In this document: in pieces, positions 1 through 64,000 of the stretch
How the letters are laid out: each line of letters starts with the position of its first letter
How positions within the stretch are numbered: position 1 is the first letter of the stretch
From: Methylomonas sp. 11b
Lineage (GTDB): Bacteria > Pseudomonadota > Gammaproteobacteria > Methylococcales > Methylomonadaceae
NCBI RefSeq assembly: GCF_000515215.1
Contig: NZ_KI911557.1
Location: 186,001-250,000 of the forward strand
Length of the DNA: 64,000 nucleotides
Direction of reading: 5' to 3'
Notes under the pieces: generated by a model
Database searches by the model: none
Told to the model about the DNA's origin: nothing
What the model saw: only the letters and a program-made list of their open reading frames with translations
Translations under genes and position numbers: made by a program

Positions 1-1145
1 CGCAGCATGTAAAACACGGCGTCCAAGCCATCCGGTCTCATACGCCAATAGCGGTACTGGCGGCCTGCGGCATCGCGTTTGGGAATCGCCAAACCGCGTT
101 CGATCAAAATATCCGCCAAGGTATCTTCATCGCGCGGAATACCGGGCACCTTGTCTTTGGCCAGCAAACCGACGATGTCTTGCGCGCCAGTCCGCCAAAC
201 AATATGCACACCGGATTGAAATCGCCATACTCTGGCGCCTTTGTCGTTGACCAGCCACTGGCCTGATTTAATCAAGCGCCGCATCGCATCGAACAGATAC
301 CGCTCGACCGGCATCCCCAACGCCGCATCGACCGAATGCGCATGGGTTTTCAAATCGCGTTCCACGCTTTTGCAGTCTGCGGTAACCACTAACTCATAGA
401 GCTTGCTACCGCGATCCAGACCATGCAAGGTTTCCAGTAGCGCTTGCATGATTTCTGGTCCCGGTTCCAGCAGGTAAGCACGCGACTCACGCGTTAACAC
501 CCGCTCGATAACCAGTGCCGAAAACTGTTGGTGGCGTTTATGACGGTTCTCTCGCCAGCGCAAAAAATAACGATCGATACGGTGTTGTGCCGCCCAGTCG
601 ATCAAATTTTCGTCACAGGGATTCCAGGTGTGCAGCCCCTGACTGTCGGTAACAGCGATATCGGAGACAGGTTTACCAATATCGTGCAATAAGCCGGCAA
701 AACACACGGCCAATCGCCAGCGCGGCTCCAAGGTTTTACGGGATTTGGGTGTGGCGTCGCTTGCAAATAGGCAGCCGTGCGATGCCAGGGACGCCCAATG
801 TGCGACTTCAAGGCCATGCCTAAACAAACCACCGGCGCCGCGATGGTGATGTGATTCGGAGGCCGGCAACAAGTGACTGAATGCGGCATAGCGTGTAATG
901 ACCGGTAGTGCAATCGCCTGATATAACGCATCGGGCAATGCCAATGCCTGCTCTATCGATTGAATCAGCTCGCTTTGGGTGGCCAGAACACGCTCTACCG
1001 ATGCCGCCGGCAGCCCCTTCATGAATGGTGGATAACGTGGAATCTCCTCGCCAGACGATGCCGGTGGTGCACTGACCAAAGCCGGTTTATCGCCCCAAAG
1101 ACGCTGACTGATACGTTGGATGAAAGATGACGTGGCGTTTTCCAT
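1..1145 (-). CDS. traI: MobH-family conjugative relaxase (TraI_2 domain), C-terminus beyond left edge
   Basis: An open frame runs on the minus strand from an ATG at 1145 through the left edge, so about 381 residues are visible. Residues 99-103 read HHHRG and 107-115 read LFRHGLEVA, the three-histidine signature of the TraI_2/MobH relaxase. Residues 152-160 read LLHDIGKPV, the HD metal motif. In the family this protein nicks oriT and pilots the strand through the type IV pore. An in-frame ATG at 1163 would add six residues; neither start has a strong Shine-Dalgarno. The gene diverges from the lipoprotein gene at 1274, and a long palindrome (1178-1219) lies in the shared promoter region. MobH relaxases accompany F-type secretion systems in SXT/R391 and IncA/C elements, which fits the traFHG genes downstream. 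The family call is firm; the missing end prevents a length check. Confidence 0.88.
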   Translation of the reverse strand, partial: MENATSSFIQRISQRLWGDKPALVSAPPASSGEEIPRYPPFMKGLPAASVERVLATQSELIQSIEQALALPDALYQAIALPVITRYAAFSHLLPASESHHHRGAGGLFRHGLEVAHWASLASHGCLFASDATPKSRKTLEPRWRLAVCFAGLLHDIGKPVSDIAVTDSQGLHTWNPCDENLIDWAAQHRIDRYFLRWRENRHKRHQQFSALVIERVLTRESRAYLLEPGPEIMQALLETLHGLDRGSKLYELVVTADCKSVERDLKTHAHSVDAALGMPVERYLFDAMRRLIKSGQWLVNDKGARVWRFQSGVHIVWRTGAQDIVGLLAKDKVPGIPRDEDTLADILIERGLAIPKRDAAGRQYRYWRMRPDGLDAVFYML

Positions 1146-1177
1146 GGCGCCGCATCGTGACATAAAAATTTTGGACC

Positions 1178-1219
1178 CTTCGTACAATAAAGGTCAAATT
1201 CGACCTTTATTGTACGAAG
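1178..1219. promoter_or_regulatory. Long perfect palindrome in the relaxase/lipoprotein divergent promoter
   Basis: Two 18-base arms, CTTCGTACAATAAAGGTC (1178-1195) and its exact complement (1202-1219), flank a 6-base spacer. The palindrome lies 33 bases upstream of the relaxase start and 54 bases upstream of the lipoprotein start. On the minus strand it supplies a TTGACC hexamer that could be a -35 box for the relaxase. A degenerate copy in the opposite orientation and a shorter relative occur upstream of traF (3834-3861 and 3888-3927), so a shared operator is more likely than a terminator. The regulator is not known. Confidence 0.6.
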
Positions 1220-1273
1220 AGCAGAAAAGTTTGTGATTAATGTACTGCGCTTTCTGATTCGTCTGGAGGCAGC

Positions 1274-1753
1274 ATGAACATTGACACCATCCCCCCTCAT
1301 ATTCGCTCGTTTATCCCGATTGTAGGCTTGGCGCTGTGCACGGCTTGCGCATCGCCGAGTGCAGTGGATGAACACATTCACGAAATCGTCATCGGATCGA
1401 TGATGCTTGATTCCAAAAAGCCCTGGCACCTGGATAGTGCCTGGCAGACTGGCGGAATAGGCGGTTCGGCGCTACGGACCGCGTCGATAGAGCATGTTGT
1501 CAGGCAAGTGGATCAGCCCTGGCGGGCCGTAAACGATGCCGATACCGTTGCAAAGCCCAAACACCCTGACAACAGCTTTGCGGATTCAATCGAATTCACG
1601 CAGATCGACGACCCATCCCAGTTGGAACGCGCCTGGCGAAAATACTGCCATCATCAGCTCGACCTGTCGCTTGAGGAACGCGCGCTGATCGACTCGACAG
1701 ACATGCGGGCTGCCTTACAGCATGCCTGCAACCCCAGTAGTCTGCTGAAATAA
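1274..1753 (+). CDS. Small lipoprotein-like protein of the conjugative element, function unknown
   Basis: The protein has 159 residues. The start is supported by CTGGAGG ten bases upstream. A hydrophobic stretch at residues 13-24 ends in LCTAC, an approximate lipobox (the -3 residue is not ideal), so export and possible lipid attachment at Cys25 are inferred. The rest is polar, with two cysteines near the C-terminus (YCHH and HACNP). No family is recognised. It lies nine bases upstream of trfA and is probably cotranscribed with it from the divergent promoter containing the palindrome. Its position beside the relaxase and replication initiator marks it as element cargo or a transfer accessory, but no function can be assigned. 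Confidence 0.7.
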   Translation: MNIDTIPPHIRSFIPIVGLALCTACASPSAVDEHIHEIVIGSMMLDSKKPWHLDSAWQTGGIGGSALRTASIEHVVRQVDQPWRAVNDADTVAKPKHPDNSFADSIEFTQIDDPSQLERAWRKYCHHQLDLSLEERALIDSTDMRAALQHACNPSSLLK

Positions 1754-1762
1754 GGGGGCGTC

Positions 1763-2629
1763 ATGACTATCACAAGCAACGACGCGTTAGGCAATCTCGA
1801 CAACCGCTTTCAAAAACTGGTGGCCCTTAAAAAATCCAAACCCACAAAAGTCGAACCCTTGGCGACTTTACCGCATTGGCCTGCCGGTATGCGCGGCACG
1901 CCGAATGCCTGTTTGCGCAGCGCCTTGTTTGCCGGGGTGCAGGGCAATGAGCGGATAGCGTACAAAAAACGTACCCTATTGGCCGCAGTCGAGGGGATCG
2001 AAGTCCGTTATCTCGGCGTTCAGCTCAATCAGTCCGATCTGGACGTCTGGATGCAGATCGTGCATCTATCCAGAACGCAATTGCCGGGCTTTAGCGTGAC
2101 CTTCAGTGCGCATGCGTTGCTGATGGCTTTAGGCCGATCGACCGGCAAAAGTCAGCACGAATGGTTGAAGGAATCCATGGCGCGTTTAGGCGGCGCCTTT
2201 GTGGAAATCACCTTTCAAGGCCGCGACACCTTTGGCGAAAAAGGGTTCTTACGGTATCACCGTGATGAAGTGACCCATCGCTACGTGGTGGAAGTGACCG
2301 AATCCATGCTGCGCTTGTTTGAAGACGGCTACACCTACATCGAGTTCGAGCAACGTCGTAAATTACGTAAACACCCCTTGGCACTCTGGTTACAGGGATT
2401 TATGTCGTCACATGCAGCGCCCTATCCGTTGAAAATCAACACCATCCACCGTTTGAGCGGCAGCAGTGCCACGACCCTGCGTGACTTCAAATACCGTTTA
2501 CGCAAAGCATTGGAAGCCTTGGTCGACTGCGGTAGTCTGGAAAGCTTTGAGATCGGCGAGGATACCGTCAAAGTTAAAAAACACCCCACAGCGAGCCAGC
2601 AACGGTATTTACAGGGCAACAGCGGTTGA
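1763..2629 (+). CDS. trfA: TrfA-type plasmid replication initiator
   Basis: The protein has 288 residues, close to the 285 of the short form of RK2 TrfA. The central part (HWPAGMRGTPNACLRSALF, then KKRTLLAAVEGIEVRYLGVQ, and later the winged-helix segment around HPLALWLQGFMSSHA) carries the pattern of the TrfA family (PF07042). TrfA proteins bind iterons as monomers, open the origin and recruit the host DnaA and helicase. The start has AAGGGGG five bases upstream. Directly after the stop begins a block of eight direct repeats, then an AT-rich tract and a DnaA box, which is the arrangement expected for an initiator and its own origin. Finding it within 1 kb of a MobH relaxase gene is unusual. 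Confidence 0.9.
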   Translation: MTITSNDALGNLDNRFQKLVALKKSKPTKVEPLATLPHWPAGMRGTPNACLRSALFAGVQGNERIAYKKRTLLAAVEGIEVRYLGVQLNQSDLDVWMQIVHLSRTQLPGFSVTFSAHALLMALGRSTGKSQHEWLKESMARLGGAFVEITFQGRDTFGEKGFLRYHRDEVTHRYVVEVTESMLRLFEDGYTYIEFEQRRKLRKHPLALWLQGFMSSHAAPYPLKINTIHRLSGSSATTLRDFKYRLRKALEALVDCGSLESFEIGEDTVKVKKHPTASQQRYLQGNSG

Positions 2630-2638
2630 AAAAAAGCA

Positions 2639-2821
2639 CGGCATTCGACCGACGCTATTTTGGCTCGGTCGATACGGCATTCGGCCGACGCACTAACGGC
2701 ATTCGACCGACACGGACACGGCATTCGACCGACGGTGGCACGGCATTCGGCCGACAGACACGGCATTCGACCGACAAAAAGCACGGCATTCGGCCGACGT
2801 TTTACACGGCATTCGACCGAC
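2639..2821 (+). repeat. Eight origin iterons (15 bp)
   Basis: Eight direct copies of CGGCATTCGRCCGAC start at 2639, 2675, 2697, 2719, 2741, 2761, 2784 and 2807. Copies differ only at one purine (A in five, G in three). After the first interval of 36 bases the spacing is 20-23 bases, about two helical turns, so the sites face the same side of the DNA. A partial inverted copy sits at about 2664-2674 between the first two. They follow trfA directly and are inferred to be its binding sites. They are too short and closely spaced for a CRISPR array. Confidence 0.92.
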
Positions 2822-2959
2822 GCTCAGTGCGTTTTTTGGAATCGCTGCAAGTCACGATTGGCGTGGCCTACAGCGATTTTCAACGACCTAAAAAATCGGG
2901 TGCTAATCTATTTATAATCTTTTTTTAATCTAAATATAGGGCCGCTGCCCTGTGGATAA
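2639..2959 (+). other. Candidate vegetative replication origin (oriV)
   Basis: The iteron block is followed by a strongly AT-rich stretch (2899-2940), which contains repeated TAATCTA-like words, and by a perfect DnaA box TGTGGATAA at 2951-2959. Initiator gene, iterons, unwinding region and DnaA box in a row match the layout of iteron-type plasmid origins. No origin activity can be shown from sequence alone. Confidence 0.8.
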
Positions 2960-2999
2960 CTTTGGGCCTTGGTCTGCCCATCAGCAGCGTCATCGACAC

Positions 3000-3470
3000 T
3001 CAGTGCGAGCCCGTTGCCATGGCTTTTTGAAACTGCCAATAGGCATCGCGCAGTGTACCCAGCAGGGCCACTTGTTTACGGATATCGGCGAATTCGTTTT
3101 CCAAGGTTTCCACCAGTTGCTGCTCCCAGTCGGGTTCACCCTTCAGGATCCGCTGCAGGGGATAGCGATAGCCAGGACCTTTTTTCAGGTATTGGCAAAT
3201 CGGTTTAGTTTGACCCTTTTGGCGCAGGGTGGCCATCCGGTACCACTCGATGCTAAACGACAAACGACTTTCACGACGACGAATCCGAACGCCAATATGC
3301 CCGCGCTCTTGGGTGGTCACATGTTGATGTCGCTGATTCATTTGTCGCCAGTAATCATCCACCAACATCCGCGCGTGGGCATGCAATTGCTCCGCTTTAC
3401 TCTCCAGCCACACTGGGATGGCTGCATCAGTCGGCAGTAAGGATTCTTTCTCGCTATCGTCGCTTTTCAT
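3000..3470 (-). CDS. MobI-like auxiliary mobilisation protein
   Basis: The protein has 156 residues and a good ribosome site (AGGAAA six bases before the start). The middle segment reads GVRIRRRESRLSFSIEWYR, followed by a basic stretch and a GYRYPLQRI segment; this resembles the MobI family of SXT/R391 and IncA/C elements, which is about the same size and needed to start transfer at the adjacent oriT. The C-terminal half is helical and charged. The gene stands alone on the minus strand between the origin and a repeat-rich noncoding block, as mobI does beside oriT in those elements. The assignment rests on remembered family pattern, size and location, so it is moderate. Confidence 0.5.
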   Translation of the reverse strand: MKSDDSEKESLLPTDAAIPVWLESKAEQLHAHARMLVDDYWRQMNQRHQHVTTQERGHIGVRIRRRESRLSFSIEWYRMATLRQKGQTKPICQYLKKGPGYRYPLQRILKGEPDWEQQLVETLENEFADIRKQVALLGTLRDAYWQFQKAMATGSH

Positions 3471-3830
3471 GAATTTTCCTAATACTTAACTTCAGGGATT
3501 TAGAGTGGTCGTCCCTGAGGGATTTTTTTTGGGGGGGTCCGGTTTGACACAGGGCTGAGGCCAAAAACCTGTACAGACATTTAGACGCCGCGTCCCTGAA
3601 TACTTAGGGATATGTTCTGCGAAACATGGCCAGGTTGACATCGATGTTCCCTGATAACCGGTTTATCGGCCTGTCCCTGTTTAGACACGGCACATTGCCA
3701 ATGACTGAAAATGTTCGCTGAATGTCCCTGATAGATCAGGGAACCGCCGAACGGAAATCCTGCACAGGTTTATGCGCTGAGTCTGATCAAAACCTGCCGC
3801 GGATTCTAGGCGAGGTAAAAACCGATGGAC
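3471..3830. other. Repeat-rich noncoding block, candidate oriT
   Basis: This 360-base noncoding stretch upstream of the MobI-like gene holds at least eight copies of the heptamer TCCCTGA or its complement or a near match (3492, 3512, 3593, 3604, 3648, 3674, 3725, 3736). Two pairs form inverted repeats: 3593-3610 and 3725-3742, the latter TCCCTGA-taga-TCAGGGA. A near-palindrome GATAACCGGTTTATC also occurs at 3652-3666. In SXT-type elements oriT lies beside mobI, so this is the best oriT candidate in the window. The repeats could also be regulator sites. Confidence 0.45.
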
Positions 3831-3833
3831 TGA

Positions 3834-3861
3834 CAATAAAGGCCAAAATCGGCCTTTATTG
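3834..3861. promoter_or_regulatory. Palindrome upstream of traF (copy 2)
   Basis: CAATAAAGGCC and its perfect complement flank the 6-base spacer AAAATC. Core and spacer length match the palindrome at 1178-1219. It lies about 100 bases upstream of traF, and 59 bases centre to centre from the third related site. Confidence 0.5.
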
Positions 3862-3887
3862 CAGCCAAGGTAAAAAAAATTGCCCTG

Positions 3888-3927
3888 TCGTACAAATTAG
3901 GTCGAATTTGACTTTTATTGCACACGA
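3888..3927. promoter_or_regulatory. Degenerate palindrome upstream of traF (copy 3), with -35-like box
   Basis: The sequence from 3888 to 3927 is an imperfect copy, in inverted orientation, of the 1178-1219 palindrome, with the same GAATTT spacer and the TTTGAC(T/C)TTTATTG right arm. In both places the motif carries a TTGAC hexamer pointing toward the downstream transfer gene (relaxase or traF). It is likely part of the traFHG promoter and its control region. Confidence 0.5.
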
Positions 3928-3958
3928 ATAGCCAGGTGACTGGTGTAACAATAGGGCT

Positions 3959-4975
3959 ATGAACCCATATCCCTTCGTACTGTTGATGTTAATGACGTTA
4001 TTGCTGCAGGCATTGACCGCCTCGGCTGATGAGGCTGTCGACAGACCGGTTGCGTCGTATTTCGAAGACAAACAACGCGGCTGGTTTTGGTATGAGGTAT
4101 TGCCGGAGCCGGTAAAAAAAAACCAACCGGAAACTCAAGCCGATCAGGAAAAACCCAAGCCTGACATCAGTCCGCCCAGCGTCGTTCAAACTGAAATTGA
4201 ACCCAAAACACAAGTCCAGCCTTCTGCAGAACCCCAGCCACTGTCCTCAGCCTGGCTGAAGCAAAACTTGGAGCATTACCTGAACCAGGCCATCGACGAT
4301 CCGAGTCCCGAGAATGTGTCGGCGTTTTATTACCTGCAGCGGGTGATGATGGATAAAGCCGAGCGGTTTACCAACGCTGCGCGCTACGTGGTGATGTCCG
4401 ATCCGCAACTCGACGAAACGGTGCGCCGACCGGTGGCAACCTATGCCGCCAATGAAGCCAATCATCAGGCCGGCGTGGTGGCCGAACAAGCCTTGAAAGC
4501 GATTGCCGCCCAAGCCGGTATTTTGTTTTTCTTCCGATCTGATTGCCCTTATTGCCATGTACAAGCACCGATTCTGGCGATGCTGGAAAACGCCTACGGA
4601 TTCAAGATTTATCCTGTGTCGCTGGATGGTTTACCGATGCCGAACGGCTTTTTCAGTCAGTTCAAACGTGATAACGGTCAGGCTGCAATGTTGGGCGTTG
4701 AACAAACCCCGGCACTGTTTCTGATGAAACCGCCCAAGCAGATTGTGCCGTTGGCGCAAGGCGCGTTGTCGTTAGAAGAAGTTACCGGTCGGATTCTGCT
4801 GGCGGCCAAGGAAGCCGGTTGGATCGATGCCTCCCAATACCAAACCACTCAGGGCATCCGTAACACGCCGATGTTGTTACCGGCCGCCGGTAGCATCAGC
4901 CCTGCGGTCACTCAAGATCCACTATCGCTGATCCAGGCATTGCAACGCAGTGCGCATCTCGGGAGTACGCCATGA
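3959..4975 (+). CDS. traF: TraF, type IV secretion pilus-assembly protein with thioredoxin fold
   Basis: The protein has 338 residues. Residues 1-23 form a Sec signal peptide ending ASA. Residues 41-45 read GWFWY, the N-terminal signature of F-type TraF. A proline- and glutamine-rich linker spans about 50-95. A thioredoxin-like domain follows, with FFRSDCPYCH at 191-200 and a probable cis-proline at 251 (EQTPALF). F plasmid TraF lacks the CXXC pair, but related elements keep it, so this form may be an active periplasmic disulphide enzyme. It acts with TraH and others in pilus assembly and the outer part of the pore. The stop overlaps the traH start by four bases (ATGA), so the two are translationally coupled. 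Confidence 0.92.
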   Translation: MNPYPFVLLMLMTLLLQALTASADEAVDRPVASYFEDKQRGWFWYEVLPEPVKKNQPETQADQEKPKPDISPPSVVQTEIEPKTQVQPSAEPQPLSSAWLKQNLEHYLNQAIDDPSPENVSAFYYLQRVMMDKAERFTNAARYVVMSDPQLDETVRRPVATYAANEANHQAGVVAEQALKAIAAQAGILFFFRSDCPYCHVQAPILAMLENAYGFKIYPVSLDGLPMPNGFFSQFKRDNGQAAMLGVEQTPALFLMKPPKQIVPLAQGALSLEEVTGRILLAAKEAGWIDASQYQTTQGIRNTPMLLPAAGSISPAVTQDPLSLIQALQRSAHLGSTP

Positions 4976-6429
4976 TGTCGTTTTCATTTCGCTATCGTTA
5001 CCCATATCGCCAGGTATTAGTATTGATTCTGTTGGTTGAGAGTGCCGTTCCTGCTTATGCCGACCTGCAACAGGAAATGGATAGCATGTTCGGCACCATG
5101 ACCAATTTTACGGCGCCGACCGCCCATTTAGGACAGCGCCGCGGCGTGATTACCGGCGGCAGCCTGGTGGCGCGCAACGGCATCACCAATACCAACCTGG
5201 TTTCCTTCGTGCCGCCGTCGTTCAGCGCCGGCTGCGGTGGGATCGACTTGTTTGCCGGTAGCTTCAGTTTCATCAACTTCAACCAGTTTGTGCAATTGAT
5301 GCGTAATGTGGCTGGCAATGCCGCAGGGTATGCGTTTCAGTTGGCCGTGGGTGCCATGTGTCCCTGGTGTGCGTCGGTGATGACCGACCTGCAAAAGAAA
5401 ATCCAGGAAATGAACCAGATGTTCAGCAACTCATGCAGGTTGGCTCAGGGTTTGGTCAACGACACTGTCAAAGCCTTCGATCTGCAAAGTAAAACCAATC
5501 TGTCCAATGCCTCGTTTACCCAAGGCATTTCGGATGTGTTTTCCAGTTGGACCAATACCAGTACCTTGGGCGATCCGGTGCAACAAATCAAACAAAACGA
5601 TCCCACCGACATGACCAAGGTCATCCAAGGCAATCTGGTTTGGCGGGCTTTGGTCAATCAAAATGCCGGCGGTTGGTTTAGGTTTGGTGGCAACAGTTTG
5701 CTGGAAGCGGCGATGAGCATTTCCGGTACGGTGATCGTCGATGCGCCGCAAGCCGCGCCCGACGGCAAAGGCGAAAACAATGCCATTAGCGCGCCGCCGC
5801 CGGTGTTGCGTATCAAGGATTTGATGTACGGCAACGACGCCGGCAACAGTTATCAAACCGTCAGGATGTATACCTGCAGCGATGGTCATGATGCCGATCA
5901 GTGTCTGAAACCCATCGTCCAGAACGTCAATCTGGTGGGCTTGAAGCAACGGGTGATGGAAATTCTGCTGGGTTCGGCCAATACCGGCAACGGACTACTC
6001 TACAAATTCTCGACCAACAGCGGTCAAATCACCGACAGCGAAAAAGCCTTCATGCAAACCGTGCCGGATGCCATCGGCGGCATGATCCATAACCTGGCTA
6101 GGGAGGATGCCGGCATTGCCAAACTCTGGGCCGAAGAAGCGGCACCGGTGATTGCCCTGGAATTGGCGCAGCTGATTGTCAACGATTTGCTCAACGCTGT
6201 GCAGACTGCGGCACATATGAATGACCACGCCTATGCCAAGTTGTTGATGGACGCTTTGAAGGATGCAAGGGAGCAAATCCAGGACGAATACGTCACCATC
6301 GCCGGTCGCTACGGTAATCCGCAAACCCTGATGGCGTTTTACCAACAATTGATGACCACCGTGAAGCCTAAACACTATGGCACCGTGGCGCAATTGCCGG
6401 CGTCTGGCACCGCTTGGCCGACGCCTTAA
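4972..6429 (+). CDS. traH: TraH, conjugative pilus assembly protein
   Basis: The protein has 485 residues, slightly longer than F TraH. A signal peptide ends at about residue 30 (VPAYA). The conserved N-terminal TraH block follows: DLQQEMDSMFG, the ARNG segment and the glycine-rich SAGCGGIDLF and GSFSFIN motifs (residues 85-102). A CPWC motif sits at 130-133. Coiled-coil helices fill the C-terminal half. TraH is a periplasmic component needed for pilus extension in F-type systems. The gene overlaps traF and lies upstream of traG, the usual traF-traH-traG order. Confidence 0.93.
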   Translation: MMSFSFRYRYPYRQVLVLILLVESAVPAYADLQQEMDSMFGTMTNFTAPTAHLGQRRGVITGGSLVARNGITNTNLVSFVPPSFSAGCGGIDLFAGSFSFINFNQFVQLMRNVAGNAAGYAFQLAVGAMCPWCASVMTDLQKKIQEMNQMFSNSCRLAQGLVNDTVKAFDLQSKTNLSNASFTQGISDVFSSWTNTSTLGDPVQQIKQNDPTDMTKVIQGNLVWRALVNQNAGGWFRFGGNSLLEAAMSISGTVIVDAPQAAPDGKGENNAISAPPPVLRIKDLMYGNDAGNSYQTVRMYTCSDGHDADQCLKPIVQNVNLVGLKQRVMEILLGSANTGNGLLYKFSTNSGQITDSEKAFMQTVPDAIGGMIHNLAREDAGIAKLWAEEAAPVIALELAQLIVNDLLNAVQTAAHMNDHAYAKLLMDALKDAREQIQDEYVTIAGRYGNPQTLMAFYQQLMTTVKPKHYGTVAQLPASGTAWPTP

Positions 6430-6442
6430 TGGAGTCAACCGC

Positions 6443-6553
6443 ATGAGCCTCTGTCCGAACTGCACTACAAGACTCGCTTACTGGTGCTTTCTATCAATCG
6501 TAGGCGTGTCTTGGTTTTACCCTATTTCTTTAAAGGCAATCGCCCATGTTTGA
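6443..6553 (+). CDS. Possible 36-residue protein in the traH-traG gap
   Basis: A short frame opens with ATG at 6443, GGAG lying eight bases upstream, and closes with TGA at 6553, overlapping the traG start by eight bases. The product begins MSLCPNC and has one hydrophobic segment (about residues 12-30) with several aromatic residues. The overlap would couple it to traG. The frame is short enough to occur by chance, so this is only a candidate. Confidence 0.3.
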   Translation: MSLCPNCTTRLAYWCFLSIVGVSWFYPISLKAIAHV

Positions 6554-9500
6554 AATCTTTTCCGTGGGCGATTCCGCCTATTTGCAAGCTGTCCTCAATG
6601 CGATTGCGATGATCTCTGGCACCGGCGACTACAGTGCCGCGGCGGCCGTCGGCGGTTTGATCGGCGTCATCATCGTCATGCTCAGGGCGTTGTTGCAATG
6701 GGATGGCCGAGGCATTCGCTATCAGGATTTATTGCTGGCCTATGTGTTGTGGTTGATGCTGTATGCGCCGTCGGTACGGGTGTCGATCGAGGATGCTTAT
6801 ACTGGCAGCGTGGTAGTGGTCGACAACGTACCGTTGGGGCCGGCGGTCGTAGGCAGCGTGATGTCGAACATGGGTTATCGTACGACACGGTTATTCGAAC
6901 AAGGCTTTGGAACACCGTCGATGACCGGCAATGGCTTTGCCGACAGCTTGCAGACCCTAACGGCGGTACGGAAGAATCTGTTGTCGCGAGTGAATTTAGG
7001 CGCAGCCAACGTGCCGAATGCCGGTAGCGACATGGAAACCTCGTTTGCCAATTATGTGCGTGAATGCACGTTGACCGGTGTTGATTTAAACCAGAAATCG
7101 GTGGATGCCATCTTACGCGATGCGGATCCCCTGAATGCCATCCGCTTCGATTCCGACATCTACATGACCCAAATCTATGTCGGTGGCCAACCGCAAACCA
7201 AAACCTGTACCGATGCCTGGGCCGATTTGAGCGTAGTGGCCAATGGAAATTTTGCGACGGCGCTGGAAGGGTTGTTGCAACCGACCTTGGGCGTACCGGC
7301 GGCAGGCGATACGGTGCCGAAAATCCAGGATGCCTTCGATGCGTTGGCCGGACCCGGCGTAGTCGATGCCGCCGATTACATGCTGATGTCGGCGATCCTG
7401 CCGATGTTCGAGAAAGGCGTGATCGGCCGGCATGAAGACGGTTTGCATTGGAACAAAGCGGCGATGGTCGAGCAAGCCATCCAGCAACGCAACACCCAAT
7501 GGGCCGCCGAACAAACCCTGTTTGCCAAGATCGTCCGACCGATGATGGCCTTCATCGAAGGCTTGAGTTATGCCATCGCACCGATCATGGCCTTTGTGGT
7601 GATGCTGGGCAATGTCGGCATCCGGATGAATATCGGCTACTTCTCGATGTTGCTGTGGATCCAATTGTGGATGCCGATTTTGGCGGTGATCAATCTGTTC
7701 ATCCAAATGTCGGCCGCAGGCAAAATGGCTGCACTGACTACGGCGACTTACAATTTGCCGTCAATGATGGGCATTTACCAGCTGGATATGGAGTTGCAAC
7801 AATGGCTGTCGATTGGCGGCATGTTGGCCGCGTCGACGCCGGCCATCACCTTGATGCTGATTTATCGCGGGGCAGTGACTGCTACCCATTTTTTGGGACG
7901 GATGGACGGTGGCGATTATGTGAACGAGAAAATCGCTACGCCGGATGTGGTCAGCCCGGCGCCGGTCTTGAATGCGCAAGCGCAGCATCAATACAGTCCA
8001 TTGTCGGCGGTTACTCAAACCGGGGTCGACAAGGTGCTGCCGACCTTTACCGCCGGGAAGGACATGAGCGCGGCCGTTTCATCTGCCTATTCAGCGTCCG
8101 AGCAAGCCACCAATAGCTTTATGCATAGCGTGTCGTCCACGGCGTCGAAGTCGGCGAGCATCAGCAGCGATGCGTTTGATAGTCGTTCATTGGGCAATCA
8201 AATCGCCAGCAGTTCCAGTTATACCGATGCCTATAATCGTCAATTTGGCGAAGCTTTTGCCAAGAAGCATGCGGATACTGGTATTTCTGCGGATCACTTT
8301 TCGGCGCTGGTGGCTGGCAGTGCCAATGCCGGCGGCAAGACCTCAAACGATAAATTGAATGCAGCGATTTCGGGGCGACTACAAAATGATTTTAAAGTCG
8401 GTCAGGATAAGTCCGATGCCATCGCCGCCGACATCAGTCAAACCGTCAATGACAGTCAGGGTTATCAAGCCGGCTTGGCTAAAAGCCTGGCACTGGATGC
8501 GCAGACCGGTACCCGAAACGTCGCCTCAATGGGGCTACAAAATCAATCGTTGTCCTCGTTGCAACACAGCGCAACCGACGCGGTATCCGCCAGCGAATCC
8601 TATCAACAAACTTTATCGGCTCAACAACGCTTCGGAACGCAAGCGAGCTTCGGTGCGGCGGAAACGGGATACAAAATCGCGCATGATCCTGGCTTGATGG
8701 AACGCCTGGATCAAACCCTCGATCAATATGGCTTGCGAGGTGATACGCAGCGACTGGCCTCGCAATGGAAAGCCGCCGGTTGGATTAGCGATGCCGATCA
8801 GGCCTATGCCGCCGCTGGCATGTCGTTATTGACCGGCTTCTCGTCACCCAGTTACCGCACGCTGGATGATCAACAATCGCACCAAGCACACATCTCGGGT
8901 TACCAACTGTTGGGCGATGCCTTTAATGCGCCGCAGGCCGATCAAAGGTGGAATGCCAACCGGAACGAAACCTTGAAAACCAATGCTCCTGAAACTGGCA
9001 AGGTTCAGACATCAGTCGAACAGGCTCAGCTTAAAGACCCACGCGTTGAAACCGAATCGCTAGAACAGCGTACGCAGACACGGATTCGTTCAGCGACGGG
9101 GAAAATTGCCGGCGGCGAGGCCAGTATCGAAGCACAACATGATCGTAACCTGGCTGAGCGTGAACAAAACTCAAAAGAAGGCTTTGGGAAATTGGCGAAT
9201 GTCAAGGCAGAGCATTTTAGGCAATCGATTGCGGCTGCGGCCAATGACACGCCTTCTGCTGCAGAGTTGTCTTACAACTACATAGGCGGTGGAGTCTACA
9301 GTACTGCTAAAAATCTTGAAGCCATGGGAGCTGCTGGACAGGAGTACTTGAAACAATTCAATAATAGTTATGATGAAGCGCAGTCAAGAGGTGCTGGAAA
9401 TTGGGACGCTTTTAAACACGCGGCATCCCAGTCCTATCCTGGTTTCGCTCAAGCTACGCAAGCCTGGGCTGATCAAAGAGTCAATAAAGTTGCCGACAAG

Positions 9501-9743
9501 CTGACATCAAGTCAGCAAGCTTATTATCGTGCTGCTATGTTTGAAGCCTTTGATGGGATCGCTGTGAGTAGTGAAAACACTGGTGGATTGGGGGAAGCGA
9601 AGCAGAAGATGATAAATGAAGAAGGCGAAAATGAAGCCAATACTATCGCTAAATTATTGAGAAGTGCAGCTGGCCAAAACAGACAGGATCTGATCGACCA
9701 GATAGGACAATATAATCGAGCCCGTGGGCTGATCAATTATTGA
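6546..9743 (+). CDS. traG: TraG, mating-pair stabilisation and entry-exclusion target protein
   Basis: The protein has 1065 residues, within the range of F TraG (938) and SXT TraG (about 1190). The N-terminal part has membrane segments at about 10-50 and 60-80, a periplasmic region to about 320, then further membrane segments from about 325 to 440, as in TraG_N proteins. From about 500 onward it is serine-, alanine- and glutamine-rich and largely helical, the typical soluble C-terminal half. TraG stabilises mating pairs and, in SXT/R391 and F, its periplasmic or cytoplasmic part is read by the recipient exclusion protein. AAAGG lies about ten bases before the start. The last 150 residues use AT-richer codons than the rest, which may mark recombination at the element-specific end. 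Confidence 0.9.
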   Translation: MFEIFSVGDSAYLQAVLNAIAMISGTGDYSAAAAVGGLIGVIIVMLRALLQWDGRGIRYQDLLLAYVLWLMLYAPSVRVSIEDAYTGSVVVVDNVPLGPAVVGSVMSNMGYRTTRLFEQGFGTPSMTGNGFADSLQTLTAVRKNLLSRVNLGAANVPNAGSDMETSFANYVRECTLTGVDLNQKSVDAILRDADPLNAIRFDSDIYMTQIYVGGQPQTKTCTDAWADLSVVANGNFATALEGLLQPTLGVPAAGDTVPKIQDAFDALAGPGVVDAADYMLMSAILPMFEKGVIGRHEDGLHWNKAAMVEQAIQQRNTQWAAEQTLFAKIVRPMMAFIEGLSYAIAPIMAFVVMLGNVGIRMNIGYFSMLLWIQLWMPILAVINLFIQMSAAGKMAALTTATYNLPSMMGIYQLDMELQQWLSIGGMLAASTPAITLMLIYRGAVTATHFLGRMDGGDYVNEKIATPDVVSPAPVLNAQAQHQYSPLSAVTQTGVDKVLPTFTAGKDMSAAVSSAYSASEQATNSFMHSVSSTASKSASISSDAFDSRSLGNQIASSSSYTDAYNRQFGEAFAKKHADTGISADHFSALVAGSANAGGKTSNDKLNAAISGRLQNDFKVGQDKSDAIAADISQTVNDSQGYQAGLAKSLALDAQTGTRNVASMGLQNQSLSSLQHSATDAVSASESYQQTLSAQQRFGTQASFGAAETGYKIAHDPGLMERLDQTLDQYGLRGDTQRLASQWKAAGWISDADQAYAAAGMSLLTGFSSPSYRTLDDQQSHQAHISGYQLLGDAFNAPQADQRWNANRNETLKTNAPETGKVQTSVEQAQLKDPRVETESLEQRTQTRIRSATGKIAGGEASIEAQHDRNLAEREQNSKEGFGKLANVKAEHFRQSIAAAANDTPSAAELSYNYIGGGVYSTAKNLEAMGAAGQEYLKQFNNSYDEAQSRGAGNWDAFKHAASQSYPGFAQATQAWADQRVNKVADKLTSSQQAYYRAAMFEAFDGIAVSSENTGGLGEAKQKMINEEGENEANTIAKLLRSAAGQNRQDLIDQIGQYNRARGLINY

Positions 9744-10348
9744 AAGGTGGATTTTACTGGTTTTTTCCAGGCTAGGATAAAGACAGCAACAAAGCCACGA
9801 GCAATAATCATAAAGAAAAATAGAGCAACATAGCCAGCTAGCGCCGGGAACTCATGGGCAATAAACATGGAAACTAATACCAATATCGCCCAATAGTAAT
9901 TACTTTGATGAAGAAACTTGGCTGCCATACGCTCGACTCCCTGAAATACTAATTCAGCCAATATCAACGCAAGAAAGAACACCGTTCCGAATGCTGCAAA
10001 CAAACTGATGTTATCTGGGAGGTTTCCCCAGTCAGCAACAAACCATAGCACTACAAGACATATCGTTATAGTTACCAGCTTTTGAAGAACTAAAAAGGAA
10101 AGAACATCTGAATATCTGGATTGGATAAATCGCGTAAAACCCGATGGGAACGATGCAAACGTGCTTCCGCAAAACGGGCAAATCGATTTCAGTGGCTGGC
10201 CATAGTAAGTGACAACTCGTGGCACCATAGAGCGTTTACAGTCATGGCAATGTACAGTGGCATGATGTCCGCTAAAAACTGAATGGACGTTCGATTGCTG
10301 AATCGTGGCTCGGCCTTTAAATCGGTTTGATAGAGAGGATGACATCAT
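9737..10348 (-). CDS. Zinc-ribbon membrane protein next to traG, possible exclusion protein
   Basis: The protein has 203 residues. Residues 34-63 carry CHDC and CPFC pairs, a zinc-ribbon pattern. After residue 85 there are about four hydrophobic segments (around 86-103, 113-133, 148-164 and 168-193). GGGAG lies four bases before the first ATG; a second ATG follows at once. The stop overlaps the end of traG tail to tail by seven bases. In SXT/R391 and IncA/C elements the gene after traG is eex, a small inner-membrane protein that blocks redundant transfer by recognising TraG. The location and topology suggest the same job, but the opposite strand and the zinc ribbon differ from known Eex proteins. 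Function is an inference. Confidence 0.65.
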   Translation of the reverse strand: MMSSSLSNRFKGRATIQQSNVHSVFSGHHATVHCHDCKRSMVPRVVTYYGQPLKSICPFCGSTFASFPSGFTRFIQSRYSDVLSFLVLQKLVTITICLVVLWFVADWGNLPDNISLFAAFGTVFFLALILAELVFQGVERMAAKFLHQSNYYWAILVLVSMFIAHEFPALAGYVALFFFMIIARGFVAVFILAWKKPVKSTFQ

Positions 10349-10665
10349 TAGCTCCCGAATATCTTGGTGCGATTATCGTACGTCGATATTGCAGAATTTC
10401 CAAGTCATGATATTGAAATTATTGGATTATTTTACCTTAAGGTTGATCTATTTACACCCTCAGTCTGACTCAGACTGAGGGCTCATTTATATTGTCTCTA
10501 AGCGCTGAGCACGCCTTGCTTCATTTGCAATTTGTCAGAAACGAATTTAGATTTCTGACACTCGATTTATGAATCAGAGTTTGCAAACAAACTCATTCTT
10601 TAAGAGTGGTACTTTGCTGTCTAAGGCTTTAGCATCAAAATCTAGTGGGTTTCGATTCATGTCCC
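10349..10665. other. Noncoding gap with three hairpins
   Basis: Three inverted repeats lie in this 317-base gap. At 10457-10481 twelve-base arms (CCCTCAGTCTGA and complement) flank a single base. At 10533-10560 TGTCAGAAA pairs with TTTCTGACA over ten bases. At 10577-10594 GAGTTTG pairs with CAAACTC around CAAA. None has a clear T-run in the needed place, although the third is followed by a T-rich stretch on the plus strand. They may act as terminators between the convergent or tandem minus-strand genes. Confidence 0.4.
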
Positions 10666-11814
10666 TCAGCCCGCCAACAAATCGATATAGGACTGGTAAC
10701 TGTAACTGCGGTTTTTTTTAAGCCCGGTAAATTCCACTACGATACCCAGCTCCTCCAAAACCTTGACCGCCGCCGTAGCGGTTGGGAAGGTTGTGTTCAG
10801 TTTCTGGCGCACCTGTTCGATACTGAAGCGCGGCATCATAGGCAAAAGCTCGAACAAACGATAACTGGCCGGACCGACTTTCGTCGCAGCCAGCAGGCGC
10901 CGCCGATCCGCCGTGATCAGGCTGGCAATTGCCACAATATTGCGTTCGGCATCGGTCGCGGCCACCGCCACCGCTTCCAAAAAGAACGACACCCATCCTT
11001 CCCAGTCACCCTCGCTACGGATGGCAGACAAACGGCGGTAATACTCGCTCTGATGTTGTTTCAAGTAGCCGCTAAGATAGAGCAAGGGTTCTGGTAATAA
11101 GCCCCAATGCTCCATTAATGCCGCAATCAGCAAGCGACCAATCCGGCCGTTGCCATCTAGAAACGGGTGAATGGTTTCAAATTGGGCATGCACCAGGGCA
11201 ATTTTTACCAATGGCGGTAACCCGTCAGACGGTGTTGCATGAATGAAACGTTCTACATCAGCCAACAAATCCGCAACCCTTTCCGCCGGTGGCGGCACAA
11301 ACGCCGCATTGCCGGGCCGGGTACCACCAATCCAGTTCTGCGAACGGCGCAACTCGCCGGGTTGTTTACCCGTACCTCTCGCTCCATCCAGCAGTAATTG
11401 ATGAGCATTGCACAACAATCGGACACTGATCGGCAAGCCATCGGCAGCGCGCAGGTTTTCCTGCACCAGACGGAATGCTCGGAGATAGTTGGTCACTTCC
11501 TCCACATCGTCGGTATTACTGACAGCAAAGCCCGCTTCATCGTCAAACAAGTCGGTTAACGTCGCTTGTGTGCCCTCGATTTGTGAGGTCAGTAACGCCT
11601 CCTTTCGGATCGCGCTATACAACAACCAATCTACCGATGGCACTAGGCCGGAAACCCCCGATAACCTTGCCAAGGCCAACTCCGCATTATGATTCAGCCC
11701 CGCAAAGCTTTCGACGGCCAAAGCGGGATTGATCGGCGGTAAGGCATGCGGGACAAACGCCCGCACCGGCTCGCCCAAAGTTGTAGAGGTGATGTAATCG
11801 CCAGTGCTGCGCAT
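10666..11814 (-). CDS. Fic-domain AMP-transferase-like protein
   Basis: The protein has 382 residues. Residues 216-227 read HPFLDGNGRIGR, the complete Fic active site with the catalytic histidine. Residues 76-81 read TSQIEG, the (S/T)xxxE(G/N) inhibitory motif placed N-terminal to the Fic core, which makes this a class II, self-inhibited Fic protein. A winged-helix-like segment follows in the last 70 residues, a common layout (Fic_N, Fic, HTH). Such enzymes transfer AMP from ATP to hydroxyl side chains of target proteins. The gene stands alone between the traG-adjacent gene and the flhDC-like operon, a place where SXT-type elements carry variable cargo. The target is unknown. Confidence 0.88.
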   Translation of the reverse strand: MRSTGDYITSTTLGEPVRAFVPHALPPINPALAVESFAGLNHNAELALARLSGVSGLVPSVDWLLYSAIRKEALLTSQIEGTQATLTDLFDDEAGFAVSNTDDVEEVTNYLRAFRLVQENLRAADGLPISVRLLCNAHQLLLDGARGTGKQPGELRRSQNWIGGTRPGNAAFVPPPAERVADLLADVERFIHATPSDGLPPLVKIALVHAQFETIHPFLDGNGRIGRLLIAALMEHWGLLPEPLLYLSGYLKQHQSEYYRRLSAIRSEGDWEGWVSFFLEAVAVAATDAERNIVAIASLITADRRRLLAATKVGPASYRLFELLPMMPRFSIEQVRQKLNTTFPTATAAVKVLEELGIVVEFTGLKKNRSYSYQSYIDLLAG

Positions 11815-12039
11815 GATATTTAAATTCTTTTTAATTATTCGCCAACATATTAAAGCATTCTTTAATATAAGGCATGGATTTCAAAGAATTCTTGAATTTG
11901 CAAAGTTTGCTTTACTGGGTTATCAAACGCTATAAAAACCTTACATCAGCGAAGGGTTGCGCCATAAGATAGAGAAGACGATCTCAAATCGATGTCCCAA
12001 TGTCTCGAATGCTCATGCCAAGCATCATTCAAACGGTTG

Positions 12040-12576
12040 TCATGTACTTGATACGTTTTTCATGGCACACACCTGGCAGATGGGCTGATAATTGCTGTCA
12101 TAGAAGATCACGAAATCATGATGACATCGACTGCAGTATCGCAATTCTGCCATGCCAGTTTGGATAGCCTCAGCAATCACCCAGGCCTCAGTGAAATTAG
12201 CGGGTCTGATTTTACTGAAAGGTCGTCGCTCACTAATATGACCAGGAAAGGTTTTACAGAAACAATCCCAGGCAAACATCACAGCATTGATATCAATGCC
12301 GGTTTTCACGTTACGTTGACTGGCACAACGATAAATAGACGCAAATACGGCCACATACAAAAATGCTTCGCGGGACCGGGTGATCGAATCGAGGCTAGGG
12401 ATCTTTCCGGGCAGAGGTCTTTCTCGGTGCAGCTTATAATAAATGTACTGTAAATCTTTGTCGCCCAGGCATGAAATGATTTTTTTGACGATCGAAGTGC
12501 GTAATTTTCGCTTTAGCAATTCATATAACAGCCAATGCTCGTACCACTGCAATTGGTAAGGGTGCGAGCGCCTCAT
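12040..12576 (-). CDS. FlhC-like transcription activator subunit (SetC/AcaC type)
   Basis: The protein has 178 residues (E. coli FlhC has 192). Four cysteines at 148, 151, 167 and 170 (CSRC and CQVC) form the zinc site that is diagnostic of FlhC. SXT/R391 (SetC) and IncA/C (AcaC) elements encode FlhC relatives that, with an FlhD-like partner, switch on all transfer genes. The start overlaps the end of the FlhD-like gene by four bases, as expected for subunits of one complex. Together with the relaxase and traFHG nearby, the role as master activator of transfer is a strong inference. No flagellar genes are in the window. Confidence 0.82.
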   Translation of the reverse strand: MRRSHPYQLQWYEHWLLYELLKRKLRTSIVKKIISCLGDKDLQYIYYKLHRERPLPGKIPSLDSITRSREAFLYVAVFASIYRCASQRNVKTGIDINAVMFAWDCFCKTFPGHISERRPFSKIRPANFTEAWVIAEAIQTGMAELRYCSRCHHDFVIFYDSNYQPICQVCAMKNVSST

Positions 12577-12878
12577 GATGCGCCATCCTGGGCTAGTATC
12601 GATAATAATTCTTTGGCCCGATGTTCTGGAGAATCTGTGGCAAATGTTTGTATTTCAATAAATTCTCGCCAGTGACTGGGATTGATTCGAGGACTAAATT
12701 TTAGATAGTCGCTTCCAGCCAATGCTTTCAGCTGTTTGATCGACATATTGCGGAGTATTTCAATGGCGTCTGTCGGCAAACCAAGATAAAACTGAGCCTT
12801 ATACGCATCGCCGGCGGCAATCATCCCTTTGGCCACCAGCAAGTAATCCAGGTTGAGGTTATACAAATCATTGTCCAT
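12573..12878 (-). CDS. FlhD-like transcription activator subunit (SetD/AcaD type)
   Basis: The protein has 101 residues, slightly shorter than FlhD (about 116). It starts DLYNLNLDYLLVAKGMIAAG and continues with FYLGLPTDAIEILRNMSIKQL, the helical dimer core seen in FlhD-family proteins. It precedes and overlaps the FlhC-like gene by four bases on the minus strand, so the partners are translated together. By analogy with SetDC and AcaDC the complex would bind operators upstream of the transfer operons; the related palindromes at 1178 and 3834-3927 are candidates for those sites, which is untested. Confidence 0.72.
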   Translation of the reverse strand: MDNDLYNLNLDYLLVAKGMIAAGDAYKAQFYLGLPTDAIEILRNMSIKQLKALAGSDYLKFSPRINPSHWREFIEIQTFATDSPEHRAKELLSILAQDGAS

Positions 12879-12891
12879 TCAAATGACCTGT

Positions 12892-13539
12892 CTAAATGAT
12901 CGTTCTGATATGCGCTGCTAGGTTAATGACATTTTGGCCATACTCAATGGCGGCAGGAATATTCTTCCAGTTGTAATAACGCCCTACACCCAAGGCGAAG
13001 TTATCTGGCGATGATTGAATCGCTTTGGCGAGCAACTCAGCGCCTATCTCGAGGTTGGTCGTTGGATCGAGCAACTGTTCGGGCTTATCAACCCGGTGGC
13101 CATGCCAGCGCAGATTGACTTGCATAATGCCGATGTCGACATTTCGGTTACCTTCCTTCAGCAGCTGTTTAAGCTGGATAATAGCGTCTTGTTTATTCGT
13201 TGTAATGATGGCTTTGCCGGCATGATTTAGCGCCCAGGGCCAAGGTGTTACTTTGTTTTTCTGATGATGATTTTTCGACTCGATCAACGCTACTGCATAC
13301 AAGACATAGGGATCCAGTTGATGTCGTGCAGCGACGTCCCCCCATACCGTGGTTTGCAGTAAAGATTTGGCAGAAAGGATGCTGGCCGATCGCTCACTTG
13401 ACTGGTTTTCAGCCGCCCAGCTTAACTCGTTTGAAAAACTGGATACGATGCCAATCAATAGCGCGATATGACTGGGTATAAGTGGTATTGGTCTGCCCCG
13501 ACCTCGCGCCGGTGTGACTTTGGTTAAACTCAATAGCAT
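12892..13539 (-). CDS. Lytic transglycosylase (SLT domain) of the conjugation apparatus
   Basis: The protein has 215 residues. A hydrophobic N-terminal segment (about 22-42, ending WAAEN) suggests export to the periplasm. The SLT domain follows: LYAVALIESKN with the catalytic glutamate at 87, then GIMQVNLRWHG, the NLEIGAELLAKAI helix and ALGVGRYYN. Such enzymes cut the glycan chains of peptidoglycan to let the transfer channel through. It is the first gene of an operon with the FlhD-like and FlhC-like genes (13-base gap), the same neighbours that slt has in IncA/C and SXT elements. Confidence 0.85.
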   Translation of the reverse strand: MLLSLTKVTPARGRGRPIPLIPSHIALLIGIVSSFSNELSWAAENQSSERSASILSAKSLLQTTVWGDVAARHQLDPYVLYAVALIESKNHHQKNKVTPWPWALNHAGKAIITTNKQDAIIQLKQLLKEGNRNVDIGIMQVNLRWHGHRVDKPEQLLDPTTNLEIGAELLAKAIQSSPDNFALGVGRYYNWKNIPAAIEYGQNVINLAAHIRTII

Positions 13540-13745
13540 GACACGCTCTCATTCAATGAAGATTAATGAAAGTGTAAAACCTGCAGCCGGAGAAAACTGG
13601 TTTAAAAAATCACCCGTAGGGTCGATATTCGTGGATTATGGATAGGGCATCATCAACAAAGCGTTGGCAAACGCTTGGTGATTTCCGTGTGATCAACGCG
13701 ATAGCATGACAATAAGTCTCCTTAAACAAGCATTAGGAGTTCGTC
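13540..13745. promoter_or_regulatory. Divergent promoter region between slt operon and recombinase gene
   Basis: This 206-base gap must hold the start signals for the slt-flhD-flhC-like operon on the minus strand and the recombinase on the plus strand. A hairpin with arms AAGCGTT and AACGCTT lies at 13659-13676. A clear ribosome site (AGGAG) precedes the recombinase start. No convincing -35/-10 pair was identified. Confidence 0.35.
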
Positions 13746-14375
13746 ATGAATCAGGAAAATCCAAGCAATCGGAATCGGCACGCCCCTTGGAACAAAGGTA
13801 AGTTGATTGGCCAGAAATCGCCTTTAAAGTTGAAAGAAATCTGGGCCATACGCATCCGTTTGCAGATGACCAAAAACACACGGGAACTAGCGTTATTCAA
13901 TCTTGCCATTGACAGCAAACTCCGAGGGTGCGACTTGGTGAAGCTTAAAGTCTGCGATGTGGCTCAAGGCGGCCGGGTATCATCTCGCGCAATGGTCATG
14001 CAACAGAAAACCCATCGTCCGGTGCAATTTGAGATAACCGAACAAACCAGAGACTCATTAGCAAACTGGATTAGCCAGGCTCAATTGAAATCCGATGAAT
14101 ATCTTTTTCCTAGTCGAATTCATGAATCACCACACATTTCAACCCGGCAATACGCTCGCATTGTTGAGCATTGGGTGACGTCAATCGGTCTTGATCCAGC
14201 AGCATACGGAACCCATACGATGCGCCGGACAAAGGCAACCTTGATTTACCGTCGGACAAAAAACTTGCGAGCTGTCCAGCTATTGTTGGGTCATACCAAG
14301 CTTGAAAGTACTGTACGTTATCTTGGAATAGAGGTTGATGACGCACTAGAAATTTCGGAACAGACCGAAATTTAG
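13746..14375 (+). CDS. Tyrosine recombinase, catalytic domain only
   Basis: The protein has 209 residues, half the length of a standard integrase. It contains the catalytic set of the tyrosine recombinase family: Arg60 (SKLRGCDLVKLK), a lysine in the beta-hairpin near 88, His157-x-x-Arg160 (THTMRR), His183 (LLGHTK) and the nucleophile Tyr192. It lacks the N-terminal core-binding domain. AGGAG seven bases before the ATG supports this start. Short forms of this kind are frequent on plasmids and integrated elements, where they may resolve multimers or use a partner for DNA binding. It diverges from the slt operon. Its role in integrating the element is uncertain. Confidence 0.82.
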   Translation: MNQENPSNRNRHAPWNKGKLIGQKSPLKLKEIWAIRIRLQMTKNTRELALFNLAIDSKLRGCDLVKLKVCDVAQGGRVSSRAMVMQQKTHRPVQFEITEQTRDSLANWISQAQLKSDEYLFPSRIHESPHISTRQYARIVEHWVTSIGLDPAAYGTHTMRRTKATLIYRRTKNLRAVQLLLGHTKLESTVRYLGIEVDDALEISEQTEI

Positions 14376-14388
14376 CGTTAAATAATGA

Positions 14389-14418
14389 GGTAGCAGTCGT
14401 TTATTTTTGACTGCTACC
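14389..14418 (+). terminator. Hairpin after the recombinase gene
   Basis: Ten-base arms GGTAGCAGTC and GACTGCTACC flank a ten-base T-rich loop, 14 bases after the recombinase stop. A second inverted repeat (AAATTTCGG / CCGAAATTT, 14350-14373) overlaps the gene end. There is no strong T-run after the stem, so termination efficiency is unclear. Confidence 0.45.
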
Positions 14419-14681
14419 GATTTTGAGCCGGCTAATTCCCACCCATTTTTGACTGTCACGTTGCACCAATAAGGTCAATAGTTAGGGGTGCGGAGTTACT
14501 AAGAGTTATATATCCAGTGAATCAGCCGAATGGCAGGTATTCGGTAAGCAAATCGACATTATGGCCGAGTCACAACGGCCATTACCTGCCGGTCGAGACA
14601 ACTTTCCAATTTCAACTATTTAAGGCATCCTGTACCCAATTGAGTGTCCGGTTTTAGGCGAGCAAATTGCCCTTATCACTG
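14419..14681. other. Noncoding flank of the insertion sequence
   Basis: No gene is seen between the recombinase hairpin and the IS3-family element. The sequence contains no clear repeat apart from the four-base target site ACTG at its right edge. This gap may contain the junction between transfer genes and later cargo. Confidence 0.4.
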
Positions 14682-14750
14682 GGTAATCCCCCCTGAAAAA
14701 AGCAGCGTTTAAAAGTAGAATTTTCTCGTAACAGACGAAGGAAGTTTTAC

Positions 14751-15017
14751 ATGAAGACCTCACGATTTAGTGACAGCCAGATTCTGGCGATTTTGAAGCA
14801 AGCGGACGCCGGCACGCCAGTGCCTGAGATCTGTCGGGAACACGGTGTTAGCTCTGCCACGTTTTACAAATGGCGATCCAAATATGGCGGCATGGATGCA
14901 TCCTTGATGGCTCGCCTGAAAGAGCTGGAAGATGAAAACCGGCGACTGAAGAAAATGTATGCCGAAGAACGGCTAAAGGCCGAAATCATCAAGGAAGCCC
15001 TGGAAAAAAAGGCCTAA
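14751..15017 (+). CDS. IS3-family transposase OrfA
   Basis: The protein has 88 residues: a helix-turn-helix for end binding (about residues 5-45, with [20 protein letters not shown]) followed by a leucine-zipper-like helix ([20 protein letters not shown]). GAAGGAAG precedes the start. The 3' end carries the slippery heptamer A AAA AAG at 15005-15011; a -1 slip there leads straight into the orfB frame and would give the OrfAB transposase. OrfA alone normally acts as a regulator of transposition. The sequence resembles the IS407-like branch of the family. Confidence 0.92.
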
Positions 15018-15037
15018 CGCCATCTTGCCGACGCGAG

Positions 15038-15838
15038 ATGGCGCAAGCCCTGTTACAGGCTAAGCGGGCCAGTCTTCGGTTGGTGTGTTCGGCTTTAGAC
15101 ATCAGCCAGAGCGGTTATCGCTATCAGTCTAAGCGCTCGACAGAAAACGCCGAGATTGCCGACTGGCTCTTACGTTTGACCGACACACACCGGACCTGGG
15201 GATTTGGATTATGTTACTTGTATTTGCGCAACGTGAAAGGCTTTCGCTGGAATCACAAACGGGTCTATCGGATTTATCGAGCGTTGGTACTCAACCTGAG
15301 GATCAAGCCCAAGAAACGTTTGGTACGGGAAACCCCACAACCCTTGACCGTCCCAGAGCGGCTCAACGCCGTTTGGTCGATGGATTTCATGCACGATCAA
15401 CTGGCTGATGGGCGCGCGTTCCGCTTGCTCAATGTCATTGATGACTTTAATCGGGAAGGCTTAGGGATAGAAGTGGATTTTTCGTTACCGGCTCAGCGGG
15501 TCACCCGCACCTTGGATCGCATCATCGAATGGCGCGGAAAACCTGACGCCATTCGCTGCGACAATGGGCCGGAATACATCAGCGAGACGCTAAAAACCTG
15601 GGCCGAGCAACAGGGTATCCAGATCAACTATATCCAACCGGGCAACCCGCAACAGAATGCCTACGTTGAACGCTACAACCGAACCGTGCGCTACGAATGG
15701 CTGGCTCAGTATCTGTTTGATTCCATCACCCAGGTTCAAGATTTTGCTGAGCGCTGGTTATGGACCTACAATCATGAACGGCCCAACATGGCCATCGGCG
15801 GCATCACGCCTAAACAAAAATTGGCACTCGCCGCTTAA
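15038..15838 (+). CDS. IS3-family transposase OrfB (DDE integrase core)
   Basis: The protein has 266 residues counted from the internal ATG. It has the HTH_21 segment near residues 40-90 and an rve integrase core with the catalytic triad: Asp in WSMDFMHD, Asp in RCDNGPEY and Glu in [10 protein letters not shown]. The frame is open upstream to the slippery site in orfA, so the working product is probably the OrfAB fusion (14751-15838) made by -1 frameshifting. It cuts and joins the element ends. No inactivating change is seen. Confidence 0.93.
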
Positions 15839-16005
15839 CCTCTACTTTTAGACTCTGCTCAAAATGGGGGGATTACCACTGCCTCGCTCCTGCTAAAACC
15901 CACCCGTCTTGCCGAAGCCAAATGAAAGCGTTGGTTGGGATGTCGTTTGTTTAAATGCACCGTTTTGTCGTTAGGGGGACTGGAAAAAATAACAATATTT
16001 GTGGT

Positions 16006-17775
16006 TTACTTTTTTAGCCACTTAAGTAGCACGGCATAGAGCTCCTCAGGCATGAACGGTTTGCCGAGATGATCACTCATGCCTGCGCCTAAACAGGCCT
16101 GCCGATCTTCATCAAATGCATTGGCGGTCATTGAGATGATAGGTACAGTGGCTCGATTAGGCAAAACACGAATGGCTCGGGTCGCAGCCAAACCATCCAT
16201 TTTCGGCATTTGTACATCCATCAAGATCACGTCGTAAGCAGTACGCGACGCCATCTCAACCGCCTGTTCACCATCCTCTGCCAAATCAACTTTCAGGCCT
16301 ACGCTTTCTAATTGAAGTTTGGCGACCTCTTGATTTATCAAATCATCTTCCACCAACAAGATGAACGCATTCGCGTGCAGATTTTTCAATTGCTGTTCAA
16401 CAACTTCTAGTGAGCGCGCAGGAGCTGGTTCCTCGACATTTGCTATCTTCTCTAGCAAAGCGGTAAACCAAAAGACACTGCCAGCCCCCGCTTTACTGTC
16501 TACCCCAATCTCGCCGCCCATTAGGTGGACCAGTCGCTTGCTGATGGCTAAGCCTAAACCTGTGCCGCCGTATTTCCGCGAGGTTGAGCTATCTACTTGC
16601 TCAAAGGCAGTAAACAAAAGCGCTTGATCTTCGGGTGCAATGCCGATACCGGTATCTCTAACGTCAAAACGCAACAACGCACTATCAGCGCTTTCACGCG
16701 TTTGACTAATGGTTACCGTGATTGAGCCGTGTGCAGTAAATTTGATCGCATTGTTGACGAGATTCAAGAGCACTTGTCCTAGGCGAAGCAAATCCCCCTG
16801 AAAGGTTTGCGTTGCCAGTTCTGGCGGCAAGTTAATAATGAATTTTAGTCCCTTATCCTGGGCCTTAGTGCTTAGCAAGTTAAGCATGTTTTCTAAAACG
16901 CTAGGCAGCTTTAACGGCGCTTTTTCAAGGATTAATCGTTCCGCTTCAATTTTAGAAATGTCGAGAATGTCATTGATGACCGCCAGTAAATGCTGTGACG
17001 CCTGTGCCACTTTGTTGAGCTGATCGAGCTGCTTCGGATCAGTGGCCTGGCGGCGTGCAAGCGCCGTCATTCCTATAATGCCGTTCATTGGCGTACGCAA
17101 CTCATGACTCATGTTCGCGAGAAATGTGCTCTTTGCTTTGTTCGCAGCGTCAGCGCGTTCTTTGGCGATAGAAAGCTCAGCGGTGCGCTCTTCGACCAAG
17201 GCTTCCAGGTGATGTCGATAGTTCTCAAGCTCGGTTTCTAACCGTTTGCGTTCCGTGATGTCGCTCAAGGCGATACGCACGCCTGAGGGATTGTTCTTAC
17301 ATTCGAGTTGCGCCTGAAACACCGAGCCATCGCCGCGTTGAAGTGCTAGATCAATACTGCTCTTCTCATCCCGTGTCGTCACAACAGCGAAATGGCGCAG
17401 CCATCTATCCTGGTCATCCGCCATCACCAAACTGCGCAAGCATTTATCAATAAGCTTATTGCGTTCCCGTCCCAGCAGCGTCACCGCCGTCAGATTGATT
17501 TGGGCGATCATACCTTCTGTAGTGAGGGTGAGATAACCGACCGGTGAAAACTCATACAGATCGACAAAGCGGTTGCGCGACTCTTCCAGTTCCTGCTGTG
17601 CCCGGCGTAGGGTTTCGTTCTGCATTTCAAGCTCTATCTGATGCACGCATAACTCGTGCAATAATTCTTCGGTGGAGCGAGCCGAGAGCTCGGTGGGTTG
17701 ACTGTTGGTTAGCTGCGCCTCGGCCTTTGCTCGCAACCCAGCGTCAGAGGGAGGTTTTTTGTCTTTAGGCGTCAT
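16006..17775 (-). CDS. PAS hybrid histidine kinase with receiver domain
   Basis: From the ATG at 17775 the protein has 589 residues; an upstream ATG at 17844 would add 23. The later start is preferred because the protein at 20814 begins at the matching place. A helical N-terminal segment ([16 protein letters not shown]) leads into a PAS domain (about 70-180), a coiled coil, HisKA with [10 protein letters not shown] (phospho-His about 225), a HATPase domain with the N, G1 and G2 boxes, and a C-terminal receiver ([17 protein letters not shown], and the KPF lysine). No membrane segment is present, so it is a cytoplasmic sensor. The signal is unknown. It diverges from the CheB-CheR gene at 18259. 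Confidence 0.9.
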
Positions 17776-17844
17776 GGCTACTCTGTACGGGTCAAGATTT
17801 GTCCGGCACCCAGATAGGTTGTGTTTCTGCCCTGTTGACTGCAT

Positions 17845-18258
17845 GTGTCACTTTTCAGGGTCTTTATTAGCGAGTTGTCAAAGCTAATATCAGCAGCGAT
17901 ACTGGCAGGTGTAGCCACTAAAATGGTGGATAAGCTAGTGCCGAGTGAGGCCTCTCTATTTGCGTGGGTTGGATTAGGCGATGTGGAACGAAAAACGGGT
18001 TAGCGTCGACCACTTCGACAGATTTTAGGGCAGTATTCCCCCCTTTGTGTCAGTCGTCAATAGGATGACAATGCCCGTTTATATACCGTGGTAGCCTATC
18101 GAGAAATTTTGAGACGGATGAATCAAAGCGCTAAAACTCTGCCCCTAAATTCTAGACAGGTGTGCAGATAAGCGTATCTTGATAGGTTTATCTTTTGGTA
18201 CAACAACATTGAAAAATTTCGCAGTCAGTTTCTTGGGTCAGCGGTTGTCAGGTGAAAG
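17845..18258. other. Divergent intergenic region, nothing specific seen
   Basis: This gap of about 410 bases separates the kinase and the CheB-CheR fusion. It must hold two promoters. No convincing repeats, terminators or small genes were seen. Confidence 0.4.
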
Positions 18259-20817
18259 GTGGCAGCAATCGCATCTGCTCAAGTGCTCATGAATCGTAAT
18301 AACAGACCACCAATTGTCGGTATTGGTGCATCGGCGGGGGGCTTGGAAGCGCTCGAACAATTGTTTCGTCATGTTCCATCTGGCTGTGGCGCAGGGTTTG
18401 TGGTCGTCCAACACCTTGATCCCACTCACAAAGGCATCCTGCCGGAATTGTTGCAGCGGGTCACACCGATGAAGGTCGAGCAGGCTGACGAAGGCATGCA
18501 GGTCAAAGCCGATTGCGTCTATGTCATTCCCTCTAATAAAGACTTATCTATTCTCCAGGGCAAACTGCATTTACACGATCCCATCGCGCCACGCGGATTA
18601 CGGCTGCCGATTGATTATTTTTTCCATGCCCTCGCAGATGACCAGCATGAACTGGCCATCGGCGTAATTTTGTCAGGCATGGGCTCCGACGGTACACTCG
18701 GTTTGCGCGCGATCAAGGATAATGCCGGATTAGCAGTGGCGCAATCCCCGGATTCCGCTAAATTCGATGCCATGCCGCACAGCGCGATTGATGCAGGATT
18801 GGTCGATATTGTCGGCAACCCTGACATGCTCTGGGAGCAAATAGCGCACTGTCTCCAGCAAAGACGACGCGGCGAGTATGTAGCCTCTGAACCTGTGCTG
18901 CCAGCTAAATCACAAAGCGCATTGGAACAAATCATCGTGTTACTGCGCTCACGGACGGGCAACGACTTTTCCCTATATAAAAGAAACACCCTTTATCGGC
19001 GCATCGAACGGCGTATCGGCTTACACCAGATCGACAGCATTGCTCACTACGTTCAGTATCTACGCGAAAATCGGCAAGAGCAGGATCTGCTGTTCAAAGA
19101 GCTGTTAATCGGAGTGACTAATTTCTTTAGGGATGCGCCCGTATGGGAGCAACTTAAACATCATGTCATCCCGACATTGCTCGCCGAGTATCCGCAGGGA
19201 AAAGAATTACGGGCTTGGGTTTCGGCCTGCTCGACCGGCGAAGAGGCTTATTCGCTGGGGATAGTGTTTAAGGAAGTCGTGACCGAAAGTGGTCTGGAAC
19301 ATCTGTTTAAATTGCAGATTTTTGCTACTGACCTTGCTGTCGATGCCATCGAGAAAGCCCGGCAAGGCTTCTACACCGGCAATATGGCTGATGCCATGTC
19401 ACCAGAGCGGTTGAAACGATTCTTCGTCGTTGAAGGTAGTGGTTTTCGTATCAAAAAGGATATTCGCGAAATGGTGATCTTTGCTCAGCAAAACATCATC
19501 ACCGATCCGCCGTTTACCAAGCTCGACCTACTATGCTGCCGCAATCTGCTGATTTATTTGGAGTCAGAGTGCCAGAAAAAACTGATACCGTTATTTCACT
19601 ATGCCTTGAATTCGCACGGCGTTTTGTTACTCGGTAATGCCGAAACCATTGGCATGTATAGCGAACTGTTTACGGTCATCGATAACCACTCACGACTCTA
19701 TCAACGTATCGATCAACCGTTATCTTTTTCTGATTTTGAATTCCCCAGTAAATTTTTCCCCGTGGTAGCCAAGATGCATTCCGATACCAAGACACCTGTA
19801 ACCGTTCTAAATCCGCAAAGCCGGGTCGAGCAGCTGTTATTACAGCACTATTCACCGGCGGCAGTATTGGTCAATGCCGAAGGCGATATCCTTTATATTC
19901 ACGGTCGTACCGGTAAATATCTGGAACCGGCTGCCGGCAAAGCCAATCTGAATATTCACGCCATGGCCCGGGAAGGCCTGCGCCATGAACTCGCCGCCGC
20001 CATCCAACGTGCCCAGCTGCAAGCCGAGCCGGTGGTGTTGCCAGGATTGACGGTAGGCACCAACGGCGGCAGTCAGATGATCAACCTGTCCGTGCAGGCT
20101 ATCGACACACCAGAAGCCTTAACGAAAACGCTTCTGCTCATTTTTACTGACGTGGCCACGCCGAAACCCCGGAAACGCAGCCGACACGCACCCCATGCCG
20201 AATTACAGTGTGCATTGGACGATTTGCAAAAATCCCGGGAAGAAAACCAAAGCCTGCGGGAAGAAGCGCAATCCACCCAAGAAGAACTCAAATCCGCGAA
20301 TGAAGAATTGCAGTCGACCAACGAAGAGCTGCAATCCACCAACGAGGAATTGACAACCTCCAAGGAGGAAATGCAATCCTTGAACGAAGAGTTGCAAACG
20401 GTCAATGCCGAACTGCAAACCAAGGTTACGGACCTTTCCTGGGTCAACAATGACATGAACAACCTGCTCAACAGCATGGAGATTGCAACGGTATTTCTGG
20501 ATAACGCCCTCAACATTCGGCGTTTCACCAGTCACGCCACGCAGCTATTCAAATTGATCGCAGGCGATATGGGTCGCCCGCTTTCCGATATCGTCACAGA
20601 ACTGGATTATCCACACTTGCACCAGGATGCACAGGAGGTGCTCCGCACGCTGGTATTTATGGAAAAAGAAGTCACAACCCATGACAACCGTTGGTTCAAG
20701 GTGCGGATCATGCCATATCGCACCCAGGACAATGTCATTGACGGCGTGGTCATCACCTTGATCGACATATCTCAAACTAAGCAGCTGGAGGCGCAACTCA
20801 GAGGAAATGGGGTATGA
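18259..20817 (+). CDS. CheB-CheR-PAS fusion signalling protein
   Basis: The protein has 852 residues from a GTG start preceded by AGGTGAA; an in-frame ATG at 18289 is the alternative. Domains in order: CheB methylesterase (about 15-195) with GIGASAGGLEAL, the VVQHLDPTHKGIL histidine and the SGMGSDGTLG aspartate; CheR methyltransferase (about 215-480) with the SAM motif SACSTGEEAYSLGI and DLLCCRNLLIYLE; a PAS segment; a long heptad coiled coil made of repeated EELQSTNEELQS units (about 640-710); and a final PAS domain. Such fusions link receptor-type methylation to kinase or c-di-GMP signalling rather than classical chemotaxis. The stop overlaps the start of the next gene by four bases, so its partner is probably the GGDEF-EAL protein. 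Confidence 0.92.
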   Translation: MAAIASAQVLMNRNNRPPIVGIGASAGGLEALEQLFRHVPSGCGAGFVVVQHLDPTHKGILPELLQRVTPMKVEQADEGMQVKADCVYVIPSNKDLSILQGKLHLHDPIAPRGLRLPIDYFFHALADDQHELAIGVILSGMGSDGTLGLRAIKDNAGLAVAQSPDSAKFDAMPHSAIDAGLVDIVGNPDMLWEQIAHCLQQRRRGEYVASEPVLPAKSQSALEQIIVLLRSRTGNDFSLYKRNTLYRRIERRIGLHQIDSIAHYVQYLRENRQEQDLLFKELLIGVTNFFRDAPVWEQLKHHVIPTLLAEYPQGKELRAWVSACSTGEEAYSLGIVFKEVVTESGLEHLFKLQIFATDLAVDAIEKARQGFYTGNMADAMSPERLKRFFVVEGSGFRIKKDIREMVIFAQQNIITDPPFTKLDLLCCRNLLIYLESECQKKLIPLFHYALNSHGVLLLGNAETIGMYSELFTVIDNHSRLYQRIDQPLSFSDFEFPSKFFPVVAKMHSDTKTPVTVLNPQSRVEQLLLQHYSPAAVLVNAEGDILYIHGRTGKYLEPAAGKANLNIHAMAREGLRHELAAAIQRAQLQAEPVVLPGLTVGTNGGSQMINLSVQAIDTPEALTKTLLLIFTDVATPKPRKRSRHAPHAELQCALDDLQKSREENQSLREEAQSTQEELKSANEELQSTNEELQSTNEELTTSKEEMQSLNEELQTVNAELQTKVTDLSWVNNDMNNLLNSMEIATVFLDNALNIRRFTSHATQLFKLIAGDMGRPLSDIVTELDYPHLHQDAQEVLRTLVFMEKEVTTHDNRWFKVRIMPYRTQDNVIDGVVITLIDISQTKQLEAQLRGNGV

Positions 20818-23042
20818 AAAAACAGCCAGACCTCACCCAAAATCCTGATGAGCTGCGGCGTAAAGCCGAGCAGCGGCTGACAGCCAAACCCGAAATCGTC
20901 CCAGCAACGCCGGGTGACGAAAAAAGGCTGGTGCATGAATTGCAGGTGCATCAGATCGAGCTGGAGATGCTCTACGACAACCTCCGGCATGCGCAGGATG
21001 AACTGGAAAAATCCTGGGCAAGCTATTTTGATTTATACGATTTGGCGCCCGTGGGTTATCTGACCATCAGTGACCGCGATGTTATCCTGAATGCCAATCT
21101 GACGGCCACGTCACTGCTCGGCGTCATTCGCAAACAGTTGCTCAAAAAGCCCTTCACCCAGTTTATATTAGATAGAGACCAGGGCGTTTACTGCTTACAC
21201 CGCCAACAATTGACGGAGACAGGCGTCCCCCAGGTCTTTGAGTTACATCTTGTCAAACCGGACAGTGCAGCCTATTGGGTACGGCTGGAAATGAACCGCA
21301 CGGTCGGGACTGATAGTGTTCAACTGTTTCGTGTCGTCATGATCGATATCAGCCAACAAAAGGCCAACGACGACTACCTGCGCCAGGCTGCGGCGATGTT
21401 CGAGTCAGCCCGGGAAGGGGTCATGGTGACGGATGCGGATTCCCGGATACTGGTTGTCAATCGAGCCTTCATTGAGTTAACCGGTTATTCGGCCACTGAA
21501 GCGATTGGACAAACGCCAAAAATCCTCAAATCGGGTCGGCAAGATGAGGCGTTTTATCGGGTCATGTGGGCTGAAATCGATAAAACCGGCTACTGGCAAG
21601 GGGAAATCTGGAACCGACGTAACAACGGCGAGATTTATCCGCAAATGCTCAGCATCAGTGCCGTCCGCAACGAATACCAGCAGGTGACGCATTATGTCGG
21701 CGTATTTTCCGATATCACCCAACTCAAGGATGCGGTTAATCGCCTAGATTATCTGGCGCATCATGATCCCTTGACGGACTTGCCAAACCGTTTGTTGTTG
21801 TTCGCCCGTCTGGAGCATTGCATCGAGTTATCAAACCGCGAACGTAAATCGGCTGCATTGTTAATGCTGGACCTGGATCGATTCAAGGACGTCAACGATA
21901 GTTTTGGTCATCTAGCCGGCGACGAACTATTGCAAAAGGTCGCTGCACGCTTAACCAGTCGCTTACGGGGTGTGGATACGGTCACCCGGCTGGGGGGTGA
22001 TGAGTTTGCGTTGTTGTTGGAAGATTTGTCCCATCCCCAGGATGCGGCGCTAGTGGCCACCGAGATTATTGAAGCACTGAGCGAGCCCTGGCGCTTATCC
22101 AACGGGGCGGAAGTCCGTATTGGGGTCAGCGTTGGCATCAGCTTGTTTCCTGAACATGGTGAAACATCCGAAGAACTGCTGCAGCATGCCGATGCCGCCC
22201 TTTATCGTGCCAAAGACGAAGGTCGTGGTAACTTTAAATACTTTTCTGAAGACCTGACTGAGGCGGCTAAACGCCGCATCAACCTGGAATCGTTGTTGCG
22301 ACGCGCCATCACTAAAGCAGAACTGCAGGTAATTTATCAACCGCAGATAGATCTTCGTACCGGTGTCATCATCGGTGCAGAAGCCTTGTTACGCTGGCAA
22401 AATATTGACGAGGGCAGCATACCGCCCAGTCAGTTCATTCCGGTGGCCGAAGAAACCGGGCTGATTAGCGAGATTGGCGAATGGGTATTGTTAGAAGTTT
22501 GCCGTCAGGGACAACGTTGGATCGAAGCTGGTTTGCCGCCGCTTAGATTGGCTGTGAATTTGTCGCCGCATCAATTTCGGCATGGGGATATCGTCACCCA
22601 TATGACCGCCATACTCAACGAAACGGGTTTTCCGGCCGAGTGCCTGGAATTGGAATTAACCGAAACGGCCTTGATGGAAAGGGAATCCGAAGCCGTGCAC
22701 ATTCTCGGGCAATTACGGACGTTAGGTGTTCGTCTGGCCATTGATGACTTCGGGACCGGTTATTCATCCCTCGCTTATCTAAAACGTTTCCCTCTGAACA
22801 CACTGAAAATCGATAAATCGTTTATTGACGACATCCCTCAACTGGAAGATGACAAAGAAATCGCTGCCGCCATCATTGGCATGGCGCACACGCTACGATT
22901 AAAAGTCTTGGCTGAAGGCGTAGAAACCGAAGAACAGCTTAACTTTCTGAAAGAGCACGGCTGCGATTTTTATCAAGGCTATTACAAAAGCCCGGCCGTT
23001 TCTGCTGAAACATTTGCCGCCTTGTTAAAACAGTGTACATAA
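20814..23042 (+). CDS. PAS-PAS-GGDEF-EAL cyclic-di-GMP turnover protein
   Basis: The protein has 742 residues. The N-terminal helix ([16 protein letters not shown]) and first PAS domain resemble those of the kinase at 16006. A second PAS domain spans about 180-300. The GGDEF domain (about 310-470) keeps RLGGDEFALLLEDL, and the EAL domain (about 485-735) keeps GAEALLRW, the ELTETALM segment and LAIDDFGTGYSS. Both active sites look intact, so it could make and break c-di-GMP. No membrane segments are visible. The start overlaps the CheB-CheR gene (ATGA), so the two are translated together and probably work in one pathway. Confidence 0.93.
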   Translation: MKKQPDLTQNPDELRRKAEQRLTAKPEIVPATPGDEKRLVHELQVHQIELEMLYDNLRHAQDELEKSWASYFDLYDLAPVGYLTISDRDVILNANLTATSLLGVIRKQLLKKPFTQFILDRDQGVYCLHRQQLTETGVPQVFELHLVKPDSAAYWVRLEMNRTVGTDSVQLFRVVMIDISQQKANDDYLRQAAAMFESAREGVMVTDADSRILVVNRAFIELTGYSATEAIGQTPKILKSGRQDEAFYRVMWAEIDKTGYWQGEIWNRRNNGEIYPQMLSISAVRNEYQQVTHYVGVFSDITQLKDAVNRLDYLAHHDPLTDLPNRLLLFARLEHCIELSNRERKSAALLMLDLDRFKDVNDSFGHLAGDELLQKVAARLTSRLRGVDTVTRLGGDEFALLLEDLSHPQDAALVATEIIEALSEPWRLSNGAEVRIGVSVGISLFPEHGETSEELLQHADAALYRAKDEGRGNFKYFSEDLTEAAKRRINLESLLRRAITKAELQVIYQPQIDLRTGVIIGAEALLRWQNIDEGSIPPSQFIPVAEETGLISEIGEWVLLEVCRQGQRWIEAGLPPLRLAVNLSPHQFRHGDIVTHMTAILNETGFPAECLELELTETALMERESEAVHILGQLRTLGVRLAIDDFGTGYSSLAYLKRFPLNTLKIDKSFIDDIPQLEDDKEIAAAIIGMAHTLRLKVLAEGVETEEQLNFLKEHGCDFYQGYYKSPAVSAETFAALLKQCT

Positions 23043-23640
23043 CGTCGCAGTTAGTTGTAATTATCACGTTTGAACCTAACTACACCGCAGCGCGGTTGCG
23101 TCGGTGGTTACGCAACAAGTACAAGGTTAGAAAGCGTGCAGGCGGGGGGCTATCCACCTCCGTACCTCTCAAGACGCTAGGCCAGGTTCGCCTAAGCCGC
23201 TTGGGGCTTGACGATCCGCGGGCGAAAGTGTGACATCTTGAGAACACCGTCAAACGAAAGGGACGGAAACAGCAAGCCAAGCCTAATGCAACCGCGCAAC
23301 ATCTCGACTCTAGCGATTTGGTTTGGTCGCCAATGGCCGCTTTATGGATCTCCAGTTCCTATGCTCTGTGTTTGGTTGATTGGCCGGTTTAGAGAAGTGC
23401 GACCGTCAAGTTTGGGTCGGTTGGGTACAGTGACGAACGGCAGCTTTCGGGAATCGGAATTCAATGTCAGCTTTCCGGCAATGAATCTGATGAGCGGACG
23501 GTCAACACCCGACCCGTTGCCGCCGTTCAGCATCCAAAAACCCATCCGACCGTTCTTGCTGTATAACCAGTCACAAAGATAATTTTTTACACCAAATATT
23601 CATTCAAAAATTGGTTCGGTCAGCTAGCGGCGTAAAACTC
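23043..23640. other. Noncoding region, repeat-like, no supported gene
   Basis: About 600 bases lie between the GGDEF-EAL gene and the LysR gene. Several open frames exist on both strands, but they overlap, lack ribosome sites and have unnatural composition. The part at 23390-23560 has the look of a dispersed noncoding repeat that yields spurious reading frames; this is an impression and not shown here. Confidence 0.35.
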
Positions 23641-23720
23641 ATTCTTTCATGACAAGGCTCAAAAATCAGATAATCTTTCTAAGTCTCAAATCGTTTATTC
23701 ATTTTCAAACCTCAAGAATC

Positions 23721-24602
23721 ATGGACTTTAATCAAATTCGTTATTTTCTGGCCCTTTCCAACACTTTAAACTTTACCAAAGCGGCGGAGCAATGCTATGT
23801 CACTCAACCCGCGCTAACCCAGGCGATCAAGCGTTTGGAAGCGGAATTGGGCGGCGATTTGATTGCGCGTAATGGTCGCGAAACCGAACTGACGGAACTG
23901 GGAAAATCTTTAAGAAGTTATTTCGAGCAAATCGAACGTACTCAGCACATGGTCAGAAGGACGGCCAAGGCAGTGGTCAACGGAGAAACCTCAGAGCTCA
24001 ATATTGGCGTGATGTGCACCATCGGACCGCACATGATCTGCGATTTATTGGATACATTTCAGATGAATCACCCCAAGGTCAAGCTTATACTGCACGATGT
24101 CGTTCACGAGAGTATTCCGGGTTTATTGCTCAGCGGCGCTATCGACGGCGCTTTCTACGCGCGCCACGGACCGGCTAATCCGAGACTGGAGCACGTCGAG
24201 CTGTTTAACGAGGAAATGGCAATTACCTTTCCGCAAGGCCATCCCTTTGCTCGGGAAAGCGAAGTCTCCGTGCGCAGTATCGCGGCCGAGCGGTATATCG
24301 AGCGATTACATTGCGAATTTGGTAAGGAATTTCGCGAATTGTTTTCGGTTCAAGGATTGAATCTCAACGTTGTATTTCAGTGCGAGCGCGAAGATTGGAT
24401 TCAAAGTCTGATTCGCATCGGCATGGGCGTCGCGGTGATTCCTCGTTATTCGGTATTACAACCCGGCCTGGACTGCAAGCCGGTCACCGATCCCAAGTTA
24501 ACACGCGTCGTCGAGTTTGTCGTACCCATGGATCAAACGCGGAAACCGGCATTGACCTACTTCATGAACGAGATTAATAGCCATCAATGGCCCAAGGCAT
24601 AG
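23721..24602 (+). CDS. LysR-family transcription regulator
   Basis: From the ATG at 23721 the protein has 293 residues, a normal LysR length; the longer frame upstream has no family support. The N-terminal helix-turn-helix (residues 1-60: MDFNQIRYFLALSNTLNFT, then QPALTQAIKRLEAELGGDLI) is followed by a periplasmic-binding-like effector domain (about 90-285). It resembles peroxide-sensing and other stress LysR members in layout, but no redox cysteine pair can be assigned with confidence: Cys residues occur in VMCTIG, MICDLL, LHCEFG and FQCERE. It lies upstream of two msrB genes and the P460 cluster on the same strand and is the natural candidate regulator for them. Confidence 0.9.
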   Translation: MDFNQIRYFLALSNTLNFTKAAEQCYVTQPALTQAIKRLEAELGGDLIARNGRETELTELGKSLRSYFEQIERTQHMVRRTAKAVVNGETSELNIGVMCTIGPHMICDLLDTFQMNHPKVKLILHDVVHESIPGLLLSGAIDGAFYARHGPANPRLEHVELFNEEMAITFPQGHPFARESEVSVRSIAAERYIERLHCEFGKEFRELFSVQGLNLNVVFQCEREDWIQSLIRIGMGVAVIPRYSVLQPGLDCKPVTDPKLTRVVEFVVPMDQTRKPALTYFMNEINSHQWPKA

Positions 24603-24786
24603 ATCCGCATATAAATTTCAACCTTCGCAAACCGCTTTTAATTCGGCGCATTTCAAACTATAAGCACGGCTTATCGTTCTTCAACAAATCCCTATTTCTC
24701 AAAACCATTTCTCCGCATTAGAGTGTTGCCGAAGTCAGGAAAATTAACCTTTTCCCTTTTCGGCAAGCGATCCTTGGAGGCGGGCG

Positions 24787-25242
24787 ATGGCAGCGAATAT
24801 CTCAAACGAACAAGTATTCATAATCCACTGTCTGACAAAACTGCAACGGGCGGTTACCCAATATTGAGCGACCGAACGACCGTTCGAAAACGAATTTTGG
24901 GATCATCATGCCGAAGGGATATATGTCGATGTCGTTAGCGGCGAACCGCTTTTCTCCTCATTCCACAAATACGATTCGGGTAGTGGTTGGCCGAGTTTTT
25001 TTCAGGCTCTAGAGACCAAAAACATTAAGGAAGTCACTGACCGAAGTCATAGCCTGATTCGCACCGAAGTACGGTCTACGCTGGGAAATTCGCATCTTGG
25101 TCATGTTTTTCCGGACGGACCGGAGCCTTCGGGGCTGCGCTATTGCATTAATTCGGCGGCGTTACGCTTCGTGCCGCGATCTGTACTTTCGGCTCAGGGT
25201 TATGGCGAATACGAACATTTTTTTGCAATAGAAAACCAATAA
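24787..25242 (+). pseudogene. msrB: msrB (cytosolic form) broken by one in-frame TGA
   Basis: GGAGG six bases before the ATG at 24787 is a perfect ribosome site. The frame reads 26 codons (through TKLQRAVTQY), meets TGA at 24865-24867, and continues open to TAA at 25242 with an otherwise complete methionine-R-sulfoxide reductase: [41 protein letters not shown] and [10 protein letters not shown] with the catalytic Cys. The intact copy downstream has a Gly codon (GGG) at the TGA position. This is therefore a point nonsense mutation rather than loss of the gene. It lacks a signal peptide, unlike its neighbour. The TGA is not at the catalytic site, so selenocysteine insertion is unlikely. No good restart codon follows the TGA. 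Confidence 0.8.
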
Positions 25243-25307
25243 AAACAGTATTCGAGTCCCTGAAAGCCGCATTAAAACAACTTAGTCGATGTGAGAGGTT
25301 TGCAACC

Positions 25308-25847
25308 ATGCTGAAAAAATCAATGGCTATCAAAAAGTTCTTCTGGATTGTATTTGCTTCGGTTCTATGCGCGATTGAGATGGCTTCTGCTGAAAACGCT
25401 AGTGACGTGCGGGCGATGAATATATCGAAGCTAACCCCATTACAGCGCGAGGTGACACAAAACGGGGCAACCGAAAAACCGTTTGAAAATGAATTTTGGG
25501 ATAACAAAGCCGAAGGTATTTATGTGGATATCGTCAGCGGCGAGCCGCTTTTCGATTCATTACATAAATACGATTCGGGCACCGGTTGGCCAAGCTTTTT
25601 TCTGACATTAGCGCCAAAAAATATCACACAGAAAGAGGATCGAAGTTGGTTTGGCGTTAGCCGAGTCGAAGTACGTTCTGCGCAAGGTAATTCTCATCTC
25701 GGCCACGTATTTTCGGATGGTCCCAAGCCCACAGGGTTGCGTTATTGCATCAACTCTGCCGCCCTGCGCTTTGTACCAAGAGCGGAACTTGCTGCGCAAG
25801 GTTATGGCGAGTTTGAGACATTGTTTCAACAGCAATACGGTCACTAA
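25308..25847 (+). CDS. msrB: Exported methionine-R-sulfoxide reductase MsrB
   Basis: The protein has 179 residues. A signal peptide spans 1-28 (cleavage near EMASA-EN), so the enzyme acts in the periplasm. The MsrB domain has [42 protein letters not shown] and LRYCINSAA with catalytic Cys147. The CXXC zinc pairs of many MsrB proteins are absent ([10 protein letters not shown] in place of a cysteine pair), so this is a zinc-free form. It repairs oxidised methionine in proteins using thiol reductants. GAGG precedes the start. It lies 65 bases after the broken copy and about 80 bases before the cytochrome P460 gene; the two msrB copies look like an old tandem duplication. Confidence 0.92.
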
Positions 25848-25925
25848 TTGATTTATTTCGGGTGTTCAAAAGCAAAAACAATTAGGCTGACACAGCTCAA
25901 ACCATCACAACCAGGAGAAAAGAAG

Positions 25926-26552
25926 ATGAAACAGCAAAACCGATTCGTAAAAAGCAGTTTAGTTATGGGTGTTGTCGCTTTGGCGTTGGGTTCGAACCCA
26001 GTCATGGCGGAAAAGTACTTCACGATCAAGGACGGAAAACTGGAACGGCCGACCGGATACCGGGAATGGGTATATGTTGGTACACCCTTGACGCCCAATG
26101 ACATGAATAACGGCAAAGCGACGTTTCCCGAGTTTCACCACGTCTACGTCGACCCGGACAGTTGGGCTCACTACAAGAAAACCGGAACATTTCCCGAGGG
26201 TACTATCACCATCAAAGAAATGACTTCAGTCGGTTCGAAAACGGCCGTTAGCGGCAACGGTTATTTCAGCGGCGAATTTGCCGGTCTGGAGGCAACCATA
26301 AAAAGCAAAAAAAACTTCCCGAATGAACCGGGCAATTGGGCGTTTTTTTCATTCAGCACAGAAGATCACAAAACAATTAAAAAGACGGCAGAAGCCCTGC
26401 CAACAGCAGCGTGCAATGCATGCCATGCAGCTTCAGCAGCGGACGACTTCGTTTTTACTCAATACTATCCAATTTTGAAATTTGGAAAGGGTAAAGGCAA
26501 AGCCGCAACCGGCGGTTATCAGGATGTATTAGAACCAGCACCATACAAATAA
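25926..26552 (+). CDS. Cytochrome P460 family c-type haem protein
   Basis: From the ATG at 25926, which has AGGAGAAAAG just upstream, the protein has 208 residues; an upstream in-frame ATG at 25848 has no support. A signal peptide ends at VMAEK (about residue 28). The P460 fold is indicated by WVYVGTPLTPNDMN, the HHVYVDPDSWAHYKKTG segment, GTFPEGTITIKE and the C-terminal haem motif CNACH at 163-167 followed by DDFVFTQYYP. Cytochromes P460 of ammonia and methane oxidisers bind a haem cross-linked to a lysine and oxidise hydroxylamine to NO or N2O. Which lysine is cross-linked here is not decided. Hydroxylamine detoxification is the likely role. Confidence 0.9.
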   Translation: MKQQNRFVKSSLVMGVVALALGSNPVMAEKYFTIKDGKLERPTGYREWVYVGTPLTPNDMNNGKATFPEFHHVYVDPDSWAHYKKTGTFPEGTITIKEMTSVGSKTAVSGNGYFSGEFAGLEATIKSKKNFPNEPGNWAFFSFSTEDHKTIKKTAEALPTAACNACHAASAADDFVFTQYYPILKFGKGKGKAATGGYQDVLEPAPYK

Positions 26553-26584
26553 AACAGGACTGAAGTTCGCTACTCGGAAAGTGT

Positions 26585-26610
26585 AATTGGGACAACCCAA
26601 TTGCATTTTT
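26585..26610 (+). terminator. Probable rho-independent terminator after cytochrome P460
   Basis: AATTGGG (26585-26591) pairs with CCCAATT (26596-26602) around ACAA, followed by GCATTTTT. It lies 33 bases after the P460 stop and separates this gene from the beta-propeller gene. Confidence 0.55.
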
Positions 26611-26881
26611 CGGGCTGCGTCAGGGTGATCCGGATATGCCGGCCAACATTGCTTTGACGGGTCGGCAGACTATTAGCTTTGCCTGGAAAGACCGGAATGT
26701 TCTTCGCAACCTATTTTTCCTTCTAGTCAGAACGCTGCCGTAAACAAAGAGCATTTGGCCCTAACTGTGCACATGAAGCCAATAGTAGATTCGGCAAACG
26801 ATCAACACTTTGGTTGCGCCCTTGTCGGATAGCGTCCTTGGCACCATTCTGAACGACCCATTACTTAGTCAGGAATTCAAA
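26611..26881. promoter_or_regulatory. Leader region of the beta-propeller gene
   Basis: About 270 bases with no supported gene lie between the terminator and the propeller start. The promoter for the second half of the cluster should lie here. No clear motif was identified. Confidence 0.3.
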
Positions 26882-28204
26882 ATGAAAAAAGAAATATTGT
26901 TTAACAGGAGCCTATGGATATTGTCGGTCTTGATTTATTCATCGGTATTTTCCATTTTATATGCCGATGAAAACTCCGGAAAAAACACAACGATATATAC
27001 GCTTACCAACGACCCTGTTGTCAATGGCAACGCAGTAGCCGCCTACCGGCAAAATGCGGATGGCAGTCTGGCGCCTTTGCCGGGCTCGCCTTTTTTAACC
27101 GGTGGCATGGGCTGGAAAACCAAGTTTGTGCTTCCACATTTCGGCCCTTTCGATCTGGATCAGGCCATTACGCTAAGTCCCGATAAAAAACGATTGTTTG
27201 CGGTGAATGGCGGTTCGGACACCGTTGCCGTTTTCGATGTTTCTGACGACGGATCCTTAAAACCCGTCCCGGGTTCACCGTTTCCTTCGGGAGGCAAAAA
27301 TCCAGTCAGTATTGGCTACGCGGGTGATTACCTGGTCGTGGTCAACAAAAACGAGGATCCCGGTCGCGACATGGCAGCCAGCAAACCTAACTATAGCGTG
27401 CATAAAATTACAGAGAATGGCGCTCTGATGCCGGTTCCGGAGGGCAAAGTGGAATTGGCAACGGCATCGCGTTCACCCACGCAAGCGTTGATCGTGAACA
27501 ACCGGTTTGTTTACGACGGGGATTTCGGCAGCTTTTACCTGCCGGCGCGCGAGGCAATGTGGGGTAAGTTGCTGAATAAACAAAAACCTTCCACGATTCG
27601 TGTATTACAGCTATCCGAAGACGGAAAATTATCGCTGCTACAAGAGTTGGAAGCCCCGCAAGGCATTTTTGACGGCGGTCTTGATACCAACAAAGACGGC
27701 AAACCGGATCCGTTGATGTTCGGTCTGCAATCTCATCCCAAAGAACCCTTAATTTACGTGTCCATGGTAACTGGCGCAAAACTGGGCGTCTTTGAATACG
27801 ATGATAGCGGTACCCTCAAATTCGTGGATTCAGCTTCTAACAGCGGTGAGCTCATTTGTTGGGTAGCTATCAATAAGGCTGGTACCCGTGCGTATACGAC
27901 AAACAACGGTTCGGATACGGTATCGGTTTACGATTTGAGCGATCCCAGGCACCCCAAAGAAATTCAACACATGGATTTGAGGGGTTATGGAGCGCCTTAC
28001 CAACTTGCGCTCAGTCCCGACGAAAAATACCTCTATACGGTAAAACATCGTACTTTCGATAAAACGCCCGTCGGTGACGGTGGCACGCTGAATGTCGTCG
28101 AAATCGGCGCGGAAGGCAGGATTACCGAAAACAAATATTCACCCTATAACATCCCTAATAGAGGAGATCTGTTGGCTCGCCCTCTTGGTATTGCGACCCG
28201 ATGA
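26882..28204 (+). CDS. Exported YVTN/lactonase-type beta-propeller protein
   Basis: From the ATG at 26882, with AGGAA seven bases upstream, the protein has 440 residues; a longer frame from 26810 is less likely. A signal peptide spans about 1-28 (VFSILYADEN). Repeated propeller blades are visible, with units such as SPDKKRLFAVNGGSDTVAVF, NKAGTRAYTTNNGSDTVSVY and SPDEKYLYTVKH. This is the pattern of the 6-phosphogluconolactonase-like/YVTN family, which includes periplasmic redox and stress proteins with unknown substrates. A calcium-binding-like DTNKDGKPD stretch occurs in a loop. Placement between two P460 genes suggests a linked periplasmic function, but none is known. Confidence 0.8.
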   Translation: MKKEILFNRSLWILSVLIYSSVFSILYADENSGKNTTIYTLTNDPVVNGNAVAAYRQNADGSLAPLPGSPFLTGGMGWKTKFVLPHFGPFDLDQAITLSPDKKRLFAVNGGSDTVAVFDVSDDGSLKPVPGSPFPSGGKNPVSIGYAGDYLVVVNKNEDPGRDMAASKPNYSVHKITENGALMPVPEGKVELATASRSPTQALIVNNRFVYDGDFGSFYLPAREAMWGKLLNKQKPSTIRVLQLSEDGKLSLLQELEAPQGIFDGGLDTNKDGKPDPLMFGLQSHPKEPLIYVSMVTGAKLGVFEYDDSGTLKFVDSASNSGELICWVAINKAGTRAYTTNNGSDTVSVYDLSDPRHPKEIQHMDLRGYGAPYQLALSPDEKYLYTVKHRTFDKTPVGDGGTLNVVEIGAEGRITENKYSPYNIPNRGDLLARPLGIATR

Positions 28205-28213
28205 TGAATAGCC

Positions 28214-28233
28214 CCCGCATGGTTTCATGCGGG
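28214..28233 (+). other. Intercistronic hairpin
   Basis: CCCGCATG and CATGCGGG flank GTTT just after the propeller gene. There is no T-run, so it is more likely a transcript-stabilising or partial-termination hairpin. Confidence 0.4.
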
Positions 28234-28281
28234 ACAACGTTGCAATTCCCTCGATATACCCGGTAACCAAGGAATAAAACC

Positions 28282-28869
28282 ATGCGAAGAAATATAAAAG
28301 CTCGATATTTAATGGTCGTAACGGCTGTGCTGCCATTAATAGGCATGTCGTTAACCCACGCTGAAGGGAATACGGCAAACGCATCAGCGCATTTTTCCCC
28401 TTATGTGGATGAGACCGGCCGGATTACGTTACCGACCGACTTTCGAAGAACTATGGTGCACCTCGGTTCGTGGCATGTACCTGAAGGCGACGCCAGCGGT
28501 TTTCATGATGTTTATGCCGATGGCAAAGCGGTTGATGAATTCCGTAAAACCGGAAAATTTCCTGACGGTGCCGCCATTGTCAAAGAGTTACGGGCATCGA
28601 CCGCAGGCAATTACACGACTGGTACAGGTGTTAGCTATGCCAACAACACCATCAAACAGTGGTTTGTGATGATTAAAGATAGGCAAGGGCGTTTTCCTAA
28701 AAACACTAGTTGGGGCGACGGTTGGGGCTGGGCTTTGGTTAAGAATGACGGCACCAATATCAATGTATCGGCAAATTACAAAAAGGACTGTATCAGTTGC
28801 CATACACCCGTCAAAGATAAAGATTGGATATATGTCGAAGGTTACCCAACGCTTTTTCCTAAGAAATGA
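28282..28869 (+). CDS. Second cytochrome P460-like c-type haem protein
   Basis: The protein has 195 residues. AAGGA precedes the start. The signal peptide ends near THAEG (about residue 28). The body resembles the P460 family: MVHLGSWHVP, GFHDVYADGKAVDEFRKTG, KFPDGAAIVKEL and a C-terminal CISCH haem motif (170-174) followed by DWIYVEGYPTLFP. It is only distantly similar to the P460 protein at 25926, so this is divergence and not a recent duplication. Tryptophan-rich WGDGWGW before the haem motif is distinctive. The stop overlaps the start of the barrel protein gene by four bases. The likely role is a periplasmic redox or detoxifying haem protein. Confidence 0.85.
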   Translation: MRRNIKARYLMVVTAVLPLIGMSLTHAEGNTANASAHFSPYVDETGRITLPTDFRRTMVHLGSWHVPEGDASGFHDVYADGKAVDEFRKTGKFPDGAAIVKELRASTAGNYTTGTGVSYANNTIKQWFVMIKDRQGRFPKNTSWGDGWGWALVKNDGTNINVSANYKKDCISCHTPVKDKDWIYVEGYPTLFPKK

Positions 28870-29915
28870 TCTTGACTCTTTACCATAAACATATAGCGAT
28901 AATTGATGGTTCTTGCCTGAAAGAACCGAAGCAAATCTTTCTATCAGGCTGTTTCTTGCTGTCGCTTTACAGCGTGGAAGCGGCGGCGGATTATCACGTG
29001 GAACTATCAAACCGAGCGTTTTATACCGATGATGTCGCACTTTTTACCGTTACGCGACAACTTTCCTTGCTTGATGACCCCACACAGCCAGCGGTGGACA
29101 GACCTTCGGGGCGATCGGATTTTATATACGAACCGACGGCGTCAGTATTGCTGGATTTGCCGGAAAATTTCGGCGATACAACTTTTTTTGCCGAAGCGGG
29201 TGGCTATGTGTTTGCCGAAAACACCGACTTTACCCACGCAAATTTTCAAACTGCCGTCAGTCGTCAATTCGAATCGGCGACGACGGTGAGTGCGATTTAC
29301 CGTTTCGTTCCGGATCGCTTGCTAGGTTTCAACATGGTTGAACAAGAATTCGGCGACGCCATCGAAGGAAACGAAAGTTTGACCTCTCACATTTGGTCAA
29401 TCCACGTGGAGCAGGAACTGACGGCTTGGCTCGCAATGCATGTGTTGGGGCGCTACGGCTTGCGCGACTACGATGGCGTATTCAAGCATCGCAGCACCGA
29501 CTTATGGACGTTGGGTACGCATTTCGCTATCGAATTAACGGAGGATATCGAACTGTTTTTAGGGTACCACTTTGAAGTTGGCAATGCCCGCAATCAGCGT
29601 TCAATCGCATTAAACGACGACGCTTCTTATCAGACTCACTATGCATCGATCGAAATAGAGACCAAGTTGAGCGAGAAAATAAAATTGGCAGTAGATTTCG
29701 ACTTCGAAAAAAATTGCTACACCACAATGAATCGGCTGGACGAACACTTTGGCAATCCAGAGGAAATCTTTTTGGGCGGCATAGAACTGCGCTATGCCTT
29801 AAGTAAGGAGTCGCTGGTTACGCTTGGTTTGGAACATGGTAACCGCCAGAAGCGAAATGAGTTCATTGGTTTCCATAACAACAACCTTTGGCTGGGGATT
29901 TCTCATAACTTTTAA
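28866..29915 (+). CDS. Predicted outer-membrane beta-barrel protein
   Basis: The protein has 349 residues and starts by ATGA overlap with the P460-like gene. A hydrophobic stretch at about 25-40 (IFLSGCFLLSLYSVEAAAD) looks like a signal peptide preceded by a longer n-region, so the true start could be internal. The rest alternates polar and aromatic residues in short strands and ends NNLWLGISHNF with a C-terminal phenylalanine, the recognition signal of outer-membrane barrels. No named family was recognised. As it is coupled to a haem protein gene it may form a pore or anchor used by that system. Confidence 0.65.
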   Translation: MILTLYHKHIAIIDGSCLKEPKQIFLSGCFLLSLYSVEAAADYHVELSNRAFYTDDVALFTVTRQLSLLDDPTQPAVDRPSGRSDFIYEPTASVLLDLPENFGDTTFFAEAGGYVFAENTDFTHANFQTAVSRQFESATTVSAIYRFVPDRLLGFNMVEQEFGDAIEGNESLTSHIWSIHVEQELTAWLAMHVLGRYGLRDYDGVFKHRSTDLWTLGTHFAIELTEDIELFLGYHFEVGNARNQRSIALNDDASYQTHYASIEIETKLSEKIKLAVDFDFEKNCYTTMNRLDEHFGNPEEIFLGGIELRYALSKESLVTLGLEHGNRQKRNEFIGFHNNNLWLGISHNF

Positions 29916-29931
29916 CCGATGACTACAAAAT

Positions 29932-30525
29932 ATGAAGTTGTTTAGCTTTTTCACTAAAGACGGACGCCTGAACATCCCTTGGTGGTTGTGGCTTATGCAA
30001 GGCGTCTTCGTCGTCATCGTCGGGTTTGTGTTTTCATTGGCAAGCATATTCAATCCCACGGTTGCTATATTGTCGGTCGCAGACTTTTCCTGGTTACCCG
30101 TAATCGGCATATTGATTATGTTACTTGGCGCGTTTGAATGTATTGACGCAGTTTTTTCGTTAGAAGTATGCGATTTTATGCAACGTATGAATGCCGGCGC
30201 TTTGGACCTCATCTTCGGTACGTTATTAATATTTGATATTTCAGATACACCGGATCGGTTGAGTTTAATGATCGCGCTTTATTTGTTAACGCGTAGCGTA
30301 CTTCAGGCCGTTTTCGCAATGAAATTAAAAATTTCGCAACTAGGCTTTAACCTATTCATCAGCGCGGTTTCATTTGTTTTGGGTCTGATGGTTTGGCTTC
30401 AATGGCCTACGAGCGAAAGCTGGTTCTTTTCTTTTGGACTCAGTACCAACTTAGTTTTCCGCGGATTGCTGATGATTTACTTGAGCATTTATATCCGCCG
30501 TAAAATGTCGCCTGCCTATAGGTAA
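29932..30525 (+). CDS. HdeD-like (DUF308) inner-membrane protein
   Basis: The protein has 197 residues with about six hydrophobic segments (around 17-40, 50-70, 85-105, 110-130, 138-155, 160-185). The length, topology and repeated pairs of helices fit the HdeD/DUF308 family, which is linked to acid and general envelope stress. It follows the barrel gene by 16 bases and is the last clear member of the operon-like run. The family call rests on pattern rather than a specific motif. Confidence 0.65.
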   Translation: MKLFSFFTKDGRLNIPWWLWLMQGVFVVIVGFVFSLASIFNPTVAILSVADFSWLPVIGILIMLLGAFECIDAVFSLEVCDFMQRMNAGALDLIFGTLLIFDISDTPDRLSLMIALYLLTRSVLQAVFAMKLKISQLGFNLFISAVSFVLGLMVWLQWPTSESWFFSFGLSTNLVFRGLLMIYLSIYIRRKMSPAYR

Positions 30526-30609
30526 TAAATGTTCCTTCATCTGGATTGATTACACTGCGTGATTACGACACGACATCCTCTATTTATATCAATGCAGTAG
30601 CCAACAAGG

Positions 30610-31618
30610 GTGGCAGAAACGTTACTGCCTAGCGAGCTTATTGCTGCCGAGTATCTGAAACAGATTTTACCTTTAATCCACCAATACAATATTGCGGCCA
30701 ATCCGATTAACTATGCCATTTGTTACGAATACATAACCGGCAAAAACGCTACGTTGACCAAAGCATTCAGCTTGTTATTGCAAGAAGGCAAACCCTTCAC
30801 TCAAGCCGTTAGTCTGGAGTTTTACGGCAAATATATTTGCAATGCTTCGCTCGAATCGTTCGAAAATCTCAATCATCAATTTCAGAAGGTCATCGACCAA
30901 GCGACTTGTGCTATTAGCGATACTTATAACAGGGCCGAAGAAACCAACGATAATTTTCAGAAAAAATCGACCCTTCTGGAAAATCTTTCCGAAACGGTCG
31001 ATATTCGAGTCTTGTTACGGGAGATTATTCAGGAAACCCAGTCTTTGGCGCTCACCAGCCAAACTATGCAAACCAAGCTCCAGGGAGCCGGCCACGAGAT
31101 AGAACAGTTGCGATCGGAATTGAGTCAGATGCAACGAATCGCTAAAACCGACGGCTTAACCGGATTATTGAATAGGCGCGCGTTCGATCAAACATTGGAA
31201 CATTTAGTGGATCAGGAAGTCAGCGAAGCTCCTGTTTATGGATATCGATCGATTCAAACGTATCAATGACAGCTACGGCCATATTATCGGTGACAATGTG
31301 ATCAAGTTTGTCGCTTCGTTAATGTGTCAGTTTGCCTTTCCTCACCACCATGTGGCCAGATACGGTGGTGAGGAACTGGCTATCATCATGCCGGATACGA
31401 CGCTCGAAGAGGCACGGGAAATTTGTGAAAATATCCGAGCCGCCATGGAAAAAAGTCATTTGCGGCGCAAAGCAAACAACGAAGTGATAGGTATCGTCAC
31501 CATCTCCATTGGTATTGCTCGATTGCAGTGTGGTGAGAACGTGGAAAACTTTATTATCCGCGCCGATAAAGCGCTGTATCAGGCAAAGGAAAATGGTCGT
31601 AATCGAGTTGTGTGTTGA
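30610..31618 (+). pseudogene. Diguanylate cyclase (GGDEF) split by a frameshift
   Basis: Two overlapping frames together make one GGDEF protein. The first (30610-31269, GTG start) has the sensory half and the beginning of the GGDEF domain (KTDGLTGLLNRRAFDQTL). The second, open from before the ATG at 31238 to 31618, has MDIDRFKRINDSYGH, the active-site RYGGEELAIIM and the C-terminal ADKALYQAKENGRNRV. The reading frame changes near 31225-31237, where the first frame leaves the expected LLFMDIDRF segment. A real mutation or a sequencing error are both possible. If real, the second part lacks the start of the domain and would be inactive. It follows the stress cluster by 85 bases. Confidence 0.8.
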
Positions 31619-31849
31619 TTTCTTACCATAAGATAGAGATGTCAGAAAATGATGTTGAAGCAGTCATTCAAAACGCTATTTTTTATATTTTCGGAAGGCA
31701 GGTAATGGCCGGTTGGTTGATGTCGCCAAGGTCTCCTTTATGGACATCCAATTTCCAGGCCCAGGATTTTGCTAACTGGACACTTTGGATAAATGCAATC
31801 GGCAAAATCGGTTGTATTACTTTCAGTCAAAAATTTACCAACGCCCCTT

Positions 31850-34678
31850 TTAAACAGCCGCCTGATTGTCCGCTATTAATCGCTTTAGCTCCGCTTTACA
31901 CGCTGCCATACTTTTTTCGCGATAAGCGTTGTAATCGGCTCGCCACCAGTCCTGCCTCGCTTCGTACTGAGGCATCAGTTTATCTATGCTGAGCAGATCG
32001 TAAATATCGACCCATTCGCCTTCCACCTTAATCGCCAGCTTGGGATTGAAAATGTAAGCACCACGCATCACGCGATAAAACAGCTTGCGGTTGTGCTTGT
32101 CGTCTTTGTCGATTTCATTTTTGGCCAGAATGCTGGACAGGTAGGCTCTTTGCTTGCGGCGTTCGGGTAGGATGCTGACCGGCAAATGCTGAATTGCGTC
32201 GATGAAGTCCTGTGTGGTGAAGCCCTCGATACGGTAACGGAGTTTGTTCGGCATGACCCGGTAGAACAAGGTGATCATCAGATTCAGCAGGAAAAACTCC
32301 ATGGTGTGTTTATCCAGTTTGACCAGGCGGCCATCGACCTGAATGCTCATGCTGGTGGGTTCCAAATGCGGATAAATGTCGGCCAGTTTCTTCCTGGCGT
32401 AAGCTTCGCTACGATCACTTTGCGCCAGGGCGATTTGAAAGGCTGTCAGGCCGTTGCTATCGACTTTTTCGGTATCGGCGCCGAGCGCTTCCATGGCCTT
32501 GATGACTTCGGCATTGCCCATCCAGGCGGCCACCATCAACGGCGTTTGGTTGAAGATGTTTCGAAAATCGGCGCCGTATTGATCGACTTGTTTCAACACC
32601 GCATCGGGTTTTTTGAAGCTGTAAGCGCTGTAGTGCTTTTGTTGCAGCAGTTGCAGGCCTTTGTCGGGCTGTTTGGCGGCCTTGAAATCGGCTTTCAACA
32701 GACTGTTGATGATATCGAGGTCTTCGTAGACCAGCGCGTACTCGAACAACATCATTTTGGCCTGCTTGTCGTTGCCGGCCAGCGCTTTCTGCTTCAACTC
32801 AGGCAATGCTGTCGCATCGATCACTTGCCAGGGCGGCGTTTTTTGCTTGAGTATTTCGCTGCGGATGCGCTCGGCCTGTTCCTGCTTGCCCTGTAATTCC
32901 AGCTTATGCGCTTCCTGTCGCCAAGCGTCGAGACTGGAATTCTGGCTGGCTAGTTGCAGACTGGCCTGGGCTTCGCCCAAGCCTAATAAGTCCAGCAGCG
33001 CCTGTTTGGGTTGACTTTCGATCCAATACAAATTCTTGATCGCCCGCGTCAGCGCGACGTACAGTGCATTGATGTAAAACTTGTAAATCTCCAGCGATTT
33101 GTCAGTCTTGTCCTTACCGCGGGCATATTTGAGATCATGCTGCAAATCGGCAGCGTCTACACCCTTGCTGATGTCCCGATAACGGGTTTCTTCCTGGCTG
33201 AGGAAGTTGTAGAGAATGATGTTTTCGTATTCCAGGCCCTTGGCTTCCTGGATGGTAAAGATTAACGGCGTGCCGAAATGCTGTTGGGCTGCCGGTTTTT
33301 GCTCGGCACTCATGACGATCACTGCGAAGCGGGTCGACGCCTTGGTCTTGTTGTCAAGTTCCCGGCGAATCTCTGTCGTGTCCTGCAAAAACAGCACTTC
33401 ACCCTGATTGTGGCCGTTGCTTTCCACCAAGTAATGGCTTTCTTTGTCAATGGAGCCGAAGCGCAAATTTTTGATCTTTAAAATCCGGTTGGCAATTTCG
33501 GTTACTTGCGGTGAATTGCGGTAGTTGGTGTTGAGGATACGGATCAGCTCATCGCCGGTTTGTAAATCGTCCTGCCGGTAAAACAGGCTTTTGACCTTGG
33601 CCCAGGAAAAGAAGTTGGGATGCACGATCTGATTTGAGTCCCCGCACAGTAAAAAGTCCCGGCTGTGGCGCAGGGACTTCAGGATCAGATACAGCTGAAT
33701 ATTGGTCAGATCCTGCACTTCGTCGACCACCACAAAATCGTAACGGGTTTGAATGGATTGCAGATAGTGGTGACTGACGATGTTCGGGTCGTATAGTGCG
33801 TTATCGGCAAGAAACTGCAGATATTTTTCGAATACGTCGTAAACCGCGTCACGTTCTTCGGCCAGGAAGATCGATTCCTTGACGCCCAGGGCGCGATAAT
33901 CCTCGCGGCTCAGCCAGCTTTTGTCGGTGGCGGGGCCGGTAATGACGCCGCGGAACTCCTCGAACAATTTGTGCGCGTCTTTCAGCCCATGGCCTTGGCT
34001 AAAACGGTTGAACCAGCTCTGAAACGCCGCAAAGCTGACCGGTTTGCCCGCCGGCACCTGGATGCTCTCCAGAAACTCCTGAAACGATAGGAAATCGATC
34101 TGTTGCTCGGGGTTGTCGTACTGGTGAGCGTAATACAGGTCGCGCGCGTTGTTGACCAGATAAGCCGACTGGGTGACATATAACACCTCGCCCACCGCGT
34201 GTTTCATTTTTTCCAGCGTCAGCGCAGTTTTACCGCTGCCTGCCGAACCGATCACGATCAGCGGCGGTGGTACGTCGTATATGGCTTGTTGGCGATCGTC
34301 GAAAGAGATGATTTTATCCAGCAGGTTGAAACGCGGCTGCTGAGGGTTGAGATAAACCAGTGCCGCCTCTTCGCCGATCGGTATCGACGGTATGTCGGGA
34401 ATTTTGGTTTCATCGATCGTGCTGACCTGACGCATAAATCGCGAATCCTGGTAAACGTGGTTTTTGATGAATTCCAGAATCAGCGCATAGCGTTGTTCCT
34501 GATAACGATAGATGGCAAACAACAAGCGATCGCGCTGGTTAAGTCGGGCCCGGTAGAGATTGTCACCGACCTTTTTGACCTCTGCCGATTTGAAGTCGTC
34601 ATTTTCCAGATAGCCTTGCATTTTTGCAAAACCCGGAATGGACTTAGGGTCGAGCTCGTTATAAATCAGGACTTTCAT
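31850..34678 (-). CDS. UvrD-like helicase with RelE-like N-terminus and ankyrin repeats
   Basis: The protein has 942 residues. Residues 1-80 resemble a RelE/ParE fold (KKVGDNLYRARLNQRDRLLF, then YALILEFIKNHVY). A superfamily 1 helicase core follows: Walker A GSAGSGKT at 144-151, the DEVQD box near 318, NTNYRNSP, the IQEAKGLEYENIIL motif and YVALTRAIKNLYWIE. From about residue 720 come ankyrin-type repeats (TPLMVAAWMGNAEVIKAMEALGAD, then GLTAFQIALA), then a C-terminal region of unknown function. The domain mix is that of stand-alone accessory helicases, some of which act in phage or plasmid defence. It lies alone next to a tRNA-type integration site. Defence is an inference. Confidence 0.85.
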   Translation of the reverse strand: MKVLIYNELDPKSIPGFAKMQGYLENDDFKSAEVKKVGDNLYRARLNQRDRLLFAIYRYQEQRYALILEFIKNHVYQDSRFMRQVSTIDETKIPDIPSIPIGEEAALVYLNPQQPRFNLLDKIISFDDRQQAIYDVPPPLIVIGSAGSGKTALTLEKMKHAVGEVLYVTQSAYLVNNARDLYYAHQYDNPEQQIDFLSFQEFLESIQVPAGKPVSFAAFQSWFNRFSQGHGLKDAHKLFEEFRGVITGPATDKSWLSREDYRALGVKESIFLAEERDAVYDVFEKYLQFLADNALYDPNIVSHHYLQSIQTRYDFVVVDEVQDLTNIQLYLILKSLRHSRDFLLCGDSNQIVHPNFFSWAKVKSLFYRQDDLQTGDELIRILNTNYRNSPQVTEIANRILKIKNLRFGSIDKESHYLVESNGHNQGEVLFLQDTTEIRRELDNKTKASTRFAVIVMSAEQKPAAQQHFGTPLIFTIQEAKGLEYENIILYNFLSQEETRYRDISKGVDAADLQHDLKYARGKDKTDKSLEIYKFYINALYVALTRAIKNLYWIESQPKQALLDLLGLGEAQASLQLASQNSSLDAWRQEAHKLELQGKQEQAERIRSEILKQKTPPWQVIDATALPELKQKALAGNDKQAKMMLFEYALVYEDLDIINSLLKADFKAAKQPDKGLQLLQQKHYSAYSFKKPDAVLKQVDQYGADFRNIFNQTPLMVAAWMGNAEVIKAMEALGADTEKVDSNGLTAFQIALAQSDRSEAYARKKLADIYPHLEPTSMSIQVDGRLVKLDKHTMEFFLLNLMITLFYRVMPNKLRYRIEGFTTQDFIDAIQHLPVSILPERRKQRAYLSSILAKNEIDKDDKHNRKLFYRVMRGAYIFNPKLAIKVEGEWVDIYDLLSIDKLMPQYEARQDWWRADYNAYREKSMAACKAELKRLIADNQAAV

Positions 34679-34729
34679 AAATCAAAATAAATCAGGTGTG
34701 GTTGCGGCGCGCGACAGTGTTCACCCGCT

Positions 34730-34893
34730 TCAGATATGGAAATCGGACATGGCGCGGCGCATGAATTCGTGGAACAAGGGTACGGTAAAGGCCATGTCGC
34801 CGTGGGACGGACTAAAGACCATGCCATTTTTGATTAGACTGGCGAGCAGCGCCCCCCCCAAAGTATTAATCTTAACGTTGAGCGGAGAGCCAG
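34730..34893 (-). pseudogene. C-terminal remnant of an AAA-family ATPase
   Basis: A minus-strand frame ending in TGA at 34730 encodes about 54 residues, including SLIKNGMVFSPSHGDMAF and TVPLFHEFMRRAM. This matches the remembered C-terminal end of a group of stand-alone AAA ATPases. No start or ATP-binding part is present upstream, so this is a leftover of a deleted gene. It sits 51 bases before the helicase start, close to the tRNA fragment. Confidence 0.45.
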
Positions 34894-35263
34894 CACCCGG
34901 TGAAAAAGGATTTTTTGATTTTATCCATTGTGAATCTCGAATGTATCAATTTATTCATAAATATACTACGAACGATGTATACGCTTAAATAAATCGATAC
35001 ACTTCAATCCGAATGGGTGTGTCTTAGGCATAAGACATGAAGATTGCACTATAACAATTTGTTCACGTAGTCCGGAGTTATGCAATACAAACTATTCCCA
35101 GTAAACGAACTGGCATGACGACTATATGGACTCGCCTGGTAGCACTGCTACCATTTTTGCAACGGCTCTGAAATGAAGTTACGCTGAATACCGCTAATTC
35201 AGGCTGTTTTTGAACTTGGCAAGAGTTGTAAGTCATTGAATTTTATATATAAAAAATTAAAAT
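34894..35263. other. AT-rich noncoding stretch
   Basis: No gene is supported between the ATPase remnant and the tRNA fragment. The sequence is AT-rich, especially 35235-35262, and lacks any D-arm of a tRNA upstream of the tRNA-like 3' part. Confidence 0.4.
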
Positions 35264-35314
35264 GCCGGTTTCATAACCCCGAGGTTCCAGGTTCGATCCC
35301 CGGTATCGCCACCA
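35264..35314 (+). other. 3' fragment of a CAU-anticodon tRNA, candidate att site
   Basis: From the anticodon loop TTCATAA (35270-35276) the sequence continues as a tRNA 3' half: a variable region, a T arm with the GGTTCGATC loop, an acceptor strand TATCGCC, discriminator A and encoded CCA (35312-35314). No D arm or 5' acceptor strand (GGCGATA expected) precedes it, and the anticodon stem has mismatches. A 3' tRNA fragment followed by the native terminator is what tRNA-targeting integrases leave at the far end of an integrated element. Confidence 0.65.
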
Positions 35315-35340
35315 TTTATAGCTTTAGCAGTATCCAGATT

Positions 35341-35380
35341 AACCATAAGTCCTTTACACATAAGAACTTATGGTTTTTTA
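35341..35380 (+). terminator. Rho-independent terminator after the tRNA fragment
   Basis: AACCATAAGT (35341-35350) pairs perfectly with ACTTATGGTT (35366-35375), followed by a T-run. It lies 27 bases after the CCA end and would be the original terminator of the tRNA gene. Confidence 0.75.
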
Positions 35381-36081
35381 TGCGCGTAGATTTAGTGAGA
35401 TCGTCTAAGTTACTGCGTAAACATACAGTAACACCCAAAAATACAGTAACAGCACACGTACCAATACGTCGGGCTGCACGGCTGTGTCAATAGAATCGTC
35501 CGCTTCCTGGGCTTTGGGTAAACGCACATCGACGGGTGCGATAAAAGCACGGTAGGATTTGCCCGCTAGTGCTTGCCGAGTTTGGAAATAAGTTTCCCCC
35601 GCCACATCCTGATGCGGCAAATCAGGTGCCGGTGATATCAATAAGCGTCGCCATCAATCAGCTCTTAACGTATATCGTCCGGCCAATTCAAATAATCGCT
35701 GTATGTATGCGATTCCCTATCTTCCAATGCCGAACCCAGTGCCCACGCCTCTGGTTTTGCCTTGCTGCTATCGCATAGCCAGTTGCACGGGCGACGGCGA
35801 AACCTTTCCGATAATAAGTCATTTTGGGGCTTTTCGAGTTTCGGTTAATTCGTTCGTTAGCTTTGCCTAGGCAGGCAAAGTTTCGGAGCTTTGCCCTTAA
35901 AAGTAGAACCTCTAGGAGTCTCGTGGGTAGGAGTCGAAGCGCCGTAATTTGGCGGTGAAATTCCTGGCATTTAACACACACTGCGATTTGTTTGCATTCC
36001 CCTAGGGTTTTACTCTAACATTTTCTCAGAGTGCTAAATTTCAGTTTCCGAGCTTGCTAATTTCGACAGGGGTGTGTTGGT
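35381..36081. other. Noncoding region upstream of the CsgG-like gene
   Basis: About 700 bases without a supported gene. Short frames on both strands overlap each other and have poor composition. A hairpin GGCAAAG/CTTTGCC lies at about 35874-35895. The block 35800-35990 looks like a dispersed intergenic repeat, which was not verified. Confidence 0.35.
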
Positions 36082-36942
36082 ATGATCTGCATAAAAACCA
36101 AACAACTAAGCTGGCTGGCAGTGATGATTTCGTTGAGCGCTTGTACAAAACCGGGTGTACAAACCGGCGGCAGTGCCAACCTCATTAGCGGTTCGGCGGG
36201 TGGGGCTACCAGCGTCAATGCCAATAAAACGCTGGAACATTGCGCCAGCCCATTAGGTACCCTGGCGGTCAGCGACGGCCGTATCACCGGTGCCAGCGCC
36301 GTAACCACCCTTGACCCATTGATTCGTTTGGCGGTGCAGCAATCCAACTGCTTTGTGATTACCGGCATCGGCAATCAGGCCACCTTGGCATTACTCAATG
36401 CCATTACCTCACAGCAACGTGAATCCGGTGAGTACCGGGCCGGCTCCAAACAGCAAAAAGGCCAACGGGTCGCCGCCGATTATCTGCTGGAACCGCAGGT
36501 CATCGTCCTCAACGAATCCACCCAGGGCAACAGAGCCGGCCTTTACGGCGGCGGCATGTATCAGCATTACGCCCCGCCAGGGCAAATCTCGTTGGGCGGG
36601 ATTTTTATAGACGCATTGGCGGGCGCTGCGGCGGGCGCAGCCGATAAACGCAGTACGGACGTAGCTCTGACCTTGATCGATATCCGCTCGACAGTACAAA
36701 TCGGCATTTCCCAGGGCAGCGCAACCGCCAATGCTTTGCAGGCTTCCGGGTGGGGCGGATTCTTAGGCGAGAATGCTGCAGGCGGCTTTGGCTTGGCGAG
36801 CTTTACCCGAACCCCGGAAGGCATATCCACCGCCGCAGCGTTTTTTGATGCCTACAACAACCTGGTGCAGTCTTTGAGGAATTACAAAGCCCAGGAAGTC
36901 AAAGACGGCGCCGGCACCGGCGGCCAACTTCAGTTCAAATAG
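36082..36942 (+). CDS. CsgG/HfaB-like lipoprotein
   Basis: The protein has 286 residues. A lipoprotein signal peptide ends in the lipobox LSAC (Cys at about 21). The body contains segments typical of CsgG/HfaB-like proteins, such as DPLIRLAVQQSNCFVITGIG, DYLLEPQVIVLNES and a glycine- and alanine-rich membrane-like stretch (FIDALAGAAAGAADK), then DVALTLIDIRSTVQIG. CsgG forms outer-membrane export pores for curli; related orphans have unknown substrates. No curli or holdfast genes are nearby, so an export role is uncertain. Confidence 0.65.
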   Translation: MICIKTKQLSWLAVMISLSACTKPGVQTGGSANLISGSAGGATSVNANKTLEHCASPLGTLAVSDGRITGASAVTTLDPLIRLAVQQSNCFVITGIGNQATLALLNAITSQQRESGEYRAGSKQQKGQRVAADYLLEPQVIVLNESTQGNRAGLYGGGMYQHYAPPGQISLGGIFIDALAGAAAGAADKRSTDVALTLIDIRSTVQIGISQGSATANALQASGWGGFLGENAAGGFGLASFTRTPEGISTAAAFFDAYNNLVQSLRNYKAQEVKDGAGTGGQLQFK

Positions 36943-37044
36943 CGCGGCCGCACAATCTACTGCGTACCACTGCATAATGCCAGCCGCTCAGTTCGCTGGC
37001 GTAAATGCTGATCAGCAATCGATCACTGGCTCCCGCGAATCGCG

Positions 37045-37509
37045 TCATACTTCCAGCTCGATGATCCGGGCCTCGACTGTCTTATCGTTGATGATCAGTT
37101 CGGCAACTGCTAGAGGCAATTTAAACCGGCGTGGGCCCGCGCTGCCGGGGTTTAGATATAGTACGCCGTCACGCTCTTGAAGCGAAGGTTTATGCGAATG
37201 GCCGGAAATGACGACGCGAATTCCGGCCACGACCGGATCGATGGGCAACTCTGCCAGATCGTGGATCAAATAAATTGAAACTTGGCCGACCATGACGCTG
37301 GCACAGATGGGCAGTTCCTCAGCCCAAGCCCCTTTATCGTTGTTACCGCGCACTGCTGTCACCGGTGCCAATATGTTCAGTTGTTGCAATACCTCGGGTT
37401 TGCCGACGTCGCCGGCGTGGAAAATCCGCTCGCAGCACTGCAACGCCGCCAGCACCTCAGGGCGAAGCAAGCCGTGGGTGTCGGAGATGATGGCGAGGCG
37501 GTGGGACAT
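37045..37509 (-). CDS. YfcE-type phosphodiesterase (metallophosphoesterase)
   Basis: The protein has 154 residues, the usual length. It has the metal-binding motifs of the family: ISDTHG near the start, HAGDVG, RGNND, and ISGHSHKP near residue 115, followed by LNPGSAGPRR. Such enzymes are small cytoplasmic Mn-dependent phosphodiesterases with broad activity in vitro and unclear natural substrate. It is convergent with the CsgG-like gene. Confidence 0.92.
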   Translation of the reverse strand: MSHRLAIISDTHGLLRPEVLAALQCCERIFHAGDVGKPEVLQQLNILAPVTAVRGNNDKGAWAEELPICASVMVGQVSIYLIHDLAELPIDPVVAGIRVVISGHSHKPSLQERDGVLYLNPGSAGPRRFKLPLAVAELIINDKTVEARIIELEV

Positions 37510-37652
37510 TGTGGGAAAGAGAATCTCTTTATACGCGGTTTAAGGGCGATTAAATCACCGTGCAAGGTCAATTGGGTAGATTTCTTGCTTTATTTATCCG
37601 ACAGTTGTCAGCCAATTGCACGTCTAATCAGTGGCCATCGAATGGAGCTTCT

Positions 37653-37721
37653 GTAGCCTCGATGCAGCGCTAGCGAAATCGAGGGATTAGGTCTCCGAAT
37701 CCTCGATTACATCGAGGCTAC
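37653..37721. repeat. REP-like long inverted repeat
   Basis: GTAGCCTCGATG (37653-37664) pairs with CATCGAGGCTAC (37710-37721); a second, bulged stem (AATCGAGG... with CCTCGATT) nests inside. The whole 69-base unit would fold into one long hairpin. It is of the kind that occurs as dispersed intergenic palindromes; other copies are not visible in this window. Confidence 0.6.
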
Positions 37722-37831
37722 TTGCTGCAAGCGAGAAGCGGCGGTCGGTAGCGGAATAGGAAAACTAATCGACCGAACCTGGCTCATCATAAATAATTGG
37801 CGAATTTAGATAAAGACCGTTTGTCGGAATT

Positions 37832-40800
37832 TTACCGACGCCAATGATGGTTGCCTGTATATGACACCCATTTAGAGCCAGTGTCCTTCATTTCCTGCAA
37901 CGCTTCAATGTGACGTTTTAGTTCCGGATGTTGGTAGCCTCTGGCAATCAGAGCCTCTCGCGCAATTGGATCGAAAGGGATAGCGGTAGGACCTAGGCAT
38001 TCATTCCAGATTTTGGCTATCAAAGATTCCGGCGAATTTGCACTAGTCGTTTTAATCTCCGCCACAAAAACAGCGTCTACATCTTCTCTATTTGCTTCCA
38101 AAACTTCTTCGATCATTTCAAGAATTGGTTGTAACTGCACGTTCGAGTCGGATGTGCCAGTTTGCAATTCAATAAGAGATCTACCTCCGGGCCAGCTAGT
38201 TGTCTTCCAGGTCACCGTCTCTTCGAATAAGCCATACACCATTGGTGCGAACCTTCCTGTCTTACCAAGCTTGAAAAGACCTTTTTGACTTTCGACGGCG
38301 ACCAAGCGAATGGCTGTTGCGGTGCCTAGGGCTACAATCCCTTCACTCGCAAGCGTATTGAAAAAGTTAAAAACCCAGAACCGAGTTTTATCGAGCCAAT
38401 CCTCATCGCTTTCGATATTTATGGTCCCCATCCATGGTAAAACGGCATGGCCGGTTTCGTTAATTGGTTCAAACAAACTAGTGGACGCCGACAGTTGCCT
38501 CCCGGCTAGAGAATTGACAGAGTTCAAACTGCCAAACAAAAGGTAGGAGTCAGCATTCAGAAGTGAATAAAGCCACGGATCTACAGGAACCATTGCGGCT
38601 TTGGTGGCACACCAACGTAGAAGGCCTTCAGCGAACAGAGAATCTTTTTTTTGACCGAATTCGTAAATAGAGACCGGATCCTTATGAAGAGGATGCCGAT
38701 ATTTGCAGGAAAGAGCCTCGTCCCGAGATGTCGGGCCGCAAATGAGTCCATAAGCGATGACGGATAATAAGACATCTCGTGCCAACTCATCGATAAACGG
38801 AACGGCCTTTTGAGAGAGCTGATAGCGCTGAGTGGTCAAAGGTAAGTTTCCAGCACTGTCGAGTACAGCAATATTTGGTCTTATGGTTTGGATGTACCCT
38901 GGCCAATCAAAATCGGTATGGGAGTAGGAACCTCGCTTTTCAATTTTTAAACCGTTGCACGAAAGAGCGGGGTATTTCTCGAAAGTCCAAAAAATCGCAT
39001 CGAAACCATCGGGGTAGATCACGGCGTATTCCTTCGGTAAGTTATTGCTCCTCACGGGGAATACGAATTCCTGATCTAGTTTTTCGAGATTCGTGCCACG
39101 AAGCACTCGATTAATGACTTTGGGCCAGTCCCAGCAATACCAGTCAATTTGTTCCCTTGGTCCTGCGAAGGGAAAATATTTTTCTCTTTCCAGCCCTAAC
39201 GCGTTCATAGATTCACTGCTGACTTCGACTTCGATAGTGGTTCCGATTGGTAAATCGTCGACACGGCGGATTTCAATGAGTTGGCTATTAGCGGAAGCTT
39301 CCAACATATTGCCAGTGGATTTGTCCGCGCCGACGTGCCGAGTCCAAAGTTTAAAAGAAGCGCCTAGCAGAAAGACCGCAAAGGCGCCTATCCCAAAGCG
39401 CCCGGAGCGCATTACGCGCGGTTTGCCTGAATCGTCGAGAAATTCTTTAGCCCATTCGGAGTTGCTGCGAAATGAGGCGCCGGCTCGCAAAAAATGGTTT
39501 TGAATGGTATCGGCACGCATGCCGATGCCACGGTCGCGGACACGCAGGTACCATGAGCCATCCTCACGCTTGATAAAGTCTATCGATACGTCGCCTTCTT
39601 GCTCTGGCAAATCGAGTGATTCGATAGCGACCTTGTGGTTTTTACACCATGCGTGTAATTCGCGAACGGCATCGACCGCGTTTTGCATTAATTCGCGAAC
39701 GCCGACGCCCGGTTCTTTACCATATAGCGGCTCGACGAGGAGAGTAAGTAAATTCGGATCAGCGGTATACCCGGTCCGATTCGGAATATAGGGCAGGCTA
39801 TCGCGAAACGCCGGACTGTGTAGGTTAGAATAGACCCGACGAATGGCGAGATTCAGTTGATCCAGACCGAGGTCGGTCCGTGCGCCGTAGGCCTCGTCCA
39901 ATACTGCGGTTGAATGGTCCATTTCAGCTTGCAGTCCGGACAACAGATCGCGCAGTTGCAAATAGAGCGACAGGCTTATATCGGTGCCGACGGTGACCAT
40001 CTTGCCGCGAGGATCGCTGGCCGGACTAATCTGCTGCACCGCACGGTGTTTACGCCATTCCTGTATGGAAACCGGGCTTTGCGGATCCCGCAATTGCATC
40101 AAAGCTGCCGGTGCACGTTGTTGGTCAATTTGAAGGTAATCGGCTACCCGTAATAGAGCCATGGGGTAAAGTACAGCGGAGCCCATTGGTTTTGGGGTCC
40201 CAGGGTAGAGTGGGCTGGAATCCAAGTAAGCTTTGCAAACGCGTAGCGACATCCCGTGCGAACGCGCGCTTAGCCCAATCAGATCGGCCAGTCGCATCAA
40301 CGGGTGGCCCTGCTCTTTACCCATGGCGGGGAACTGTCCCTCACCCGAGCCGACTGTCAGGCCTGGAAAACCGTAGATCGCAATTTCGTGGGCAAGACGA
40401 GCATGGTGGCGCCGTATAAACTCGCCGATGATCAAGAAATGATTGGTTTCCCATTGTCCGGTATCCTCAGGAAGGTCTTCGAACTTCCAAACTCGGGCCG
40501 ATTGCTCTCCTATGATGTTGGTCAATTGACGGTCGCTAAACCGTCTTGCTTCTCGAGCATAGTCCCCCCATAACAACTGCCAGGCAATATTGGCTACGTT
40601 GCCTTCTTGGTCATCTTTGAACCAAGGTAGAGGTTGAAATCTTGACTCTTTTCCAACTAATTCCAGAAATCCATTGGGCCTGAGATGCATGGCGATGTCA
40701 TGCAACAACGTTGCGCCGATGATTACCACGGCGTCGGCGTCGCAAAGCAAGCGTGGGTCGGAATCCTTTTTGCTGTCTTTCCAGATTGGTTTTGGAACTA

Positions 40801-41011
40801 GCTCAACTTCAGATTTCAACACACAGTTGATATGTTCAACCCCGTGGTCGGTGTAGTCGGGGAAAAATGGGAGTTTATTGTCTGCAAGGATTTCTCCGAC
40901 CCGGTCAGCAAGGGCGCGGATGGGGGCTTGAAGATCACTCTCCTCGAGAAGTTCTCTCAGGGATTTCGGAAACTCTATTTTTGCCACAGGCTCTCCATAA
41001 TGAATGTACAA
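37832..41011 (-). CDS. Large HD-domain plus Hsp90-like (GHKL) ATPase protein
   Basis: The protein has 1059 residues. The N-terminal part has an HD-type metal site (DYTDHGVEHI at about 52-61; LLHDIAMHL near 102). A GHKL ATPase domain follows from about 440: ELMQNAVDAVREL (N box), RDRGIGM (G1) and GRFGIGAFAVFLLG (G2), as in Hsp90/HtpG and related proteins. The C-terminal 400 residues are not recognised. Proteins combining these folds are found in variable islands, and Hsp90-like ATPases occur in several anti-phage systems. It stands alone, beside a toxin-antitoxin pair. A defence role is plausible but not shown. Confidence 0.75.
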   Translation of the reverse strand: MYIHYGEPVAKIEFPKSLRELLEESDLQAPIRALADRVGEILADNKLPFFPDYTDHGVEHINCVLKSEVELVPKPIWKDSKKDSDPRLLCDADAVVIIGATLLHDIAMHLRPNGFLELVGKESRFQPLPWFKDDQEGNVANIAWQLLWGDYAREARRFSDRQLTNIIGEQSARVWKFEDLPEDTGQWETNHFLIIGEFIRRHHARLAHEIAIYGFPGLTVGSGEGQFPAMGKEQGHPLMRLADLIGLSARSHGMSLRVCKAYLDSSPLYPGTPKPMGSAVLYPMALLRVADYLQIDQQRAPAALMQLRDPQSPVSIQEWRKHRAVQQISPASDPRGKMVTVGTDISLSLYLQLRDLLSGLQAEMDHSTAVLDEAYGARTDLGLDQLNLAIRRVYSNLHSPAFRDSLPYIPNRTGYTADPNLLTLLVEPLYGKEPGVGVRELMQNAVDAVRELHAWCKNHKVAIESLDLPEQEGDVSIDFIKREDGSWYLRVRDRGIGMRADTIQNHFLRAGASFRSNSEWAKEFLDDSGKPRVMRSGRFGIGAFAVFLLGASFKLWTRHVGADKSTGNMLEASANSQLIEIRRVDDLPIGTTIEVEVSSESMNALGLEREKYFPFAGPREQIDWYCWDWPKVINRVLRGTNLEKLDQEFVFPVRSNNLPKEYAVIYPDGFDAIFWTFEKYPALSCNGLKIEKRGSYSHTDFDWPGYIQTIRPNIAVLDSAGNLPLTTQRYQLSQKAVPFIDELARDVLLSVIAYGLICGPTSRDEALSCKYRHPLHKDPVSIYEFGQKKDSLFAEGLLRWCATKAAMVPVDPWLYSLLNADSYLLFGSLNSVNSLAGRQLSASTSLFEPINETGHAVLPWMGTINIESDEDWLDKTRFWVFNFFNTLASEGIVALGTATAIRLVAVESQKGLFKLGKTGRFAPMVYGLFEETVTWKTTSWPGGRSLIELQTGTSDSNVQLQPILEMIEEVLEANREDVDAVFVAEIKTTSANSPESLIAKIWNECLGPTAIPFDPIAREALIARGYQHPELKRHIEALQEMKDTGSKWVSYTGNHHWRR

Positions 41012-41146
41012 ATGTCCTTGTTCCTGCTCTCCAGTCTCGGGAACAATAGTTGCGTTATATGACGCTTCCGAAACGATTAGGCGTGACTTCAGCGACCGAT
41101 TTGACTGTTAGCATATAACGAGGTTGTTGATACTTGTTCTGTCTCG

Positions 41147-41167
41147 TTCCAACGCGCTGCGTTGGAA
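41147..41167. repeat. Short intergenic hairpin repeat
   Basis: TTCCAACGC and GCGTTGGAA flank GCT. The perfect 9-base stem in a 240-base gap may terminate the HepT transcript or be a dispersed palindrome. Confidence 0.4.
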
Positions 41168-41255
41168 TGCTTGGCTGGTTATTCAGGCACCTCAGCGCGG
41201 TGCTTTCTGGTTACCACACAGCGCGCGGGAACCAAAAAGGCTAGACCGATTGAAC

Positions 41256-41684
41256 TCATTTCGGCTCACATTCATCCAACTTCTGCTGCCAAACCACCAT
41301 CCACTCTTCCAAAATCGCATACTGCCTTTTGGTGACAATGGCTTGCACGATGCCGTCGTTGAGGTCCAGGTAGTCGTGCACCAGCACATTGCGGAAGCCG
41401 AGGATTTTCATCAAGTCGGCATGCTGATCGGCCGGCAAATCGCCTTGGCTTTTCAATTCGTCTAGCGCTTCCCGCGACTGGCTGACTGTTAGCTGGTATT
41501 TTTGCTCCACGAAATAACGCGCCATGCCGATGAAGGCTTCTATATAGACTTGTAGTGCGCGCTGTATCGCCAGCAGGTCGCGTTCGGTCCAGGTGTTGAT
41601 ATTTTCCTGGCTGTACTCGTCCAAAATACGCAACATTTTGCGGCGATGGCGCATCAGCGCCTGTTCATAGGCAATATCTCTCAT
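41256..41684 (-). CDS. hepT: HepT toxin (HEPN RNase) of a MntA-HepT pair
   Basis: From the ATG at 41684 the protein has 142 residues; AAGGA precedes this start, and the longer upstream frame would lie inside mntA. The HEPN motif RNVLVHDY near the C-terminus is exactly the R-X4-H-X-Y pattern of HepT, in which R and H form the RNase site and Y is the residue AMPylated by the antitoxin. The gene overlaps mntA by 20 bases. When free, the toxin cuts RNA (tRNA in the studied case) and stops growth. Confidence 0.88.
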   Translation of the reverse strand: MRDIAYEQALMRHRRKMLRILDEYSQENINTWTERDLLAIQRALQVYIEAFIGMARYFVEQKYQLTVSQSREALDELKSQGDLPADQHADLMKILGFRNVLVHDYLDLNDGIVQAIVTKRQYAILEEWMVVWQQKLDECEPK

Positions 41685-42045
41685 AATCCTTTTCCCATTT
41701 CGACCAGATGCTTTGCTCGACGCGTCTAACGTGCGGTACATTGCGGTCGTACCATTTGACAGCCGACTGCAAGATGCCAACTTGCAACAAGACCGGAGCG
41801 GCTTCCAGATCGACGATGCTGATTTGATTGTAGCGTTTTAATTCGCGTTCGACTTCGGCTTCCAGCATTTGCGGACGCACCGCCCGTTCCAGCGGATCGG
41901 TTTCGTAATCGCTGAAAATTACCGCAATGTCCCAATCGCTATTGGGCCGGGCAGTATTTTTGGCTCTGGAGCCGTACAGATAAATCGCATCGACTGCGGC
42001 ATGCGCCTGAATCGCTTGGCTTATTTCTGCTTGAAGCTCGTTCAT
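41665..42045 (-). CDS. mntA: MntA nucleotidyltransferase antitoxin
   Basis: The protein has 126 residues. It has the minimal nucleotidyltransferase motif GSRAKNTARPNSDWDIAV (GSX10DXD) near residue 26. In MntA-HepT systems this enzyme inactivates the toxin by attaching AMP groups to its tyrosine. It lies directly upstream of hepT in the usual antitoxin-first order, with overlapping frames. It ends 15 bases before the uvrA 3' end. Confidence 0.88.
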   Translation of the reverse strand: MNELQAEISQAIQAHAAVDAIYLYGSRAKNTARPNSDWDIAVIFSDYETDPLERAVRPQMLEAEVERELKRYNQISIVDLEAAPVLLQVGILQSAVKWYDRNVPHVRRVEQSIWSKWEKDYERYCL

Positions 42046-42060
42046 GGTTTCAGCGGTAAT

Positions 42061-44877
42061 TCACGAAAAAAACCGCTGCAAATACGTCCCGGTATGCGAC
42101 TTCTTGTGCTTGGCAATCTGTTTGGGCGTGCCTTCCGCCACCAACATACCGCCGCCGCTGCCGCCTTCGGGGCCCATGTCCACGATCCAGTCGGCGGTTT
42201 TGATTACGTCCAGGTTATGTTCGATGATGATCACGGTGTTGCCGTGGTCGCGCAAGGTGTGCAACACGGTCAGCAATTGTTTGATGTCATGAAAATGCAG
42301 GCCCGTGGTCGGTTCGTCGAGGATGTACAGCGTGGTGCCGGTGTCGCGTTTGGATAGCTCTTTCGCCAATTTCACCCGTTGCGCTTCGCCGCCGGACAGG
42401 GTCACGGCGTTCTGGCCGAGGGTGATGTAGCTTAAGCCCACATCAATCAAGGTTTGTAGCTTGCGGGCCAGGCTGGGGATGGCGGAGAAGAATTGGGTGG
42501 CGTCTTCCACGGTCATTTCCAGTACTTCGTGGATGGTCTTGCCTTTGTAGCGGATTTCCAAAGTCTCCCGGTTATAGCGCTTGCCGTGGCAGATGTCGCA
42601 CGGTACGAAGATGTCCGGCAGAAAGTGCATTTCCACCTTGATCACGCCATCGCCGGCGCAGGCTTCGCAGCGGCCACCTTTGACGTTGAAACTGAAGCGG
42701 CCCGGCGTGTAGCCACGGGAGCGGGCTTCCGGCGTCGCGGCAAACAACTCGCGCACCGGCGTGAAAATGCCGGTGTAGGTGGCCGGGTTAGAGCGTGGGG
42801 TGCGACCGATGGGGCTTTGGTCGATGTCCACCACTTTGTCGAATTGTTCCAGACCTTCAATGGCTTCGCACGGCGCCGGGATGCAGCTGGCGCCGTTAAT
42901 CAGTCGGGCGGCGTGGCTGTATAAAGTGTCATTGATCAACGTCGATTTGCCGGAGCCGGATACCCCCGTCACACAGGTCATCAAGCCCACCGGGAAGCTG
43001 ACGTCGACGTTTTGCAGGTTATTGCCGCTGGCTTTGCGAATGGTGACTTGTTTGCTCGGGTCGCGCGGCGTGGTTTTTTTGGGGATATCAATGCTCAAGC
43101 CGCCGGACAGATATTGGCCGGTCAAGGAGTTGGGGTCTGCGAGAATATGCGCGGGCGTACCTTGCGAAACAATTTGCCCGCCATGCACGCCGGCACCGGG
43201 GCCGATGTCCACCACGTGATCGGCGGCGCGGATCGCGTCTTCGTCGTGCTCGACCACGATCACCGTATTGCCCAAATCGCGCAATCGATACAGCGTGTTT
43301 AACAAACGTTCGTTATCGCGTTGGTGCAAACCTATCGACGGCTCGTCCAGCACGTACATGACACCCACCAGGCCGGCGCCGATTTGGCTGGCCAAGCGGA
43401 TGCGTTGCGCTTCGCCGCCGGATAAAGTGTCGGCGCTGCGGTCCAGGGTCAGATAATCCAAACCCACATTCACCAAAAACTCCAGGCGTTCCTGAATTTC
43501 CTTATTAATCTTTGCGGCGATTTCGCCACGGTGGCCGGGAATATTCAGCTGCTGGAAAAAGCCCAGTGTCTGTTTGATCGGCAAACGGGTGACGTGATGT
43601 AAAGGTTGTTCATCGACAAACACATTGCGCGCACCTAGATTCAAACGCGCGCCATCGCACACCGAGCAGGTCTGTTGTGCCAGATATTTGGATAATTCGT
43701 CACGGACCATTTGCGAGTCGCTTTCATGGTAGCGGCGCTGCATATTCGGAATAATGCCTTCGAAGGCATGCCGGCTGGCTTTGGGTTTGCCGTTACCCAT
43801 CTGGAAGGTAAAACTAATTTTCTCTTCGCCGCTGCCGTACAGAATAGCGGCCTGAATGTCCTTGGAGATATGCGAAAACGGCGCTTCCGGGTCGAAATCG
43901 TAATGCGCGGCCAGTGCGCAAATAATCTGGTAGTAGTAAGCATTACGCCGGTCCCAACCGCGCACCGCGCCACCGGCCAGGCTGATTTCCGGATTATGCA
44001 CCACCAACTGCGGATCGAAATGCTGCCGCACGCCCAGGCCGTCGCAGCTAGGACAGGCGCCTTTCGGGTTATTAAAGGAGAAGATGCGCGGTTCCAGTTC
44101 GCTGAGGCTATAGCCGCAATGTGGGCAGGCGTAACGCTCGGAGAACAATAGTTGTTGATCGCTTTCCATTGAAGCGGCAATTGCCAAGCCCTCAGACAGG
44201 CGCAGCGCGGTTTCGAAGGATTCCGCCAAGCGTAAGGCAATGTCGTCGCGGATTTTGAAGCGGTCGACGATCACTTCGATGGTGTGTTTTTTCTTTAAAT
44301 CTAGGGCAGGGGGCTCGTCCAACTCGTAAACTTCGCCGTCGATGCGGGCGCGCAAAAAACCTTGGGCTTTCAGGTCTTCCAATAGCAGTACGTGCTCGCC
44401 CTTGCGGTCATTGATCACCGGCGCCAGCAACATCCAGCGCTCGCCTTCCGGCTGCGCCAACACTTGATCGACCATCTGGCTGACGGTCTGCGCTTCCAGG
44501 GATACGCCGTGCTCCGGACAACGCGGAATGCCGACCCGCGCGTACAACAAACGCAGATAATCGTAAATCTCGGTAATCGTTCCAACCGTTGAACGTGGAT
44601 TGTGCGAGGTGGATTTTTGCTCGATGGAAATCGCCGGTGACAAGCCTTCGATATGATCGACATCCGGTTTCTCCATCATCGATAAAAACTGGCGGGCATA
44701 AGCCGACAGCGATTCGACGTAGCGGCGCTGGCCTTCCGCATAAATGGTGTCGAAAGCCAATGACGACTTGCCGGAACCGGACAGGCCGGTGATAACGATC
44801 AACTTGTCGCGCGGCAAGTCCAGATCGATGTTTTTTAGATTATGAGTGCGGGCGCCGCGTATGCTGATGGTGTCCAC
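42061..44877 (-). CDS. uvrA: UvrA, excinuclease ABC subunit A
   Basis: The protein has 938 residues, as in other gammaproteobacteria (940). It starts [19 protein letters not shown]. Both ATPase cassettes are complete: Walker [13 protein letters not shown] near 34 and [12 protein letters not shown] near 640; ABC signatures [12 protein letters not shown] and [12 protein letters not shown]; and zinc fingers CPHCGYSL...CPSC and CEACAGDG...CDIC. It recognises bulky DNA lesions and loads UvrB in nucleotide excision repair. It is a core gene. Confidence 0.98.
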
Positions 44878-44974
44878 TGCTGTGCATTCCTAGAGTTTTT
44901 GACAACGGGATACTATACGGGGAATGGTTCGCCTCGAGCAAAGCGGATTTGCTGCTCGTCGATTTATCTAGTCG

Positions 44975-47176
44975 CTAAACATAGATGCCGATGGGGGCAG
45001 CAATCAACTCAGCATCCTGTTGTTTTAGAAGTGCCACAAAGGATTCTGCCGTTAAGGGTTTGCTGAAATGGTAGCCTTGTAACTCGTCGCAGCCCATGTC
45101 CTGCAAAGATTGCTGCTGATACGCCGTTTCCACGCCTTCGGCGACCACTTTTATGTTCAAACCATGGCCAAGAGCGATAATGGCCTTGAGAATGGCAACA
45201 TTCGTCGGCTCTGTTTCCAGATTGCCGACAAATACTTTGTCGATTTTTAGCCGATCAACCGGAAAATCTTTCAGATAGGCCATGCTGGAATAGCCGGTGC
45301 CAAAATCGTCTATGGCGAGTTTAACGCCCAAGGCTTTCAGATCGTGCAGGGTTTGAATGAAATGTCGCGTGTCATGGACCAGGCTGCTTTCGGTAATTTC
45401 CAATTCCAGGTACTGGGGATCGATGCCGGTTATTTGCAATACCGATTTTACGGTATAGACCAAATCGAGTTGCCGGAACTGTCTGGGGGAGACGTTGACA
45501 GCGACGGGAAACTTGCAGCCGGTGCGTTGCTGGAATTCACAGGCTTTTCGGCAAGCATTGATCAAAACCCAGCGGCCGATTTCTTCAATTTGCCCGGTTT
45601 CTTCGGCCACTGGAATAAAACTCATTGGGGAAATTAGCGGTTCGCCCGGCGGTTGCCAGCGGATCAGGGCTTCGGTGCCGCAGATAGCGCCGGTGGCAAA
45701 ATCCACCTTAGGTTGAAAGTGCAATAAAAACTCTTCGTTTTCGATGGCGTGGCGCAGGCGGTACTCGATCTTGATTCGGGTGGTTAAGGCTTGATTCAAC
45801 TCCGGGGTGAAAAACTGAAAATTATTGCGACCTAATTGCTTGGCCTTGTACATCGCGGAGTCGGCATGTTTGAGTAAGGTATTGGGGTCGTGCCCGTCGT
45901 CCGGATAAATGCCAATGCCGATGCTGCAAGAGACGACAAAATCGCGACCATCGATCATACACGGTGTTACCACCGCGGCGAGGATGCGTTGCATGGTGTG
46001 GGTAAGATCTTCTATTTTTTGCACGTTAGTGAGCAACAGTACAAATTCGTCACCGCCCAGCCGCACAACCGTATCCGATTCACGCAGGCACGCGCCCAAA
46101 CGCTCGGCCATGGTCACCAGCAGCTGATCACCCACATGGTGGCCCATGCTGTCATTGATCAGTTTGAATTGATCGAGATCGACAAAGGCCACCGCTAATT
46201 TGTTGGCATAGCGGTCGCAAAAATGCATGCACTGTTGCAGCCGATCGGCCAGCATAGTGCGATTAGGTAGCCCGGTGAGGGTGTCGTGCGTGGCTTGATA
46301 TTCGATCTGCTGCTCGTATTGTTTGCGCTCGGAAATATCCTCGACGGTGCCCTCATAAAATAGCAAATTGCCGTTTAAGTCTCGCACTTCATGAGCGTTT
46401 TCGGTGATCCAGATAATGTCGCCGTTCTTCCGGTAAACCTGGGCTTCAAAATTCAGCACCCGACCATCACACTGCATCATGGCGATATATTCTGCGCGCT
46501 TGCCCGGCTCTACGTAGATTTGGGTTTGAATGTCGCTGATGGCGCGCATCAGATCGTCGGTGGAGTCGTAGCCGTAAATGCGGGCTAAGGCCGGATTGAA
46601 ATTTAAGTATTGGCCGGCCGGTGTGGTTTGATAAATCCCTTCGATGGCATTTTCGAAAATGGAGCGGTAGCGCTCCTCAGCTTCACGTGCCAGTTGCTCG
46701 CTTTGCTTGTGCGCGGTAATGTCTTGGATAAAACCTTCCAAGGCCTCCAATTCACCTTGTTCGTTAAACAGGGCGACGCCACTTTCCCTGACCCAACGAA
46801 TGCTGCCATTGGCGTGGGTGATGCGGTAGTCCAACTCGAATTGTTCGCCGCTAAGCGCCGCGGCGTTGATGTGTTCGCGAATCCAAATCCTATCGTCTTC
46901 TAGGGTTAGTTCTTCGTATGTGATACGGCGGTTAAACAATAAGTCGTCTGCGCTATAGCCAGTGAGCGCTTGGCAACCTTCACTGACAAAAACCATTGTC
47001 CAATGTTGGTCTACCAGACAGCAGTAAACCATACCTTTCAAGTTGCTCATCAAGGTACTTAACATGCGTTCTCTATCCTGCAATAACTTCTGCAGGCTAG
47101 AACTGAAAACCTGGGAGATATCGGAATAAGGCATAGGCCTCAGGATAGATGAAGTAGGGTCTGGTGCTAGTCGCAT
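44975..47176 (-). CDS. PAS-PAS-GGDEF-EAL cyclic-di-GMP protein
   Basis: The protein has 733 residues. Two PAS domains with PAC segments (about 45-155 and 165-290; ESGVALFNEQGELEALEGF marks the first PAC) precede a GGDEF domain (about 300-455) with RLGGDEFVLLLTNV and an EAL domain (about 475-725) with GTEALIRW, ELEITESSLV and LAIDDFGTGYSSM. Both catalytic sites appear intact. No membrane segment is visible. An internal ATG at residue 15 (MPYSDISQ) is an alternative start. It lies between uvrA and the MFS-ssb pair, a place where the three core genes are otherwise adjacent in many relatives, so it may be an insertion. Confidence 0.93.
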   Translation of the reverse strand: MRLAPDPTSSILRPMPYSDISQVFSSSLQKLLQDRERMLSTLMSNLKGMVYCCLVDQHWTMVFVSEGCQALTGYSADDLLFNRRITYEELTLEDDRIWIREHINAAALSGEQFELDYRITHANGSIRWVRESGVALFNEQGELEALEGFIQDITAHKQSEQLAREAEERYRSIFENAIEGIYQTTPAGQYLNFNPALARIYGYDSTDDLMRAISDIQTQIYVEPGKRAEYIAMMQCDGRVLNFEAQVYRKNGDIIWITENAHEVRDLNGNLLFYEGTVEDISERKQYEQQIEYQATHDTLTGLPNRTMLADRLQQCMHFCDRYANKLAVAFVDLDQFKLINDSMGHHVGDQLLVTMAERLGACLRESDTVVRLGGDEFVLLLTNVQKIEDLTHTMQRILAAVVTPCMIDGRDFVVSCSIGIGIYPDDGHDPNTLLKHADSAMYKAKQLGRNNFQFFTPELNQALTTRIKIEYRLRHAIENEEFLLHFQPKVDFATGAICGTEALIRWQPPGEPLISPMSFIPVAEETGQIEEIGRWVLINACRKACEFQQRTGCKFPVAVNVSPRQFRQLDLVYTVKSVLQITGIDPQYLELEITESSLVHDTRHFIQTLHDLKALGVKLAIDDFGTGYSSMAYLKDFPVDRLKIDKVFVGNLETEPTNVAILKAIIALGHGLNIKVVAEGVETAYQQQSLQDMGCDELQGYHFSKPLTAESFVALLKQQDAELIAAPIGIYV

Positions 47177-47641
47177 GGTATCTACAAGCAGTAATTGTGC
47201 CGGCTGACGGCGGGTAGGCGTTGAATGGCATGCAAAGACGGTTAGCCAGCGAGCTGAGTTTAAAAATGGCGTTTTTGACGTATTCCCTGGACGTTAATCT
47301 TGTTTATTAGCTTTAAATTATGTTCATGAGTCGAAATGACGTCAGAGGTTCGCATACTTTGGCCAAAACGGCCTTGGCGAGTGATTAGTAGGGTTGGTAG
47401 GTGTTGTAGCCATATTTGAAAGAACACTCTCAAACTTGGTGCGCGATGCACTGAATTGGCGCGAGTTGGTCTTGAGATACGAATCGGCGCGTATGTTGTT
47501 TAGAGGATAGGGTGTTGGCGTATTTGATTTGATAGCTGCCGGTTTAGGGGTAAATCCGCCGCTGGCTGCGGTCATGAATTCCGAGGATTTGAATAAACTG
47601 GTACTATAGCCAACTTTAAAGATTCGACGCAAAAGGGGAGT
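47177..47641. other. Divergent promoter region, nothing specific seen
   Basis: About 465 bases separate the c-di-GMP gene and the MFS gene. A frame on the minus strand overlaps the MFS gene and has unnatural composition. No clear small gene, repeat or riboswitch was seen. Confidence 0.35.
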
Positions 47642-47647
47642 TTGGGT

Positions 47648-49033
47648 TTGACACAGGTTCAGGATATTACCAGTCCGATGACGGCCATGGAGAAGCGGGC
47701 TACCGTATCGCTGGCCAGTATCTATGCTCTCAGAATGCTGGGTTTGTTCATGCTGCTGCCGGTGTTGTCGTTGTTCACCGAACAAATGCCCGGATCAACA
47801 CCCAAATTGGTCGGTTTGACCATGGGTATTTACGGCCTGACGCAAGCCATCCTGCAAATTCCGTTCGGTTTGCTGTCCGACCGTTTCAGCCGTAAGACGG
47901 TGATTGTGATCGGACTGATTCTGTTCGTGGCGGGTAGCATTTGGGCCGCGCTGGCTACCGATATTTATGGCGTTTTGATCGGGCGAGCCTTGCAGGGTTG
48001 CGGGGCGATTTCCGCTGCCGTAATGGCTTTGCTGGCCGACTTGACTCAAGAAGTACACCGCACCAAAGCCATGGCGACGATAGGTGCCAGCATTGGTGTT
48101 TCCTTTAGCGTGGCGATTACGATGGGTCCGATTATTGCCCATCATTTTGGTATTGCCGGTATTTTCTGGATGATTGCCGTACTGGCGGCGCTGGCAATTT
48201 TGGTGATTCTGTTCGTCGTGCCTAACCCCGAAAAAATTACCACGCACCGCGATGCCGAATACATCCCTTCTGAACTGGGTTCGGTCATCAAAAATGCCGA
48301 TTTGCTGCGCCTGAACTATGGCATTTTTGCGCTGCATTTGATTCTGATGGCTAGTTTCGTCGTGGTGCCGCTACTGATGCGGGATGCGGGTCTGCAAGGC
48401 GGCAGCCACTGGATGGTGTATCTGCCGGTGTTGGTGACGTCGATGGCGATGATTATCCCTTTCGTGATCATCGCCGAGAAAAAACGGCAGATGAAAAAAG
48501 TATTTATCGGCGCTATTACCACCTTGGTGTTAGCTAACATTGGCTTTGTGTTATTTCACGGCGAGTTGATCGGCTTGATTGCCTGCTTGTGGGTTTTCTT
48601 CTGCGGTTTTAATCTGTTGGAAGCGACCTTGCCCTCACTGATTTCCAAAACCGCGCCCGGCGATCTCAAAGGTACGGCCATGGGCATCTATTCCAGCGCC
48701 CAATTCCTAGGCGCGTTTTTGGGCGGTGGCGCCGGCGGCTGGTTGTACGGTGAATTCGGTGCCGCGGCGGTGTTTATGTTTTCGGCGGGCATCGCCGCCA
48801 GTTGGATAGTGATCGCGCTGTTCATGTCGCCCCCGCGCTATTGGGCCAACTTGCTGTTGTCATTGCAAGCGGTCAAACCCGAACGTGGAGAGGAATTTTC
48901 TAAGCAGTTGTTAGCGATTAACGGCATTGAGGAAGTACGGCTGCATTTTGAAGAAAATGCCGCGTATTTGAAAGTCGATAACCAGCAGCTCGACAAAAAC
49001 CAACTAGGTATTTTTTTGAAGCAGTGGCAGTAA
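47648..49033 (+). CDS. YajR-like MFS transporter with C-terminal YAM domain
   Basis: From a TTG at 47648 with GGGGAG upstream the protein has 461 residues; TTG at 47642 and ATG at 47678 are alternatives. Twelve membrane helices span about 15-395. Motif A is clear (GLLSDRFSRKTV). After the last helix a soluble ferredoxin-like tail (about 400-460: LLAINGIEEVRLHFEENAAY) matches the YAM domain of YajR. The substrate is unknown. The gene is followed by ssb, an arrangement conserved with uvrA in gammaproteobacteria. Confidence 0.88.
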   Translation: MTQVQDITSPMTAMEKRATVSLASIYALRMLGLFMLLPVLSLFTEQMPGSTPKLVGLTMGIYGLTQAILQIPFGLLSDRFSRKTVIVIGLILFVAGSIWAALATDIYGVLIGRALQGCGAISAAVMALLADLTQEVHRTKAMATIGASIGVSFSVAITMGPIIAHHFGIAGIFWMIAVLAALAILVILFVVPNPEKITTHRDAEYIPSELGSVIKNADLLRLNYGIFALHLILMASFVVVPLLMRDAGLQGGSHWMVYLPVLVTSMAMIIPFVIIAEKKRQMKKVFIGAITTLVLANIGFVLFHGELIGLIACLWVFFCGFNLLEATLPSLISKTAPGDLKGTAMGIYSSAQFLGAFLGGGAGGWLYGEFGAAAVFMFSAGIAASWIVIALFMSPPRYWANLLLSLQAVKPERGEEFSKQLLAINGIEEVRLHFEENAAYLKVDNQQLDKNQLGIFLKQWQ

Positions 49034-49069
49034 GCCGCTGTTACTCGCAATTTTTACACGGAGAACACC

Positions 49070-49531
49070 ATGCTCAATAAAGTTATGCTGATCGGCCGCC
49101 TCGGCGCCGATCCGGAAGTCCGCTATATGCCGAGCGGCGATGCCATTACCACCATCCGCTTAGCCACCAGCCGCCGCTGGAAAGACCGCAACACCAATGA
49201 ACGTAAGGAAGAAACCGAATGGCATCGGGTGGTGTTTTTCAGCGGTCTGGCGAAAATCGCCGGCGAGTATCTGAAAAAAGGCAGCCAATGTTATGTAGAA
49301 GGCCGGATTCGCACGCAAAAATGGCAAGGCCAGGACGGTCAGGAGCGTTATACGACGGAAATCGTGGCCGACAATATGCATATGCTCGACAGCAAGAGCG
49401 GCGGTACCGCCAGCTATTCAGACAACAATACGCCGCCGGCCAGCAGTTACGACAATCGCCCGTCCGCGCCGTCAGGCTCGCCAGCGGCGCCGGCTTCTTA
49501 TGACGATTTCGACGACGATATTCCATTTTAA
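49070..49531 (+). CDS. ssb: Single-stranded DNA-binding protein
   Basis: The protein has 153 residues. The OB fold (1-110) has the family pattern [30 protein letters not shown] and [13 protein letters not shown] flexible proline- and serine-rich linker follows, and the acidic tail DFDDDIPF is the binding site for partner proteins. CGGAGAA precedes the start. It protects single strands in replication and repair. Confidence 0.98.
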
Positions 49532-49550
49532 CGGACACCTGATAACAAAC

Positions 49551-49577
49551 AAAAAGCCCCTGCTCAGGGGCTTTTTT
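49551..49577 (+). terminator. Rho-independent terminator of ssb
   Basis: AAAAAGCCCCTG and CAGGGGCTTTTT flank CT and end in a T-run, 20 bases after the ssb stop. The symmetry suits both strands. Confidence 0.92.
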
Positions 49578-50025
49578 ATAGCGTGCGAAATCCGTTTATT
49601 CGGTGCCATCAAAAACTCTACTAGCTTCAGATACCCCTTAATCTGTTGAGATTGCCAGCCCTAGATATTTGCCACAACAAACTCATCTGGTAAGCTAACG
49701 CGTTAGACTGGTACCAATAAAATTTAGAGGGGCGCATGCTTTTCGGTTCGCACAAGTTTCCAATAGGGGGTGACGAAACGTGTTGGTCGGCACTTGCGGA
49801 ACTGCGTGTGCAAGACTCGAGGTCTAAAACCCTGACTGCCAGCACTGCACGACAGCCGCTAGACACGCTGCACGACATCAAGAACCCCCGCCATCGCGCC
49901 GCAGCGATATCGTTAAAAGCCAACAGCTTGGCATCTGACCGCCTGAATTACCGTGGCATCGGCAATAGAGTGACTGTCAGCATGGTTTTGTATGCATAAG
50001 TTCTGGCGTTGTTTGCAGTCCGCAA
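49578..50025. other. Intergenic region, no supported gene
   Basis: About 450 bases between the ssb terminator and the hybrid kinase. Open frames on both strands overlap and lack ribosome sites. No strong repeats were seen. Confidence 0.4.
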
Positions 50026-53000
50026 GTGCAGATTGCCGGCAGTTTCATCGTCATGCTTAACATCCGCTTCCGCCAAATGCCAATAAACTCGACTTCGGTC
50101 CTGTCTTTGGCGATTCCTATCGCCGCTGGTTTACTGCAATGGTCGCTATGGTCCGCACTGTCGCCACTGACCTGGATATTGTTTTACCCGGCGGTATTTT
50201 TAAGTGCCTACTTGGGAGGGTTACTTAGCGGCCTAATTGCAACAGCCATCGCCGTTTCAATTGGGATCTATTTTTTTATCCCGCCTGAGGGAAGTTTTTA
50301 TGTTGCGGAGGTGCGCTCTTACTATTCCACGGCTATTTTTGCCTTGATGGGGCTGTCGTTTAATCTGGCTTTCGAACAATTGCGCCGCTCCAGAACTGAG
50401 TTGCAGCGAATGGCCAGTTTGGAATCGGATGTTAATCACCGGCGTTTGAACCAAGCGCTACGCGCTGCCAACGCCGGTATCTGGGAGTGGAATTTACAGA
50501 CCAACGAAAATCAATGGGATGAAGGTCTATGGCGCTTGTACGGCTTGGAACCGTTTTCTTGCCAAGCCTGCTACGACGTCTGGCTGTCCACTGTGCATCC
50601 GGATGATCGCGCCATCGCGCAAGCGGCAATTCACCAAGCGGTACAGCAAAATATCGAGTTGAACGTGGAATGGCGGCTTGCCGAACTGGTTGACGGCCGG
50701 GAACGCTGGCTAATGTCGCGTGGGCAACCAGAGTTGGATGAGAAAGGTCGGCCGCTACTCTATCGAGGTATTGTCTTAGACATCACCGAACGCCGGCAAA
50801 TCGAACAAAGCCTGATAGAAAAAGAACGGTTGTTGGCAGATTCTCAGGCCGTCGCTCATATTGGTTCGTGGGTCCGCTACCTACCGGGCGGGCAAGCGAT
50901 GTGGAGCGAGGAAACCTTCCGGCTGTTTGGCCTATCACCCGAAACCGATCAAGCTTTATCCATGGAACAGCTGTTGGATACCGTGCATCCCGATGATCGT
51001 GCAGCCAGAAGCGCCTGGCATCAGGACTGTTTGGCGGGCAATAGCGGTAACGGTTTGGAATACCGTATTTGCACCGCGCAAGGCCAGCAGCGTTGGGTGT
51101 TGTCCAAAGCCAAACTGGAGACCACGGCCGATGGTCAACCCTTGCGTTTAATTGGGACAGTGCAAGACATCACCGAGGCCAAACTCGCGGCCGCCGAAAA
51201 GCAACGTTGGATCGATGCTTTCCGCTATTGCGGGCATGGCATAGCCATAGGCAATCCCGAGACTGGGCGTCTAGTGACCTGCAATCCGGCGTTCGCCGAC
51301 ATGTTGGGTTACGACAACGCCGATCAGTTTGAAGGTCAATTGATTCTGTCCCTGTATGCGCCTGAACACGTCGAGTCGGCCCGACGCCATCTCCATGAAG
51401 CCGACCAATTCGGCAAAATACGCTACGAATCGGTTTATCGACGCCAGGATGGCTCTGAGTTTGATGTGGCGGTGGATTTGGTCAGCGTTAAAAATCCAGA
51501 ACAAAAGGTGATGTACCGGGTTGCTACGGTACAGGACATCAGCGTGCGTAAAAAACAAGAGATGGAACTGCTGCAATATCGGGATCATTTGCAAAACTTG
51601 GTCGAACAACGTACGGAAGAACTCAATCAAGCATTGCAGCGCGCAGAGCGTTTGACGCGGGTAAAAAGCAGTTTTGTGGCGAATATGAGCCACGAAATCC
51701 GCACGCCCATGAATGCGGTACTGGGCTTTTGTTATTTACTGGAACAGCACGCCCTGAACGAAGAAGAACGCAGTTTGGTGAGGAAAATTCGCGATGCCGG
51801 GCGCTCCTTGTTAGCGATCATTAACGATATTCTGGACTTTTCCAAAATCGAAGCCGGACGCCTGGAAATCGAAAACCTACCTTTCCGGCTCAGCGATATG
51901 TTCGATCATCTCGCGGCATTGATGACGGCATCGGCCGACCACAAAAATCTGGAATTGATCATCATCCCGCCAGCGGGTATCGATGCCCTAATTGGCGATG
52001 GCTTGCGTATCCAGCAAGTCTTGATCAACTTACTCGGCAATGCGATTAAATTTACCGAACGCGGCGAAGTCGTGTTGCGGGTTACTGTCGATGACTGGCA
52101 AAACGGCGATACGGTAGCGGTGCGCTTTGCCGTGCGTGATACCGGAATCGGTATTTCAGAACCGCAGTTGGATGATGTGTTTGCCGCCTTTACCCAGGCT
52201 GACAATACGATCAGCCGCCGCTTTGGCGGCTCCGGCCTTGGCTTGACAATTTGTCGCCAGTTGGTGGATTTGATGGGTGGCGAGTTACGGGTAAGCAGTG
52301 TCGCCGGCCAAGGCAGCGAGTTTTGGTTTGTGCTGCGCTTGCAGCGCCACCTGGATTTCAATCCGACGCAAGCCATCCCGCCCTTGCACAATTTGAAATT
52401 ACTGGTGGTCGATGACTGCGAGAATACGCGCGAAGCGGTGCATATGTCGGCGCGGGGTCTTGATTGGGATACCACTCTGGTCGCTTCGGGCCAGGCGGCA
52501 ATCGTCGAGCTGTTAGCCAGTCTTGAGAGCGCTGATCCCTATGATGTGGTATTGCTGGATTGGCCCATGCCGGGAGCCGACGGCATCAGCGCAGCCGAAG
52601 CTATCCGCGCGTCTCTGTCCGCTGTTGAGCTCGATCAGCCGCAAATAGCCATTATTCTGATGATCAGCGCGTCCTATTCCCGTGAACGGCTGGCCGCTCA
52701 TGCCGACATGAATCATGTCGATGGGATATTAAGTAAACCGGTAACGCCCTCAGCATTGTATAACGCTGTCGCGGCGGTATTGTCAAAAGCGCCGCAGCCA
52801 CCGTTGCCGTTAGCCGCGCCCGATACATCGCCTAATTCGGCGGGCACGCGGATTCAAGGTTTGCGGATATTGGTAGTGGACGATAGCGACATCAATCGCG
52901 AAGTGGCCAGGCGGATTTTGGAGTCCGAGGGGGCGCAAGTCAGTTTAGCAAGCGACGGTCAAGACGCCGTGGATTGGCTGCTTAACCATCCTGACGCAGT

Positions 53001-53916
53001 GGATTTGGTGTTGATGGATGTGCAAATGCCGCGCATGGACGGTTATGCCGCCACTCGGCGGATACGTGAAAACCCGACGTGGTCTGATTTGCCCATCCTG
53101 GCACTCACGGCCGGCGCATTTAAAAACTTGCAGGATGCAGCGCTGGAAGCGGGTATGAACGATTTTATCGCCAAGCCCTTTAACGTACCGCAAATGCTGG
53201 CTTTGATCACGCGTTGGGCAGGAAGAAAATCGCTTCTCGGACTTACGCTGCCTGCATCCGGTGATCGGCGTGACGAGGTAATTTCCAGCGACCAATCCGT
53301 CCCCCTGATTGCGCCGACAAATCCTGGCCAAGACGATTGGCCAGGAATCGATGTTAACGCCGGCCTAAAAATGTGGCATAAGCTTGATCTATATCAATCC
53401 TATCTAACATACTTTATTGATCAGTATCGCGCTGCCGGACAGGAAATCAGTGCTGCAGCAGAGCAAGGGAAGCTTACCGAGGTAGCGGCCTTGGCGCACA
53501 AGCTAAAAGGCGCTGCTTATGGTTTGGCACTGACGGATGTAGCCAAACGCAGCGCCGAACTGGAAACGGCCTTGAATCGCGGTGAGCCTCTAGCTGCGGC
53601 CTCCGCAGCGCTGCAACAGGCGCTTGACGTGGTTATCAGCAGCATCGGCAACTTAAGCCGAAACACAATACCAGCGCTTGATCATCACACCCATGCCGAA
53701 GCGCTGGGTGGGGCCAAATTCTTGCTGGACGAACTATTAACGGCGCTGGATGAAGACAACCCAGGTCATGCCGAACGCGTAATGGTTAAACTGGAGGGCT
53801 TGGTTGACGCCGATTTATTGGCGCCGCTCGCTACGCAAATTCGCGACTATAATTTTCGGGAAGCTGAAAGCTTAGCTTTGGCGTTAATAAACCAGCTCGA
53901 TATACCAACTCAGTAA
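50026..53916 (+). CDS. Membrane hybrid histidine kinase with two receivers and Hpt
   Basis: The protein has 1296 residues from a GTG; ATGs at 50053 and 50077 are alternatives and the start is not settled. Four membrane helices (about 20-115; ALSPLTWILFYPAVFLSAYL) resemble the KdpD-type DUF4118 anchor. Three PAS domains with PAC segments follow (about 140-525). Then come HisKA (SHEIRTPMNAVLGF), HATPase with the N, G1, F and G2 boxes, a first receiver (LLVVDDCEN, LLDWPMPGADG), a second receiver (ILVVDDSD, LMDVQMPRMDG) and an Hpt domain with HKLKGAAYG. All phosphorelay residues are present in this single chain. The next gene, seven bases downstream, is an HD-GYP response regulator and the likely output. 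Confidence 0.93.
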   Translation: MQIAGSFIVMLNIRFRQMPINSTSVLSLAIPIAAGLLQWSLWSALSPLTWILFYPAVFLSAYLGGLLSGLIATAIAVSIGIYFFIPPEGSFYVAEVRSYYSTAIFALMGLSFNLAFEQLRRSRTELQRMASLESDVNHRRLNQALRAANAGIWEWNLQTNENQWDEGLWRLYGLEPFSCQACYDVWLSTVHPDDRAIAQAAIHQAVQQNIELNVEWRLAELVDGRERWLMSRGQPELDEKGRPLLYRGIVLDITERRQIEQSLIEKERLLADSQAVAHIGSWVRYLPGGQAMWSEETFRLFGLSPETDQALSMEQLLDTVHPDDRAARSAWHQDCLAGNSGNGLEYRICTAQGQQRWVLSKAKLETTADGQPLRLIGTVQDITEAKLAAAEKQRWIDAFRYCGHGIAIGNPETGRLVTCNPAFADMLGYDNADQFEGQLILSLYAPEHVESARRHLHEADQFGKIRYESVYRRQDGSEFDVAVDLVSVKNPEQKVMYRVATVQDISVRKKQEMELLQYRDHLQNLVEQRTEELNQALQRAERLTRVKSSFVANMSHEIRTPMNAVLGFCYLLEQHALNEEERSLVRKIRDAGRSLLAIINDILDFSKIEAGRLEIENLPFRLSDMFDHLAALMTASADHKNLELIIIPPAGIDALIGDGLRIQQVLINLLGNAIKFTERGEVVLRVTVDDWQNGDTVAVRFAVRDTGIGISEPQLDDVFAAFTQADNTISRRFGGSGLGLTICRQLVDLMGGELRVSSVAGQGSEFWFVLRLQRHLDFNPTQAIPPLHNLKLLVVDDCENTREAVHMSARGLDWDTTLVASGQAAIVELLASLESADPYDVVLLDWPMPGADGISAAEAIRASLSAVELDQPQIAIILMISASYSRERLAAHADMNHVDGILSKPVTPSALYNAVAAVLSKAPQPPLPLAAPDTSPNSAGTRIQGLRILVVDDSDINREVARRILESEGAQVSLASDGQDAVDWLLNHPDAVDLVLMDVQMPRMDGYAATRRIRENPTWSDLPILALTAGAFKNLQDAALEAGMNDFIAKPFNVPQMLALITRWAGRKSLLGLTLPASGDRRDEVISSDQSVPLIAPTNPGQDDWPGIDVNAGLKMWHKLDLYQSYLTYFIDQYRAAGQEISAAAEQGKLTEVAALAHKLKGAAYGLALTDVAKRSAELETALNRGEPLAAASAALQQALDVVISSIGNLSRNTIPALDHHTHAEALGGAKFLLDELLTALDEDNPGHAERVMVKLEGLVDADLLAPLATQIRDYNFREAESLALALINQLDIPTQ

Positions 53917-53923
53917 AATACCC

Positions 53924-54919
53924 ATGCCTAATAATCCTATTTTGATCGTGGATGACGAACCCGCGAATTTGGCGATACTCCGCGAAATTCTCGAGCCTAC
54001 ATATCATTTGGTGTTTGCGCGTAACGGTCAGGAAACTCTGCTGGCGGTTGCCAAGCATAGGCCGAGTTTAATTTTGTTGGACATCCAGATGCCTGATATG
54101 GACGGCTACCAAGTCTGTCGGGCTTTGAAAGCCGATCCGGCCACCGAAACCATCCCGGTCATATTCGTCACCGCTTTATCTGAGTTGGGTGATGAGGAGC
54201 AGGGGTTTGCGGTGGGTTGCGTAGATTACTTGAGTAAGCCGGTGGTGCCCAGTCTGGTGCGCGCGCGGGTGAAAACTCATTTGTCGCTAGTGAGAGCCAC
54301 GCAATTGGAAAAAAGCCACCGCGATGCAATCTATATGCTGGGCGAAGCCGGACATTATAACGACAACGACACCGGGGTACATATTTGGCGGATGGCCGCT
54401 TATGCTAAAGCCTTGGCCTTAAATGTCGGCTGGAGTTGTGCCGACGCCGAATTGCTGGAGTTTGCCGCGACGATGCATGATACCGGCAAAATCGGCGTGC
54501 CCGATGCGGTACTGAGTAAACCAGGTGCGTTAAATGAGGAAGAATGGCGCATCATGCGCCGGCACTGCCAGATTGGTTACGATATTCTGTCGAAAAGCGA
54601 TGCACCGATTTTTAAACTGGCGGCCGAAGTGGCCTTGTCGCATCACGAAAAATGGGATGGGACCGGCTACCCAAATGGGCTGGCGGGCCTAAGCATTCCC
54701 GAATCGGTGCGTATTGTCGGAGTGGCCGATGTGTTCGACGCATTGACCATGCGCCGGCCCTATAAGGAAGCTTGGCCGGTCGAGAAGGCGGTCGCGACTA
54801 TCCGCGACGGTGCCGGGCAGCATTTCGATCCGGCGATGGTGGCCTGTTTTCTGGATATCCAACCGCAAATTTTGCAAATCAAGGCCGACTGGGAAATTCG
54901 CGAATTGGCGAAAATTTGA
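53924..54919 (+). CDS. RpfG-like response regulator with HD-GYP phosphodiesterase
   Basis: The protein has 331 residues. The receiver (1-120) has ILIVDDEP, LLDIQMPDMDGY with the phospho-Asp, and SKPVVP. The HD-GYP domain (about 145-320) has ATMHDTGKIGVPDAV, LSHHEKWDGTGYPNGL and later GVADVFDALTMRRPYKEAW. Such proteins hydrolyse c-di-GMP to GMP on phosphorylation. It is seven bases behind the hybrid kinase gene, so the pair forms one two-component system. Confidence 0.95.
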   Translation: MPNNPILIVDDEPANLAILREILEPTYHLVFARNGQETLLAVAKHRPSLILLDIQMPDMDGYQVCRALKADPATETIPVIFVTALSELGDEEQGFAVGCVDYLSKPVVPSLVRARVKTHLSLVRATQLEKSHRDAIYMLGEAGHYNDNDTGVHIWRMAAYAKALALNVGWSCADAELLEFAATMHDTGKIGVPDAVLSKPGALNEEEWRIMRRHCQIGYDILSKSDAPIFKLAAEVALSHHEKWDGTGYPNGLAGLSIPESVRIVGVADVFDALTMRRPYKEAWPVEKAVATIRDGAGQHFDPAMVACFLDIQPQILQIKADWEIRELAKI

Positions 54920-55101
54920 TAGGTCCTGATAAGCTTTGCGCTGCCGACATGCCGATTTTGAGCATGCGGGGGCATGCAGTTAAAGCAGTTGCATCAGGCT
55001 ATTTTTAGGCGTGTTGCGCTAAAAATACTTATCTGTCGGCTATTGCCATGCGTCGGCGTTCTGCGCATACTTGTGGCTAAGTTTTATTAGTACCAACAGG
55101 G

Positions 55102-56265
55102 ATGAAAAATTCAAAGATCCTACCGCCAGCCACCCATAGTGCTCCAACTTGTGCCATCAGCGCGATTCGTCAGGCAAAGGCCTTGGAAATTGCGCTATCC
55201 GGAGACTGGGTGCTGGATGCGCAATTACCCCCGCTGGAACCGGTATTGGCGCAGATTGAAACCAATGCTATCGAAAAAATCGTCTTCTCGACCGGGGCCC
55301 TGGGGCGTTGGGACAGCATGCTGGTCACAGAGTTAATCAAACTGATTGACTACGCTTCGCAAAAAGTTGTCGCGGTCGATAAATCTACCCTGCCAACCTC
55401 GATTCAGGGCTTATTGACGCTGGTTTCCGCCGTGCCGGAGCGCGTCGATGCGCACCGTGACCAAACTCAGACCTCCTGGTCGCAGGCTTTCGTAGTCAGC
55501 ACCGGCAAAGCGGTTCAGCATGGCAAGGAGATGTTGATCTTTGTCGGCGAAATGATCATCAGCACTTTTGCCACCATGCGGGGTCAAGCGCATTTTCGCC
55601 GCCAGGATTTATGGCTGTATATTCAAGAATGCGGACCATCGGCGTTGCCGATTGTTACCTTGATCAGCTTGTTGGTGGGTTTGATTCTGGCCTTCGTCGG
55701 CGCGGTGCAACTGTCTTTGTTCGGCGCGCAAATCTACATCGCCAACCTGGTTAGTCTGGGCATGACTCGGGAAATGGGCGGCTTGATGACCGCAATCATC
55801 ATGTCAGGCCGCACCGGCGCGGCCTATGCCGCCCAAATCGGCACGATGCATGTCAACAGCGAAATCGACGCGCTAAAAACCATGAACCTGGACCCGATGG
55901 CGTTTCTGGTGTTGCCGCGCATGCTGGCCTTGATCATCATCATGCCGCTATTATGTCTTTACGCCGACTTGATGGGCATCATCGGCGGCGGCTTTGTGAC
56001 GGTGAATTTTTTTGATGTGTCGTTGACCGAGTATCTGGACCGCACAGCCCACGCCGTTAAGATGAAGGATTTTATTATCGGCTTTGTGAAGTGTTCGGTG
56101 TTCGGGATTTTGATCGCGCTGTCGGGTTGTATGCGCGGTATGCAGTGCGGCCGCAGCGCCTCGGCGGTCGGCGATGCCGGCACTTCGGCGGTGGTGACGG
56201 CCATCGTGTTTATCGTGGTGGCCGACTCGGTGATGACCATCATCTGCAACCGGCTGGGGATTTGA
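55102..56265 (+). CDS. MlaE-type lipid ABC transporter permease with STAS-like domain
   Basis: The protein has 387 residues. The first about 110 residues form a STAS-like domain (LSGDWVLDAQLPPLEPVL). The MlaE permease domain follows (about 130-385) with conserved GQAHFRRQDLWLYI, GMTREMGGLMTAIIMSGRTG and AAQIGTMHVNSEIDALKTM. It is the inner-membrane channel of an MCE-type phospholipid or sterol-like lipid transporter. The start follows a weak AGGG site. It heads a four-gene operon with ATPase, MCE protein and auxiliary lipoprotein. Confidence 0.93.
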   Translation: MKNSKILPPATHSAPTCAISAIRQAKALEIALSGDWVLDAQLPPLEPVLAQIETNAIEKIVFSTGALGRWDSMLVTELIKLIDYASQKVVAVDKSTLPTSIQGLLTLVSAVPERVDAHRDQTQTSWSQAFVVSTGKAVQHGKEMLIFVGEMIISTFATMRGQAHFRRQDLWLYIQECGPSALPIVTLISLLVGLILAFVGAVQLSLFGAQIYIANLVSLGMTREMGGLMTAIIMSGRTGAAYAAQIGTMHVNSEIDALKTMNLDPMAFLVLPRMLALIIIMPLLCLYADLMGIIGGGFVTVNFFDVSLTEYLDRTAHAVKMKDFIIGFVKCSVFGILIALSGCMRGMQCGRSASAVGDAGTSAVVTAIVFIVVADSVMTIICNRLGI

Positions 56266-56267
56266 CG

Positions 56268-57059
56268 ATGGCCGAAGCCTGCATCACCGTAAAAGATTTG
56301 ACGATGACTTACGGCGATTTCGTGATTCAGCGCGATCTGAATTTTACGATCAACCGCGGCGATGTGTTTATCATCATGGGTGGTAACGGCTGCGGGAAAA
56401 CCACCTTATTGCGGCATATGATAGGCTTGAAATCGCCGGCAAAAGGCGATGTCTGTTATGGCGAGCAAGGACTGTGGCAAGCCAACCCCAAAGCCCGCCA
56501 ACAAATTTTGGCGCGCACCGGGGTGTTGTTTCAAAGCGGTGCTTTGCTCAGCTCGATGACCTTAGCCGAAAACGTGGCGCTGCCAATTACCGAAGCCACT
56601 CAGTTGCCACCAAAAAAGGTGCGGGAGATTGTCTCCTATAAGTTGGCGCTGGTCGGTTTAGCCGGCTTTGAAGACTATTATCCCTCCGAACTGAGCGGCG
56701 GCATGCAAAAGCGCGCCGGCTTGGCGCGGGCGATGGCCCTGGACCCGGAGATTCTGTTCTTCGACGAACCGTCGGCCGGCTTGGACCCGATCACCGCCAA
56801 ACTGCTGGACGATCTGATTCTGAGCTTGAGTAGCGCACTGTCGGCTACCATCGTGGTGGTGACCCACGATCTGGACAGTATTTTCGCGATCGGCAACAAC
56901 TCGGTGTTTCTGGATGCCGAAACCCGCACCAATATCGACGGTGGTTCCCCGCAAAAACTGCTGCATGAATCCAAACACCCCAACGTGATTCGATTTTTGA
57001 ATCGCGGCGACCAAACCGAGCAAAATAGTAATCATCGACACATGAGGAGTCCGGCGTGA
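56268..57059 (+). CDS. MlaF-type ABC transporter ATPase
   Basis: From ATG at 56268, two bases after the permease stop, the protein has 263 residues; a longer frame starting inside the permease gene is rejected. It has Walker A GGNGCGKTTLLR, the signature LSGGMQKRAGLARA with the MlaF-typical Q-K-R, Walker B ILFFDEPSAGLDP and the switch histidine VTHDLDS. It powers the lipid transporter encoded around it. Its end overlaps the MCE gene start by four bases. Confidence 0.95.
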   Translation: MAEACITVKDLTMTYGDFVIQRDLNFTINRGDVFIIMGGNGCGKTTLLRHMIGLKSPAKGDVCYGEQGLWQANPKARQQILARTGVLFQSGALLSSMTLAENVALPITEATQLPPKKVREIVSYKLALVGLAGFEDYYPSELSGGMQKRAGLARAMALDPEILFFDEPSAGLDPITAKLLDDLILSLSSALSATIVVVTHDLDSIFAIGNNSVFLDAETRTNIDGGSPQKLLHESKHPNVIRFLNRGDQTEQNSNHRHMRSPA

Positions 57060-58048
57060 GCAAACAAGCCAATCCACTCGCCATTGGCGCGTTTTTGGTC
57101 GGCGCGTTGATCCTGCTGACTGCGGGGGTGATGATCTTTGGCGGTAGTGATTTTTTTAAGGATAAAAAACGCTTCGTCATCTTTTTCGACTCGGCTTTGA
57201 ACGGGCTGAATGTCGGCGCGCCGGTCAAGTTACAGGGTGTGCAGATCGGCAATGTCAACGAGATTTCTTTAGTGATGGATTCTGCGACCGGCCGCATTTT
57301 CAAGCCGGTGGTGATCGAAATCGATCCAGCCTTACTGCAAGACCTGTCGGTACAGCAATCCGGCGGCCACAGCAAAAAACAGCGGATGCAGGATGCTCAA
57401 CGTATGATCGATGCCGGTTTAAAGGGCCGCTTGGAGACCCAGAGTTTGCTAACCGGCCTACTGTATGTGGATTTGAATTTTTATAGCGACAAGCCGATCA
57501 ATCTGGTCAAACTGGATTACAAGAATCTGCCGGAACTGCCCAGCGTACCGACCACAGTCGATGAAATTCGCAACACCGCTGACGAAATCTTCAACCGGGT
57601 GCGGCAGTTGCCCTTGGAAGAGATTACCAAAAACATGGCGGATACCTTGAATTCGATGCATGGCTTGCTGGAGTCGGACGATACCAAGAAATCGATGGCG
57701 GCCCTGGCTAAATCCCTACAAGAAACCCAACGGCTGATGAGTTCGCTAAACGATCAGATCGGGCCGTTAATGACCAATGCCAATGGCGCTCTGACCGAGA
57801 CCCGCACCACTTTGCAAGACTTTAACAAAGAGTTGTTGCCGGTGTTGAAAGCCGCCGAACAAAGCCTGAATGCCGCGACCAAGATGATGGAAGGCTCTCA
57901 AAATGCTTTGACCGCAGTGGAAACCATGGCCGCGCCGGATGCGCAACTTGGGCAAGCCCTAGTGGAAATGCGCAATGCCGCACGTTCCTTGAAGGATTTG
58001 ACAGAGTCGTTGGAGCGGCGGCCAGAGTCGTTGATATACGGCAAATAG
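57056..58048 (+). CDS. MlaD/MCE-domain protein of the lipid transporter
   Basis: The protein has 330 residues from a GTG that overlaps the ATPase stop; AGGAG lies upstream. A single N-terminal membrane helix (about 10-32) anchors it. The MCE domain follows (FFDSALNGLNVGAPVKLQGVQIG) and the C-terminal half is a long helical coiled region of repeated TLNSMHGLLES-like heptads. In the family this protein forms a ring or tube that passes lipids across the periplasm. It has one MCE domain only. Confidence 0.93.
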   Translation: MSKQANPLAIGAFLVGALILLTAGVMIFGGSDFFKDKKRFVIFFDSALNGLNVGAPVKLQGVQIGNVNEISLVMDSATGRIFKPVVIEIDPALLQDLSVQQSGGHSKKQRMQDAQRMIDAGLKGRLETQSLLTGLLYVDLNFYSDKPINLVKLDYKNLPELPSVPTTVDEIRNTADEIFNRVRQLPLEEITKNMADTLNSMHGLLESDDTKKSMAALAKSLQETQRLMSSLNDQIGPLMTNANGALTETRTTLQDFNKELLPVLKAAEQSLNAATKMMEGSQNALTAVETMAAPDAQLGQALVEMRNAARSLKDLTESLERRPESLIYGK

Positions 58049-58074
58049 ATTGGGTTTTTAGCAGATTTAACCGG

Positions 58075-58671
58075 ATGAATATGAAACACATAATTTATTT
58101 GCCAATGCTACTTTCAGTGCTGTTACTGACCGCTTGCAGTAGCCAGCCGATACAGTTTTACATGCTTAGCGCCGAAACCGCCGCGCCGTCGGCTACCGTG
58201 TTACCGGCCGATACCGTGTTGGGATTGGGCCCGATTCATTTGCCGGCGTATTTGGACCGGCCGCAGCTAATCACTGCATTGAGCGAACATCAGTACCAAC
58301 TGGACGACCAAAATCGCTGGGCCGAACGTCTGGATGACAATATTGCTCGTGTTTTGCGGCTTTCTTTAGCCAAGCAACTGGGCATAGAACAAGTGGTTCG
58401 CTATCCATGGGCACCGCGCCAGGCTATCGATTACCAAATCAGCTTCGATATTCTCGAGTTGCATCAAACCGCCAGCGGCCAAAGCCGCTTCTCCGTGCAA
58501 TGGCAATTGAAAAAAGCCGATGAAGCGGTGATCGGCAAACGCTTTGAGTGCAGCGAAGCGGCAGGTAAGGGTGCTGAAGCCAGTGTCGCTGCGCAAAGCC
58601 GGTGCTTGACAAGGTTTAGTATCGAATTGGCGAATGAAATTGCCGGACTGGGCTCAAGACCCCGCCGTTGA
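58075..58671 (+). CDS. ABC-transport auxiliary lipoprotein (PqiC/DUF330-like)
   Basis: The protein has 198 residues. The lipobox LLTAC places the lipid-modified cysteine at about 21. The body follows the ABC_trans_aux pattern: QFYMLSAETAAPS, then LGLGPIHLPAYLDRPQLIT and RWAERLDDNIARVL. Such lipoproteins accompany MCE transporters at the outer membrane. A second ATG at 58081 is an alternative start. It is the last gene of the mla-like operon. Confidence 0.9.
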   Translation: MNMKHIIYLPMLLSVLLLTACSSQPIQFYMLSAETAAPSATVLPADTVLGLGPIHLPAYLDRPQLITALSEHQYQLDDQNRWAERLDDNIARVLRLSLAKQLGIEQVVRYPWAPRQAIDYQISFDILELHQTASGQSRFSVQWQLKKADEAVIGKRFECSEAAGKGAEASVAAQSRCLTRFSIELANEIAGLGSRPRR

Positions 58672-58744
58672 AAGCGGCTAACACGCTCTGATTGTTCTGC
58701 TGAAGCGCCATGGAGTAACGGAAGTTAGATATCGCTGCGGCGGT

Positions 58745-60910
58745 TTATTTGCTATCCAACACCACGATCCCATTCCATGCCAACGGCGGCATTTCACTAT
58801 AGTGCAAAGCTTTTTGCAGATAAAATCTGCTGGGGCCGTCGTTGGCGTCGAGAGCGAGTGCCGCTTGAAATAGGCGGACAGCCTCCGGCCACACACCTTC
58901 CTTGAACGCTGCCAAACCGTCGGCAAAGATGCGATGTACTTCGTTCGGTGGGGGATCGCCGCTGATTTTTACCCCGACGACTTCCACTAGATTCAAAGGC
59001 TCCGCACGGCCAACGACGCGAAACGAACCCACCGGACGGGAGACGATACCGTCCAAATCGGCGGCGATGCTGTGCGATGCCAGAATCCGCGTACCTAAAT
59101 ACTTGTTCACACCCTGAATCCGCGAGGCGGTGTTGACCGTATCACCAATAGCCCGGTAATGACTGGAGGTGCCGGCGTCCAGGCTGCCCAGCGTGAGTTC
59201 GCCTTCATACAAACCGATGCGGGTGGCGAGTGGTGCCAGACTGGAGGATAGATTAAACGATTCCACCGCCGTGGCCATTTCCAAGGCGGCGAAACAGGCA
59301 GCGTGGCGTTGCTTGCTGGCCGGCGCATCGAACCACACTGCCATCATCGCGTCTCCAGTGACGTCGGCGATCACACCGTCATGCGACACTACCGGATGCC
59401 CTAGCACTTGGTAATAGGTATTCAATAGCTCCCACATTTCTCGTGGCGAGTGTTGGGCGGCGATGGCGGTATAGCCTTCTATGTCGGTGGCCAGACATAA
59501 ACCGGAAACATCTTTTTCAGTTCCAGCGATACCGGCTTCCGTCCATTGCCCCGGCGCTGCGGGCAACATGCCGACCCATTGCGGAAACACTCTACTGACG
59601 AATTCAAGTATGCGCCCGCGTTCGCGCATTAAGTCGTAGCGCGACCAGGCCAAGCTGAGAAGCCAGGACGCTGGCAATTGAATTAATAGCGGCCCGGCGA
59701 CCGGCAACCACCAATGGCGCTGGCCGAACAACCAGACAGCCGAGCCGGCATAAGCCGAGGCTAACACCAGGCTGAGGACGATGCCTGGCCAGCCGGCAAA
59801 TCCGACCAGCAACAGGGCGATAAGCAAGCCGAATAAGCTCGATATTAGCCAACCCGGCGCAGGTATTTCGATAAAACTATCTTCCAGCAAGTTGGCGAAT
59901 TGCGTGGCCATGATCTCCACGCCGGCCATTTTGCCGGTGCGCGAATCGGAATAGGGGGTTGGGAAAAAGTCGGATTTGCCGGGCGAAAATTGGCGGTTGG
60001 CGCGGCCGACGAATATCACTTTGCCTTGTAAGTCTTCAACCTTACCTTCGTAAACATCGGCGTAGGATTCCATTCTGAGCGTGCGGGGTGGGCCGTAGTA
60101 ATTTAGGTAACGGCTGTCGCCTTGGCAGATCAATTGTTTGGTGTGGGTGTTCAGTTTCGCTAAATCTGGAGTAGGGTTTGCACACGCTCGACGCTGTGCA
60201 GTCAACCAAGCCGACAAGGGCTGTTCATCCGGATAATCGCTGCTTGCTTGTTGGTAATAAAACCAGGCCAAGACGGGTAGACTGGGTGCTTCGGCGAGAG
60301 CATCGTAAAAGGTCCAGGACTCGCGGATGCTGGCGTTTTCCGAGTTGTTTATTAGATAAAACGGCGCACTATCCAGCGCCGCCTGAGCAATCACCGGCGT
60401 TGGCGACAGTTTGCGCATCACTACCAACTGCTCGGATAAGGTTGTGGCTGGTTCCCCTTCGCGGGAAATGGCGGGTATTTTATTGCGGTCCGAACATTCT
60501 TCCCGCCCATAAAAGTCCTCGACGCCTCGGCGAAATTTTTGCACACATTCGTTGATTAAGACCTTGCCGGCAGCGCGCATTGCATCAGCGAACATAGGGT
60601 CTACGCTGGGGTTAGCGGCGATAAATTGCAGATCGAACACGATCAAAATCGCGCCTTGGCGATTCAATTGGTCAACCAACTTTGCATGAAACTCGCGCCA
60701 GCGGGTCAAGTCTTGACCCACGCCCAAGCGAGTCTCGGACGCTTCATCCATCGCGACGATTACCACTTGATCGGGTGTTGTTTGCGGGCCGCGGATTTTG
60801 AATAAGGTGTCCAAACCCAGTCTGCTTTCCATATCGAAAGCTAAATCTACCAGCGTACTTAGCATAAGCCCGAGAACGGTAATAACGGCTATGCGTAACG
60901 GACGGGCCAT
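58745..60910 (-). CDS. CHASE2-domain class III nucleotide cyclase
   Basis: The protein has 721 residues. A membrane helix near the N-terminus precedes a periplasmic CHASE2 sensor domain (about 25-340: TPDQVVIVAMDEASETRLG and GKVIFVGRANRQFSPGKSDF). Three membrane helices follow (about 345-430), then a class III cyclase domain (about 480-640) with LCLATDIEGYTAIAAQHSP carrying the metal Asp, and HDGVIADVTGDAMMAVWF. It should make cAMP (or cGMP) in the cytoplasm in response to a periplasmic signal; specificity is not decided. It is the last gene of the minus-strand operon with the lipoprotein and the TPR/barrel protein. Confidence 0.92.
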   Translation of the reverse strand: MARPLRIAVITVLGLMLSTLVDLAFDMESRLGLDTLFKIRGPQTTPDQVVIVAMDEASETRLGVGQDLTRWREFHAKLVDQLNRQGAILIVFDLQFIAANPSVDPMFADAMRAAGKVLINECVQKFRRGVEDFYGREECSDRNKIPAISREGEPATTLSEQLVVMRKLSPTPVIAQAALDSAPFYLINNSENASIRESWTFYDALAEAPSLPVLAWFYYQQASSDYPDEQPLSAWLTAQRRACANPTPDLAKLNTHTKQLICQGDSRYLNYYGPPRTLRMESYADVYEGKVEDLQGKVIFVGRANRQFSPGKSDFFPTPYSDSRTGKMAGVEIMATQFANLLEDSFIEIPAPGWLISSLFGLLIALLLVGFAGWPGIVLSLVLASAYAGSAVWLFGQRHWWLPVAGPLLIQLPASWLLSLAWSRYDLMRERGRILEFVSRVFPQWVGMLPAAPGQWTEAGIAGTEKDVSGLCLATDIEGYTAIAAQHSPREMWELLNTYYQVLGHPVVSHDGVIADVTGDAMMAVWFDAPASKQRHAACFAALEMATAVESFNLSSSLAPLATRIGLYEGELTLGSLDAGTSSHYRAIGDTVNTASRIQGVNKYLGTRILASHSIAADLDGIVSRPVGSFRVVGRAEPLNLVEVVGVKISGDPPPNEVHRIFADGLAAFKEGVWPEAVRLFQAALALDANDGPSRFYLQKALHYSEMPPLAWNGIVVLDSK

Positions 60911-60954
60911 AAGGAGTTTGCCAGTCGTGGATAGGCTTAAAAGTGGTTTTGAAT

Positions 60955-60983
60955 TTGGTGGACCGCAGAGGCGAGTCCACCAA
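60955..60983 (-). other. Intercistronic hairpin
   Basis: TTGGTGGAC (60955-60963) and GTCCACCAA (60975-60983) form a nine-base stem between the lipoprotein and cyclase genes. It has no T-run, so it may tune the cyclase expression within the operon. Confidence 0.4.
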
Positions 60984-61016
60984 CAATCATATGCAGGGTA
61001 GCCTTGACATGCTTAC

Positions 61017-61535
61017 TTATTGGAAAGCAGCGTCGATTTCTTCTTGTGTGTAGCAGACTTCATATTGGTCGCCGTTCAAAAAGAACGTGTTGCAGTAAGA
61101 GCCTTCGAATACGGCTTTTACCGACACAAAAAACTTGGCTTTAACTTCTTTATTATTTTTTAAAATCACGCCATCGACAGGACCAGTAATTTTCATCGCG
61201 TTCAATACGGCTTCGTCCACGCTAAGAATTTGGCTTTGGCAATCTCCGGTAACTGGTCCGGTTTTTGGATTACTTTGTCTAGTATCTTTGCTGGCACCCT
61301 CTTTGCCTGGCGTAGGTGTTTTGGTGCAAGGTTTGACTTCCTTGCCAGTCAGAGCATCAATTACAACAGATTGATTAGTTTTAAAATTAATACCTTCCGC
61401 CAATATCGCTGTTTGTTTAACTAGGGCGGGTACTGAAGAGCTTTGTTTTACTGGTGGGGTATGTTCGGTTTTTTTATCGCACGCAATGATTAAGGTGCTC
61501 ATCAATAGGAAGGTTGCCGCTTGCATTTTTTTCAT
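61017..61535 (-). CDS. Lipoprotein of unknown function in the cyclase operon
   Basis: The protein has 172 residues. The signal peptide ends in LIIAC (Cys at about 19), a usable lipobox. A polar linker and a KPCTKTPTPGKEGASKD segment follow. Four further cysteines (PC, DC, SYC, EVC) could make two disulphides. AGGAG lies just before the start. No family was recognised. It lies between the TPR/barrel gene and the CHASE2 cyclase on the same strand and may carry the signal between outer membrane and sensor. Confidence 0.75.
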   Translation of the reverse strand: MKKMQAATFLLMSTLIIACDKKTEHTPPVKQSSSVPALVKQTAILAEGINFKTNQSVVIDALTGKEVKPCTKTPTPGKEGASKDTRQSNPKTGPVTGDCQSQILSVDEAVLNAMKITGPVDGVILKNNKEVKAKFFVSVKAVFEGSYCNTFFLNGDQYEVCYTQEEIDAAFQ

Positions 61536-61583
61536 TATATTTCTCCTGTTTTTAAAAAATCCTGAACGAAATTAGTCGTCAAA

Positions 61584-64000
61584 TTAATAAAACAAGCTCA
61601 ATTTGACGAACAATTGTCGCTCAGGGATAAAAGGGCTAAGTTGCGGGCCGCTGGCGTCGAATACACTTTGGTAAACAAAGTTATTATCGAATAAGTTACG
61701 GCCTTCCAACGCTAGCGTGCCCAATCTATTGGGAAGACGATAGCCCAGCAGGGCATCGAAAACCCAGAAACTCTCACTGTCACCTGTAAATCTGGGGGCA
61801 TTGGCGGGAAGGCCAGCTAATAGCCTGCTCGATGTGGCGTGCTGGTCCACAAAAGTGCCGGATAACTTGGCAAATAGCCCGGAGTTATGAAACAGGTTGA
61901 TGGACAAAGGTACCTGATGCGAGGCGAGACTGCGCGGGTTTGATGGGTCTAGGTTATTAGCAAATTCACGTTTGAATTTCTCGAAGCGGTATTCGCTTTT
62001 TAAGGTTAGCCAATCGCTAGGCGACCAATAAACATAAGCCATATGTGTGGCTTCATTCCGGCTAAATTGCGAGGAAATATTGCTAGTCGACTGCTGGCCG
62101 TCACGCCAAATAATTTCCCCACCCATAAATAGATTATGTGTGGGTTTGTAGTCTAAACCTGCCGCATATTGCCATGCGGCAGAGCCATTATTTTCGTCGT
62201 AAAATTGATTAAAACCGGCTACCTGCGTGGGTTCTATAGTTTGATTATTAGTTAGCGGTCTTTTTATGGTGCGGAAGGCCGCGCTGCGTAAGGTCAGGTT
62301 TTGCGTGGGAGTCCAAATAAGGCCGAATTTAGGGTTTAACTGATACTTCTTAAAGGTGGTGTCTTCGTAAGAGTCGTAACTAAGACCTAAAGTAGTGTTT
62401 AAGTTAGATGACAGTCTATATTTTAAATAACTGTAAATATTGAAATACTCTGTTTGCCGTTCACTAAGCCGAGAAAAGGTAAATAACGGACTGGTTGTTA
62501 CGGCAAAAGGCGCGGTGGTTCTGCGCCCCAAGCTTCTGGATAAAATGTCATTGTCTAAATTGATATAACCTGCACCGCTGGTTATATCGAAATCTTCATG
62601 AGTAAAAATGTACTGTAGCTCGGTTTGGTAGCTTTTAATAGCCGATATGTCATCGGTGAAGCGGTTGAAACTGATTGGACCAGCGACCGTTAATATACGG
62701 TCATTAATTTCGTTCTTGCGGGTCGTATAGAAAGACGAAAATAATATGTCCTGATGGTTATCGATTCGGTAGTGTGCGCCGACTCGAGCAGTGTCTTGCT
62801 TTATGGTTTGTCTTTGGTTCGGGGCGCTGAACCCGTTCAACCGAAAAGGCGTATCCCCGCTTTGAACATCTTCAGTCTTTAACTCCACCTGAACATTCAA
62901 ATCCTGGGTGATGGCGTATTGGGCAAAGGCATTGTAGATGTCTTGCTTGTAGTCGTCGTTTTGCCGAAAGCCGTCTGTTTGATAATGAAATTGCCCAAAG
63001 CTCATCGATAGTTTGTCGTACACGCCGGAGACGATGGCGTTATCGGTGAGGGTGTTGCGGCTGCCGTAGGCGCCGTTCATAACCAAATGCGCGCCGTTGC
63101 CGGTGTACAAGGAGTCGTATTCGTTCACCGATAAACTGCCTGGTCCGGTGCTGTTCAGAATGCCGATATTCTCCCCGGTCAATTGCGGTTGTACCGGGGT
63201 GATATTGATCGGTTGCAGCAACTGCGCCTGCAACAGTTCGCTGGCGCGGGCGACGCGGTAGCGCGGTTGACCGACGTAAGCATCCGACAGGAAGCGATGC
63301 GCGGACGGATCGGTGGCATCGTGGCCCAAGGACTTCCAGGCTTCCTTCAACGCCACCCGGCCAAAACCCAGATCGTTATAAATACGTGCCAAGTTGGCGG
63401 TGCGGGCGGCAGCGTCTTCGTCCAGCAGCAGTTTCGAGCGGTACACGCCGCGATTTTCGTTCAGTTCTATGGATTGCTGCATGTCGCGCAGGGCTTCGAC
63501 CGGGCGATTCAAGGATTGCTTGCGTAGTGCATCGTAAAAATACGGCGTGGGGTCTTTCGGATCGTGTTGCTTCGCCAAGTCAAATTGATCGCCAGCCAAC
63601 GCCGGGCGTTTTTCTTCGTAATAGGCTTTGCCCAGATAGCTGCGTAACAAGGAATTGTTCGGGTCCAGAATAGCGGCAATTTCCAGGTCGCGGCGGCCGG
63701 CTTCCAAGTCGCCGCTGCGGATTTTCGTTAGACCCAAACCCAGTCGCGGCAGTGGCGCGGTAGAGTCCAGTTGCACGGCTGCTTCGAAATGCCGCAAGGC
63801 TAGGGCGGTATCCACTCTGAATAATTGCGAAAAGCCTTGCACGGTTTGGGTTCTTTCTAAATTGGGGTCCAGCATAAAAGCCTTGGTCGCTGACTCAGCG
63901 CTTTCGGTGCGCAAGCCCAAGGCCAATTGCAGTTCGGACAGCCGCGCCCAAGTCATCGCATCGTTAGGTGCTAGCTGACTAGCATGTTGCGCCGCTGCTA
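61584..64000 (-). CDS. TPR-repeat outer-membrane barrel protein, N-terminus beyond right edge
   Basis: The frame stays open from the stop at 61584 to the window edge (over 800 residues), so the true start lies outside; the ATG at 63956 is internal. The first about 260 residues are TPR-type helical repeats (units such as LRHFEAAVQLDSTAPLPRLG and LEIAAILDPNNSLLRSYLG). The remainder is a TonB-receptor-like beta barrel with many alternating aromatic strands and ends QLFVKLSLFY, with a C-terminal aromatic. Fusions of TPR domains and a barrel act as surface assembly or export pores, as in PgaA-like proteins. Coupled to a lipoprotein and a CHASE2 cyclase, it may be a surface system with its own cAMP output. 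Confidence 0.8.
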   Translation of the reverse strand, partial: AAAQHASQLAPNDAMTWARLSELQLALGLRTESAESATKAFMLDPNLERTQTVQGFSQLFRVDTALALRHFEAAVQLDSTAPLPRLGLGLTKIRSGDLEAGRRDLEIAAILDPNNSLLRSYLGKAYYEEKRPALAGDQFDLAKQHDPKDPTPYFYDALRKQSLNRPVEALRDMQQSIELNENRGVYRSKLLLDEDAAARTANLARIYNDLGFGRVALKEAWKSLGHDATDPSAHRFLSDAYVGQPRYRVARASELLQAQLLQPINITPVQPQLTGENIGILNSTGPGSLSVNEYDSLYTGNGAHLVMNGAYGSRNTLTDNAIVSGVYDKLSMSFGQFHYQTDGFRQNDDYKQDIYNAFAQYAITQDLNVQVELKTEDVQSGDTPFRLNGFSAPNQRQTIKQDTARVGAHYRIDNHQDILFSSFYTTRKNEINDRILTVAGPISFNRFTDDISAIKSYQTELQYIFTHEDFDITSGAGYINLDNDILSRSLGRRTTAPFAVTTSPLFTFSRLSERQTEYFNIYSYLKYRLSSNLNTTLGLSYDSYEDTTFKKYQLNPKFGLIWTPTQNLTLRSAAFRTIKRPLTNNQTIEPTQVAGFNQFYDENNGSAAWQYAAGLDYKPTHNLFMGGEIIWRDGQQSTSNISSQFSRNEATHMAYVYWSPSDWLTLKSEYRFEKFKREFANNLDPSNPRSLASHQVPLSINLFHNSGLFAKLSGTFVDQHATSSRLLAGLPANAPRFTGDSESFWVFDALLGYRLPNRLGTLALEGRNLFDNNFVYQSVFDASGPQLSPFIPERQLFVKLSLFY

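Follow-up and report, generated by a model that had tools for sequence, protein, structure and literature searches.

A TrfA/iteron replicon lies among the transfer genes of three related SXT/R391-IncC-like elements in the chromosome of Methylomonas sp. 11b

The window analysed here is a stretch of 64,000 nucleotides from Methylomonas sp. 11b, and its left part carries transfer genes of the SXT/R391-IncC type arranged around a compact replicon. The features, in window coordinates, are:

3 to 1187, minus strand: traI, N-terminal part of the MobH relaxase (PF07514, 9.2e-84; NF041494 MobH, 1e-123); the rest of the gene runs left of the window to genome position 184812
1180 to 1217, no strand: palindromic operator (TCGTACAATAAAGG...CCTTTATTGTACGA) between traI and orf159-trfA; same motif at three other element promoters
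1274 to 1753, plus strand: orf159, lipoprotein-like family, upstream of trfA; no Pfam or NCBIfam family at E 1e-3
1763 to 2629, plus strand: trfA, replication initiator (PF07042, 4.7e-19)
2638 to 2822, plus strand: oriV iterons, eight copies of CGGCATTCGRCCGAC, start-to-start distance 36 bp, then 20-23 bp
2900 to 2939, plus strand: A+T-rich stretch with TAATCT words, by sequence inspection
2951 to 2959, plus strand: DnaA box TGTGGATAA, from the sequence
3000 to 3470, minus strand: mobI, relaxosome accessory gene (PF19456, 1.5e-32)
3471 to 3830, no strand: candidate oriT, non-coding, with repeated TCCCTGA/CAGGGA words upstream of mobI; inferred position
3833 to 3863, no strand: palindromic operator upstream of traF (repeat and motif scan)
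3892 to 3922, no strand: a further, weaker copy of the operator before traF (repeat and motif scan)
3959 to 4975, plus strand: traF (PF13728, 5.5e-73)
4972 to 6429, plus strand: traH (PF06122, 2.7e-104)
6546 to 9743, plus strand: traG (PF07916, TraG_N, 8.1e-108)
9737 to 10348, minus strand: orf203, candidate entry-exclusion gene, in the eexS slot of pR997
10666 to 11814, minus strand: Fic-domain protein, accessory (PF13784, PF02661)
12040 to 12576, minus strand: flhC-like (setC/acaC-type) activator subunit (PF05280, 3.3e-6)
12573 to 12878, minus strand: flhD-like (setD/acaD-type) activator subunit (PF05247, 8.5e-9)
12892 to 13539, minus strand: slt, lytic transglycosylase (PF01464, 4.1e-7)
13746 to 14375, plus strand: short tyrosine recombinase, accessory (PF00589, 4.1e-19; 209 aa), without a counterpart in B or C, the other copies described below
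35270 to 35318, plus strand: attR, right end of the element, 49 bp that repeat genome 70177-70225 (tRNA-Met 3' end) at 94% identity

A first-pass annotation of the window had named a MobH relaxase, traF-traH-traG, slt-flhDC and a TrfA initiator with adjoining iterons, and the profile matches between 3 and 13539 and the eight-copy array bear this out. It had also named a MobI-like gene: a mobI is indeed present at 3000-3470, but the gene at 1274-1753 is orf159 and not MobI. The segment between traI and traF thus holds the parts of a TrfA replicon, namely initiator, iterons, A+T-rich stretch and DnaA box, and its oriV presumably works as an origin. A repeat search gave seven in-register iterons and a motif scan allowing three mismatches gave eight; their recurrence at the same place in relatives suggests that they are not a product of chance. 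No solved structure matched the TrfA profile. Two open reading frames were rejected as genes: orf100 (2626-2928), which is the iteron array translated, and orf162 (2952-3440), which overlies mobI on the opposite strand.

MobI is 28% identical to its counterpart on the Methylomonas sp. DH-1 plasmid, and the candidate oriT was placed upstream of mobI because oriT lies immediately upstream of that gene in SXT/R391 and IncA/C elements, according to excerpts of PMC4542580. The FlhC match is barely above threshold (27.4 against a cut-off of 27 bits). Most of the SXT/R391-IncC-type backbone lies left of the window, where SXT-type recombination genes (an ssb-bet-exo block) occupy the opposite end of the element from traFHG and a second FlhDC-like cluster lies near the integrase. 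Pfam identifies the F-type T4SS genes and their partners as TraI, TraD, TraL, E, K, B, V, U, N, TrbC-type, TraF, H and G; TraC (144347-146761) was assigned from order and size, and no TraA was identified among these transfer genes. Judged by gene content, the transfer set, with its own relaxase, coupling protein and F-type T4SS, is nearly complete.

These genes belong to an integrated element of about 151 kb (copy A; genome 70177-221318), inserted in tRNA-Met of the 11b chromosome. The window carries its right-hand part, up to window position 35318, and about 116 kb lie to the left. The integrase gene adjoins the tRNA-Met attachment site (genome 70236-71264), and the recombinase at 13746-14375, which lacks a counterpart in the other copies, was not accepted as the element's integrase. 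In the congeneric genome G020 the site is empty, and the joined flanks match over 800 of 800 bases at 97%. Copy A therefore has what is expected of an ICE, an integrase beside a tRNA, att repeats and an empty site elsewhere; of the integrating or plasmid-like forms suggested at first pass, the integrating one is upheld.

The chromosome holds two further copies, B and C, so that three related elements share the same core. Copy C has a clear 54-bp repeat in tRNA-Asn. Its joined flanks had no congeneric match as one piece among the matches listed, and its outer flank is also present in G020, where a TraH gene lies about 10 kb away; a neighbouring island may therefore be involved. The ends of copy B are tentative: the repeat that marks them, at 302890 and 472206, is 19 bp long and itself repetitive, and its right-hand copy lies next to traD and integrase remnants. 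Among the three copies orf203 is only 39-46% identical, against 89-90% for traG.

SXT/R391 elements, a family known for spreading resistance, are defined by integration into prfC with the SXT integrase and by a SetR-type repressor. For comparison we used the record of pR997, taking R997 to be a member of that family. The 11b element shares with it a MobH relaxase, MobI, chromosomal integration, a TraD 60.9% identical to that of R997, the ssb-bet-exonuclease-AAA ATPase-DUF3150-VWA block and the order traF-traH-traG-eex-flhC-flhD-slt, with eexS in the orf203 slot. The SXT-like order proposed at first pass therefore stands for traFHG, the eex slot and flhC-flhD-slt, but not for the arrangement as a whole: mobI and the replicon lie between traI and traF, and ssb-bet-exo is at the other end. 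Unlike SXT/R391, the 11b elements use tRNA-Met (A) and tRNA-Asn (C) instead of prfC and have a TrfA/iteron replicon, and a second FlhDC-like cluster lies by the integrase. The gene order is akin to that of SXT without being the same.

IncA/IncC plasmids, whose initiator is named RepA, share with the element MobH/F-type transfer genes, an iteron replicon of their own and an FlhDC-like activator. TraD is about 58% identical to that of plasmids of Salmonella, Enterobacter and others, which we take to be of IncA/IncC type. The 11b element differs in its TrfA, att sites, integrase and chromosomal location, and its iterons are not the IncA/IncC ones, which are 19 bp long and of another sequence according to excerpts of PMC7433901. 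Within the plasmid collection the nearest transfer genes are those of Methylomonas plasmids such as the 278-kb DH-1 plasmid (TraG 47-48%, TraD 69%), which also has MobI, slt and FlhD; unlike our element it is a plasmid, and the 43 kb examined hold no TrfA match.

On the replicon side, the plasmids pNWAT02, pA12BJ1, pH1NP1 and Azotobacter unnamed4 (5.6-29 kb) have TrfA proteins 44-48% identical to that of the element. All four carry iterons 20-22 bp apart just 3' of trfA, those of pA12BJ1 similar in sequence to the element's, and three have an exact DnaA box; no such transfer gene is annotated in the stretches of 3.9-6.8 kb read. Two other candidate TrfA relatives were examined and set aside: R716 (rep annotated as repP-12A; presumably IncP-12), with 21 kb annotated without such transfer genes, and Allochromatium pAt1, with 41 kb likewise.

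The nearest published case is that of SGI1-like islands with trfA, which like the 11b elements are chromosomal and carry traG and an FlhDC-type activator (excerpts of PMC8409611). Those specific for yicC have a predicted AcaCD site upstream of trfA, according to the same excerpts, and a trfA-like rep on such islands also appears in PMC9035990. The islands are unable to transfer themselves and use a helper IncC plasmid, as excerpts of PMC9035990 state, whereas the 11b element carries genes for its own MobH relaxase and T4SS. Our searches of an open-access library, some of them covering the best matches listed, turned up no account of a self-transmissible SXT-like family that carries trfA.

The locus recurs widely. 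In all three copies of the 11b chromosome trfA lies between traI and mobI/traF, and 27 named loci, 25 of them labelled Methylococcales, share the trfA locus: in 26 of them traI precedes trfA on the other strand (the contig of the last starts at trfA), and traF is downstream in 18, as far as the available DNA reaches. Across 37 congeneric genomes, a set that partly overlaps the named loci, 34 of 38 TrfA places are followed within 60 kb by TraH on the same strand, the longest gap being 39.9 kb; one of these pairs (G033) joins a partial 25-bit TrfA match to a divergent TraH and may fall outside the family. Methylomonas sp. LW13 has four TrfA loci. For genomes beyond the genus, an order-level set lists 61 TrfA places. 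Ten of these are followed on the same strand by one of 47 TraH places, five partial pieces from TraH genes that were already in the count having been left out (the partners in G120, G147 and G161 are reported in pieces); three of the ten were read and have the same gene order. A class-level search (369 genomes, E 1e-30) found TrfA in six other genomes at 29-34% identity, and the flanks of about 1.5 kb around it hold no such transfer genes. Two further loci (f4) have traFHG at 54-59% identity and no TrfA within the 40 and 30 kb covered. This recurrence argues for the separate, perhaps undescribed, lineage suggested at first pass, as does the literature search.

The replicon and the transfer genes also appear to share regulation. 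Copy A has five palindromic sites of one type (A) at four promoters, those of ssb/bet, traL, traI/orf159-trfA and traF; in copies B and C the corresponding four promoters carry eight sites of a different motif, for which 20 shuffles gave a mean of 0.0. Of 33 sequences, 16 show a clear palindrome at each of the two promoters; in these, identity is 0.79 within an element against 0.57 between elements, a within-element level reached in none of 501 shuffles. The other 17 lack a clear palindrome at one promoter or at both, or their available DNA stops short of the second promoter, and in one sequence (L033) the two palindromes are unlike each other by eye. With one palindrome type per element at four promoters, those of traI/orf159-trfA and traF among them, replication appears to be part of the transfer regulon. 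The FlhDC-like complex is the presumed binder; FlhC was available for five copies only, too few for a test of activator-operator co-variation. The rep of SGI1, activator-dependent and with an iteron oriV downstream, offers a parallel (excerpts of PMC7433901).

We think it likely that the three elements are ICEs of a Methylococcales lineage in the SXT/R391-IncC superfamily, with a TrfA/iteron replicon fixed in the backbone and induced together with transfer, and that the excised circle replicates. On this model trfA, assumed silent while the element is integrated, would await a cue that relieves repression. The element-encoded FlhDC-like complex would then bind its own palindromes at the ssb/bet, traL, divergent traI/orf159-trfA and traF promoters and jointly switch on recombination, transfer and trfA. 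The integrase would excise the circle, TrfA would bind the iterons and open the A+T-rich stretch with host DnaA and DnaB, and the circle would replicate as a plasmid in theta mode during the transfer window before reintegrating. For the wider proposition our confidence is evenly balanced: throughout the lineage, integrated self-transmissible elements would hold a theta replicon fixed inside the transfer regulon, under an element-specific activator and operators, and several near-identical replicons would lie silent together in a chromosome until induction turned them into plasmids, a stable plasmid-ICE intermediate.

Replication of SXT/R391 after excision depends on TraI and oriT, according to excerpts of PMC4489591, which leaves no obvious need for a second replicon. 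The lineage might descend from a conjugative plasmid that acquired integrases, leaving TrfA/oriV a relic of minor importance, which we consider unlikely. All TrfA places in genus genomes of one to five contigs are on contigs C1, C2 or C3, assumed chromosomal, and among 72,556 plasmid records the 583 with a TrfA match include none reaching 60% identity (phage records gave no match); with no copy seen as a plasmid, the replicon might be little used. Of the 28 copies that no contig end truncates, 21 have the DnaA box, exact or with one mismatch, and seven lack it within 420 bases downstream; two uncut copies hold just 5 and 2 iterons, and in copy B cargo directly adjoins oriV, about 12 kb separating oriV from mobI, with no DnaA box in the 500 bases read on the far side. 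Against this, TrfA is under purifying selection, its median dN/dS of 0.059 over 29 copies lying between those of TraD (0.035) and TraG (0.072), and an internal stop is reported for only one of the 38 TrfA places in the genus. At least seven iterons (7-9, at near-fixed spacing) are kept in 26 of 30 copies; the A+T-rich stretch follows them in the ten relatives or copies whose sequence was inspected.

A still less probable explanation is that TrfA/oriV serves mainly in competition, titrating or destabilising related incoming or resident elements as SGI1 replication does with IncC plasmids (excerpts of PMC7433901). Copies do accumulate, up to four on one contig (in G025), and B and C have TrfA proteins 96% identical and nearly the same iterons; yet this very coexistence of near-identical replicons in one chromosome speaks against it. 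That a TrfA plasmid or island merely recombined into an unrelated element here is very improbable: TrfA is common on plasmids and its class-level relatives lack these transfer genes nearby, but trfA keeps its position and orientation in A, B, C and 26 of the 27 named loci as far as contigs reach, TraH follows it in ten more genomes outside the genus, operators are common to replicon and transfer promoters, and no junction divides the two, which agrees with the single unit assumed at first pass.

An integrated relative of SXT/R391 that keeps a dedicated replicon under an apparent transfer activator makes it testable why some ICEs need a replicon of their own, and offers a handle on plasmid-ICE interconversion. 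Several copies per methanotroph chromosome amount to natural experiments run in replicate, and operators specific to each element open a way into a new branch of FlhDC-like activators.

Pfam searches with orf159, the gene preceding trfA, at E up to 10 gave chance-level matches only, and the gene upstream of trfA in three of the TrfA plasmids had no blastp match to it. It has 156 homologues, with RAWRKYCH invariant in the 28 aligned, is present in 25 of the 27 named loci, and its distances follow those of TrfA (rho 0.84).

Element A of Methylomonas sp. 11b belongs to a real and recurrent SXT/IncC-type integrative conjugative lineage with a built-in TrfA replicon, undescribed as far as we have searched. 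SXT/IncC-type elements are a kind already known; within the limits of the search, the novelty lies in the built-in replicon, from which these elements are predicted to replicate. Pfam and NCBIfam searches of the window bore out the MobH/TraI, TrfA, TraF, TraH, TraG, FlhC, FlhD and slt assignments of the first-pass annotation. The interval between trfA and mobI holds eight iterons followed by an A+T-rich stretch and then a DnaA box. The features used here are as follows.

186001-250000 of the single 5,412,720-base contig: the window
Window 1274-1753: orf159, the gene ahead of trfA
Window 2940-3000: region after the A+T-rich stretch of oriV (counterpart in copy B at genome 424-436 kb)
Window 3000-3470, minus strand: MobI
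Genome 70144-70221: tRNA-Met
Genome 70236-71264: integrase gene, next after the tRNA
Genome 221270-221318 (window 35270-35318): 49-bp repeat of 70177-70225, 94% identical
Genome 422987-423865: TrfA of copy B
Genome 1842964-1843833: TrfA of copy C

The joined outer flanks of element A (300 + 500 bases) match positions 902613-903414 of contig C1 in the congener G020 over 800 of 800 bases at 97%, which we read as an empty site. The tRNA-Met repeat and the empty site thus place the TrfA replicon within one element of about 151 kb. No att junction divides replicon from transfer genes inside it, in agreement with the earlier claim that the two are joined. The left part of the element, on the same contig, carries traL, E, K, B, a DsbC-like gene, V, a signal peptidase, a TrbC-type gene, traU and traN; DUF4400 and TraD adjoin traI, and a recombination-type block comprises ssb, RecT (bet), YqaJ (exo), a CbbQ-type ATPase, DUF3150, a CobT-like gene and DUF4942. 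Adjoining the integrase, left of the window at genome 71680-73749 and likewise in copies B and C, is a second FlhC/FlhD-like cluster, so that the element has two FlhDC-like sets; one protein of this cluster combines a STAS-like DUF4325 domain with a sub-threshold FlhD match.

Two peptide patterns, which favour close relatives, were drawn from the three TrfA proteins of this chromosome; matched to species genomes, they gave 27 loci. Labels of 25 are Methylomonas, Methylobacter, Methylovulum, Methylomicrobium, Crenothrix, Methylococcaceae or Methylococcales; the other two are a Rhodocyclaceae and a Gammaproteobacteria MAG. The gene order recurs, with traI upstream of trfA on the opposite strand at 26 of the 27 (the contig of the 27th begins 198 bases ahead of the TrfA match), and traF lies downstream of trfA in 18, as far as sequence reaches. 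The closest named locus is in Methylomonas methanica R-45363 (TrfA 98%, neighbours 92-98%, the candidate entry-exclusion gene orf203 57%). In the genus set, G025 has its TrfA places where Methylomonas sp. LW13 has them. The contig labelled Rhodocyclaceae carries a TrfA at 93% with traI and traD, and reflects either misbinning or a wider host range.

Genome sets of the genus and order, which overlap partly with the 27 named loci, gave a similar pairing. In the genus (37 genomes), TrfA was found at 38 places in 18 genomes and TraH at 42 places in 20; 34 of the 38 TrfA places have a same-strand TraH downstream within 60 kb. Eight TraH places have no TrfA: five lie on other contigs with lower scores (G002:C51, G004:C2, G006:C2, G007:C4, G030:C2) and three in assemblies of 120-380 contigs. 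Outside the genus, in the order set (251 genomes), 10 of 61 TrfA places pair likewise with TraH, one in each of 10 genomes that all belong to the same family, and all three pairs inspected have the order traI-orf159-trfA-traF-H-G.

The lipoprotein-like gene orf159 is without a family in Pfam or NCBIfam. It has 156 homologues, the named ones mainly from Methylomonas and relatives, with an invariant RAWRKYCH core across 28 aligned sequences and a lipoprotein-like N-terminus, and stands beside trfA at 25 of the 27 named loci. Its distance follows that of TrfA (rho 0.84; 0.28-0.52 for the other genes tested; pairs non-independent). Median dN/dS of TrfA is 0.059 (192 pairs with usable dS from 29 copies, non-independent), similar to TraD (0.035), TraH (0.038) and TraG (0.072). 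Of 28 uncut copies of oriV, 7 showed no DnaA box within 420 bases. In copy B and some relatives, other DNA takes the place directly behind the A+T-rich stretch that the DnaA box occupies in the remaining elements.

Blastn of the surrounding stretches identified two more elements with the same blocks on the chromosome, B and C. TrfA of A is 77% identical to those of B and C over the alignment, versus 96% between B and C; traI is 50-51% identical between A and B/C, whereas traD is 94-98%. In copy C a repeat of 54 bp lies in tRNA-Asn, with an integrase gene adjoining. At genome 471633-472810, remnants of traD and an integrase gene adjoin a 19-bp repeat, probably the relic of another element.

The elements also differ in their putative operators. 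The element A palindrome, ACAATAAAGG-N10-CCTTTATTGT, has five sites in the 457 + 280 kb scanned, spread over four promoters, those of ssb/bet, traL, traI/orf159-trfA and traF (two sites, the second weak). B and C share a different palindrome, TTGCAGCTGACG-N10-CGTCAGCTGCAA, whose eight matches at up to five mismatches are one per element at each of these promoters; at seven mismatches there are extra matches, two adjoining traF sites and one within a gene. Shuffling letters within 200-base blocks 20 times left a mean of 0.3 hits for the A motif, against five in the real sequence at up to four mismatches, and of 0.0 for the B/C motif. The FlhC-like proteins (A against B/C 46-50%, B against C 82%) diverge in parallel with operator type. 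Both the traI/orf159 and traF promoters have a clear palindrome in 16 of 33 sequences; in the other 17, one or both sites are unclear or beyond the sequence available. Mean agreement among the 16 is 0.79 between the two sites of one element versus 0.57 across elements, and 0 of 501 shuffles attained the within-element level. Kinship inflates this figure, since seven of the 16 are of B/C type, though at least four different motifs are involved. The two palindromes of one of the 16, L033, are unlike by eye.

The annotated recombination genes and traFHG-eex-flhC-flhD-slt block of pR997 correspond to those of element A; R997 is a member of the SXT/R391 family. TraD of element A shares 60.9% identity with its R997 counterpart and 69% with those of Methylomonas plasmids, which carry a sister transfer system (L058, matches H31-H34). 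TrfA was not found within the 43 kb examined of one such plasmid, DH-1. Integrated and plasmid transfer lineages coexist in Methylomonas.

SXT/R391 replication depends on TraI and oriT (PMC4489591), trfA is reported on SGI1-like islands (PMC8409611, PMC9035990), one group having a predicted activator site upstream of it (PMC8409611), and in SGI1 itself rep has an activator-dependent promoter and an iteron oriV lies downstream of the gene (PMC7433901). The FlhCD-like activators of mobile elements have been sorted into SXT, IncA/C, SGI1, pAQU1 and pAsa4 types (PMC4542580), the sole 'Methylo' name in that part of the grouping being Methylophaga. Excerpts on Methylococcus ICEs and on Methylocaldum conjugation genes describe no TrfA-bearing SXT-like family, the latter without any occurrence of trfA, nor was one found in searches of an open-access library, several of which covered the top matches. 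With this and its recurrence in relatives, the suggestion of a separate, perhaps undescribed lineage stands.

Cargo of element A at window 16006-34678 includes a histidine kinase, CheB-CheR-PAS, GGDEF-EAL, LysR, SelR and cytochrome P460, together with an SF1-like helicase with ankyrin repeats.
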